From positions 1 through 34,097 of IMG/VR virus record IMGVR_UViG_3300008110_009594: a stretch of 34,097 nt of DNA; one strand, 5' to 3'. The notes beneath the pieces were generated by a model that did not search any database, had not been told where the DNA came from, and saw only the letters and a list, made by a program, of their open reading frames with translations. This document shows positions 1-34,097 of the stretch, piece after piece; the first letter of the stretch is position 1; each line of letters begins with the position of its first letter. The stretch is from a virus. The position numbers were made by a program, and so were the translations under genes.

Positions 1-253
1 TGCCGGTTGTACCTTGAGTTCCGCTATAGCCGGATATACCTGAATAACCAGAAGCTCCATCAGAAGGGCCTTGAGCACCAGTTATACCTTGAGCACCGAT
101 TTCGCCGGAATAGCCCGATGTGCCTTGAGCGCCGGTTTCGCCGGAATAGCCCGATGTGCCTTGAGCGCCGGTTTCGCCGGAATAGCCAGATGCACCTTGT
201 ATGCCGGTTGTACCTTGAGTTCCGCTATAGCCGGATATACCTGAATAACCAGA
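1..253. repeat. 201-bp-spaced direct repeat inside the collagen-like fibre region
   Basis: Bases 1-52 are identical to 202-253, an offset of 201 bp (67 codons, in frame). The similarity continues past a few mismatches. It encodes the interrupted triplet block containing GPS-D-GAS followed by GYS GIS GYS GTQ. Confidence 0.9.
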
Positions 254-2917
254 TGCTCCATCAGATGGGCCTTGTATGCCTGTAATACCTTGAGTGCCCT
301 GAATACCTTGCACGGTAGCAGTAGTCTGTCTGGTACCATCAGGAAATTTAAGGCCACCGTTTTGTACCCACAAATTATCTGCACTTGTTGCTGGCACTAC
401 AATAATACTGCCTGAGTCTCTTGCAGATAAAGTAATATTACCAGAATTATAATTGTTAATTATATCAACTTGTAATTTAGGTATTTGTACTCCGTAAGAT
501 TTACTACTATTTTCTATTCTAAAATCTGCATAACCTATTCCGGGGGTAGGGTATACATCCGGGTTTGCATCAAAAATTATAGTGTTGTTATCTCTGTATA
601 GTTTTAACGATACCGCGCTTGTACTAGTACTATTAGCGCCGCTTAATAAAGAAAATTTAATGGACCCATTATTATAAGGGGTTAAAATTATATCCGTAGC
701 AGAATTAGCGGAATTAGCAGTACCAGTGGTGGTTAGTAATAAACTTTCTCCTCTAGCATTTATAACTAATCCACGCGCATAAGACTCCCCATCCCCTGCA
801 GTTTTTACCGGCCAAAAAGTACCAAATGGTGTTAAGCTGTCTCCGTATGTTTGAGCAGGATCCTGTATAAGATTTAAACCTGCATAGCCCGGGGTGTCAG
901 AATTAATCTGTAGCCGGGCTGGTCCGTTATTAACATTTTTTACATTAATGGTACGACCTTCTATTTCTAAATACCTATCTTTTTCTAAACCGTAACCAAA
1001 CCCAGCACTTTTTAAACTTATTTTGCCTTTAGTACCAGCTTGTATAGTAATAGATGTAGTGGGTTCTAGGGCGCTCATTACTACAGTGCGCGTTCCATTA
1101 TCTAAAAAGGTAGTTACATTAGCTGAAGAAACCGGGGTAGTACCGAATTCATATATTTCTTGATTGCCTACCGTGACTTTTCTAGTTAAAATGCCGTTAT
1201 TACCAAGCATTTCAATTTTATACCCGCTCAATGCCTGCAAACGAGAAGGAACGTATATACCAGGAATTACATCATTATACCCTGGGCCAGAAGTAATAGC
1301 TATACTTGTAGAACTTAATAGGCCATATAATGTTAGTCCCTCATTACTATCATCTCCAAATTTTGGCCACCATGGTCTATCTCCTATTGCAAAACGAGTA
1401 CCTGCAGACACTCCTGGGTAACCATTAACTCTATAAAACTCTAGCCAAGTACCGCCAAATGCCTGTCCTTGCAAATCATCTATTAATTGAGTACCGGTGC
1501 CTGTAGTTTTATGTTGAATATAACCGTTATTTGCAGAAAGAGTAATATTACCGTTATGATTAGGGTTTGATGTGCCTATTATATAATGAGATGCGACAGT
1601 CCGGAAGGCATCAAACGCGCTTAGCACCATAGACTGATCTGTTGTACCGAAGCCTGACTGTACTATAGGGTCAGCATATATAATTAAATTATTCGCTGAA
1701 GTGATACTAGTATTATTATCAAAATTACCGTATAACGGGGCATTACCCACAGTCATTCTTCTAGTTAACGCGCCCTTTGGACCGACTAATTCAACTTTAG
1801 AGTCGTAACTATTGACTGCGCTTAAAGATGGAATATAAATACCGGGTATACTGTTTTTATAGCCCGGGCTAGAGGTTATAGCAATACTTGAGTCTTTACG
1901 AGTGCCGTAAATTTGTAGTCCTTCATTAGATTCTCCTGCTCGAGGCCACTGTACCGCGTCTGCTATTTTGTATGCAGTACCTACAAAGACGGAACTAGCT
2001 GCATTGGTTCTATAAAATTCTATCCAGTTACCGCCGTATGTAGTTTCATTTAAATTGTCTTTTATCTGTATGCCAGTACCTACTGTATCAAATATTATAT
2101 AACCATTATTTGCTGATAAAGTTATATTACCGTTAAGTAACGGGTTAACAGTGCCTATTGTATGCTCTGTTGCAAGAGACTTTAAGTTTTTGTATGCACT
2201 TAAAGTAATTGTGTCGCTACTAGTAGGAAAAATTAAAATATTATTTGCTGAAAGCGCGCTTGTACCGAAATTACCATATAATGGCGCATAACCTACTAAA
2301 AGTTGCTTAGTTTGAGCGCCGTTTGGGCCAATAAGCTCGACTTTTGCACCGTAATTTGTCGCGCTACTAACTGAAGGTACATAAATGCCTGGTATAGTAT
2401 TAATATACCCGGTAAAAGATGTTATAGCAATACTTGAGTCTTTACGAGTGCCGTAAATTTGTAGTCCTTCATTAGATTCTCCTGCTCGAGGCCACTGTAC
2501 CGCGTCTCCAAATTTATAAACCGGTCCTGAGTTAACCGACGCGCTTAGTGGATTTGCTCTTTCTAGTTCTAACCATACTCCGCCGAAATTGCTTTGTTGT
2601 AAATCATCTTTAATTGTTAAGCCTGGCCCTATCGTATCAATAACAACTCCGCCGTTATTAGCAGACAGTGTAATACTACCGTTCAATAGAGGGTTGGTAG
2701 TTTTTATATCTATATGAGCTGCTTTTTCAATTAATCTATCGTTTGGTACACCGTAAACAGTACCACCTGAAGACACGCTAATATTATAAGTGTTAATATT
2801 GCCCCCACCAGCACTCAACGCAGAAACTGCCGCATTTAAGTTAGCGAAATTAGTGTTGATAATAGTTCGACTATCTTTAAGGTAATCTGAAGGCTGTAAA
2901 ACGGTAATGTTGGCCAT
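1..2917 (-). CDS. Modular tail fibre with collagen-like repeats (partial, 3' end outside window)
   Basis: An open frame of 972 codons starts at ATG 2917 (protein begins MANITVLQPS) and has no stop before the left edge. Roughly residues 60-650 hold three related modules of about 182-194 residues, each with sequence like ITLSANNG, then SNEGLQIYGTRKDSSIAITS, then IPGIYVPS, then VGNAPLYGNF. Near residue 860 the motif LKFPDGTRQTTA appears, as is common ahead of phage fibre tips. It is followed by Gly-X-Y triplets (GYS, GET, GAQ, GTS) that continue to the edge. Modular beta-rich repeats followed by collagen-like triplets are typical of trimeric adhesion fibres, so I infer a receptor-binding or decorating fibre. 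It is the last gene seen in the leftward structural/replication block. The C-terminus, and any chaperone or receptor-binding tip, cannot be judged. Not assignable to a specific T4 fibre gene. Confidence 0.8.
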   Translation of the reverse strand, partial: MANITVLQPSDYLKDSRTIINTNFANLNAAVSALSAGGGNINTYNISVSSGGTVYGVPNDRLIEKAAHIDIKTTNPLLNGSITLSANNGGVVIDTIGPGLTIKDDLQQSNFGGVWLELERANPLSASVNSGPVYKFGDAVQWPRAGESNEGLQIYGTRKDSSIAITSFTGYINTIPGIYVPSVSSATNYGAKVELIGPNGAQTKQLLVGYAPLYGNFGTSALSANNILIFPTSSDTITLSAYKNLKSLATEHTIGTVNPLLNGNITLSANNGYIIFDTVGTGIQIKDNLNETTYGGNWIEFYRTNAASSVFVGTAYKIADAVQWPRAGESNEGLQIYGTRKDSSIAITSSPGYKNSIPGIYIPSLSAVNSYDSKVELVGPKGALTRRMTVGNAPLYGNFDNNTSITSANNLIIYADPIVQSGFGTTDQSMVLSAFDAFRTVASHYIIGTSNPNHNGNITLSANNGYIQHKTTGTGTQLIDDLQGQAFGGTWLEFYRVNGYPGVSAGTRFAIGDRPWWPKFGDDSNEGLTLYGLLSSTSIAITSGPGYNDVIPGIYVPSRLQALSGYKIEMLGNNGILTRKVTVGNQEIYEFGTTPVSSANVTTFLDNGTRTVVMSALEPTTSITIQAGTKGKISLKSAGFGYGLEKDRYLEIEGRTINVKNVNNGPARLQINSDTPGYAGLNLIQDPAQTYGDSLTPFGTFWPVKTAGDGESYARGLVINARGESLLLTTTGTANSANSATDIILTPYNNGSIKFSLLSGANSTSTSAVSLKLYRDNNTIIFDANPDVYPTPGIGYADFRIENSSKSYGVQIPKLQVDIINNYNSGNITLSARDSGSIIVVPATSADNLWVQNGGLKFPDGTRQTTATVQGIQGTQGITGIQGPSDGASGYSGISGYSGTQGTTGIQGASGYSGETGAQGTSGYSGETGAQGTSGYSGEIGAQGITGAQGPSDGASGYSGISGYSGTQGTTG
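101..185. repeat. 36-bp tandem repeat encoding four Gly-X-Y triplets
   Basis: Bases 101-136 and 137-172 are identical 36-bp units. A third, diverging unit starts at 173 and related sequence precedes 101. On the minus strand one unit encodes 12 residues, GYS GET GAQ GTS. The unit is in frame, so copy-number change would alter fibre length without frameshift. Confidence 0.9.
1875..2507. repeat. Two identical 87-bp segments from duplicated fibre modules
   Basis: Bases 1875-1961 are identical to 2421-2507, an offset of 546 bp (182 codons). A diverged third copy begins near 1293. These mark the SNEGLQIYGTRKDSS core of the repeating fibre module. The perfect identity at DNA level suggests recent duplication or gene conversion. 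Confidence 0.9.
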
Positions 2918-2952
2918 GAGTATTAATATTATTTAGTGTAAACGGCTATATC

Positions 2953-4209
2953 CTATGAAGAATTGCAGGTGGTAAGCCAAGTATAAACATTACCTTCCCA
3001 AGTAAATGTAGCGTTTTGCCAATCAATGCATATTGGGTCCACGGTTATTACTTTTATGCCGCTTAAAGCATACGGAAATTGTACAGGAGAATTAGCAATA
3101 TATGTATCTTTAGATAGGATACCATAGCCTGCAGGGTTTACTAAAATAATATCAAAAAATCCTCCGTCTGCCGCGTCAATAGGGGCTTGATAATTTACAA
3201 CCATCTTATTGTTGGTAAGAGTTGTATAATTTAATGCAGGTACTAACCCTGTTAATGTTGGATATTTTGCCGAAAGAGAAGGGATTGTTGAAAATGCAGA
3301 TAAAGTTACATACCCATACGGATTAGGGCCTGTTCCACCGCCTCCAAACATACCCGGCACGGATCCACTTAAATATACCGCGTTTACTTTGTCGAACATA
3401 TCCCCAAGTAAAGTACATGTACCCGATAAGCTTGTAGGAGTTAACCAACGATCCGTATAGTTAATAAACGGTCTAGCTGATACTGTAACAGTCTCGTTAT
3501 ACTCTGTACCATTAAGAGCGTTAAGTATACTATAAATGTTACCATATGCGCTTTCAGATTGCGGTATAGCGGAAACCGCGTAAAAATTGCTGTCTATTTT
3601 ATAAATTCTACCTACCGGGCTTACGTCTGACTTAAACAACCAACCCTTTATAGTAAATGAAGTGTCGCAAGTAACTCTGGCCGGCTGATTGTTATTAAGG
3701 TCCATTGGGTACCCTAATCTCAAATTACCGTCCCATAATACTTCTGTTCTTATTTCTTTATACGGTAAACCATCTCTAGTCCAAGAAATTATAAAGTAAG
3801 GATCACTCCAAGGAACAAAATTGCTAAGAATTTGATCCATGTCGGTTTGAAACCGAGTCATTATACTGATATTAACTGTTATATTAACAGGGATAGGTTG
3901 TAATTCATGTACTTCTTTATTGTCATTAATAGCGGCAGGATAATAATTGCCTTCTATTTTATTAAATACTCTCGAAACGTCCCGAGAAATACTAGAAATA
4001 TGAAAAGCTACAGCGGGTAAGGTTATTGTTTGAGCTTTATCAACTAAGTCGAATAGGACTCTTTGCTTAGGCGCATAAACATAACGAACAGCTACCGCAG
4101 AACCGGCTTGACGAGTATTATTAAAGCGTTTTACAATAGCCCCGTCAAAGGCTTGTAAAAACTGCGTTAATAAATCCTTAATCTCCCAGTGGTAATTGTA
4201 ATTTTGCAC
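2953..4209 (-). CDS. T4 gp15-like tail sheath stabiliser/completion protein with C-terminal extension
   Basis: The 418-residue protein starts at GTG 4209; an in-frame TGA directly upstream rules out an earlier start. Residues about 1-215 follow the order of T4 gp15: a VAVRYVYAPKQRV segment, LPAVAFHI, an MTRFQTDMDQILSNFVPW segment matching gp15's FTRYEDDMFQIVEQILPYF, and a TSFTIKGWLF strand matching LTFEVNGWMY. gp15 caps the sheath and tube of contractile tails, so the protein is expected in the virion at the neck-proximal end of the tail. It is longer than T4 gp15 (about 270 residues): residues 230-418 form an extra glycine/serine-rich, beta-looking region that includes FDIILVNPAGYGIL, somewhat like an IPT/Ig domain. 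The gene lies between the helicase and the fibre on the same strand. The family call rests on remembered motif similarity, not a search. Confidence 0.65.
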   Translation of the reverse strand: MQNYNYHWEIKDLLTQFLQAFDGAIVKRFNNTRQAGSAVAVRYVYAPKQRVLFDLVDKAQTITLPAVAFHISSISRDVSRVFNKIEGNYYPAAINDNKEVHELQPIPVNITVNISIMTRFQTDMDQILSNFVPWSDPYFIISWTRDGLPYKEIRTEVLWDGNLRLGYPMDLNNNQPARVTCDTSFTIKGWLFKSDVSPVGRIYKIDSNFYAVSAIPQSESAYGNIYSILNALNGTEYNETVTVSARPFINYTDRWLTPTSLSGTCTLLGDMFDKVNAVYLSGSVPGMFGGGGTGPNPYGYVTLSAFSTIPSLSAKYPTLTGLVPALNYTTLTNNKMVVNYQAPIDAADGGFFDIILVNPAGYGILSKDTYIANSPVQFPYALSGIKVITVDPICIDWQNATFTWEGNVYTWLTTCNSS

Positions 4210-4218
4210 TCATAATAC

Positions 4219-5826
4219 TTACATTACTCTATCGAGAAAATGTTTAGGTAAAATTTTACTGTTTTCCACGATAACCTTGCCACACAATCCATCAAGAATA
4301 TAGGTCACACTTTCATCTTCCTTGGTTCTTGTACAGCGGCCAGCCGCTTGTATTAAGGAAATAAACATTTTCATTTGGTACCAACTTTTTTCTTTATCGA
4401 AAAGCATGGAAATGCGTTTGTTAGCAAGGGAAGGGTACGGCAATTTTACTATAATCTGCCACTTTCCCAGATCCCCCTTAAGATCCAGTCCCATAGTGAG
4501 AGAAGGACTCACCAAAACTGTAGGGTCTGATCGTAAATTATGCTCTCTTACTATCATTTCGTTAGTTGATCCTTCTTCTCTATACAAAAACCTCTTACCT
4601 GATAAGCGATTTTGCACAGCTTGAGTAATTGCAAACGAGTGAGTATGTATAATACCCTTTTCAGTTTTATGATTTTCAGCTATTTGTTCAATTAAATCGA
4701 TAATTTTAGGTAAATTGCGGTCTAAAGTAGCTCGACTCAATGGAAATTTATTATGACAATAAATAGGACTCTTTTTTGCGTCAAAAGTTGAAGGTATATC
4801 TATGTATTTGTAATCTGTAATACCGAGATTTCGCGCAAAAACGTCTTTATCAACAATAGTTGCACTCATTAACACGATCGTCTCTGCAAAATCAAATAAA
4901 CAAGAGGTAAGTTTGTCTATTTTATAAGGAGTGATTGAGACTTTTTCAGCGTCTTTCTCAACTATATACTGTGCATCTTCCCAATGATTAACAGTATGTG
5001 CAATTGACTCAAAAATATCTTTACGAAGCTGTTGTTTTACAATTTCTGCTTTATTTTTTTCATAACGAGGGCGCTCATTGAAAGAATCAATAGTACGTCC
5101 TAGAGCAGCTGACACGTCTGCCAACCAGCCAAGTACTTTAGCGGGTGCATCTGAGGTGAGTTTACTAACTGAAGCGTCAACATATGCTAACTGCTTGTAA
5201 TTAATCGTTACAGAATAGTATTTTACTATTTCATCTTCAAGTTCTGAGCACTCGTCGCAAATAATAATTTGTCTTCTTTTGACGTGGTCAGGCAAATTAA
5301 AGAAAGAAGCATAATTAAGCACTGAAAACTGATCAACTAAAGCGCTGTTTCTAGTTTCGTAGTACGGACAAATACAGTCTGCCCAGCAGCGTCTTTTCTG
5401 ATTCGGAGAAATAACACAAGGAGCATGTTCCACAGTAAAACTATCATCAATTTCGCACTGATAATTTATTTTACCCTTAAACACTGTACTAGAAGGAAAC
5501 AGTTCTTTATATTGATTTTGTAAATTTTTTGTAGTCGTAAGCGCAAATGCCCCGTGAGGTGTGAATTTATCAAACGCCCCGATATGGTCCTCGTCATAAG
5601 CCGCATAAGTCTTAACAAGACGGGAATATTCTGCATTTACTGTACTAGTAGTATTAGCAAGTGTCTTACTGAAGAAAGATTTACCAGACCCAGTCGGGGC
5701 TTGTACAATAACGAACTTTGTTCCTGAGTTTACGGCATCGGCAATACGGTTGAGACCGTCTATTTGATGTTCTCGCGGCTCAAAACCGTCAGGAAAGTAA
5801 CTAAGCACACTATTCTTTATCTTCAT
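4219..5826 (-). CDS. SF2 DNA helicase of the DinG/XPD type with probable Fe-S cysteines
   Basis: The 535-residue protein carries the helicase motifs in order: REHQ near residue 18, Walker A APTGSGKS at 43-50, a DECS Walker B box at 191-194, VLMSATI near 317 and a motif VI-like GRCTRT near the C-terminus. Between Walker A and DECS lie Cys124, Cys137, Cys147, Cys151 and Cys153, the location of the 4Fe-4S domain in Rad3/XPD/DinG helicases. I therefore infer a 5'-3' DNA helicase. Candidate roles are replication, repair or recombination, as for T4 Dda or DinG, but this is not the Dda family. It lies in the leftward operon just upstream of the gp15-like gene with a 9-bp gap. The DECS box instead of DEAH is seen in DNA helicases such as UvsW-like or Rad3-like groups. 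Confidence 0.8.
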   Translation of the reverse strand: MKIKNSVLSYFPDGFEPREHQIDGLNRIADAVNSGTKFVIVQAPTGSGKSFFSKTLANTTSTVNAEYSRLVKTYAAYDEDHIGAFDKFTPHGAFALTTTKNLQNQYKELFPSSTVFKGKINYQCEIDDSFTVEHAPCVISPNQKRRCWADCICPYYETRNSALVDQFSVLNYASFFNLPDHVKRRQIIICDECSELEDEIVKYYSVTINYKQLAYVDASVSKLTSDAPAKVLGWLADVSAALGRTIDSFNERPRYEKNKAEIVKQQLRKDIFESIAHTVNHWEDAQYIVEKDAEKVSITPYKIDKLTSCLFDFAETIVLMSATIVDKDVFARNLGITDYKYIDIPSTFDAKKSPIYCHNKFPLSRATLDRNLPKIIDLIEQIAENHKTEKGIIHTHSFAITQAVQNRLSGKRFLYREEGSTNEMIVREHNLRSDPTVLVSPSLTMGLDLKGDLGKWQIIVKLPYPSLANKRISMLFDKEKSWYQMKMFISLIQAAGRCTRTKEDESVTYILDGLCGKVIVENSKILPKHFLDRVM

Positions 5827-5862
5827 ACTATAGAAGATAAAATATATACCACTCTTCGGGTT

Positions 5863-6195
5863 TTACAAGGCTGTAATTGTAAGAACGCTGTCGTAAAACC
5901 GGCAATTTTTTACTTTAGTGATACTTTTTAGAGTAATTAACAATTCGTAGTCGTTTTCAGCTAAAGTTTCAAGTCGGTAATTAAAGTTAATGCTTTGTTC
6001 GTTAGAATCTATCGAAAAAGGAAAGGGTATTTCAAAGGTTTCTTTCTTTTTTTCCGTAATTAACGTGAAAGACATGTAATTGCCTGCTACTTTATACAGT
6101 AATAGCTTACCAGATTTGTAGTTTTTATGCTTAAAACTAAAAACTACATTTCTCTGCAGAAGGGGTTTTATTAAATTATCTACTTTTTCAATCAT
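5863..6195 (-). CDS. Hypothetical protein, 110 residues
   Basis: Not recognised. The protein is lysine-rich and appears all-beta (alternating hydrophobics such as SGKLLLYKVAG and DYELLITLKSI). It has no membrane segment and no catalytic motif. Its ATG overlaps the stop of the upstream DUF2693-like gene by ATGA, indicating translational coupling within the leftward operon that runs from the DUF366-like gene to the helicase. Confidence 0.65.
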   Translation of the reverse strand: MIEKVDNLIKPLLQRNVVFSFKHKNYKSGKLLLYKVAGNYMSFTLITEKKKETFEIPFPFSIDSNEQSINFNYRLETLAENDYELLITLKSITKVKNCRFYDSVLTITAL

Positions 6196-6575
6196 GATGT
6201 ATGCATAAACTGCACTTTTTGGTTTTCTGGCATTTTTGCTAGTACTTTATTAAAATAATTCCAAAATTGGTCAGGCGGGGTGGTGGGTATTACACTAACC
6301 ACGTCTACACTTTCGACTGGTACTAGTCTAAAGTCTTGAATAAAAATATCCCAGGTCATGACCAGTCCTTTTTGTTCTGGGCTAAACTTTAACCGGCCAG
6401 GCGCTCCGTGAAAATTTAAAGCAACTCTACCTGGTGTACTATTTAATAAATTAGTATCGTTCGTAGCAAGCATTCTTCTACGATAGTCTCCAGGTAGAGG
6501 TCGTCTTCGATTAAAAACAAGCTCAACAGCATTGCTGTTGAGTAATTGCACCAAAGAACTCTGAGAAAGCCTCAT
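6192..6575 (-). CDS. DUF2693-like small phage protein
   Basis: The 127-residue protein contains VELVFNRRRPLPGDYRRRML, then GLVMTWDIFIQDFRLVPVES. This layout (an FxK/R-G-xxRxM core followed by V/TWD and FRxVP) resembles the small SH3-like proteins of T4-family phages grouped as DUF2693. No function is established for that family. Its start overlaps the stop of the co-chaperonin gene by ATGA, so it is probably co-translated. Family membership is inferred from motif layout only. Confidence 0.5.
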   Translation of the reverse strand: MRLSQSSLVQLLNSNAVELVFNRRRPLPGDYRRRMLATNDTNLLNSTPGRVALNFHGAPGRLKFSPEQKGLVMTWDIFIQDFRLVPVESVDVVSVIPTTPPDQFWNYFNKVLAKMPENQKVQFMHTS

Positions 6576-7027
6576 TTCTTAGCAGGAACAGCTCGGCCAA
6601 AAATACGGTCTTCGTTAAGAAACACAATATTTTTAAGGCCGTTCATTTTTGCAGCTTTAAGCCCGAAGTTGCTTGGAAAAATTACATAATCCCCTACTTT
6701 AGTTTTGCAGCGAGGTCCTGCAAGAATGACTCGCGCAACTCTCCACGCAGACTGTACTATATTTGCGGGTACGTAAATACCTTCTCTCATAATTGCAGTG
6801 TTGTCTTCATTACAATCTGCAAATTGACACATCATTATATCGTCAAGTACTGATTCTAGCTCCCAATCTATAAGGCTAAGATCAGAACTAGCGTAATTTT
6901 CAAGACGCACTAATCCTTTTACGTTGTCCGTTTCAATATCTTCATTAGCTTGTAAAGCTTTTTTTCTATCTTCAGGACTGAGGCTTTTTAAATCTCTTTC
7001 AAGTTTGTGTTGTAGATTTTTCTTCAT
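6572..7027 (-). CDS. GroES-like co-chaperonin (T4 gp31 role)
   Basis: The C-terminal half (about residues 80-151) follows the GroES fold in order: MREGIYVP, VARVILAGP, a KVGDYVIFP strand and a terminal NEDRIFG. These correspond to GroES VGP, VKVGDIVIF and E-x-DILA. The first 75 residues are an acidic, helical extension not found in bacterial GroES. Phage co-chaperonins such as gp31 replace host GroES on GroEL to fold the major capsid protein, and this is the inferred role. The middle region between the strands likely includes the mobile loop that contacts GroEL. The gene overlaps the upstream gp62-like gene by 29 bp and the downstream DUF2693-like gene by 4 bp. Confidence 0.75.
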   Translation of the reverse strand: MKKNLQHKLERDLKSLSPEDRKKALQANEDIETDNVKGLVRLENYASSDLSLIDWELESVLDDIMMCQFADCNEDNTAIMREGIYVPANIVQSAWRVARVILAGPRCKTKVGDYVIFPSNFGLKAAKMNGLKNIVFLNEDRIFGRAVPAKK

Positions 7028-7400
7028 TGGGTAAAATTAAATTAAATTGCTCTATGTATTGATTTAGTTCTCTACTGGAAATTTCAAGGTTATTTGCAAT
7101 TTTTTGGATGTTTTCGTTACTCTTTTTTGTACTTTCTTTTTTAGATTTCTTTATATATTGGATACGTTTAAATTTACATTTAGGTAACGAAGTATTCAGA
7201 GCGATATACCATTCTTTATTGTTCTCTAGGCATTTCCAATATCTATTGGTAGTTTCATTCACTATAAACGCAATAGGCTCGGAATGCATAGAGCACCATC
7301 GTTGAACTAAAAAGGGCACAAAATCGTTACCCGATTCTATGCCCTCTAAAACTTTATCAACGTCGGTCTTGTATAAAATGCTATTTATATTATCAAACAT
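6999..7400 (-). CDS. Sliding-clamp loader small subunit (gp62-like)
   Basis: The 133-residue protein contains DFVPFLVQRWCSM, then an NETTNRYW segment, then LPKCKFKRIQYIKKSKKES and a helical tail. This PFxxxR-x-LSM / N-E-x-N / KRxxYIKK layout is what I know from the short gp62 proteins of exo-T-even and cyano-myophages. gp62 joins gp44 ATPase to load the gp45 clamp on DNA for the polymerase. The protein is shorter than T4 gp62 (187 residues), as in those phages. Neither gp44 nor gp45 is in the window. It shares one base with the upstream DUF366-like gene (TAATG). The assignment is moderate and rests on motif memory. Confidence 0.55.
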   Translation of the reverse strand: MFDNINSILYKTDVDKVLEGIESGNDFVPFLVQRWCSMHSEPIAFIVNETTNRYWKCLENNKEWYIALNTSLPKCKFKRIQYIKKSKKESTKKSNENIQKIANNLEISSRELNQYIEQFNLILPNEEKSTTQT

Positions 7401-7981
7401 TAAACAATAACCTTACTTGTCGCGACAAAAATATTATCTACCATCTGGTAAAACAGCTGATGAACCTGTCTCTGAAACAAATCAACCTGCTCCGGGGTAA
7501 GATTTGTACTATAAGCGAATGCCGGCGCTTTCTTACCTGCTGTTACGTTAATACCGGTATGCCCGATAGCTACGTTTTCTTTAGAATAGGTAATACTAAC
7601 TGAAGCCTTACCTCTTTGCTGTACAATACCGCCTTGATCGTGCTCAGCATGCACAATGATATCATCTCCTTTCATTTCAATAGGCTTTTTAATATGACTA
7701 TGCAAAACATTAGCAATGCTTGTATTAAAAAGACGTTGAAAACACACAGCGCCAAAAGGATCCAAATTAGGTATTTCCCAGCAGAAATTTACCATAGAAT
7801 CACTGTATATATAATCTTTTTCTAGAGAATCTTCAAGGTCAATAAGATTCAGAGTGACTTCAACTGGCGCTACAAATGAAACAATATTGCCTACAGCAAG
7901 AGTTTTGTCTCTAAAATACTTGTAAGCAAAACGCTTGTGAATAAATGAACCGTCGTATACTTTTTGGTCTGTGATGATCAT
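7400..7981 (-). CDS. DUF366-like protein
   Basis: The 193-residue protein has a pattern I associate with DUF366: VYDGSFIH near the N-terminus, IVSFVAPVEV, a conserved IDLED, YIYSDSMVNF, MKGDDIIV, ASVSITYS, and HTGINVTAG. The acidic clusters and the histidine/GIN segment could form an active site, but no reaction is known to me. An exact TATAAATA lies four bases upstream of the ATG, and the gene heads a tightly coupled set that includes gp62, co-chaperonin and two small genes. Because other 7-deazaguanine genes lie nearby, a link to base modification is conceivable; that is only inference from proximity. Confidence 0.6.
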   Translation of the reverse strand: MIITDQKVYDGSFIHKRFAYKYFRDKTLAVGNIVSFVAPVEVTLNLIDLEDSLEKDYIYSDSMVNFCWEIPNLDPFGAVCFQRLFNTSIANVLHSHIKKPIEMKGDDIIVHAEHDQGGIVQQRGKASVSITYSKENVAIGHTGINVTAGKKAPAFAYSTNLTPEQVDLFQRQVHQLFYQMVDNIFVATSKVIV

Positions 7982-7985
7982 AATT

Positions 7986-7993
7986 TATTTATA
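7986..7993 (-). promoter_or_regulatory. T4 late-promoter-like TATAAATA upstream of the DUF366-like gene
   Basis: Exact match on the minus strand to the T4 late promoter -10 element recognised by gp55 sigma. Only four bases (AATT) separate it from the ATG at 7981, so a transcript started at the usual distance would begin at or inside the start codon. Either a leaderless message or a chance AT-rich match. Confidence 0.4.
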
Positions 7994-8005
7994 ATAGAGT
8001 TAAAT

Positions 8006-8689
8006 TTAATATTTTCCATCGGCAAATTTTTGCATAAACCACGCTTGCCCAGCCAACCACTCATCGGTATATCTTTTTAAACCGTGAGAGTTGTGAACTA
8101 CATCTATATCTGCAGTACCTAGTTTTAATTTATTTTTATTACAGGTTAAACTAAAATCTATATCATAAAAATGTGCCACGCATGGATTGGTTTCGTCAAA
8201 CCACGTACTAGTGTCTAAGAGAGTTTTAGCTTTAAAAGCTAAAAACAGACCATCAAGTATTAACACTCTGCCTTGATTGCCGAAATGAGTAACAAACGTA
8301 TCATTTGTACCCTCGTAAACATGAGAGACTCTTCCCTTTAAAGTATCTCTAGGACACATTAAATGCCACAAGCATGGTTCAGTGATTTTCGCGCTTGAAC
8401 CGCCCGCGAGTCCTACCACATCATATTTTTCTAAGCTTTGCTCCAATTTTTCAATCCAATCGTTATCGGTTATACAGACGTCATCGTGTGTTAATACTAA
8501 AACAGCCTCTCGGTCAAATGTAGTAATATAGTTGTTATATACTTTTGCTAAAGAACTTTTATTACCGTATTTTACGGTGATCCCAGCATCACTGAGCCGA
8601 GCAGAATTTAGTATATGGTATTTATTATACCTCTGTCTCAATTCTGCTTCAGTATTAGCCTGAGAACAGCTTACAATTAGAGGTTTCAT
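8006..8689 (-). CDS. Glycosyltransferase, GT-A fold, family 2-like
   Basis: The 227-residue protein contains YGNKSSLAKVYN followed by VLVLTHDDVCI, with the HDD at 68-70 taken as the DxD-type metal/nucleotide-sugar site, then DVVGLAGGSS and a C-terminal HNSHG. This resembles the Glyco_tranf_2_5 group, cytosolic enzymes that move a sugar from a nucleotide donor. The acceptor cannot be read from sequence. It is separated from the seven other glycosyltransferases (22997-31041) and has its start two bases from the stop of an upstream small gene, so it is part of the leftward operon headed by queC. Confidence 0.75.
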   Translation of the reverse strand: MKPLIVSCSQANTEAELRQRYNKYHILNSARLSDAGITVKYGNKSSLAKVYNNYITTFDREAVLVLTHDDVCITDNDWIEKLEQSLEKYDVVGLAGGSSAKITEPCLWHLMCPRDTLKGRVSHVYEGTNDTFVTHFGNQGRVLILDGLFLAFKAKTLLDTSTWFDETNPCVAHFYDIDFSLTCNKNKLKLGTADIDVVHNSHGLKRYTDEWLAGQAWFMQKFADGKY

Positions 8690-8691
8690 TA

Positions 8692-8955
8692 TTAATCAGT
8701 AATAGCTGTATGAACTGGTAAATTAGGAAAAGTTTTTATCATTTCCTCTGCAGGTATTTCATCGTCATTACAGTTAGATTCGTAAATGTAGATGTTATGT
8801 AGCTTTTGATTTACGTCATTTATTTTTAATGCTAAATCAACCATACGGCGTCTATGCGCGCTATTGTGATCGCTGCATACATCAACGTGGCTAGTAAACA
8901 ATAAAGCTTCTAAAATAAGTTGTTTCTCTTCTGTAGTAAGTTGTAACCCCTTCAT
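8692..8955 (-). CDS. Hypothetical protein, 87 residues
   Basis: Not recognised. A short, mostly helical, acidic protein beginning LTTEEKQLILEALLF, with an HNSAHRRRM stretch in the middle. The N-terminal pattern is of the type seen in many small phage proteins of unknown function. No membrane segment or known motif. It lies between the one-helix membrane protein and the glycosyltransferase gene in the same direction. Confidence 0.6.
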   Translation of the reverse strand: MKGLQLTTEEKQLILEALLFTSHVDVCSDHNSAHRRRMVDLALKINDVNQKLHNIYIYESNCNDDEIPAEEMIKTFPNLPVHTAITD

Positions 8956-8989
8956 GCATGTATTGTAGGGGATTAATAGTATTAATCTA

Positions 8990-9370
8990 CTATTTTTTAG
9001 GTAGTTTATCTATTTTTTCTATTATTTGGGCGAGAGCCTTATCGGTATTATCTGGCTTGTTGCTTATATAATGTAAAAATATTGAAGTGAAGCTAGAAAT
9101 TATGGCCACCGCTATAGCAGTCTTAAACTGCCAATTAAGTGTTTTACTTTCTTTGTCTCTGGCTTTACAGGCATCTACTGCGGCTTGTAAGTGTATAATA
9201 TTTTCCTTAAGCTCTACTTCGATACGAGACATGTCACTTTGTATCATAGTTACTTGCTGCATTAAGCTAGGTTGACCGTTACCATCTCGTACAAGCTTAC
9301 TCAACAAACGTAAGTCCTCCTTTACGTTAACAATATCTCTATTAATATAGTCTATAGCATCATTAGCCAT
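8990..9370 (-). CDS. Small coiled-coil protein with one C-terminal transmembrane helix (possible holin/XhlA-like)
   Basis: The 126-residue protein has a long heptad-like helical region (about residues 5-75), one hydrophobic span at about 84-101 (TAIAVAIISSFTSIFLHY) and a short charged lysine-rich tail. This resembles haemolysin XhlA-type or holin-accessory proteins that place a coiled coil in the cytoplasm and one helix in the inner membrane. There is no lysin gene beside it; the nearest cell-wall hydrolase is at 17055-17603. The function is therefore uncertain. Its start lies 8 bp past the stop of the amidotransferase gene. Confidence 0.65.
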   Translation of the reverse strand: MANDAIDYINRDIVNVKEDLRLLSKLVRDGNGQPSLMQQVTMIQSDMSRIEVELKENIIHLQAAVDACKARDKESKTLNWQFKTAIAVAIISSFTSIFLHYISNKPDNTDKALAQIIEKIDKLPKK

Positions 9371-9378
9371 ACTATTAC

Positions 9379-10029
9379 TTAGAGTATGAAATATGGGGAC
9401 TTAGTTTTAAATGTATATTCTTTTACAATACTAGAGTTATTATTAATTCGGTAAATAGACCCTTCATCTAGCATTTGACTGTTATTAAACATAGTAGAGC
9501 AAAAATCTCCATTCTCTACATTAGCATATAGAGTGCAAGAATTACGAGCTATATACGTGTTTTTTGTACGTATATTATAAGCCCAAATAGCTAGTGTACC
9601 TTCAAGCTTACTCAGACCTTGCAAACCAAACATATCAAGTACGCGCGGTATAATACAGCTATCTGTACGCCCTTCGAAATTTTCTTTCGAGAAATATTCT
9701 TTACCTAGTTGCACAAAATTACTAATAATACCGTTATGAGCTACAATCCAATCTCCAAAGAAAAAAGGATGGTTATTAAGTTCGTTAAATTCTTTAGTTT
9801 CGGTAGTAGGTCCACGAGAATGATATAGGTAGTATAGTCCCTCAGTATGTATACCAGGCACACAAGCAGGTTCTGCAAGATCTCTAAACTTACCTTGAGT
9901 TTTTTCACATACCCACATACCTAGATCGTCGAGCACTATAGAACCTGAACTGTAATAGCCTCTATCAAGATTGCTCTGATAAAGTAAATACGCTCGGTCT
10001 TTATTATTAGAACCAGCTATACCACACAT
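9379..10029 (-). CDS. Stand-alone class II glutamine amidotransferase paired with QueC
   Basis: The protein begins MCGIAG, so removal of Met would expose the N-terminal nucleophile Cys2 of Ntn-type glutaminases. Further class II marks are SRGPTTET, the glutamine-binding HNGIISNF and FEGRTDSC. At 216 residues it is only the glutaminase domain; no PurF, GlmS or AsnB synthase domain follows. Its start is one base past the queC stop, so the two are probably co-translated. In known phage and archaeal systems a GAT-QueC fusion, or a GATase working with QueC, turns preQ0-type precursors into amidated 7-deazaguanines. I infer that this enzyme hydrolyses glutamine and passes ammonia to the QueC product. 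The order here is QueC then GAT, and the two are separate. Confidence 0.85.
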   Translation of the reverse strand: MCGIAGSNNKDRAYLLYQSNLDRGYYSSGSIVLDDLGMWVCEKTQGKFRDLAEPACVPGIHTEGLYYLYHSRGPTTETKEFNELNNHPFFFGDWIVAHNGIISNFVQLGKEYFSKENFEGRTDSCIIPRVLDMFGLQGLSKLEGTLAIWAYNIRTKNTYIARNSCTLYANVENGDFCSTMFNNSQMLDEGSIYRINNNSSIVKEYTFKTKSPYFIL

Positions 10030-10030
10030 A

Positions 10031-10750
10031 TTATAAATAGGTTAATTCTCTGCAGTTGTACTTAGACCATGGTATATCTTTTTTATAAGCAATGGGGTCG
10101 ACAGCCTCATTATCAATAAAACCTTTAATTCGAGCAGCGCACGATACGCATTCCCCGCATGCGGGGTCAGTCCCTTCATAACAAGTATGGGTTTGACGGA
10201 AGTCTACCTGCAAATTAATACCGGTTCTAATTACTTCTTCTTTGGAGAAAGACATAAACGGAGCCTTGACTTGAATATTATTTTTACGGTTCAGATTATA
10301 AACGTCGTTAACTTTATTCAGGAAAAGAGAAGTACAGTCCCAATAACCGCTGAAATCATCAGTTTGTACTGCTCCATAATACAGGTGTTCTGCTCCAATA
10401 CTTTCAGCCCAACCAGCTGCAGTGGTTAAAAGCAAGAGATTGCGAAATGGTACGTAACTTAAAGGCTGAGCATTACCGATATCTTCTCTAGCCTTAGGAA
10501 TTTTAAGATCTGTATTAGTTAAAGCAGACATCTTTGAAATGTCTCTAAAGAAATCCATATTAACAATTTTATGTTCGGTCACGCAGCAGTCCTTTGCTTG
10601 AAACTTGGCACACTCTATTTCTCGAGCAATCCGCTGACCATAATTAAAAGTAATAGCGTATACCTCTTTATAGTCAAGTACATGTGCAACATGATGGAGC
10701 AGCACGGTACTATCCATGCCACCGGAAAGAATAACTAGAGCTTTTGACAT
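10031..10750 (-). CDS. queC: 7-cyano-7-deazaguanine (preQ0) synthase
   Basis: The 239-residue protein has the PP-loop SGGMDS at 9-14, the YVPFRN motif in the middle, and the zinc site formed by Cys190, Cys198, Cys201 and Cys204 (CxxCxxC preceded by an upstream Cys). Length and layout match bacterial QueC. It converts 7-carboxy-7-deazaguanine to preQ0 using ATP and ammonia. With queD and queE at 15391-16646 and DpdA at the right edge, it most likely feeds DNA-base modification rather than tRNA queuosine. It is the first gene of the leftward block, opposite a divergent gene at 10810. Confidence 0.95.
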   Translation of the reverse strand: MSKALVILSGGMDSTVLLHHVAHVLDYKEVYAITFNYGQRIAREIECAKFQAKDCCVTEHKIVNMDFFRDISKMSALTNTDLKIPKAREDIGNAQPLSYVPFRNLLLLTTAAGWAESIGAEHLYYGAVQTDDFSGYWDCTSLFLNKVNDVYNLNRKNNIQVKAPFMSFSKEEVIRTGINLQVDFRQTHTCYEGTDPACGECVSCAARIKGFIDNEAVDPIAYKKDIPWSKYNCRELTYL

Positions 10751-10809
10751 ATGCTTATAATAGTGAAAAATAATAGAAATTCAATGTAAAACAGTAAATA
10801 TTGTATATT
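10751..10809. promoter_or_regulatory. Divergent intergenic region upstream of queC and the CTS-type gene
   Basis: This 59-bp AT-rich gap separates two outward-facing genes, so it must hold promoters in both directions unless both are read through. On the plus strand AGTAAATA at 10793-10800 (6 of 8 matches to TATAAATA) lies nine bases before the ATG at 10810. Toward queC, an AT-rich ACTATTATAAGC segment precedes the ATG. No exact consensus is seen. Confidence 0.4.
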
Positions 10810-11460
10810 ATGAATATGTTTGAAGAAGTCTTTAATGAGTCTTTAAAAAAAGATCTCTCTCCGAAGCAAAAAAAGATAGCTAAAGTTGCAGGTAACCCTC
10901 ATAAAATTGATGCCGCGGATTTTAAGACTTTACGTGCTCACAAAGGTAATAAATCAACCAAACCAGAAAAGGGAAAAAAACATGTATTACAGAAAGAAAA
11001 CTTTGTTGAAGCTCCGAGATCACCGATTAGACCAAAGTCAGATGCCGATTTGCCGATCGGTGCGCCGCACATCGACGACGCAGCCGGAGATGAAGAAGCA
11101 TTTAGAAAAAGTCTTGACCCAGAAACCGACCCTAAAACTTTCGACGGTGCCAAAAACCCAGCAATAAGATTAGATACGGAGGGAGTGCAAAAAGCAAGAG
11201 AGTGGATTGAAAAGCTTGAAAATATGGCTACGTTCATTAACGGTATGGACGAAAACAGTCTCAATGCTCAAATTAATTCTCTTGAAATGCGTAATTCAAT
11301 ACCGTTTAAGGGTATTGTGCGTAGAGAGGAAAAACGTATTACTAAGTTAGCAGAAAATCTTCGCGGCTTAGCAGAACTATTTAAAACTGTAGTTACAAGT
11401 TCAGGTAAAAAAATACATGACGCGACCAGCAAAATAAGCCGTAACGGTACCGGTATTTAA
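10810..11460 (+). CDS. Putative internal head/core protein with capsid-targeting-like N-terminus
   Basis: About 216 residues if the ATG at 10810 is used; a TTG at 10801 and an ATG at 10816 are alternatives. The start MNMFEEVFNESLKKD resembles the amphipathic N-terminus of four other proteins in the window. It is followed by a lysine-, proline- and aspartate-rich, disordered-looking middle (residues about 15-110) and a helical C-terminal half. FNE followed by Ser resembles the cleavage sites of T4-type prohead proteases. I infer a packaged or scaffold-associated protein, but no homologue is recognised. Its stop overlaps the stop of the convergent thyX by four bases. Confidence 0.6.
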   Translation: MNMFEEVFNESLKKDLSPKQKKIAKVAGNPHKIDAADFKTLRAHKGNKSTKPEKGKKHVLQKENFVEAPRSPIRPKSDADLPIGAPHIDDAAGDEEAFRKSLDPETDPKTFDGAKNPAIRLDTEGVQKAREWIEKLENMATFINGMDENSLNAQINSLEMRNSIPFKGIVRREEKRITKLAENLRGLAELFKTVVTSSGKKIHDATSKISRNGTGI

Positions 11461-12110
11461 TTTTCTAGTTCAATCAAAGCTTTAAAGGTCTCTGGAAATA
11501 TTTCTTCGAGGCCTTTTTTAATGTCCAGAGCTATACTTCTGTGTTCCTTTTGGGTGCCTTCTGCACACCGCAAATCCAAATAATGAATCCAACTACGCAG
11601 ATTACCTGACATATATATTGTAGTCTGAGTACTGAGTGGTAGAATCATTCTAGCAGATTCTTTCGCAATACCTGCATCAATTAATTGATCGTAAAGCGCT
11701 TTTGTGTTACGCTGAGCTTCATCCACTGCGTATTGCAAATGCCGTGGTAAAACGGTAGGTTCGTCCCCAACTTGTCTGTTGGTTTTGCCTTGTTTACGCC
11801 ACTCTATAGGTTCTAGATCAGTAGCTTGTGCATAGCGCTGACTAAATTCCTGAAACGTAAAGGATCGATGTCTTAGAATTTGCGCAGCTATAGCTCTAGA
11901 AGTTTTAATCTCAAACGTACAAGACACGTGTTCAAAAGGCGACCAGTGCTTATGCTTAATAAGGTATCGTATAAGTTTCCAGCCAGTTTCCATGTTGAGC
12001 TGGTTAGTAGGATTACTAACTCGCGCAATATACACAATAAATTCTTCCGGGGTGAGTGGCTTGTCTAGTGTGTTAAGAGGCTTAGTAATAGCTATTAGTT
12101 TTGTTTGCAT
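11457..12110 (-). CDS. thyX: Flavin-dependent thymidylate synthase
   Basis: The 217-residue protein has the ThyX signature RHR-x7-S at residues 80-90 (RHRSFTFQEFSQRY) and the C-terminal RCAEGTQKEHRSIA region. ThyX makes dTMP from dUMP with methylenetetrahydrofolate, NADPH and FAD. Many phages carry it to boost dTTP supply. Length is in the family range. The start ATG lies inside the end of the primase gene (16-bp overlap, different frame), which indicates coupled expression from the primase side. The 3' end overlaps a convergent gene. Confidence 0.95.
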   Translation of the reverse strand: MQTKLIAITKPLNTLDKPLTPEEFIVYIARVSNPTNQLNMETGWKLIRYLIKHKHWSPFEHVSCTFEIKTSRAIAAQILRHRSFTFQEFSQRYAQATDLEPIEWRKQGKTNRQVGDEPTVLPRHLQYAVDEAQRNTKALYDQLIDAGIAKESARMILPLSTQTTIYMSGNLRSWIHYLDLRCAEGTQKEHRSIALDIKKGLEEIFPETFKALIELEN

Positions 12111-13120
12111 TTAATTAAAGAGAATTGTATAGCACCTTTCATACCTTTATACGTATTTTTAATTATAAAATTATATGGTACCTCGTCAATCTTTTGAGAT
12201 ACGCATAGCTCATTAAGGTCTTTATATTTGCCCAACTCTTTAGGCCATAAAAACACGTCTTTACCTTCGTCAATAAGTTGTTTTGTAATTTTATATGAAC
12301 TTAAATCTATCCACTGATTGTCTAACACATAAATTAAATTATGCAGAGGCCAGACTGTTTGCAATAAACGTATTTGTTCCTCAGTTGGGCGTATGCCGGC
12401 TAATGCCACACTATTACGTAGAAACATAGCATCAATCGGGCCTTCTTGTAAAAAAATGTGCTCGATAGTGGTGTCTACTTTATCTATGTTAAAAACTCCT
12501 TTATCACTGTTAGTTTTAGAAAGATATTTTGCTATATCTTCATCTTGCTTATACAAAGCTCTAGACTGATAAAAAACTACCTTACCGTTAGTGTCGGGAC
12601 TATAAAACGGAAACACCACTCTGTTTTTATGAACAACATCAGTTAAGCTTAACCACAAGCTCTTGGGTCTGTTTATAGCCGTATCAAGGCGTCTATTCTT
12701 AATAAAATTTAACGCATCTTTAATTATTTTATTTTCTTTATAAAAATGTATTTGATTGTTGTCAAATAAATTTATACTGTCGTAAGGTAGGGGGTTAGGG
12801 TTAATTTTTTTATAAAAATTAGATTTCTTAATTACCTCTTCTACAGTATCGGTATGTACATCAGCTTGAGCAAGGATCTCAGCAAACGAAAGCTGGGTCA
12901 TATCTTTTACAAAATCTAACCCGTTTTTTGACTCCCCACAGTTATGACAGAATAGATGGTCGTCTGCAGTAATATAGTAAAATCTACGTTTTTTACCTGT
13001 GCTCTTGCCTTCGTGGCAGTATGGACATTCCCCGTTATAAGTATTCGTACCTTTCTTATGCAAAGGCCGTTTTACATAACGAAAAAACGTTTGCACCGTA
13101 AAGTTTTGCGGAATGATCAT
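12095..13120 (-). CDS. DNA primase (gp61/DnaG-like)
   Basis: I choose ATG 13120 (MIIPQNFTVQTFFRYV), giving 341 residues; a longer frame to 13168 would overlap the divergent head-completion gene. The N-terminal zinc-binding domain has CPYC and then CHNC about 26 residues later, around the FYYIT strand, as in DnaG-type primases. The middle contains a TOPRIM element with LQEGPIDAMFL and, further on, YVLDNQ. It should make RNA primers for lagging-strand synthesis with a replicative helicase that is outside this window. It overlaps thyX downstream and is divergent from the gp4-like gene with a gap of only 15 bp. Confidence 0.88.
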   Translation of the reverse strand: MIIPQNFTVQTFFRYVKRPLHKKGTNTYNGECPYCHEGKSTGKKRRFYYITADDHLFCHNCGESKNGLDFVKDMTQLSFAEILAQADVHTDTVEEVIKKSNFYKKINPNPLPYDSINLFDNNQIHFYKENKIIKDALNFIKNRRLDTAINRPKSLWLSLTDVVHKNRVVFPFYSPDTNGKVVFYQSRALYKQDEDIAKYLSKTNSDKGVFNIDKVDTTIEHIFLQEGPIDAMFLRNSVALAGIRPTEEQIRLLQTVWPLHNLIYVLDNQWIDLSSYKITKQLIDEGKDVFLWPKELGKYKDLNELCVSQKIDEVPYNFIIKNTYKGMKGAIQFSLIKCKQN

Positions 13121-13135
13121 GACTAAGTAAAGTAT

Positions 13136-13594
13136 ATGGGGTACCCTAAAAATAACAAGTATTTTCAAGGAATTTACACTCCCATTAATAAAAATAAGTA
13201 TATGGGCTCAAGCAACCCTGTGTACCGGTCTTCATTAGAAAGAGATTTTTTTCTGTTTTTTGATAATAACCCTAATGTTACTGCTTGGGTAAGTGAGGGC
13301 ATCGTAGTGCCTTATTATTACGAGGTAGATAAAAAAGTACACAAATACTATATTGATTTAATAGCCGCTATTAAGGATACAAACGGCAATACCCAAAAAT
13401 ATTTAATCGAATTAAAGCCTTATGCCCAGACCCAGCCTCCGACTCCTAAAGGCAACAAAAAAAATTCAACCGTACTTTACGAAAGTTTAATGTGGCACAA
13501 AAATCAGAGCAAATGGAAAGCCGCGTCTGACTACGCGGCTAAAAAAGGTATGAAGTTCGTAGTATTAACTGAAAAATACCTTACAACTCATTAG
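13136..13594 (+). CDS. Head completion protein (T4 gp4-like)
   Basis: The 152-residue protein matches T4 gp4 (150 residues) in layout: NKNKYMGSSNPVYRSSLERDF (gp4 has SKYRGDPKKITYRSNWEKFF), VTAWVSEG and VVPYYY, YYIDLIA, a YLIELKP strand, QPPTPK, and the C-terminal KWKAASDYAAKKGMKFVVLTE. The fold resembles a TnsA/restriction-like nuclease, and E-x-K in IELKP could be a metal site. gp4 is needed to finish DNA-filled heads before tail joining. The gene is an isolated rightward gene between two leftward genes and overlaps the next gene's 3' end by 14 bp. Confidence 0.78.
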   Translation: MGYPKNNKYFQGIYTPINKNKYMGSSNPVYRSSLERDFFLFFDNNPNVTAWVSEGIVVPYYYEVDKKVHKYYIDLIAAIKDTNGNTQKYLIELKPYAQTQPPTPKGNKKNSTVLYESLMWHKNQSKWKAASDYAAKKGMKFVVLTEKYLTTH

Positions 13595-14264
13595 GATCGA
13601 GTGGTTCGTCTCGCATATTTACAGCACGATCACTGTACCCGGTTTCTTCTTCTTCTCCAGCTTCAGGCTCGTCTTTAGATGTGCTTTTACGTCCAGGTTT
13701 TGCCTTTAGTCCGCGTGCTCGATACAATGCCTGGCGCATTCTATCATACTTTGCAGATAATTCTGCTTTCTTAAGCTCAGCCGCAGATGGCTCTGCTACT
13801 TCATCCCCAGCTGTATTTGATCTAAGAGTTGATAGCTCCTGCTTAATAAGATCTGCATCAGTATTGAGAATTTCTCCGGATTCTGCATCGGCAGCAATAC
13901 GAGAAACCACATCTTCATCTGAAACTTGAGGATCGGCAGCAAAAATTTCGGCAACCTTAGCTTTTGTAGCTAGAGTATCAGGAAGCTCTCTAAAAGACAC
14001 CCCTGCAGGATCAGCTGATGTAGGTTCTATCTCAACATCTGCAGCCGCAGGAGCTGCGGGTACTGCAGAAGTAGAAGAGCCGGAGCCTGTTTTTTGATTT
14101 AAAAACTCTTTACGAGCATACGCATAAGCAGTAGCAGGCGATAGTCCCTGTTTTTCAAGTTCAGCAGCGCGCTGTACGATGAACGGGTTTTTCGGCTTAG
14201 CCATTTCGCTAGCGACAGGTGTAAGGTTTTCAGCAATATAGTTAATAGCTTCGTCGAACTTCAT
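13581..14264 (-). CDS. Putative core/internal head protein with capsid-targeting-like N-terminus
   Basis: The 227-residue protein starts MKFDEAINYIAENLTPVASE, a short amphipathic helix of the type shared by five proteins in the window. The body is rich in Ala, Glu, Ser and Pro, looks largely disordered (residues 60-100 and 195-227), and has an acidic C-terminus. IAE followed by Asn is a possible prohead-protease site. No enzyme motif is visible. It is the last gene of the leftward operon queD-queE-52aa-75aa-kinase, 17 bp after the kinase stop. The role is inferred only from the shared N-terminus and composition. Confidence 0.62.
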   Translation of the reverse strand: MKFDEAINYIAENLTPVASEMAKPKNPFIVQRAAELEKQGLSPATAYAYARKEFLNQKTGSGSSTSAVPAAPAAADVEIEPTSADPAGVSFRELPDTLATKAKVAEIFAADPQVSDEDVVSRIAADAESGEILNTDADLIKQELSTLRSNTAGDEVAEPSAAELKKAELSAKYDRMRQALYRARGLKAKPGRKSTSKDEPEAGEEEETGYSDRAVNMRDEPLDPNEL

Positions 14265-14281
14265 AAGAGATAATGTAATAC

Positions 14282-15010
14282 TTATCTTTTTTTAGGCAAG
14301 TTTTTTGGGGGTAATTTTTCGTCTAATCCTAGTCCTTTTGCAATCATTGCTTTTTCAATAATGTCCGCAGAGATCAACGAATCCTGTTCTCCAAAAAACT
14401 CGCATTTGTTATTAATATACATAGAGATCATCTGTATACGTTCGATGGGATTTCCTACGATAGGAATAATAGGGGGGGTATCGCTGTTATTAAATAGTTG
14501 CGTATTACGCGCCTCCCAAGCTCTATAAAAAGTATCAAACAACACATCAATCTCCGCTCTATATAATGGATCTATATCTCTCTGCTCTTTAGTGAGTAAT
14601 GGTATATTATTTTTTTCTACTAATGGCAAGTAAAATAAAATAGAATATTCCGATATTGCATCTCTAGATTTAGCTATAGACTGATCAATAAAATCTTGAT
14701 CGATATCAGACAGTCCTTTATCAAACAACCAGAGCGAATAAGCAATATTATCTAAAGGTGTGCGGTCGAATACCATTTTTTTCTTACCGTAATTCTTTTT
14801 AGCTTCATTTACCAAAAAATCTAAAATAAGCCCCTGAGACTCTTTAGTCCCGTTCTTATTAATAGGTAAGTTTTTTTCTCTGACTAAATCTCTATATGTT
14901 TTTTCCGGTCGAGATAGTTGCGGCCACTGAAGCAGCATATCTTCAATAAGTGTACTTTTGCCTATACACTGCGTACCTATAATACCTATTTTATTAAGTT
15001 TAACACTCAT
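14282..15010 (-). CDS. P-loop NTPase/kinase, NadR-like AAA_28 type
   Basis: The 242-residue protein has Walker A GTQCIGKST at 12-20 and a FDRTPLDNIAYSLWLF segment resembling the Walker B/lid region of NadR-like and deoxynucleoside-kinase-like ATPases. The substrate is unknown. Such enzymes phosphorylate nucleosides, ribosyl-nicotinamide or similar small molecules. Its start overlaps the upstream 75-residue gene by ATGA, tying it to the queD-queE operon. A role in NAD salvage, dNTP supply or modified-base metabolism would all fit, and none is proven. Confidence 0.75.
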   Translation of the reverse strand: MSVKLNKIGIIGTQCIGKSTLIEDMLLQWPQLSRPEKTYRDLVREKNLPINKNGTKESQGLILDFLVNEAKKNYGKKKMVFDRTPLDNIAYSLWLFDKGLSDIDQDFIDQSIAKSRDAISEYSILFYLPLVEKNNIPLLTKEQRDIDPLYRAEIDVLFDTFYRAWEARNTQLFNNSDTPPIIPIVGNPIERIQMISMYINNKCEFFGEQDSLISADIIEKAMIAKGLGLDEKLPPKNLPKKR

Positions 15011-15234
15011 TCAATTGACTTAGGGACGTCTGTGTCGTTATCAACATAGTCTAGATGGGCATTTTCAGGCGGAAAGTAACCAATACCTTTTATAAAATAC
15101 TCAAACTGTTGAAGAAGCTCTGTAATAGTTATATCTCCAGTTAATTCAACTGTCATTTTACGGGGAGTACCACAATGACCGGAAAAGTCGTTGGTGTATT
15201 CATTTTCGTAAATAAGTGTAATTTTAGATTTCAT
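15007..15234 (-). CDS. Hypothetical protein, 75 residues
   Basis: Not recognised by function. An acidic small protein with a beta-strand start (KITLIYENEYT), a middle strand MTVELTGDITITELLQQFE and a GIGY turn. This is a pattern seen in small conserved phage proteins. It is coupled at both ends: its ATG overlaps the stop of the 52-residue gene, and its stop overlaps the kinase start. Confidence 0.65.
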   Translation of the reverse strand: MKSKITLIYENEYTNDFSGHCGTPRKMTVELTGDITITELLQQFEYFIKGIGYFPPENAHLDYVDNDTDVPKSIE

Positions 15235-15389
15235 ATAATTTCTTCAAGAATACCTAATACTTCGGCAGCAATTAGCAGACTACCGCCAACGAAAAAATTA
15301 TTATTAATAATAAACGCACCCGCCCCGATGCGAAGCATACTTTTAACTAAGCTAATTCTAAGGTGCCATTTTGGATCTGGTGTATTCAT
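15231..15389 (-). CDS. Very small hydrophobic protein, 52 residues
   Basis: A short frame from ATG 15389 to TGA 15231 fits exactly between queE (stop 15391) and the 75-residue gene, sharing ATGA with the latter and following the queE stop by one base. The sequence starts MNTPDPKWHLRISLVK and continues with a hydrophobic stretch (IGAGAFIINNNFFVGG, then SLLIAAEVLGIL), which could be one or two membrane-associated helices. No homologue is recognised. The perfect fit and coupling on both sides argue that it is real. Confidence 0.6.
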   Translation of the reverse strand: MNTPDPKWHLRISLVKSMLRIGAGAFIINNNFFVGGSLLIAAEVLGILEEII

Positions 15390-15390
15390 A

Positions 15391-16191
15391 TTAAACCTTT
15401 AATGCTTTGTCCCAGATTTGAAGGTGCATACGGTTACTGAACTTAAAACCGTACTTCTTACAGATTTCCGCAACAACAGGACCTACTTCAAGTAACTCCT
15501 TACGGGAACCGCACATAGGCATAATCCAGACAAGTTCACTCTTCAGAGCTACGTCTGGATTATTAATGTACTTTTCAAGTACTTCGTCAAGGTCAGATTC
15601 TTGCTTTGCAACAAACTTAAAGCAAGCGTGGTGTTTAGCAAGAAAGCGCAATACATCTGGCTTGAAGCGCTTCTCTTCAGGGTCTCCGTTCGAAGATAGT
15701 TTAGGAGAAGTTGTAAACGATACGCTGCACCCGATATCAAACCACTCCTTATCAGGCATAATAGTACCGTTGGTTTCAAAATCGATTTTTAAAACAGAGG
15801 CCTCTGGCAAAGGTACCATAAGGTCATGACTAGACATATCATAAAAGCCCCAGCGATCTCTAATAAACTTTACAAACTCAATAAGATTCTTTTGCTGAAT
15901 AAAAGGCTCTCCGCCAGTAAGCTTAAGAATAGCTCCTTGCTTAAGCTTTTCGTGGTAGTCGTTCTTTTCGAACAACTGAGCAATCTCTTCAAATGTCATC
16001 CTGTTCTTCTTAGACCAGCTTACATAACTATCGCAACCAAAAGGAGCGTCTTCACTCTTAAAACCTATACAGGTGAGATTGCACATTGACAGTCTCATAA
16101 AGACTGAAGGCCAACCGATAAAGCGGCCTTCCCCCTCAAGAGTATAAAAGACGAAGTCGTCTGAAAGAAATAAAGTTTTATCAGCACTCAT
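15391..16191 (-). CDS. queE: 7-carboxy-7-deazaguanine synthase (radical SAM)
   Basis: The 266-residue protein carries the QueE start pattern FYTLEGEGRFIGWPSVFMRL, then the cluster cysteines Cys37, Cys41 and Cys53, and LTGGEP near residue 91. It rearranges 6-carboxy-tetrahydropterin to 7-carboxy-7-deazaguanine. The cysteines read Cx3C-x11-C rather than the canonical Cx3Cx2C, with a loop between the second and third, as some QueE subfamilies have. It overlaps queD by ATGA (16188-16191), so the two are translated together. Confidence 0.93.
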   Translation of the reverse strand: MSADKTLFLSDDFVFYTLEGEGRFIGWPSVFMRLSMCNLTCIGFKSEDAPFGCDSYVSWSKKNRMTFEEIAQLFEKNDYHEKLKQGAILKLTGGEPFIQQKNLIEFVKFIRDRWGFYDMSSHDLMVPLPEASVLKIDFETNGTIMPDKEWFDIGCSVSFTTSPKLSSNGDPEEKRFKPDVLRFLAKHHACFKFVAKQESDLDEVLEKYINNPDVALKSELVWIMPMCGSRKELLEVGPVVAEICKKYGFKFSNRMHLQIWDKALKV

Positions 16192-16646
16192 GACATATTA
16201 TTAGTATACTTTTGATAAATTGCACTATTTTGTTCGTGCTCCCACACCTCTACTTTTTCACACCAGCATCTATTTTGAGTAATAGCTTTTACATGTCCAT
16301 CGGCTGTTTCGCAGCAAAGCTCGGCGAACCGCTCAATACCTACCCCGTTAGGGAGTTCTACGAGCTCGATCATACCACGTTTTTCCATATCTCTAAACAC
16401 TTCAATATCTGGATCTTTTTTCCAGACTACAGTCTTATGATCGAAAGTGTTTTCAAGTGCTCTCTTCAGCTCTTTAAGACCCCCGAAGTCGACTACCCAG
16501 TTATTTTTATCTAGCTCGTTACAGGTAAACCAGAATTTAGCCTGTAAACGGTAGCCGTGAATAAATTTGCAATGACTGGTTGCGTAAGGCTGACGAAATG
16601 CGCATGAACCAAGCGGTATAACTTTAGTAGAATAGAATTTACCCAT
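16188..16646 (-). CDS. queD: 6-carboxy-tetrahydropterin synthase family protein
   Basis: The 152-residue protein matches the QueD/PTPS fold: SHCKFIHGYRLQAKFWF near residues 24-40, VVDFGGLKELK, and FDH at the position of the catalytic Asp-His. It would turn dihydroneopterin triphosphate into 6-carboxytetrahydropterin, the QueE substrate. The usual CxxxHGH zinc motif reads CKFIHGY here (Cys26, His30, Tyr32), and the first zinc His is not in its usual place, so metal binding must use another arrangement such as His25. I recall this variant from other phages and bacteria. It is the first gene of a leftward operon. Confidence 0.85.
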   Translation of the reverse strand: MGKFYSTKVIPLGSCAFRQPYATSHCKFIHGYRLQAKFWFTCNELDKNNWVVDFGGLKELKRALENTFDHKTVVWKKDPDIEVFRDMEKRGMIELVELPNGVGIERFAELCCETADGHVKAITQNRCWCEKVEVWEHEQNSAIYQKYTNNMS

Positions 16647-16670
16647 ACTGTATGGTATAAACTTTTTTAA

Positions 16671-17024
16671 TTAAATCAAGTGGTCAATATGTCGTTCAAT
16701 CCACTCTCCGAGTATATCAGGTCCAATATCTCCAGGGGAAGAAATAATAGCATTACTGTATTCACTTTCATTAAAAATATGTCTTTGTAAAGTTTGCTTT
16801 TCGCATTTACTTTCGAATTTTATAAAAATCGAAGATCTTTTATCTTTTATAACAGTATTACCTGCAATAGCAACATCTATACTTGTAAATTTAGTAAAAT
16901 TTTTAAATTCACTATAATTTGAAAGAGTGTTTATAAATTCTCTCTTATTATTGTTTTTTTTAAAATACAAAAATATTGGTAAATCATTACTATCGTATAA
17001 TTTATTTTTGTATTTAAGTACCAC
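16671..17024 (-). CDS. Hypothetical protein, 117 residues
   Basis: Not recognised. Starts at GTG 17024, five bases after an exact late-promoter-like TATAAATA. Lysine-, asparagine- and phenylalanine-rich, with strands such as TSIDVAIAGNTVI and SSIFIKFESK, and no known motif. It has an unusually AT-rich coding sequence. It stands upstream of queD on the same strand with a 24-bp gap. Confidence 0.6.
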   Translation of the reverse strand: MVLKYKNKLYDSNDLPIFLYFKKNNNKREFINTLSNYSEFKNFTKFTSIDVAIAGNTVIKDKRSSIFIKFESKCEKQTLQRHIFNESEYSNAIISSPGDIGPDILGEWIERHIDHLI

Positions 17025-17029
17025 TTAAT

Positions 17030-17037
17030 TATTTATA
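17030..17037 (-). promoter_or_regulatory. T4 late-promoter-like TATAAATA
   Basis: Exact minus-strand TATAAATA ends five bases before the GTG start at 17024. With the normal T4 late spacing, transcription would start on the G of the start codon, giving a leaderless message. Confidence 0.5.
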
Positions 17038-17040
17038 TAA

Positions 17041-17048
17041 TATAAGTA
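17041..17048 (+). promoter_or_regulatory. Late-promoter-like TATAAGTA before the cell-wall hydrolase
   Basis: Seven of eight matches to TATAAATA on the plus strand, six bases before the ATG at 17055. It faces away from the minus-strand element at 17030-17037, so this 30-bp divergent gap may hold two late promoters back to back. Confidence 0.4.
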
Positions 17049-17054
17049 TTATTT

Positions 17055-17603
17055 ATGCAAAAGAGGCAGACTGGAAATAAGCTTATGGAAGTACCTATTA
17101 CTGTTAATATTCCGCCTTCACCCCCGGCGTATGTACAGACTGTCGACCAACCAGGTAGTTTTACTAATTATCAAAATCAACAAGAGGCACGTCGGCAGTA
17201 TGAAGTGGTTGTTGCATGTCTAGTGCTGGAAGCTGGTGGGGAAGGTAAAATAGGCATGGAAGCCGTAAACGAGGTACTGAATAATAGAGCTAAACAGAAA
17301 TTTGGTAATGACGCAGTCTCTTCAAAGTATGCAGTAGCGATTGCGCCTAAGCAGTTTAGCTGTTTTAATGGCGGAACCGAATACGCGGTACAAGCTGCTA
17401 AAAAACATCCAAATTGGTCTACAGCAGAAAATATAGTAAAAGCTGCACCAACTAATCATACCAATGGTGCTCGTTATTATTATGCAAATCGAGGACGTAA
17501 CGCAATAAAGCCTCCGTCTTGGGCGGCAGTATATTTAAAGCGAGGCGCAAAAACAGTGCAAATAGGTAATCACCTATTTTTATACGGATTTAAAGGTAAT
17601 TAA
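17055..17603 (+). CDS. SleB-type cell-wall hydrolase (phage lysin or virion muralytic enzyme)
   Basis: The 182-residue protein has the Hydrolase_2/SleB pattern: CLVLEAGGEG at 55-64 with Glu59 as likely catalytic residue, VNEVLNNRA at 71-79, QFSCFNGG, and a late ARYYYANRG. The first 45 residues are Pro/Gln-rich and lack a signal peptide. These enzymes cleave glycan strands of peptidoglycan (lytic transglycosylase-like). It could be the lysis endolysin or a tail-associated enzyme; the TATAAGTA element suggests late expression. An ATG at 17085 is an alternative start. The 3' end overlaps a convergent gene by four bases. Confidence 0.82.
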   Translation: MQKRQTGNKLMEVPITVNIPPSPPAYVQTVDQPGSFTNYQNQQEARRQYEVVVACLVLEAGGEGKIGMEAVNEVLNNRAKQKFGNDAVSSKYAVAIAPKQFSCFNGGTEYAVQAAKKHPNWSTAENIVKAAPTNHTNGARYYYANRGRNAIKPPSWAAVYLKRGAKTVQIGNHLFLYGFKGN

Positions 17604-17983
17604 AGGTTTTCCCCTAAATTCTTAATAATTTCTAACTGAGAATCTTTATTCTCTATTGTAGTTGGCAGAGTCAGGTCTTGTATAGCATCTGCAGACAGCT
17701 TACTTGGATCTTGCTGTACAGCCAATATAGCGTTTTTAGCCCAGGTTAGTAATTCAGTTTCCCAGTTCTTTAACTCAGCAGGAGATCTATTCACCTCTGC
17801 GTCTGCTTTAGGGTTAACCATATTTACTGGACCGCCGTCTTGAGGTAGACCCGCATCTCCACCTGCAGCAGGTGCTTTTCCTGGGGTAGCGCCTGGCCCC
17901 GCCCCTGGCACCGACCCAGGAGGCTGAGGCGCTTCTAATAGATTACGAAAAATACTTTCAGCTATACTATCAAATTTTTTCAT
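17600..17983 (-). CDS. Small putative internal head protein, targeting-like N-terminus
   Basis: The 127-residue protein starts MKKFDSIAESIFRNLLEAPQ. LLE followed by Ala at residues 15-18 fits the (L/I)xE-A/G/S consensus of T4-type prohead proteases. Next comes a Pro/Gly/Ala-rich linker (residues 17-55) and a helical C-terminal half (ELKNWETELLTWAKNAI). It is translationally coupled (ATGA) to the gene before it, which has a similar N-terminus. No known homologue. The proposed role as core or co-packaged protein is inference. Confidence 0.62.
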   Translation of the reverse strand: MKKFDSIAESIFRNLLEAPQPPGSVPGAGPGATPGKAPAAGGDAGLPQDGGPVNMVNPKADAEVNRSPAELKNWETELLTWAKNAILAVQQDPSKLSADAIQDLTLPTTIENKDSQLEIIKNLGENL

Positions 17984-18264
17984 GTAGTTGTAGGTGTTAA
18001 TACGTTCTGTATAAGTCCTTGCAATTTAGCAGGGTCCTTAGAAACTGTTGCGAATTCCGGGTGCTGCATTAAAGCAGCTCTTAAAGCGTCATTATATTTT
18101 CTGTTTGCATTTTTAACATCAACCCCGGCAGTAGTTACTGCATCTCCAACCGCACTTGGATTAGGTGCTGAGCCAGTTTGCATGTCGGCAGATGCGCCGC
18201 CGCCGACGTTATCAACTTCCTTAAGGGTACGTTCTAGTAAATCTAAAAACCGACTCTTTTTCAT
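17980..18264 (-). CDS. Small putative internal head protein, targeting-like N-terminus
   Basis: The 94-residue protein starts MKKSRFLDLLERTLKEVDN, a basic amphipathic helix followed by a Gly/Ala/Ser-rich linker and a short helical region (NRKYNDALRAALMQHPEF). LLE-R and LKE-V are possible protease sites. GTAAATA lies six bases before the ATG, a weak version of the late element seen elsewhere. It is paired with the next gene through an ATGA overlap. Confidence 0.6.
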   Translation of the reverse strand: MKKSRFLDLLERTLKEVDNVGGGASADMQTGSAPNPSAVGDAVTTAGVDVKNANRKYNDALRAALMQHPEFATVSKDPAKLQGLIQNVLTPTTT

Positions 18265-18491
18265 ATCATATATTTACGTCTTTTTTGTAATTTATCACTT
18301 GATTTTTATTTGCAATAAAGTAATATAAAGTGTCGTCGGGTTAAGGAGTACTCCATATACAGCATAGCCGTATATATAGGTTAGGACTCAGGAGCAAAGC
18401 TCCTTCGTCTCGGTCTTGCAGACCTTTTAAAAGAGCTCACTTCGTTCGCTCTTAATATTCTATATATATTATATATCCTTAGCAAATCCGT
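18265..18491. other. 227-bp non-coding island
   Basis: The longest gene-free stretch in the window. No coding frame or tRNA is evident. Its left part is AT-rich leader for the gene ending at 18264. Its centre (18345-18453) is a run of inverted repeats described separately. Its right part is a TATATATATTATATAT alternating tract (about 18461-18476) before the 3' end of the next gene. Confidence 0.7.
18345..18453. ncRNA. Candidate structured RNA or regulatory hairpin array (strand unknown)
   Basis: Five consecutive inverted repeats: GGAGTACTCC (18345-18354, perfect palindrome); ATATAC/GTATAT (18355-18360 with 18370-18375); AGGAGC/GCTCCT (18390-18395 with 18399-18404, AAA loop); GGTCT/AGACC (18412-18416 with 18420-18424) followed by TTTT; and AAGAGC/GCTCTT (18431-18436 with 18448-18453). 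The fourth looks like a weak intrinsic terminator on the plus strand, although no plus-strand gene ends just upstream. It could be an RNA gene, an origin-like element or a terminator cluster. Confidence 0.4.
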
Positions 18492-18962
18492 TTAGGGTTT
18501 ATAGGTTGAATAAAGGGATTCTAGCTCAAATTTTAAGCAGAATTTTTTTATTTTATTAAGGCTGTATTTTGAATAATCTAAACTATATCTGAATTCCTTG
18601 AGTGACTGTGTTATTTCCGTTTTTACAGCAGTATTATTTAAATTGGGTACATCTTTACTCAGATAAAACGGTATCGGAAAGTATTTCTTTACTTCCTTTA
18701 CAAACTTAAGCACATTTGGGTTTAATTCAGTTTCGTTAACATAAAATATAGTATTTTTCTTATGTTCGAAAGAACTATGTAGTTTGCACACGTGGTAAAG
18801 AGTAAAATAATTTAACAGTCTTAGGTAATCCTGTTTAGGAAGATCCTCTATTGTTATTGCCCCTAATTTATCTAATTCAGCCTTTAAAGATACAAGTATT
18901 AACTGTTCGACTTCAGTGAAGTCAACTAGATAGAGATTGTACTTTAGTTCCTGTATTTTCAC
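18492..18962 (-). CDS. Hypothetical protein, 156 residues
   Basis: Not recognised. Lysine- and leucine-rich, mostly helical with some strand (KKNTIFYVNETEL), and no membrane span or catalytic motif. Its start overlaps the end of the GIY-YIG gene by 41 bp in another frame, which suggests coupled translation. It ends at the right border of the structured non-coding island. Confidence 0.6.
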   Translation of the reverse strand: MKIQELKYNLYLVDFTEVEQLILVSLKAELDKLGAITIEDLPKQDYLRLLNYFTLYHVCKLHSSFEHKKNTIFYVNETELNPNVLKFVKEVKKYFPIPFYLSKDVPNLNNTAVKTEITQSLKEFRYSLDYSKYSLNKIKKFCLKFELESLYSTYKP

Positions 18963-19380
18963 GTAGTTTTAAAAGTAGAGCATCTGGAGCTCTGCCAATA
19001 CGGCAGTTTATAATGCCGTTATAATAGCCTTCTTTTAACAAAACGTCAAGATCAAATTGCTTTTTTGCTTCATAATATGCAAGTTCAAACTTACTTTCGC
19101 AAAATTGTACTATCTGAAATGTAAATTTATCTTTACCGTACTTTTCAATATCTGCATTTAAGTCATTTGAAGATGAGGTGTAGGTTTTCCAATCAGTCTC
19201 AATATCGAAATGTCTTTTATTCTTGCGGCCTTTAAGCGGCTTAAGCTTTTTTACTGTTTTTATTTGTTTTTTACCTATATACATTTTACCGGTAACATTA
19301 TTTGTAATAATGTAGATAAAGCCGTACGGTAATTTATGTTCGTCGACAGGGAGAGTAGTTGTCCAATGACCTAAATCCAT
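18922..19380 (-). CDS. GIY-YIG family endonuclease-like protein
   Basis: The 152-residue protein has GFIYIITNNVTGKMYIGKKQ at residues 20-39, the paired Y-x-Y and YIG strands of the GIY-YIG nuclease core. Further on are a TSSSNDLNADIEKYGKDKF segment and a glutamate-containing YYEAKKQF helix, which could supply the metal-binding Glu. Such proteins occur in T4-like phages as homing or repair/degradation nucleases. No DNA-binding domain is obvious. An exact TATAAATA overlaps the stop of the upstream gene, seven bases before this ATG. Confidence 0.7.
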   Translation of the reverse strand: MDLGHWTTTLPVDEHKLPYGFIYIITNNVTGKMYIGKKQIKTVKKLKPLKGRKNKRHFDIETDWKTYTSSSNDLNADIEKYGKDKFTFQIVQFCESKFELAYYEAKKQFDLDVLLKEGYYNGIINCRIGRAPDALLLKLRENTGTKVQSLSS

Positions 19381-19387
19381 TTCAGCC

Positions 19388-19395
19388 TATTTATA
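19388..19395 (-). promoter_or_regulatory. T4 late-promoter-like TATAAATA
   Basis: Exact minus-strand match, including the TAA stop of the gene ending at 19391. Seven bases separate it from the ATG at 19380, predicting a two-base leader at normal late-promoter spacing. Confidence 0.45.
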
Positions 19396-19603
19396 GACCT
19401 TTTGGAAACGTTCTACGTATTACTTTTGCTTTCTTTTTTTTCTTTTTACCTGAACCCCAGATGTTTCTTGCATCTCCTGGTGCGTAAAAATCTCCAGATT
19501 GGCCCGGTTGAGCCGGGTGAGCTTGTCCTGAACCAAAAGCCCCGGCTGTAGTGTTACCTGCTGCAGCCATTATATTTTCATATAACTGATCAAATTTTTT
19601 CAT
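19391..19603 (-). CDS. Small basic putative head protein, targeting-like N-terminus
   Basis: The 70-residue protein starts MKKFDQLYENIMAAAG, almost the same opening as the gene at 17983. It continues with a Gly/Ala/Gln-rich linker and ends in a highly basic tail (SGKKKKKKAKVIRRTFPKGL). LYE-N is a possible protease site. A basic tail could bind packaged DNA. No homologue is recognised. Divergent from uvsY across a short gap. Confidence 0.6.
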   Translation of the reverse strand: MKKFDQLYENIMAAAGNTTAGAFGSGQAHPAQPGQSGDFYAPGDARNIWGSGKKKKKKAKVIRRTFPKGL

Positions 19604-19639
19604 GTAGATTTATTGATAATGTATAGTATACTTATACAA
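19604..19639. promoter_or_regulatory. Short divergent gap before the uvsY-to-dpdA operon
   Basis: This 36-bp AT-rich gap lies between the minus-strand CTS-type gene and uvsY. AATAAATC on the minus strand is a 6-of-8 late-like match three bases before the ATG at 19603. On the plus strand TATAGTATAC at 19622-19631 could be a -10 region for the long rightward operon. No strong consensus. Confidence 0.3.
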
Positions 19640-20044
19640 ATGGAAGAAGTATCTGAGCTTGAAAAGACTATTACTAAGTTCGAAGAAGAACTCCGTATGG
19701 ATCTTAAGATGGATGAGCTCTCTTTAAAGGAGAAAGCGATGCTTGCACCAGTTATTAAGCATAAGTGGGTTGCCCGTACATCTCAGCATAAGAGAGCCTT
19801 AGCTAAACTACAGGCCCTGAAGAAACAAAAAATTAAATCAGTTTCTGGCGCGTCGCCAGTTGTATTGAGTAAGGCTTCCCTTGAGCTGCAAGTCAATAAT
19901 TCTCCTGAAATATCTCAAATACAAAACAAAATAGAAGATCTCGAACAAATGATCGAATATTTAGAAAAAGTAGAAAAATTAACCAGCTCGTTAACATTCG
20001 ACTATAAAAATGTGATAGAACTTCAAAAACTTGAGACCACATAA
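19640..20044 (+). CDS. uvsY: UvsY-like recombination mediator
   Basis: About 134 residues from ATG 19640, chosen because it leaves room for divergent promoters; ATG 19619 and TTG 19613 are alternatives. The pattern is helical throughout: EEELRMDLKMDELSLKEKA, then VIKHKWVARTSQHKRALAKL (T4 UvsY has a KW-LNKHSSIKKEM-L segment here) and a C-terminal MIEYLEKVEKLTSSLTFDY helix. UvsY loads the UvsX recombinase on gp32-coated single-stranded DNA. The order uvsY-uvsW-gp55-gp47 matches marine T4-like phages and supports the call. The stop shares a base with the uvsW ATG. Confidence 0.78.
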   Translation: MEEVSELEKTITKFEEELRMDLKMDELSLKEKAMLAPVIKHKWVARTSQHKRALAKLQALKKQKIKSVSGASPVVLSKASLELQVNNSPEISQIQNKIEDLEQMIEYLEKVEKLTSSLTFDYKNVIELQKLETT

Positions 20045-21513
20045 TGCAGGTAAAGTTCGAATACGATCTTAAGAGAAAAGAAGTAAAAATTATATCTGAT
20101 AATTTTAATCAGATAAAAGAATATTTTTCTGTAAAGAATCCGGGTGCTAGATTTGTAAGAGGCGGTCGTTTCATGCCGCAAAGAATTTATGCTATTACGC
20201 CTTCTGGCTATTGCGGGGTAGGACTAATACCTGAAATAGTAAAATATTTAAAAACGCTTTCGGTACCTTACGAGATTGCTTTCGATCAAGAGCTTACCAG
20301 GCTTTATAACAATTTAAAATTTCAAATACCTACCAGTTACCCTAATATTAGGGAGTTGGTCAGTGAGTATCAATTAAGAGATTATCAAAAAGAAGCCGTA
20401 AACAGCGCGTTGAATACAGGTTACGGTATAATAGAGCTTGCTACCGGTGGTGGTAAGACTTTTATTATTGCTAATTTAGTCTATACCGCAACTCAACTTA
20501 TTTCTGAAAAAGAGAGAGTACTAATAGTGGTACCGGATATAGGTCTAGTAGAGCAGACTTATAAAGATTTTGTTAGTTATAATTTTCCTATGGACCAGGT
20601 GACTAAGTGGTCTGGTAATAACGAGCTAAATTTAAATGCACGAGTAATAATTGCGAATTTAGGTATACTTCAAAGCGAAAAGTCAGATCTTTCGTGGTTT
20701 GATGAAGTCGGTCTTTTAATAGTTGATGAGTGCCACAAACTTCGTAGAGGTAATAAGGTATGTAAACTTATCGATAAAATACCTACACTTAGACGTTTTG
20801 GTTTTACTGGTACACTACCGGAAAACGATATAGATACCTGGAATATTAATAATTTTATCGGGCCTGTTATCTTTAAGAAGACTACAACAGATTTAAGAGC
20901 TGCAGCTGGTGGGGAGTATATCGCAAACGCCCAAGCTTTGTCAATACATCTCGAATACGATTATAAGCCGGACTATACTGCAGTTGGATCAATGCAGAGA
21001 TATATGCTTGAGCTGGACTTTATTCATAATAGTGAGTTCAGACAAAAAATAATTAAAAGTGTGGTAGGTAAATTACCTAATAACTGTCTTATACTAGTAG
21101 ATCATATAACTCATGGGGTTAATCTGTTTAGTGCTTTGTCTAGTATATCTGGTAAGCAGGTATATTTTATACAAGGTAGTGTTGAGGTTGAAGAGCGTCG
21201 TAGAATCCAGGAGTTAATGGAGAAGAATAATAACATTATTTGTATAGCAATAAGCAAAATTTTCTCTACTGGTATTTCTATTAAAAATATACATTATATT
21301 ATGTTTGCTGCCGGCGGTAAGTCTAAAATTAAAGTACTACAATCGATAGGTAGAGGATTAAGAGTGCACGAAAATAAGGATGTATTAACCCTTATTGATA
21401 TAGTAGATGAGCTCGTATATGGCGGAAAACATTTTGCAAAACGTAAACAATTTTATGAAATTGAAAAAATCAAAATTACCAAAAAAACCGTCTCAGAGCG
21501 TAGCCTCTCCTAA
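20044..21513 (+). CDS. uvsW: UvsW-like recombination DNA-RNA helicase
   Basis: The 489-residue protein has an N-terminal substrate-binding region (1-105), then SF2 motifs: LRDYQKEAV, Walker A ATGGGKT at 133-139, VVPDIGLVEQ, DECH at 228-231, GFTGTLPEND at 253-262, and a C-terminal motif VI, QSIGRGLRVHE. Length and motif set fit T4 UvsW, which unwinds R-loops and remodels stalled forks, switching replication from origin- to recombination-dependent mode. Its 3' end overlaps the gp55 gene. Confidence 0.92.
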   Translation: MQVKFEYDLKRKEVKIISDNFNQIKEYFSVKNPGARFVRGGRFMPQRIYAITPSGYCGVGLIPEIVKYLKTLSVPYEIAFDQELTRLYNNLKFQIPTSYPNIRELVSEYQLRDYQKEAVNSALNTGYGIIELATGGGKTFIIANLVYTATQLISEKERVLIVVPDIGLVEQTYKDFVSYNFPMDQVTKWSGNNELNLNARVIIANLGILQSEKSDLSWFDEVGLLIVDECHKLRRGNKVCKLIDKIPTLRRFGFTGTLPENDIDTWNINNFIGPVIFKKTTTDLRAAAGGEYIANAQALSIHLEYDYKPDYTAVGSMQRYMLELDFIHNSEFRQKIIKSVVGKLPNNCLILVDHITHGVNLFSALSSISGKQVYFIQGSVEVEERRRIQELMEKNNNIICIAISKIFSTGISIKNIHYIMFAAGGKSKIKVLQSIGRGLRVHENKDVLTLIDIVDELVYGGKHFAKRKQFYEIEKIKITKKTVSERSLS

Positions 21514-21952
21514 GCCTAAAAAACCTCTAAGTGAGTCTGCTAAGGCTAAAAAAATCTATTACGTAAATCCTAAAGAATTTACTGAAGAACTTAGAACATA
21601 TTATGAGACTAATGTTATAAGTGATAATCTCGCTATAATGATACGTAACATTGCTTACGGATTAGCTCACGCTTCTAATTTTATTAATTACACTTTTAAA
21701 GAAGAGGCTATAGGAGACTCTTTGATTAACATGTTTAACGCCTTGAAAGAAAAAAAATATAATTTTGATAAAGGTTTTAACCCTTTTTCTTATTTTAATT
21801 CTATTGCATTTAATTGCTGGAGATCTAGAATTAAAAAAGAAAAGCGTATGAGAGATACTTTAGCTGCATATCAAGAAGAAGTGTATAGTGTAATCGGTCC
21901 GCAGGTAGGAGTAGATGACCCAGTTAATCCGCTATCAAAGAATGCAAATTAA
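21455..21952 (+). CDS. Late-transcription sigma factor (gp55-like)
   Basis: About 165 residues from ATG 21455 (21407 and 21419 are earlier in-frame starts). The basic N-terminus leads to YYVNPKEFTEELRTYY (T4 gp55 has YNYVNNKELLQAI), IRNIAYGLAHASNFINYTF, a KGFNPFSYFNSIAFNCWRSR region 2-like segment, and IKKEKRMRD. gp55 recruits host RNA polymerase to TATAAATA late promoters with the gp45 clamp and gp33. It overlaps uvsW by at least 59 bp in another frame, and by 107 bp if the first ATG is used. Exact TATAAATA elements at 7986, 17030 and 19388 are plausible targets. Confidence 0.82.
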   Translation: MKLKKSKLPKKPSQSVASPKPKKPLSESAKAKKIYYVNPKEFTEELRTYYETNVISDNLAIMIRNIAYGLAHASNFINYTFKEEAIGDSLINMFNALKEKKYNFDKGFNPFSYFNSIAFNCWRSRIKKEKRMRDTLAAYQEEVYSVIGPQVGVDDPVNPLSKNAN

Positions 21953-23000
21953 ACTAAAAAATTCAGAAGTAGGTATATTTTCAGATCCACACTACGGAGT
22001 ACACCGCAATTCCGAGGTATGGCATAAAATCGCTTTAGACCACGCTAAGTGGACTGCTCAGCAATTCAAAGAGCGCGGTATTCAAGATATTATTATACCA
22101 GGAGATATTTTTCATGATCGCAACGACATTGCTGTTAACACTCTTCATGTTGCTACTGACATATTCGATATATTCAGCAACTTCAATATCATTATTACAG
22201 TCGGTAATCACGATGCTTATTATCGTGACAATTCTAGCGTTAATTCCGTCTCCATTCTTAGAGGCTGGACTAATATTACTGTTATTGACTCTCTTCAAGT
22301 TGTTGAACTTCACGGAGCGAAAATAGCTTTTTGTCCGTGGGGCCAGAATATTGAAGAGGTACCTGAATGTGATCTTATAGTTGGCCACTTTGAAATTAAT
22401 AGCTTTAAAATGAATTCGTACAAGGTATGTACGAATGGACTTAAAGCGTCAGATTTAGTCAATAGAGCGAAGCTTACTATTACTGGTCATTTTCATCATA
22501 GAGATGAACGCAAATATAATGATGGTACAATATTGTATGTAGGTAGTCCCTATCAACAAGACTGGGGTGATTTTGGCACTACTAAAGGTCTGTATATTTT
22601 AGATTTAACTAATTTAAAATACGAATTTATTGAAAATAATATTTCACCTCGGTATATGAGATTGCGTTATACCGAACTTACAAACGGTACCTACACTTCT
22701 GACACTCTTAAAGCTGCTCTGACTAATAATATTGTTAAATTCATAGTGGATCAAACTGTTGAACCTGTTAAGTTAGATACAATAATACGCAAATTGGTAA
22801 CAATTAAACCTACTGAGTTTACAATTGAGCACGATGTTACAGAGCAGAGCAAACTCAATATAGAAGAAGCAGCTAATAAAGAATTTAATATTAGTATAGA
22901 AAAATCTATAGAAGAATTTATCGACCTAATGGACGTTAAGGAAAAAAATAAAGTAAAGCTCTATATTTCAGACTTATACACCCGCGCATCTAAATTATGA
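21942..23000 (+). CDS. SbcD/Mre11-like recombination nuclease subunit (gp47)
   Basis: Metallophosphoesterase motifs appear in order: FSDPHYG, GDIFHDR, VGNHD, GHFE and GHFHHRD. About 352 residues from ATG 21942; ATG 21915 has AGGAG only three bases upstream and is an alternative. gp47 is the nuclease partner of gp46 and prepares ends for recombination and degrades host DNA. It is usually adjacent to gp46, but here six glycosyltransferase genes separate them. The ATGA overlap with the first of these shows translational coupling. Confidence 0.9.
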   Translation: MQIKLKNSEVGIFSDPHYGVHRNSEVWHKIALDHAKWTAQQFKERGIQDIIIPGDIFHDRNDIAVNTLHVATDIFDIFSNFNIIITVGNHDAYYRDNSSVNSVSILRGWTNITVIDSLQVVELHGAKIAFCPWGQNIEEVPECDLIVGHFEINSFKMNSYKVCTNGLKASDLVNRAKLTITGHFHHRDERKYNDGTILYVGSPYQQDWGDFGTTKGLYILDLTNLKYEFIENNISPRYMRLRYTELTNGTYTSDTLKAALTNNIVKFIVDQTVEPVKLDTIIRKLVTIKPTEFTIEHDVTEQSKLNIEEAANKEFNISIEKSIEEFIDLMDVKEKNKVKLYISDLYTRASKL

Positions 23001-23974
23001 AAATATGTATACACTCTAATCAATTTGATGGAAGAGGTACAGGTAAAACTCCGTATGATTACGGATTAGCCTTAAGAGATATTTTAGGCCATGATGTATG
23101 TTATATGACTTCCATGCAGAGTAAAAACGAGGGATTACACCGTATAGCTAAGGAGTTTCCGGTTTACATGTACCCCGGGAAAGCAGATGTTAGTCCATCA
23201 TCTGAGGTTAAAACTCAAATTGAGCAATTAGTAGATCAACATAAAATTGATTTTATACAAATGCTTAAATACGGTACTAACGATAAAGTAACACCCACTA
23301 ACTGTAAGACAGGAATACACTATGTTTTTAATGGAGCTGAGCCACACGGAGATGTCTACGCAGCTGTATCAGAAAATTTAGCTAAAAAATTTAATAAAAC
23401 AGATTACGTACCGCATATAATACGCAAATTAGAACCTACTAAAGACATACGAGCAGCTTTAAATATACCCAAAGATGCTTTAGTAGTAGGTCGTCATGGT
23501 GGATACGAAACCTTCGATTTACCGTTTGTGTGGGAAGCCGTGGCTGAAACAGTTAATAAACGTAAAGATATTTATTTCTTATTTCTTGCAACTAAGCCGT
23601 TTATGCAACACGAAAGAGTGTTGCATTTTGACTGGGTCCCTGATGAACGTGGTATATATAATTTTATACATGCTTGCGACATTATGCTGCATGCACGTCA
23701 TATGGGAGAAACGTTCGGGCTATCAGTAGGAGAGTTTGCAGCTTGTAATAAACCGGTTATGACCTGGCACGGACTAGGCCATGGATTTTATGATACTGCA
23801 CATATTGATCAACTTAAAGGTAAAGCTATACAATATAGACTTGGCCACGAAATAGTCGATTACCTTACTAATATTAAGCCAGCTGATTTTTCAGGTACTA
23901 ATTGGGACACGTTCACAGAGACATTTAGCGATTATAATGTAATTAAACGTTACGAAAACGTATTTTTAAAATGA
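22997..23974 (+). CDS. Glycosyltransferase, GT-B fold (GT4-like)
   Basis: The 325-residue protein has a C-terminal nucleotide-sugar half with VVGRHGGYETFDLPFVWEAV, IYFLFLATKPF, WVPDERGIYNFIHACDIMLHAR and GETFGLSVGEFAACNKPVMT. This matches GT-B enzymes with an E-x7-E type motif (GETFGLSVGEF). The N-terminal half begins KICIHSNQFDGRGTGK, a donor/acceptor loop. The acceptor is unknown. First gene of the cassette inserted after gp47, coupled by ATGA at both ends. Confidence 0.82.
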   Translation: MKICIHSNQFDGRGTGKTPYDYGLALRDILGHDVCYMTSMQSKNEGLHRIAKEFPVYMYPGKADVSPSSEVKTQIEQLVDQHKIDFIQMLKYGTNDKVTPTNCKTGIHYVFNGAEPHGDVYAAVSENLAKKFNKTDYVPHIIRKLEPTKDIRAALNIPKDALVVGRHGGYETFDLPFVWEAVAETVNKRKDIYFLFLATKPFMQHERVLHFDWVPDERGIYNFIHACDIMLHARHMGETFGLSVGEFAACNKPVMTWHGLGHGFYDTAHIDQLKGKAIQYRLGHEIVDYLTNIKPADFSGTNWDTFTETFSDYNVIKRYENVFLK

Positions 23975-24801
23975 AAATTGGGGTAGGCATAATTACTTGC
24001 AATAGACCAGAGTATCTATTGAATCTTTTAAAAACTATACCTATTGATCGGATATCTCATCTTGTTGTAGTTAATGATGGGGACGAAAAGAATAAGCACG
24101 ATCTAAGATATCCAGGTGTGTGGGTACAAAATGAAAAGAATTTAGGAGTGGGTAAATCTAAAAATAAAGCTATGAAGCATCTTTATGATAAGGGATGCGA
24201 CTATATTTTTATTATTGAGGATGATATGCTTATTAAAGACGAAAACGTATTTTACAGGTATATTGAAGCATATTCTCAAACTGGTATACATCATTTTAAT
24301 TACGGTCCAGGCTCACCATTTAACCGTAAACAAAAAATACAGTTTGATCTACATAACAGACATCTTTTAGACCAAAAAAGTCCTGTTAATCCTAAACTTA
24401 TAGTCGAATACCCTAATAATGTTAAAATTGCACTGTATGAACACACTGTAGCGATGTTTTCATTTTTTACTCGTACTGTACTGGAAAGAGTAGGCTATAT
24501 AGATGAACAATTTTATAATGCATGGGAACACGTCGATCATACATATCGTATTGCTTTGGCCGGTTATCATCCTCCGTTCTGGTGGTTTGCTGATATAGCT
24601 GATAGTGAAAAGTATTTAGAAGAAGCTCCTGGTGCAATTGACAACTCTTCTATTGCTAATAAGACTGAGCAATGGCAAAAAAATGTGTATGGTGGTAGAG
24701 AGCTTTATAAAACAAAGCACGGTCACTACCCAAATGAACCTAAGTCGTATAACTTAAATCAGGTTATCGACATATTAAAGAAAATAGAAAAACGCAAATG
24801 A
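23971..24801 (+). CDS. Glycosyltransferase family 2 (GT-A)
   Basis: The 276-residue protein starts VGIITCNRPEYLLNLL and contains VVVNDGDE, NLGVGKSKNKAM, and IFIIEDDMLI, whose EDD at 83-85 is the metal/nucleotide-sugar site. The later YIDEQFYNAWEHVDHTYRI matches the acceptor-side ED/H motif of GT2 enzymes. Second gene of the cassette, overlapping the genes on both sides by four bases. Confidence 0.88.
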   Translation: MKIGVGIITCNRPEYLLNLLKTIPIDRISHLVVVNDGDEKNKHDLRYPGVWVQNEKNLGVGKSKNKAMKHLYDKGCDYIFIIEDDMLIKDENVFYRYIEAYSQTGIHHFNYGPGSPFNRKQKIQFDLHNRHLLDQKSPVNPKLIVEYPNNVKIALYEHTVAMFSFFTRTVLERVGYIDEQFYNAWEHVDHTYRIALAGYHPPFWWFADIADSEKYLEEAPGAIDNSSIANKTEQWQKNVYGGRELYKTKHGHYPNEPKSYNLNQVIDILKKIEKRK

Positions 24802-25550
24802 ACGAAATAGTCACATACGGACAAAATTATTCCCTCAATGACGGGATTAAAAAGTTTATTGATTCTGCTGTTAAAACCGGCGCCAGCGTTGTTGTATTGA
24901 CGAACAATGTTAAGCAAGACGTAAAAGACTACATACTACAATATAAGAACGCCCGCTGTGTAAGTGCAGAAAAGATTGCTAAGACTTATAATGTAGACTT
25001 AAACCTTTCCCCCTACACTCTTAAAGTTATCTTTTTTTATCTTTACACTAAGCACCTATCTCATGCAGATAATGTATTTTTATGTGATTTTACCGACGTA
25101 TATTTTAATAGAACAGTATTTGATAGAGAGTATACTAAACCGGTAGTGTTTGGGGAAAACGTATTAATTGAAGCTTGCCCGACTAATACTACCTGGATTA
25201 ATGTATGCTACAATCAAGATATTTTTAATCTATTAAAAAATTACGAAATTATTAATGGAGGAGCTATACTTGGACCTAAAGATAAATGTGCCGATTTGCT
25301 TAAAGAAATGTGTGCTGATATATCGGTAATACTTGGCCGTACTGGTAATTACCCGAATATTGACCAAGCTATTCTTAACAAGGTTGTGCGGTTTGATTAT
25401 TATCGTTATGAAGTAGGTTCTAAAAATATTGTGCTTAATTTAGCTCAATATAAAGAGCTTAGAAAGTGGAGCAAAGAAAACGTTCCAGCTGTTTTTCACC
25501 AATATGACGGACACCTCGATGTAGAAAGGTTTATAAATGAGCAAAGTTGA
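24798..25550 (+). CDS. Putative glycosyltransferase (GT-A-like, DxxD type)
   Basis: The 250-residue protein contains VFLCDFTDVYF (Asp97 and Asp100 as a probable divalent-metal site), NGGAILGPKD, NIDQAILNKV and a late VFHQYDGH. This order (DxxDV, NGG, DQ..LN, H-x-DGH) resembles nucleotide-sugar transferases of GT8/GT77-like groups. The family is not certain. Third cassette gene; 14-bp overlap with the next. Confidence 0.68.
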   Translation: MNEIVTYGQNYSLNDGIKKFIDSAVKTGASVVVLTNNVKQDVKDYILQYKNARCVSAEKIAKTYNVDLNLSPYTLKVIFFYLYTKHLSHADNVFLCDFTDVYFNRTVFDREYTKPVVFGENVLIEACPTNTTWINVCYNQDIFNLLKNYEIINGGAILGPKDKCADLLKEMCADISVILGRTGNYPNIDQAILNKVVRFDYYRYEVGSKNIVLNLAQYKELRKWSKENVPAVFHQYDGHLDVERFINEQS

Positions 25551-26277
25551 TGTAATTATTTTATCTTTAGCAAATGATGAGACAAGCTTTCATACCACTA
25601 AACGCTGTGTAGATTCTTATCTTGATACCGCTAATGAACTTATTAGACAAATTTTTGTAATTGAGTCTTACAAGGATTTTAACAAAAATTATGGTAATGA
25701 CAAAGTACAGGTAATTATTCCACCGTATGAATTTAATTACAATCAGTTTTATAACATTGGTTTAAGTCATTGTACCGCCCCCTATGTTATGGGTCCTAAT
25801 AACGATTTAATTATACAGGAAAACTGTGTACAAAATATTGTTAAAGAATTTGAGTCTAATCCAGATATAAGTTCTATTAGCCCCGTAGACAGAGAATGGC
25901 ATCGCCACACTAAGCTCTATTTACCTAATGATAGTAAGCTTTATTATGGATGGGAAGTATCTTTGCATATGTTCGGTTGCGTATTTTGTGCGAGAAGAAG
26001 CGTATTTGAAAAGATAGGCTATCTAGATGAACAGTTTTATTTCTTTTATCAAGACAATGATTATGTTTACTCTTTAAGAGCTAATAACTTACTACACGGG
26101 GTGTTAACAAGTGCGCGAGTTAAACATAAGTCAGGCGCTACTTCTCCTAAAGGGCCTACCCGCTGCAAGTATACTCCGCATAATATGAACACTCAAGGAG
26201 ATATACTAGGTCGTAAGTGGAATAGTGAGCCTTTTAAGTCAGGTGGTTATATACCTTATAAAAAATACGTAATGTAA
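25537..26277 (+). CDS. Glycosyltransferase family 2 (GT-A)
   Basis: The 246-residue protein starts VDVIILSLANDETSFHTTKR and contains YNQFYNIGLSHC, MGPNNDLII (NND at 88-90 as metal site) and GYLDEQFYFFYQDNDYVYSL, the ED-type catalytic segment of rhamnosyl/galactofuranosyl-like GT2 enzymes. It shares the YLDEQFY/YIDEQFY block with the enzyme at 23971, suggesting an old duplication. Fourth cassette gene; its TAA stop shares a base with the next ATG. Confidence 0.85.
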   Translation: MSKVDVIILSLANDETSFHTTKRCVDSYLDTANELIRQIFVIESYKDFNKNYGNDKVQVIIPPYEFNYNQFYNIGLSHCTAPYVMGPNNDLIIQENCVQNIVKEFESNPDISSISPVDREWHRHTKLYLPNDSKLYYGWEVSLHMFGCVFCARRSVFEKIGYLDEQFYFFYQDNDYVYSLRANNLLHGVLTSARVKHKSGATSPKGPTRCKYTPHNMNTQGDILGRKWNSEPFKSGGYIPYKKYVM

Positions 26278-27167
26278 TGAATATTTCATTTTTATACGCA
26301 AGATTACCTAAAGATGTTTGGAATACATCTATAGCTTTGCAGAGAGAATTTGAAGCAGCTGGTCATAAAACTAGATGCTATTCTTCAATGAATTTGCAAG
26401 AACAGTATACTGAAGACGGTTTAAAAGAACTCTTGCAAGAAGCTAGACGCGGTGATTTTATACCAAATGTTATCATTAATTTTGATTACGGAATGTTTAA
26501 AAGCCCGCTTTTAAACAAACATCAGTTTCCGTATGCTAAATGGGTACTCGAATCCGGAGACGATCCGCAAAGCTTTGGTTACAACTTTCAAAAAGCTTTT
26601 GCAGGCAATTTTGACGCTATTCTATCTCCCGATATAAGATGCTGTGAAGATTATAATCGTAGAGGCTTTAAATGTTATTGGTTCCCTCACTTTGCTGATA
26701 CTGCTATGTACCCTAAAGAGGTATACGACATACAGCCCGACCTAGATGCAGTTTGTACCCGTAGCAAGACTGATAAATTCTTTCAACAAGTAAGAGAAAG
26801 ACTGGGTAACAGATTTGACACCACCAGCGGGTTGCACGCATTAGAGCATTCTGCGTATTTACGTAGAGGTAAAATCGTGCTGCAGAATAGTCAATACAAA
26901 GAAATTACCCGTCGCTTGTTTGAAGGTATGTTAGCTAATAGAATGGTTATTGCTGATAGACCAGACAAAGGTACCTGTATTGAACAAATATTTACTGAGG
27001 GTAAAGAAATTGTTTATTTTGATACCTTAGACGATCTTATAGACAAAGTAAATTACTATACTAATAACGAGCAGGAGAGGCTAAAAATTGCGCAAGCAGG
27101 CTTTGACAAAGTGTCAAAACTACACACTGCTGCAGCTAGGGTTAAATCATTATTAATGATACTATGA
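26277..27167 (+). CDS. Glycosyltransferase, GT-B fold (CgeB-like)
   Basis: The 296-residue protein has an N-terminal half ending FDYGMFKSPL and a C-terminal segment GKIVLQNSQYKEITRRLFEGMLANRMVI followed by GKEIVYFDTLDDLIDKVNYY. This is the donor-binding layout of CgeB/Glyco_trans_1_2 proteins (R-x-FE-x-LA-x-G/R). The acceptor is unknown. Fifth cassette gene, coupled by ATGA to the next. Confidence 0.78.
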   Translation: MNISFLYARLPKDVWNTSIALQREFEAAGHKTRCYSSMNLQEQYTEDGLKELLQEARRGDFIPNVIINFDYGMFKSPLLNKHQFPYAKWVLESGDDPQSFGYNFQKAFAGNFDAILSPDIRCCEDYNRRGFKCYWFPHFADTAMYPKEVYDIQPDLDAVCTRSKTDKFFQQVRERLGNRFDTTSGLHALEHSAYLRRGKIVLQNSQYKEITRRLFEGMLANRMVIADRPDKGTCIEQIFTEGKEIVYFDTLDDLIDKVNYYTNNEQERLKIAQAGFDKVSKLHTAAARVKSLLMIL

Positions 27168-28024
27168 AAATTTTATTTTTAACTAAAGGGGATCACGTAG
27201 ACTATCAAAACGATTGCCTGTTGATTGGTCTTAGAGAATTAATCGGAGCAGACGTTGTAGACTATAATAAACAACTTCATAATTACGATACTTATTCTCC
27301 AGAAGCGGCATTAAAATTATACGGTAAAGGTATGACCGTTACTCGAGTACTACCTGATATAGCAATTGATCGTACCGATATAACATCAAAAATTAAAAAC
27401 AAATATTATGATTATATTGTGTATGGTCATATATGGAGATTTAACGGGTACTTAAAAGAAATACTAAGCATATACCCAAAAAATAAAGTAATCGCAATAG
27501 ATGGGGAAGATGAAGTAAACATACACCCTTCTTACGGTAATTTACTGTATTTTAAAAGAGAAATTGATGGCAATAGATACCCTGATTTGTTTCCTATTGC
27601 TTTTGCAATGCCTACGTCAAAAATTAACTTTAATGCTAAAAAGACTCAAGACCTTGCGTATATTACTCCTTTAGACCGTAGTACATACATATATAATAAT
27701 GAAAAAGACTATTATGCAGATTACGGTCGTTCAAGATTTGGTGTTACCACTAAAAAAGCTGGCTGGGATTGTATGAGACATTATGAAATACTCGGTAACG
27801 GCTGCATACCATATTTTCCAGATATCGACCGGTGCCCGACTAATACAATGTCCTGGTTTCCAAAACGTATATGTGTTAACGTACTTGACAGTATTATAGA
27901 TAAACGACCGCTTGAAAAAATATACGAAGATTATGCGGAATTATTTCGTAATTACACATTGAACCAGCTTACAACAATTAAACTAGCAGAAAAGTTTATA
28001 AATTTCGTTAATTCTGCAAAGTAG
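27164..28024 (+). CDS. Putative GT-B/exostosin-like glycosyltransferase
   Basis: The 286-residue protein contains SRFGVTTKKAGWDCMRHYEI followed by GCIPYFPDIDRCP and TMSWFPK, a segment I associate with exostosin-like or capsule/LPS-type transferases. The N-terminal half has a Rossmann-like start (KILFLTKGDHVDY) and VYGHIW. Less certain than the other cassette genes. It is the sixth and last before a 31-bp gap and gp46. Confidence 0.6.
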   Translation: MKILFLTKGDHVDYQNDCLLIGLRELIGADVVDYNKQLHNYDTYSPEAALKLYGKGMTVTRVLPDIAIDRTDITSKIKNKYYDYIVYGHIWRFNGYLKEILSIYPKNKVIAIDGEDEVNIHPSYGNLLYFKREIDGNRYPDLFPIAFAMPTSKINFNAKKTQDLAYITPLDRSTYIYNNEKDYYADYGRSRFGVTTKKAGWDCMRHYEILGNGCIPYFPDIDRCPTNTMSWFPKRICVNVLDSIIDKRPLEKIYEDYAELFRNYTLNQLTTIKLAEKFINFVNSAK

Positions 28025-28055
28025 AATAATTTGCAAAAGCGACTACTATAGAGCA

Positions 28056-29879
28056 ATGCAGTATGTTCACTTTAAGACGGTTCGGATAGTTAATTTTCTC
28101 TCTGTTGGCAAAAAGCCGGTTGTAATTAATTTTAAACCGGGGCTTAATATCATTACAGGTAAGAATTATGATAAGAGTGATCGGGCTAATGGAGTTGGCA
28201 AGTCTACAGTAGCAGATGCAGTGTACTTCGCACTTTACGGGTCAACTATAAGAGAACTTAAGAAGGAGAACATTGTTAATAACCTCTTTCCTGACGACGT
28301 CTGCGAAGTAGAGCTTGAATTCTTTGTTGAAGAAAACAACACTAAGACTGAGTATAAAATTGTACGCACTCTTAATCCTACTAAATGTTTTCTCTTCGTG
28401 GACGGAGAAGATAAGACCCGTTCAGGAGTACCTCAAACTACCGAATTTATTACAGATATTATTAACACCTCGCCTGAAGTCTTTCAGAATAGTGTTATAA
28501 TGACTATTAACAATACTGTGCCGTTTATGGCGCAAAAGAAAATAGAAAAGCGTAAATTTATCGAAGGTATACTCGGTTTAGAAGTGTTTAGTAACATGCT
28601 TTCTATAGCGCGTTTTGATTTTAACGAAACAAAGCGTAATTTTGATATTGAAACAAGTAAGTGTGATGAAATAGAAAGATCTTTAGCTGAAATTTTAAAG
28701 CAAAGAGAATCTGTTGAAGAAAACCGCAAAAAACGTAAAGATGTACTACTCACTCGTCAGAATAATAACGAAAACGAACTTGGCTTACTTAATGAAAAAA
28801 TATCTAAGTTTGAACCGGTAGATGAAGCTGCTAAGAAAAAAATAGAAGAAGATATTAAAGCTTTAACTGAAGCAGATAAAGCATTAACTGTAAAAATTGA
28901 TAAAATTAATAAAACCCTTACAGAAGCCAATACGTATGTAAAGATTAATAATGACCGTCTCAAAAAACTAAAAAAGGTAGATAGTAAATGCCCTCATTGC
29001 GGTAAAGATCTTGCCGAGGCAGCAAATACTCAATACGAAAAAGATAAAACCGAGTGTCAGAACGAAATCGCGAAATACACTTCCGTAGTTGACGAAAACA
29101 CTCCTTCTTTAAAAGACGTAAAAGACAAAATTACTAAAGTCGAGGACGCTCTTAGTAAAATGCAGCGTAAATTTAATGACTTTGCTATACGCAAGAAAGA
29201 ATATGAAAATATATCCTCTCGAGTTAAGCAATTACAAGTATGGCAAGATCAACTCAAAGTAGATCTGGAACAACTGAACGTAGAAGACAATTCTTTTAAC
29301 AACAATATCAAAGATATACAAAACCGTATCGATACTAGTAAGCTCGCGATAGTTGAACTACAAACTAAAATTGATATTATTGAAACAGCAAAGTTTATAA
29401 CTTCAGAAGAAGGTGTAAAGTCGTTTATAGTCAAAAAAATTCTAGAAGTACTTAACATACGGCTTGCGTACTATCTTAAAAAGCTTGAAAGTAATAGTAT
29501 TGTTACTTTCAACGAGTTTTTTGAAGAAAGAATTACTAACGAGCGCGGGGTTGAATGCAGTTATTTTAACTTCTCCGGGGCAGAGCGTAAATCTATAGAC
29601 CTTGCAATGTTGTTTACGTTTCAAGATATCCGCCGTGCTCAAGCTAATGTGTGGTTGAGTGTTTCTATGTTCGATGAACTGCTAGATTCATCTTTAGATG
29701 AGAAGGGCATTGAAATGGTATTAGATATTCTTAGAGAAAGAGTTGAAAAGTACCAGGAGGCAGTGTATGTAATATCGCACCGTAAAGAAAGTATGAAATA
29801 CTGTACAAATGGCGAAATAGTCTTCCTCGAAAAGAAAAACGGTATTACTACCCGGTCAAACGATTTTACAAATGAATAA
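28056..29879 (+). CDS. SbcC/Rad50-like recombination ATPase (gp46)
   Basis: The 607-residue protein has an SMC-type ATPase head split by coiled coil. Walker A is ANGVGKST at 44-51, preceded by an inserted loop. Long heptad regions follow, with a zinc hook CPHC at 312-315, then the signature FSGAERKSIDLAML, Walker B MFDELLDSSLDE and the VISHR H-loop. gp46 partners gp47 in end processing. It overlaps the following gene by eight bases. Confidence 0.92.
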   Translation: MQYVHFKTVRIVNFLSVGKKPVVINFKPGLNIITGKNYDKSDRANGVGKSTVADAVYFALYGSTIRELKKENIVNNLFPDDVCEVELEFFVEENNTKTEYKIVRTLNPTKCFLFVDGEDKTRSGVPQTTEFITDIINTSPEVFQNSVIMTINNTVPFMAQKKIEKRKFIEGILGLEVFSNMLSIARFDFNETKRNFDIETSKCDEIERSLAEILKQRESVEENRKKRKDVLLTRQNNNENELGLLNEKISKFEPVDEAAKKKIEEDIKALTEADKALTVKIDKINKTLTEANTYVKINNDRLKKLKKVDSKCPHCGKDLAEAANTQYEKDKTECQNEIAKYTSVVDENTPSLKDVKDKITKVEDALSKMQRKFNDFAIRKKEYENISSRVKQLQVWQDQLKVDLEQLNVEDNSFNNNIKDIQNRIDTSKLAIVELQTKIDIIETAKFITSEEGVKSFIVKKILEVLNIRLAYYLKKLESNSIVTFNEFFEERITNERGVECSYFNFSGAERKSIDLAMLFTFQDIRRAQANVWLSVSMFDELLDSSLDEKGIEMVLDILRERVEKYQEAVYVISHRKESMKYCTNGEIVFLEKKNGITTRSNDFTNE

Positions 29880-31041
29880 TTTTATATATGGAGCACCAGC
29901 GTTACCAGTAGGAGCGCCTGCGTTTGGAACCCCAGTGAGCTTACCCGCTCAGCAGCCTGCACAACATATGCCGCCAGGTGCAGCTAATCAAGCTATTAGT
30001 TTTGCTGCAGACCATGGCGGTTGTGGTTTTTGGCGTATACATTGGCCGGAATCTATTATCAACTCTTCAGGAGCTGGTATAGTTACTAACTCAACAATGA
30101 TGTTACTGGATTCCCGGTATTATCAAAACGTAAAATCTGTAAAAATACAGCGCCAAGTAACACCACCGCAACTTGAATTTACTAAGTTCTTACGGGATGT
30201 TTCTAATAAAACCAATAAGTTTAAAATATATTATGAGATTGACGACGTTATCTTTCCCGAAGATATACCGATTTATAATAAATCTCGAGAAGCATTTGTA
30301 GATCCTGTTGTTGCAAAAACTGCTATAGAGATTATTAAACTTTGTGACTATATTACCTGCCCGACTAAGTTTATGGCAGATTATTACACAGAAAAAACTG
30401 GTGTACCTGCAATAGTATTGCCGAATTACATGCCTAAATTTTGGCTGGATCGTTTTTATAGCAAATCTAAGACTGTTGAAAATTTTGATAGAAACAAAAA
30501 ACGACCACGCGTGGGTTACGTAGGCAGCCCAACTCACCTAAACATTGCTAACGTACCCGGTGCTGTAGATGATATTGGACCGCATTTAGAGAATATACGC
30601 AAAACAGTTAAAGACTTTAAATGGGTGTTTATGGGTGGTTACCCGCATGCTTTACAGGATTTAGTACGGTCTGGAGATATTGAATATGTGCCTTGGAAGA
30701 GCTTGTACGAATATAGCTATGCTTACGATGCATTAAATCTTAACGTTGCTATAGCTCCATTACAAAACAACAAGTTTAATTTGTCAAAAGCACCGATTAA
30801 ATACCTTGAAGCTGGTGCATTAGGTATACCTTGCGTGTGCCAAGACTACGCACCGTATAACACTGATCCTATTGCACCTCTTAGATTCAACACATCTAAC
30901 GAGATGATGGATATTATTAAAAAACTTACAAGTAATCGTCAGTACTATCTTACCGAATCGGATAAAGCACGTAAGACCGCATCTCAATATTGGTTGGAAG
31001 ATCACATTGAAGAGCATATTAAAGTTTACTTTCCTTCTTGA
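29872..31041 (+). CDS. Glycosyltransferase, GT-B fold, with Pro/Ala-rich N-terminus
   Basis: The 389-residue protein has a low-complexity start (residues 3-40, rich in Ala, Pro, Gly, Gln) before the conserved part begins at FAADHGGCGFWRIHWP. Then come YYEIDDVIFPED, a CPTKFMADYY segment, RVGYVGSPTH at the start of the second Rossmann half, WVFMGGYP, and APIKYLEAGALGIPCV, the donor-site motif of GT4-like enzymes. It follows gp46 and precedes DNA polymerase. The tail-like N-terminus is odd for a GT, and a later start is possible. Confidence 0.78.
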   Translation: MNNFIYGAPALPVGAPAFGTPVSLPAQQPAQHMPPGAANQAISFAADHGGCGFWRIHWPESIINSSGAGIVTNSTMMLLDSRYYQNVKSVKIQRQVTPPQLEFTKFLRDVSNKTNKFKIYYEIDDVIFPEDIPIYNKSREAFVDPVVAKTAIEIIKLCDYITCPTKFMADYYTEKTGVPAIVLPNYMPKFWLDRFYSKSKTVENFDRNKKRPRVGYVGSPTHLNIANVPGAVDDIGPHLENIRKTVKDFKWVFMGGYPHALQDLVRSGDIEYVPWKSLYEYSYAYDALNLNVAIAPLQNNKFNLSKAPIKYLEAGALGIPCVCQDYAPYNTDPIAPLRFNTSNEMMDIIKKLTSNRQYYLTESDKARKTASQYWLEDHIEEHIKVYFPS

Positions 31042-31071
31042 TTAGTTCGTAATAAGATACACAATTATTGT

Positions 31072-33633
31072 GTGTACCGTAACATTTATTATAGTTCGAG
31101 AGAGGGTCTAGCGTACCTTTTTACTTGGGATGAAAACGGCGATCGGGTTGTAACTAAGACCCCTTATCGTCCGTATTTCTACGTAGAAACCAACTTAGAC
31201 GCTTTTGATGCAGTTTCTATTTATAATACTAAGCTTAAGAAGAAGGAATTTAAGAATGGGTATGAACGTAATCAAGCTGCTCAAGACGGCGCAATAAAAA
31301 GGCTCTATCATAATATACAGGTTGAGCAGCAGTTTCTTATCGAAAAGTACAAGGATCTTTACGACAAGCCTGAATTTTCTAAAGACCCGGTTAAAGTTTG
31401 TTTTCTAGACATTGAGGTGCACAGCCCAGATGAATTCCCAGAAGCAAAGGACGCAAAGCACCCTATTAATCTTATTACGATTTACGATAATCTGTCTAAG
31501 ACCTTTTACACCTGGGGCGCTAAGGCATATAAGCCTAAAAAAACTAATGTAGTTTATACTGAGTGTGAAAGCGAAATAGACTTACTAGATAAATTTTTAG
31601 ACTTCTGGGAAAATGGTTATTACCCGGATATCCTGTCTGGGTGGAACACGGACTTTTTCGACTTTCCTTATCTTATTAACCGCATTACTAAACTACGTGG
31701 AGAGAGCGCAGCAAAACGTCTTTCACCTCTTAAGAGTCTTTGGTGTCGCAAAGGAATCTTCGTAAAGGGTCAAGAACTAGACCGCTGGTATATTCACGGT
31801 ATATCAGCAATGGATTACCTTGAAGTTTATAAAGGTTTCGCTCGTGGACTACTTGAGTCTTATGCGCTTAACTTCGTTGCACAGCACGAATTAGGTGAAG
31901 GTAAGCTAGCAATTAACGCTACTAACCTAGCAACTCTATCTGAGACTGACTGGGATAATTTCGTAGACTATAACATTCAGGACGTTGATCTGTTAGTGCG
32001 AATGGAGAACAAATTACAGTTCTTTAAGATTATTCGTATGCTTGCGTATAAAGGGCTTACGAGCTTTGAAGCAGCCCTAGGTAAAGTATCTATTGTTACT
32101 GGTTGTGTTGCATTGGAGGCTTACAAGCACGGTCTGGTTATACCGACCTTTGTTGAAGGGCCTACAAGAGAAGCTATTGAAGGTGGATATGTAAGAGACC
32201 CAGAAAGAGGCTTAAAGACGTCTATTGTAAGCTACGATGCTAATTCTCTATACCCTAATACCATTATCACACTTAATATCTCTCCTGAAACAAAGGTAGG
32301 TAAGATAAAACAAAAGGATGAAGATAACACCGTATTACTATTGACCAGTGGTAAAGAATACAAATTACCTAATGACAAGTTTGAAAAATTCTTAGAGGTA
32401 GAAAAGATAGCTATATCCAAAGCAGGCGTACTGTACACTCAAAAGAAGAAGGGGGTTGTACCTTCTCTGATTGACGGTCTTTATAGCGAACGGGTGAAAA
32501 ATAAAAATCAGTATGTTGAGCTCAAGAAAAAGCTAAGTAAGATAGAAGCAGATACGGATGACTACAAAACGTGTAAGTTCAATATGGAGCGGGCCGACAC
32601 CATCCAACACGTCATCAAGATTCTACTCAATTCTATTTACGGTGTTTTTGCTAATAAGTTTAGTCCTATTTGTGATAGTGATCACGCCGGTAGCATTACT
32701 CTCACTGGTCAGTCTGTGGTCAAGCAAGCGTCGGTCATCTTAGACACCTATGCAAAAGAAAGGCATGGTATTGATACATCCTTGACTATATATGGAGATA
32801 CTGACAGTACCCATGTAACTATACAACCTATTGTTAACAAGCTTAAGTTAAAGTTGTTTGAAAATAATAAAGTTACTCAGGAAGGGTTGGATCTTATCGA
32901 TAAAGAAATCGGTACGTATCTTAATGCTGAGATCAAGAAGTGGTCTGCTTCCGAATTTCGCTCTATTGATCCTCGTTATTTCTTTAAAAGAGAATCTATT
33001 TGCGATGTAGGAGTGTATCTACAAAAGAAGCGTTATATCATACACGTCTTAAATGATGAAGGTGCAGACGTTAATAAGTTTAAGTACGTAGGAGTTGAAA
33101 TTGCGCGTTCGACTACACCTAAAAAAGCTAAAGAATTAATTAAACAGGTAATTGAGACTTCTTTGATCGGACAAGATCAAAATAAAGCTAATAAACTTTA
33201 CAAGGAGGTTTATGATAAGTTTAAAAGTCTCTCAGTAGATGATATCGCAATACGCGGGGGTCTGAGCGACCTCGAAAAGTACGAGAGTAAAGCTAACGGC
33301 TTTAAAATCGCTACTGGTACACCTAATCACGTAAAAGGCGCAATCTGGTACAATCAATTACTCAAGCATCTAAAGTTAGAAACCAAATACGAACGCATTA
33401 CTTCTGGCGGTAAAGTTAAGAAGATTTATATTGCTCCTAACAAATATAATATTGATACTCTTTGCTACCCGGTGAGTTTTCCTCCTGAATTTAAACATTT
33501 TGAAGTAGATTATGTCGAAATGTTCGATACAATTATTAAACCGCCTGTACTTGCTGTTTATGAAGCAGTAGGGTGGAGACTGCCTGATGTTAATAACGAA
33601 ACCGAAGTAGACCTATTTGAATTTTTCTCATGA
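31072..33633 (+). CDS. Family B DNA polymerase (gp43-like)
   Basis: The 853-residue protein starts at GTG 31072. Exonuclease motifs are complete: DIE at 113-115, WNTDFFD at 191-197 and YNIQD at 300-304. Polymerase motifs are also complete: YDANSLYP at 388-395 (motif A), KILLNSIYG at 516-524 (motif B), YGDTDST at 574-580 (motif C) and KKRY at 652-655. It is the replicative polymerase with proofreading. It is close to T4 gp43 (898 residues) in length, and its stop overlaps the dpdA ATG (ATGA). Confidence 0.95.
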   Translation: MYRNIYYSSREGLAYLFTWDENGDRVVTKTPYRPYFYVETNLDAFDAVSIYNTKLKKKEFKNGYERNQAAQDGAIKRLYHNIQVEQQFLIEKYKDLYDKPEFSKDPVKVCFLDIEVHSPDEFPEAKDAKHPINLITIYDNLSKTFYTWGAKAYKPKKTNVVYTECESEIDLLDKFLDFWENGYYPDILSGWNTDFFDFPYLINRITKLRGESAAKRLSPLKSLWCRKGIFVKGQELDRWYIHGISAMDYLEVYKGFARGLLESYALNFVAQHELGEGKLAINATNLATLSETDWDNFVDYNIQDVDLLVRMENKLQFFKIIRMLAYKGLTSFEAALGKVSIVTGCVALEAYKHGLVIPTFVEGPTREAIEGGYVRDPERGLKTSIVSYDANSLYPNTIITLNISPETKVGKIKQKDEDNTVLLLTSGKEYKLPNDKFEKFLEVEKIAISKAGVLYTQKKKGVVPSLIDGLYSERVKNKNQYVELKKKLSKIEADTDDYKTCKFNMERADTIQHVIKILLNSIYGVFANKFSPICDSDHAGSITLTGQSVVKQASVILDTYAKERHGIDTSLTIYGDTDSTHVTIQPIVNKLKLKLFENNKVTQEGLDLIDKEIGTYLNAEIKKWSASEFRSIDPRYFFKRESICDVGVYLQKKRYIIHVLNDEGADVNKFKYVGVEIARSTTPKKAKELIKQVIETSLIGQDQNKANKLYKEVYDKFKSLSVDDIAIRGGLSDLEKYESKANGFKIATGTPNHVKGAIWYNQLLKHLKLETKYERITSGGKVKKIYIAPNKYNIDTLCYPVSFPPEFKHFEVDYVEMFDTIIKPPVLAVYEAVGWRLPDVNNETEVDLFEFFS

Positions 33634-34097
33634 TTAAAATTTCTCACGAATCCCCTCTTAGTATGCTCGATATTTCTCGTACATACAATGATTATGACTA
33701 CGCTTTAGTACATCTCTTTGAAAAGCACCCTAGCTACTATCAGTTCTTCGAAGACAGTCTCCGTCAAGGTCGTACAGTGCTTCTTGATAATTCTATTTTC
33801 GAGCTTGGTACAGCTTTTGATAGTCATAAATACATGGACTGGATTAATAAGCTTAACCCGTCTGAATATATTATTCCAGATGCTCTGGAAGATTGCGATG
33901 CAACTATTGCTAAAGCAAAATCTTGGATGGACTATAATGCTTACCATATCACCGCTCAATCCAAGAGAATCGGTGTAGTACAAGGTACAAATTATGGTGA
34001 ACTAGTAAAGTGTTACACGGTTTTAGATAAACTAGGCGTAGATAAGATTGCTATTTCTTTTGATTACTCTCACTACCTAAGGGAGTTTCCGTATAAT
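33630..34097 (+). CDS. DpdA-like 7-deazaguanine DNA transglycosylase (partial, 3' end outside window)
   Basis: 156 codons are open from ATG 33630 to the right edge. TGT-like elements are visible: TVLLDNSIFELG at 49-60 (aligning with the TGT D-S-G-G-F catalytic strand, Asp53), YIIPDALED at 80-88, and IGVVQGTNYGELVKCY at 114-129 (TGT has IVQGG followed by an Arg/Leu helix). DpdA swaps guanine in DNA for preQ0 or a derivative. The remaining catalytic Asp and zinc ligands would lie beyond the edge. It is coupled to the polymerase gene by ATGA, and its pathway partners queC, queD, queE and the amidotransferase are in the window. Subfamily cannot be assigned. Confidence 0.8.
   Translation, partial: MIKISHESPLSMLDISRTYNDYDYALVHLFEKHPSYYQFFEDSLRQGRTVLLDNSIFELGTAFDSHKYMDWINKLNPSEYIIPDALEDCDATIAKAKSWMDYNAYHITAQSKRIGVVQGTNYGELVKCYTVLDKLGVDKIAISFDYSHYLREFPYN

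Follow-up and report, generated by a model that had tools for sequence, protein, structure and literature searches.

A stand-alone glutaminase paired with a variant QueC in a putative preQ1-type DNA modification pathway of an uncultured phage

Results

In a 34,097-nt stretch of viral DNA (one strand of IMG/VR record IMGVR_UViG_3300008110_009594, positions 1 to 34,097; here called the window), we found that queC directly adjoins a gene for a stand-alone class II glutamine amidotransferase (GAT), which probably supplies QueC with nitrogen from glutamine. The window is fairly likely to be a piece of a T4-like phage in whose DNA guanines are replaced by a 7-deazaguanine of the preQ1 type. Such bases in phage DNA confer resistance to host enzymes. 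The pathway is known in kind, and the glutaminase partner of QueC is its less expected part.

Profile searches with Pfam, NCBIfam and PHROG placed QueD, QueE and QueC all in the window. The five open reading frames (ORFs) that a first-pass annotation had proposed from the sequence (QueC, QueE, QueD, a class II amidotransferase and the start of a TGT-like DpdA) were confirmed at their positions. Its division of these genes among three loci also holds for the window, whereas in lineage B they form one cluster. The genes for a QueE-like radical SAM enzyme with a CX3CX11C motif (15391 to 16191, minus strand) and for a QueD-like enzyme (16188 to 16646, minus strand) overlap by 4 nt. We designate the former QueE-like because it falls below the NCBIfam equivalog cut-offs (best QueE model, 49.3 of 260.1 bits) but matches the PHROG QueE family (phrog_2076, E 4.8e-41). 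The latter scored above the cut-off for PF01242 (E 3.9e-17), matched the PHROG QueD family (phrog_2389, E 2.1e-38) and fell below the cut-off of TIGR03367 (35.3 against 89.25 bits). Motif alignments showed two of its three zinc-ligand positions to be substituted, with F/Y at the first and HGY at the third; since the canonical PTPS/QueD zinc site of three His residues, with HGH, is not found here, we call the enzyme only QueD-like. Near this pair is encoded a P-loop nucleotide-kinase-like protein (14282 to 15010, minus strand; AAA_28, 2.2e-06; phrog_2107, 1.8e-12), which shares 25% identity with the kinase encoded in the dpdA operon. As the first-pass annotation had reported, the window showed no FolE: tblastn with the FolE of Flavobacterium phage immuto gave no match, and none of the 17 ORFs scanned was FolE. 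The sequence composition of the window was uninformative on DNA modification.

QueC, the enzyme leading from CDG to preQ0 (10031 to 10750, minus strand), matched Pfam family PF06508 (E 7.6e-62) and exceeded the cut-off of TIGR00364 (177.6 against 150.3 bits). Canonical QueC proteins (cluster 1) carry SGGxDS, zinc cysteines, YPDC and YxQxHxxE, and the Tyr of YPDC is essential in Escherichia coli QueC, according to the available portion of PMC13329287. The window protein has SGGMDS at the first of these motifs and retains the zinc cysteines as C(x)7CxxCxxC, with a first spacer that falls one residue short of C(x)8. Because YWDC replaces YPDC, with the Tyr kept and the Pro not, we treat it as a QueC variant. 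The YxQxHxxE motif is incomplete, YGQRIAREIE keeping the Tyr, the Gln and a Glu, with the His absent. An Acinetobacter QueC with YPDC was likewise without this His.

GAT (9379 to 10029, minus strand) begins 1 nt after queC and consists of a glutaminase domain only (GATase_6, E 8.5e-11, above the cut-off). It has the N-terminal Cys nucleophile and the Ntn fold of class II amidotransferases: Cys stands at residue 2 in all 40 aligned GATs, including that of the window, and in fold searches the GAT model was closest to the glutaminase domain of GlmS (1xff; Z 21.5, rmsd 2.8, 197 aligned) and also matched asparagine synthetase B (Z 18.1). The model contains no acceptor domain of its own. In lineage B, the GlmS-type HTR motif has Gln in place of its Arg, and glutaminase activity is therefore not certain there. 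Of the phage-collection records, 342 matched QueC but only 51 (RefSeq and GenBank copies being counted separately) matched GAT, which speaks against a partnership of the two. A scan of genome contigs with a single pattern (A1) for a bacterial source of GAT returned 46 pattern matches and no relative, a result that the use of one pattern makes uninformative.

The coupling of the two genes was tight. In 47 of 49 pairs (31/33 after reduction at 90% GAT identity), queC and GAT were separated by -26 to +32 nt; in the remaining two, the distances were 0.7 and 1.4 kb. Coupled pairs occurred in the window lineage, other uncultured phages, Vibrio phages and Pseudomonas phage pf16, and the tight coupling persisted across several gene orders and phage groups. 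QueC was present in 13 of 20 IMG/VR contigs, and every one of these 13 also had GAT, 9 of them having been selected by DpdA rather than by GAT. The Pro of YPDC was replaced by Trp or His in 48/48 testable paired QueCs, compared with 0/16 unpaired and 0/2 fused proteins. In a QueC tree, in which the asparagine-synthetase-like f_MoturaAsnB, not itself a QueC, stood only as a far outgroup, the 24 paired QueCs included formed one supported clade. The Trp/His signature may be just a marker of one clade.

At the right edge of the window, an ORF (33630 to 34097, plus strand) encodes the first 156 residues of DpdA, the DNA guanine transglycosylase, cut by the contig end. It overlaps by 4 nt the stop of the directly upstream polB, the family B DNA polymerase gene (31072 to 33633, plus strand; phrog_262, 2.5e-191), and the polB-dpdA order recurs in many lineage-A loci. 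The ORF had no Pfam or NCBIfam match; it matched PHROG_19058 (E 2.7e-38), a family of unknown function, and its best tblastn match was the annotated DpdA of immuto (48.7% over 99%). For L020, a full-length relative with 90% identity across the 156 residues in common, the AlphaFold model (pLDDT 88) matched TGT (Z 17.7) and also 7ui4, the solved structure of the DNA preQ0 insertase DpdA (Z 17.4); this fold search was needed, a sequence search of the PDB having returned only weak matches to designed proteins. Residues D53 and D211 (L020 numbering) were invariant in 32/32 DpdA rows and, as read from motifs rather than superposition, are candidates for the catalytic Asp residues of TGT. Neither the DpdA rows that we read nor the invariant columns of the DpdA alignment (A2) contain the CxCxxC...H zinc site of bacterial TGT, and for this reason we do not classify the window protein as a tRNA TGT. 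Thus, of the TGT residues on which the first-pass annotation had staked its assignment, the candidate Asp residues are kept and the zinc cysteines are missing. This does not refute DpdA, because no zinc motif was visible in the alignment for the DpdA of phage 9g either, and that enzyme is reported as active (PMC6884629, available part).

A contig 99.8% identical to positions 23630 to 34097 of the window runs past the right edge, where it encodes the whole DpdA and then a PF00551 formyltransferase. Among DpdA loci with room, the formyltransferase follows dpdA in 25/25 from lineage A and in 30/32 others, and QueF is next in line in 25/25 and 28/28, respectively; relatives also carry a kinase in this block, and one contig (L019) stops just inside the kinase gene. 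The PurN-type N-x-H...D-x-G motif was present in all 62 formyltransferases of at least 170 aa (69 in the set), and QueF patterns were present in 51 of 53 QueF proteins of at least 290 aa (58 in the set). QueF is predicted for the window population from relatives of ~85% nucleotide identity or less. Because FolE lies 7.5 to 8.2 kb after queF in three of the five relatives that are long enough (G015, G001 and G002), its absence from the window may be only an effect of where the window ends; G003 and G007, which both extend far enough past queF, gave no FolE. We rejected a role for a phosphoribosyltransferase and a kinase in recycling guanine after DpdA: the phosphoribosyltransferase of immuto was matched in only 3 other loci examined, and weakly.

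Discussion

In the route that we propose, a FolE encoded beyond the window would act with QueD and QueE to convert GTP to CDG, and QueC would take CDG through ADG to preQ0 with ammonia released from glutamine by GAT. QueF (past the window) would then convert preQ0 to preQ1, the TGT-fold DpdA would swap guanine in DNA for the modified base, and the PurN-like formyltransferase encoded beside dpdA would formylate the aminomethyl group. Since the formyltransferase follows dpdA in the same population and QueF comes next in lineage-A loci, the base is likely of the preQ1 type and probably formylated, rather than amidated; the degree to which it would replace guanine is likewise what we infer. The DpdA-dependent 7-deazaguanine pathway of the first-pass annotation is therefore upheld by the fold matches to TGT and 7ui4, whereas its suggestion of an amidated base gives way to the formyltransferase of the population and the QueF of relatives.

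We propose that GAT and QueC are the two subunits of a glutamine-dependent preQ0 synthase, which would differ from the fused Gat-QueC. AsnB, in which a class II glutaminase is joined to a PP-loop synthetase, offers a precedent. On balance, we lean slightly toward the broader view that large phages of several deep groups use GAT and a Trp/His QueC as such a synthase, alongside DpdAs of more than one type, and so make much 7-deazaguanine base independently of free ammonia. No description of a glutaminase-QueC pair of this form was found in the open-licence literature, which was covered in part. PHROG_12378 ("unknown function") would then be the glutaminase subunit of a GAT-QueC preQ0 synthase, a testable function for a conserved, unexplained gene found in 51 phage records. 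The pairing also raises the question of the nitrogen source of QueC in vivo. The Pro-to-Trp/His mark in YPDC, which in the tested set told phage QueCs with a GAT partner from those without one, could sharpen the prediction of modified bases: here the preQ1 type, not archaeosine.

GAT and QueC might instead be an archaeosine synthase in two pieces, with dG+, the amidated form, in the DNA. The fused Gat-QueC of phage 9g yields dG+, and a trace of dG+ is present in the DNA of Vibrio phage nt-1 (both in the available portion of PMC6884629). However, QueF and the formyltransferase are conserved here, and 6E35.1a, with the same GAT-QueC pair, is reported to have dPreQ1 (PMC12028318, available part). 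Moreover, YPDN stands in both fused enzymes examined, whereas most paired QueCs have YWDC or YHDT, and PHROG 10428, taken from its name and length as the 9g-type family, was not matched by the window GAT at E 0.01. We regard dG+ as unlikely. A simple split of a 9g-type Gat-QueC is disfavoured, since both proteins differ from their 9g counterparts and so does the motif; given the long branches of the tree, a very old split may nevertheless have occurred. We give little credence to GAT lying outside the pathway, serving another amidation and adjoining queC by descent. In its favour, free ammonia can serve QueC, Campylobacter phage CP220 and immuto have QueC without GAT, and two pairs are widely separated; against this stand the close coupling across gene orders and phage groups and the lack of an acceptor domain in GAT, and we prefer a GAT that acts with QueC. 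That the two proteins stop at ADG, leaving dADG in the DNA, is improbable given that QueF requires preQ0 as its substrate. The DpdA fragment is ~51% identical over 90% to a protein of the CP220 type, and dADG is stated for the DNA of the firehammerviruses CP220 and CPt10 (PMC8306585, available part); yet CP220 lacks matches to GAT, QueF and the formyltransferase, each of which the window lineage has, the latter two beyond the window. It is very improbable that the genes only boost queuosine precursor for host tRNA and leave phage DNA unmodified, as proposed for phages without DpdA (available portion of PMC6884629), when DpdA is present and best matches the protein annotated as DpdA in immuto, and when related loci with room hold dpdA, the formyltransferase and QueF as a single block.

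Among known systems, Flavobacterium phage vB_FspM_immuto has a DpdA 49% identical to that of the window, followed in the same order by a formyltransferase, a thymidylate-kinase-like protein and QueF, and its FolE, QueD, QueE and QueC are annotated. Unlike the window, immuto has no GAT match anywhere in its record, a QueC that keeps YPDC but is without zinc cysteines, and a family A DNA polymerase. In CP220 (Firehammervirus), the DpdA relative is annotated as hypothetical and adjoins a thymidylate-kinase-like gene, with FolE and QueC elsewhere in the genome. Vibrio phages 6E35.1a and nt-1 carry a stand-alone GAT, annotated as hypothetical, that overlaps queC by 1 nt, and in 6E35.1a QueF, QueC and GAT stand in a row. 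The DNA of "6E351A," which we read from the names as 6E35.1a, is reported to have dPreQ1 at 15% of dG (PMC12028318, available part). DNA of nt-1, which bears the pair, is reported to have only 0.11% dPreQ0 with traces of dADG and dG+, and its DpdA, unlike that of the window, belongs to the DpdA2 subfamily (as given in the accessible text of PMC6884629). The formyltransferase also distinguishes the window lineage from the Vibrio phages, its phage-collection matches being four immuto records only. The fused Gat-QueC of 9g and archaea, archaeosine synthase, shares with the window pair a class II glutaminase domain and a QueC domain, but is one chain with YPDN and the product dG+, whereas the window has two ORFs with a stop between them; the 9g protein gave only a weak profile match (E 5.5e-8), and its QueC domain falls on a long branch outside the paired clade. 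Finally, the GlmS glutaminase domain and AsnB share the fold of GAT, but in the window the glutaminase is a separate protein whose partner is QueC.

Results

The window is a virus record of 34,097 bases. The first-pass annotation had placed five 7-deazaguanine modification genes in it and proposed a modified guanine, possibly amidated. All five ORFs are real, with family matches far beyond chance: on the minus strand, a stand-alone class II glutamine amidotransferase (GAT; 9379-10029), queC (10031-10750), queE (15391-16191), and queD (16188-16646), and on the plus strand the start of dpdA (33630-34097), an ORF still open at the right edge that encodes a TGT-like DNA guanine transglycosylase. 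QueE and QueD matched their PHROG families strongly and fell below the NCBIfam equivalog thresholds; for these two, the phage families were weighed more than the curated cut-offs. The window DNA polymerase was recognized both by a phage DNA polymerase PHROG and by family B models of NCBIfam (identity of 29-32% in the 15 listed of 2,585 records with a polymerase match), and head-closure and tail-sheath-stabilizer families were also matched; from these matches we read the phage as T4-like. Translations at 22997-28024 and 29872-31041 read as a run of glycosyltransferase-like ORFs, flanked by a phosphoesterase-like ORF and an SMC/Rad50-like ORF (Rad50/SMC NCBIfam match); the ORF at 29872-31041 had no NCBIfam match. 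At its end, the left-edge ORF (2-2917) carries G-x-x repeats of the collagen-like kind seen in tail fibers.

In IMG/VR, 154 stretches code for a relative of the DpdA fragment, and the best 80 of these were analyzed: 38 belong to the window's lineage (A) and 42 others form B, which also takes in a third group around locus L087. queC was present in 25 of the 80 loci; one of these, L078, breaks off within the gene, and the 24 with a whole queC all carry GAT too. When 20 IMG/VR contigs were searched over their full length, QueC turned up in 13, and the same 13 had GAT. GAT lay after queC on the same strand, at −26 to +32 nt, in 47 of 49 pairs. These 49 include 15 loci and 5 phage records that GAT itself had retrieved and that are therefore biased; of the rest, 24 came from the DpdA search, 4 were excised from DpdA contigs already known to hold GAT and QueC, and 1 is the window. 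The two loose pairs were L018 (1,408 nt) and L089 (725 nt). Many of these loci are near copies, and collapsing at 90% GAT identity left 33 pairs, 31 of them tight. GAT consists solely of a glutaminase domain: its structural model (pLDDT, 91.1) aligned to the GlmS glutaminase domain with Z 21.5. A tblastn search with lineage B GAT matched 49 Vibrio and 2 Pseudomonas phage records, 40 of the 51 being listed; among these, GAT, where annotated, is a "hypothetical protein" or "nucleophile aminohydrolase," and by eye the QueC and GAT matches adjoin on one strand in the 25 phage records listed for both. Since 342 phage records match QueC versus 51 matching GAT, and Flavobacterium phage immuto and Campylobacter phage CP220 have QueC with no GAT match, the pair is a minority form.

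E. coli QueC has the motif YPDC at the mouth of its pocket, and Tyr131 there is essential (PMC13329287). In the 48 testable paired QueCs (L014, which is cut, was left out), this motif reads YHDT (23), YWDC (20), YWDT (4), or HWDG (1). In 16 unpaired QueCs, a hand-picked spread defined by no GAT match in the analyzed stretch (the whole record for immuto and CP220 only) and including L111, probably bacterial DNA, Pro was kept in 15/16, with Asp in 1/16. The fused Gat-QueCs, one chain as in phage 9g, have YPDN in 2/2. Because the 24 paired QueCs placed in a tree form one clade (support, 95/96, with long branches nearby) and the unpaired set is hand-picked, the Pro change may reflect few events. 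The zinc cysteines are missing from immuto QueC (L002, 2563-3444) and seemingly also from the MMDA13 and RHph_Y55 proteins (L117 and L122).

The window QueD belongs to a subfamily, including L002 and L004-L095, with Phe/Tyr at the position of the first zinc His, HGY in place of HGH, and, L089 excepted, an extra His before the catalytic Cys. This pattern fits 25 of 27 sequences, immuto among them, the misses being L010 (cut) and L061 (no fit); Motura QueD shares it, and nt-1 QueD is without it. The metal site of the subfamily is probably changed. In the window QueE-like enzyme, an insert sets the third cluster cysteine apart from the second (CX3CX11C); the insert is ∼40 residues in lineage B and short in immuto, whereas 9g has CX2.

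Locus L019 shares 99.8% identity with window 23630-34097, which places it in the same population. In it, dpdA is complete (257 aa) and is followed first by an ORF of 80 aa and then by a formyltransferase of 198 aa that matches PF00551; L020 (85% nucleotide identity) has a P-loop kinase and QueF in addition. Where there was room past dpdA, the formyltransferase was present in 25/25 A and 30/32 B loci (in the two misses, L088 and L089, matches begin just inside the dpdA end). QueF followed the kinase in 25/25 A and 28/28 B loci with room, and the kinase sits between formyltransferase and QueF in 57/57 DpdA loci having both. This kinase is a thymidylate-kinase-like P-loop protein (L020, 5400-5960; L003, 8813-9355), which also adjoins CP220 dpdA; a kinase-like protein 25% identical to it is encoded near queE-queD in the window (14282-15010). 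The 80-aa ORF, separating dpdA and the formyltransferase (L020, 4575-4817; L019, 10758-11000), gave 26 tblastn matches among the analyzed loci. FolE lies 7.5 to 8.2 kb past queF in contigs G015, G001, and G002, whereas searches of G003 and G007 gave no FolE.

The full-length L020 DpdA, modeled from 32 natural sequences (pLDDT, 88.3; pTM, 0.87), had TGT as its top Foldseek match (E = 2.5e-9); VIA-align gave Z 17.7 against TGT (rmsd, 3.3; 235 aligned) and Z 17.4 against the DNA preQ0 insertase DpdA (7ui4). The first-pass annotation had made its proposal depend on TGT catalytic Asp and zinc residues. Asp candidates are kept: D53 and D211 are invariant in 32/32 sequences, and we read their motifs as those of the TGT catalytic Asp residues. 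No CxCxxC zinc motif was seen in the DpdA rows examined, nor in 9g DpdA, which is reported to be active (PMC6884629), so this absence does not refute the proposal. L019 dpdA (10001-10774) is 12 residues short near the C terminus; other lineage A rows shown have these residues, and the loss is either real or an assembly effect.

Residue patterns of the bacterial reductase, compared by alignment to 3bp1, are present in 51/53 QueF relatives (misses, L087 and L090). L020 QueF scored 218 bits against the NCBIfam QueF model, under its cut-off of 293, and Pfam QueF_N and QueF were both over cut-off. The PurN residue pattern is kept in 62/62 formyltransferases, with the NCBIfam PurN match under cut-off. 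From these results, we infer that the DNA base is preQ1, then formyl-preQ1. In phage 6E351A, 15% of dG is reported to be modified, the mass being that of dPreQ1 (PMC12028318).

Discussion

Asparagine synthetase B joins a class II glutaminase to a PP-loop synthetase. By analogy, GAT would supply ammonia to QueC at both steps, from CDG through ADG to preQ0. GAT co-occurs with QueF in 6E35.1a, pf16, 1.081.O, and 2.275.O, and nt-1 has GAT with no QueF match in the 15-kb stretch examined; this distribution is consistent with GAT acting at the QueC step rather than further along the pathway. In Achromobacter phage Motura, an asparagine-synthetase-B-like gene directly follows queC, an arrangement that may parallel the GAT pair.

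Our partial literature search found no description of a separate GAT subunit or of its tie to a QueC variant. In the portions consulted, PMC13329287 discusses a separately encoded glutaminase for GMP synthetase only, and PMC6884629 the fused Gat-QueC form only. The pathway itself is already known in kind, and immuto carries an annotated block with formyltransferase and QueF, as in the window's relatives. The DpdA family unites immuto DpdA with CP220-type proteins annotated as hypothetical; it would be subfamily DpdA3, which, in work by Cui in 2023, was reportedly tied to complete replacement of G.

What the first reader, a model, noticed from the sequence alone, without database searches (positions are those of the whole stretch)
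9379..10750. Split QueC and glutaminase in reverse order to known GAT-QueC fusions
A lone Ntn glutaminase domain with Cys2 and no synthase domain follows queC by one base. Known GAT-QueC enzymes that make archaeosine-type bases are fused with the glutaminase first. Separate subunits in the opposite order suggest either the ancestral two-subunit state or an independent assembly, and point to an amidated final base (ADG or G+).
Basis: partly seen in the sequence, partly recalled or inferred. Interest (0 to 1): 0.65.

Follow-up and report, generated by a model that had tools for sequence, protein, structure and literature searches.

The report
Phage QueC with separate glutaminase subunit
This virus of bacteria makes an altered form of the DNA letter G, and the enzyme that builds its nitrogen-bearing side group (QueC) is paired in the genome with a small separate protein that probably feeds it ammonia taken from glutamine, an arrangement found in many phages, where the partner gene is mostly labelled 'hypothetical'.

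Summary
On the minus strand a canonical QueC (10750-10031) is followed after one base by a 216-aa class II (Ntn) glutaminase with Cys2 and no synthase domain (10029-9379). The pair is not a curiosity of this contig: all 59 IMG/VR contigs found with QueC alone and reaching past the gene carry the glutaminase next (-26 to +20 bp). The same split order, mostly annotated hypothetical, occurs in the cultivated KVP40/nt-1 group, Pseudomonas phage pf16 and Vibrio phage 2.275.O. Both proteins form their own clades, apart from archaeal and phage fused Gat-QueC, with correlated divergence (r=0.91). The partner QueC keeps canonical motifs with a Y-W-D variant; fused Gat-QueC has Y-P-D-N. The window ends inside a DpdA-like DNA guanine transglycosylase. 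In syntenic relatives this gene is followed by a formyltransferase, a kinase-like gene and a QueF reductase, as in Flavobacterium phage immuto. Most likely: a glutamine-dependent preQ0 synthase of two subunits feeding QueF, with a preQ1-type (perhaps formylated) end product. Nothing was tested in vitro; physical association and the final base are inferred.

The parts
10031..10750 (-). QueC (7-cyano-7-deazaguanine / preQ0 synthase), 239 aa; motifs SGGMDS, YGQRIAREIE, VPFRN, YWDC, C-x7-CGECVSC
   Evidence: Pfam QueC E=7.6e-62; NCBIfam TIGR00364 over cut-off; motif table
9379..10029 (-). Stand-alone class II (Ntn) glutaminase, 216 aa, Cys2 nucleophile, R72, N99-G100, D123; proposed glutaminase subunit of QueC
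   Evidence: GATase_6/7; conservation; AlphaFold2 model matching GlmS glutaminase domain; tree; purifying selection
15391..16191 (-). QueE (7-carboxy-7-deazaguanine synthase, radical SAM), makes the QueC substrate CDG
   Evidence: PHROG 2076 QueE-like E=4.8e-41
16188..16646 (-). QueD (6-carboxytetrahydropterin synthase)
   Evidence: PTPS E=3.9e-17; PHROG 2389 E=2.1e-38
33630..34097 (+). 5' part of dpdA (DNA guanine transglycosylase), cut off by the contig end
   Evidence: about 49% identical to immuto DpdA and 66% to the relative's DpdA; relative's full protein finds immuto 'DNA guanine transglycosylase' and Campylobacter CP220; full-length relative only weakly matches Pfam TGT, E=0.015
8006..8689 (-). 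Glycosyltransferase-like protein (PF13712), linked gene; role in the pathway unknown
   Evidence: PF13712 E=1.3e-9; kept downstream of the glutaminase in distant lineages
7400..7981 (-). DUF366 (PH1223-like) protein, linked gene; role unknown
   Evidence: DUF366 E=3.6e-21; 78-99% identity in the window's family; present with QueC in every locus that had room

Best explanation
The two genes encode the synthetase and glutaminase subunits of a glutamine-dependent preQ0 synthase. The glutaminase (Cys2 nucleophile after Met removal) hydrolyses glutamine and passes ammonia to QueC, which uses it with ATP to turn 7-carboxy-7-deazaguanine (from phage QueD and QueE, and FolE in relatives) into the amide and then the nitrile preQ0. 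In this phage family preQ0 is then reduced by a phage QueF to preQ1, put into DNA in place of G by the phage DpdA, and probably altered further, possibly formylated by the formyltransferase encoded next to dpdA. Shown by computation: the gene pair, its conservation across phages, clades separate from fused Gat-QueC, catalytic residues, and the pathway genes in relatives. Inferred: physical association, ammonia channelling, the order of steps, the final base, and that this phage carries the downstream genes that lie beyond the end of its contig.
For: 59 of 59 contigs found with QueC alone have the glutaminase next, and every glutaminase locus with room has QueC. The same split pair occurs in KVP40/nt-1, pf16 and 2.275.O. 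Each protein forms one clade with matching subclades and distance correlation r=0.91, 0 of 10000 permutations as high. Class II residues C2, N99, G100 and D123 are invariant in 44 of 44 family members, R72 in 43; fold matches the GlmS glutaminase domain. pN/pS shows purifying selection. The window QueC retains the YxQ, VPxRN and zinc motifs (motifs from PMC13329287). Synteny PolB-DpdA-formyltransferase-kinase-QueF in long relatives matches immuto gp206-gp202; QueF found in 9 of 14 long contigs, FolE in 4. The QueF is bimodular, best hit TIGR03138 QueF at 214-221 bits (below its 293-bit cut-off), with motif ESKSMKLYWNSFN and SNCKITKQPD. QueF genes also lie in the operons of pf16 and 2.275.O. 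From memory: QueC uses ammonium and passes through an amide (Nelp and Bandarian 2015).
Against: No complex could be modelled and no assay exists. Ordinary QueC works on free ammonium without a partner. In L172 the glutaminase sits next to QueF, about 5 kb from QueC, so QueF could be its client there. Several lineages (KVP40 group, pf16, L015, L247) have Gln in place of the glutamine-binding Arg72, so activity there is uncertain. nt-1, with the same split pair and no QueF over the cut-off, has trace dPreQ0, dADG and dG+ (PMC6884629), so products may vary between lineages. QueF and the formyltransferase are not in the window.
Confidence: 0.66

Rival explanations
1. The pair is a split archaeosine-type enzyme that works like fused Gat-QueC: QueC makes preQ0 and the glutaminase supplies a further ammonia to give G+ (formamidine), or the reaction stops at the amide ADG, so the DNA carries an amidated base.
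For: Fused Gat-QueC of phage 9g yields dG+ in E. coli (PMC6884629). nt-1, which has the split pair, contains traces of dADG and dG+. The DpdA of this family is also related (41%) to that of Campylobacter CP220, reported with 100% dADG.
Against: Partner QueCs lack the Gat-QueC signature (an Asn at the end of the YPDC motif and an extra residue in the first motif, in 24 of 24 fused enzymes) and are a separate clade. QueF and a formyltransferase are conserved beside dpdA in relatives. CP220 makes ADG without this glutaminase. The paper credits an ArcS homolog in nt-1, and levels there are 0.02-0.11% of G.
Confidence: 0.17
2. The glutaminase serves another enzyme of the pathway, such as QueF acting as an ammonia-dependent amidinotransferase (QueF-L type), and its place next to QueC only reflects operon organisation.
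For: In L172 the glutaminase overlaps the QueF gene and QueC lies about 5 kb away. QueF-L uses only free ammonium, and its authors left open an ammonia-generating partner (PMC5485725).
Against: In the window family QueF lies far from the glutaminase (about 25 kb in G001) while QueC is adjacent in 59 of 59 contigs. The QueFs are bimodular with the NADPH motif. nt-1 has the glutaminase but no QueF over the cut-off.
Confidence: 0.08
3. The glutaminase works with the neighbouring glycosyltransferase or another gene (amino-sugar chemistry, as in GlmS) and has nothing to do with QueC.
For: Nearest solved relatives are GlmS glutaminase domains; a glycosyltransferase-like gene follows in many lineages.
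Against: No sugar isomerase domain is present; the glutaminase is a clade separate from GlmS; in nt-1, pf16 and 2.275.O it pairs with QueC with no glycosyltransferase listed next to it; tight QueC coupling and correlated divergence.
Confidence: 0.06

Closest known systems
Fused Gat-QueC (archaeal Thermoproteota and phages such as 9g, Vid5, Nipunavirus)
   Same: A class II glutaminase combined with QueC; phage-borne examples sit in preQ0 gene clusters with QueD, QueE, FolE and a transglycosylase.
   Different: Fused, glutaminase first; Y-P-D-N instead of Y-W-D in the QueC part and an extra residue in the YxQxHxxE motif; separate clades for both domains; product dG+ in 9g.
Split QueC-glutaminase pairs in KVP40/nt-1, pf16 and Vibrio phage 2.275.O, mostly unannotated
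   Same: Same order, adjacency, clade and Y-W-D motif of QueC.
   Different: Only 27-28% identical glutaminases; Arg72 replaced by Gln; nt-1 uses DpdA2; QueF present in pf16 and 2.275.O but not found in nt-1.
Flavobacterium phage immuto 7-deazaguanine cluster
   Same: Homologous DpdA (about 49%), formyltransferase, kinase-like gene and QueF in the same order.
   Different: A divergent solo QueC and no glutaminase.
Campylobacter phage CP220 (Firehammervirus), dG fully replaced by dADG
   Same: Related DpdA (41%) and phage-encoded preQ0 pathway genes.
   Different: No glutaminase found and no QueF over the cut-off.
Canonical bacterial QueC
   Same: QueC fold and most catalytic motifs.
   Different: E. 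coli QueC has YPDC and no dedicated glutaminase; it is taken to use free ammonium (from memory).

Membership tests
QueC (PF06508, 7-cyano-7-deazaguanine synthase) | Family profile match over curated cut-off | tested here: met
   Pfam 209 bits vs 22; TIGR00364 177.6 vs 150.3
QueC (PF06508, 7-cyano-7-deazaguanine synthase) | SGGxDS, VPxRN and C...CxxCxxC motifs; YxQxHxxE and YPDC motifs | tested here: inconclusive
   SGGMDS, VPFRN and the zinc cysteines are present; YGQRIAREIE lacks the His and YWDC replaces YPDC
QueC (PF06508, 7-cyano-7-deazaguanine synthase) | Converts CDG to preQ0 | not testable with these tools
   needs an enzyme assay or complementation of E. coli delta-queC
Class II (Ntn) glutamine amidotransferase domain | N-terminal Cys nucleophile exposed after Met removal | tested here: met
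   MCG start; Cys2 in 44 of 44 family members
Class II (Ntn) glutamine amidotransferase domain | Ntn fold of the glutaminase domain | tested here: met
   AlphaFold2 model vs 1xff, Z 21.4, rmsd 2.8, 197 residues
Class II (Ntn) glutamine amidotransferase domain | Glutamine-binding Arg and Asp and oxyanion Asn-Gly | tested here: met
   R72, D123, N99-G100 align with GlmS R73, D123, N98-G99; Arg is Gln in other lineages
Gat-QueC (archaeosine-type fused enzyme) | Glutaminase and QueC fused in one chain, glutaminase first | tested here: not met
   two ORFs, QueC first
Gat-QueC (archaeosine-type fused enzyme) | QueC part with the Y-P-D-N signature and membership of the fused clade | tested here: not met
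   YWDC; separate clade 100/99
Gat-QueC (archaeosine-type fused enzyme) | Product G+ | not testable with these tools
   needs mass spectrometry
GlmS / PurF / AsnB | Glutaminase joined to its own synthase domain and grouping with that family | tested here: not met
   216 aa, no synthase domain; separate clade in the tree
DpdA DNA guanine transglycosylase | Homology to a characterised or annotated DpdA | tested here: met
   cut N-terminal part 49% identical to immuto DpdA; relatives' full proteins match immuto and CP220
DpdA DNA guanine transglycosylase | Match to the TGT family (PF01702) over its cut-off | tested here: not met
   window fragment no match; full relative 14.9 bits vs 26.3; phage DpdA subfamilies are known to be divergent (DpdA2 is missed by PSI-BLAST from 9g DpdA, PMC6884629)

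The most novel reading that the evidence does not exclude
A widespread phage enzyme, a two-subunit glutamine-dependent preQ0 synthase, arose independently of Gat-QueC, with a QueC specialised (Y-W-D motif) to receive channelled ammonia. In the window family it feeds a pathway ending in a new or rare hypermodified base, such as formylated and possibly glycosylated preQ1, replacing much or all of the guanine in the genome.
Probability: 0.2. Interest if true: 0.72.

Novelty: new variant of a known kind. Interest (0 to 1): 0.5.

Why it matters
QueC has been treated either as an ammonium-using solo enzyme or as part of the fused archaeosine enzyme Gat-QueC. A conserved separate glutaminase gives a third arrangement, suggests that QueC acquired a glutaminase at least twice, and corrects the shortcut 'glutaminase near QueC means archaeosine'. 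It also assigns a likely function to an unannotated protein in well-known cultivable phages (KVP40, nt-1, pf16), where the idea can be tested directly by gene removal and mass spectrometry.

Tried and rejected
DNA-level search of the pair against isolate phages gave nothing. tblastn of the window glutaminase against isolate phages found only weak matches in unannotated Listeria, Staphylococcus and Enterococcus records; the KVP40 and pf16 homologues appeared only through the intermediate L015. Pfam finds no family in the nt-1 glutaminase. Pfam TGT barely sees this DpdA, so a first search suggested it was absent; a relative's protein then found it in 12 of 15 window-family records (the window included) and in the distant contig G149. 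DUF366 was considered as a pathway enzyme but no paper tying it to deazaguanine was found. The genome scan for cellular stand-alone homologues returned GlmS-type proteins of 600 aa or more plus one Flavobacterium MAG contig that may be phage-derived. A single-sequence model of QueC was not finished in time and is not used. The key paper on phage formylated and methylated preQ1 (Cui 2023, PMC10516641) is not in the library, so its enzymes are cited from memory only.

Full report
What is there. The window is a 34,097-base viral contig fragment of a T4-like phage: tail sheath stabiliser gp15, UvsY, a UvsW-type helicase, an SbcCD-like pair and a family B DNA polymerase. On the minus strand QueC (10750-10031) is followed after a single base by a 216-residue protein (10029-9379) that begins MCGIAG and matches class II glutamine amidotransferase domains, with no second domain. 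QueE (16191-15391) and QueD (16646-16188) lie upstream. The last ORF (33630-34097, plus strand, cut off) is the start of a DpdA-type DNA guanine transglycosylase, about 49% identical to that of Flavobacterium phage immuto.

Is the pairing real? A scan of viral contigs with QueC alone returned 62 contigs. All 59 that extend past queC have the glutaminase as the next gene, with spacing from -26 to +20 bases, most often +1 or +3; the other three end within 46 bases of queC. In the wider set every glutaminase locus with enough upstream sequence has QueC (some contigs are counted more than once there). L025 and L082 have 0.8 kb inserted between the two genes, and L015 1.4 kb. No QueC-glutaminase fusion was seen. 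pN/pS comparisons show purifying selection on the glutaminase.

How far does it reach? Using the intermediate L015, the same stand-alone glutaminase was found in 51 isolate phage records, among them KVP40, nt-1, pf16 and Vibrio phage 2.275.O; where the neighbourhood was read (nt-1, pf16, 2.275.O) it lies directly after QueC, and it is annotated as hypothetical or as 'nucleophile aminohydrolase'. More distant metagenomic lineages (L239-L248) have it too, nearly all adjacent to QueC. A profile search finds no such glutaminase in immuto or in Campylobacter phage CP220.

Ancestry. In a tree of 52 glutaminase domains the stand-alone proteins form one group (99/96), the fused Gat-QueC domains of archaea and phages another (100/97), and GlmS with PurF and AsnB a third. 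In a tree of 47 QueC sequences the partners of the stand-alone glutaminase form one group (100/99) placed among ordinary QueCs, and the fused QueC domains form another (100/100); holding partners and fused together as one clade gives AU p=0.059. The trees are unrooted, and some rows have long branches. Pairwise distances of glutaminase and QueC correlate at r=0.91, with 0 of 10,000 permutations as high. This correlation is expected of linked genes as well as of interacting proteins, so it supports long co-inheritance rather than proving contact.

Active sites. Cys2, His98-Asn99-Gly100 and Asp123 are invariant in 44 of 44 family members and Arg72 in 43; by alignment C2, R72, N99-G100 and D123 correspond to GlmS Cys1, Arg73, Asn98-Gly99 and Asp123. 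The predicted structure (pLDDT 92.6) matches the GlmS glutaminase domain with Z 21.4. In the KVP40, pf16 and some other lineages Arg72 is Gln. The window QueC has SGGMDS, YGQ, VPFRN and the zinc cysteines. Where most solo QueCs read YPDC, all 24 fused enzymes end the motif in D-N (23 read YPDN, one FGDN), and the partners read Y-W-D or Y-F-D (one HWD) followed by C, T, A or G. The motifs and their importance are from PMC13329287.

What the pathway makes. Long relatives of the window (G001, G002, G006 and others) have, behind the polymerase, dpdA, a PurN-like formyltransferase, a kinase-like gene and QueF, in the same order as immuto gp206, gp204, gp203 and gp202. QueF was found in 9 of 14 long contigs and FolE in 4; all are partial genomes. 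The QueF is about 310 residues, bimodular, best matched by TIGR03138 but below its cut-off, and keeps the NADPH motif ESKSMKLYWNSFN and the SNC...QPD catalytic stretch. pf16 and 2.275.O also carry QueF beside or near QueC and the glutaminase. These genes point to preQ1 or a formylated preQ1 rather than ADG or G+. The identity of the formyl product rests on memory of Cui et al. 2023, which could not be read here. In the distant contig G149 (51 kb) the pair occurs with a DpdA relative, QueD and QueE, but no QueF or formyltransferase was seen, so the end product may differ between lineages.

Mechanism. QueC needs ammonia to turn the CDG acid into the amide and then the nitrile. The likeliest role of the glutaminase is to supply that ammonia from glutamine. 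Phages that replace a large share of their guanine need that nitrogen for every modified base, which would make a dedicated supply useful; this last point is inference. The competing reading, a split archaeosine enzyme, is weakened by the QueC motifs, the separate clades and the QueF-formyltransferase context, and by CP220, whose DNA is reported as fully dADG (PMC8306585) without this glutaminase. It is kept alive by nt-1, whose DNA contains traces of dPreQ0, dADG and dG+ (PMC6884629) and which has the split pair and no QueF over the cut-off.

Novelty. Known kinds are solo QueC and fused Gat-QueC. A split pair in the opposite order, in clades of its own and widespread in phages, is a new variant. 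No paper in the library holds the words QueC, glutaminase and phage together, which covers only open-licence papers; Cui 2023 and its supplements could not be checked.

Noticed in passing
window 22997-28024 (+): Six consecutive genes, four with glycosyltransferase matches; 23971-24801 matches TET-associated glycosyltransferase PF20691 (E=1.5e-7). Could glycosylate DNA or a surface structure.
   Followed up: no
window 7400-7981 (-): DUF366 protein, 78-99% identical across the family and present with QueC-glutaminase in every locus with room; only a weak match to solved structure 2ddz.
   Followed up: partly
window 8006-8689 (-): PF13712 glycosyltransferase-like gene stays close behind the glutaminase even in lineages with about 31-37% identical glutaminases.
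   Followed up: partly
L241, L243, L245, L247 (QueC genes); immuto QueC in L150: QueC has lost the zinc-binding cysteines although the rest of the protein is conserved.
   Followed up: no
L128:12714-13322, L160:6001-6639, L161:6001-6615, L172:1220-1834: Stand-alone glutaminases in which the glutamine-binding Arg is replaced by Gln, Cys2 and Asp retained.
   Followed up: partly
L172 (Flavobacterium MAG contig): Glutaminase overlaps a QueF gene, with QueE, FolE and QueC nearby; possibly a phage contig binned into a bacterial genome.
   Followed up: partly
G001, G002, G003, G004, G006, G007, G008, G010, G012 behind dpdA: A PurN-like formyltransferase is conserved next to dpdA, as in immuto.
   Followed up: partly
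L025 and L082 between queC and the glutaminase gene: About 0.8 kb extra sequence separates the pair, possibly a mobile element or homing gene.
   Followed up: no
window 2-2917 (-): Large ORF with collagen-like repeats (PF01391 E=1.5e-11), possibly a tail fibre.
   Followed up: no
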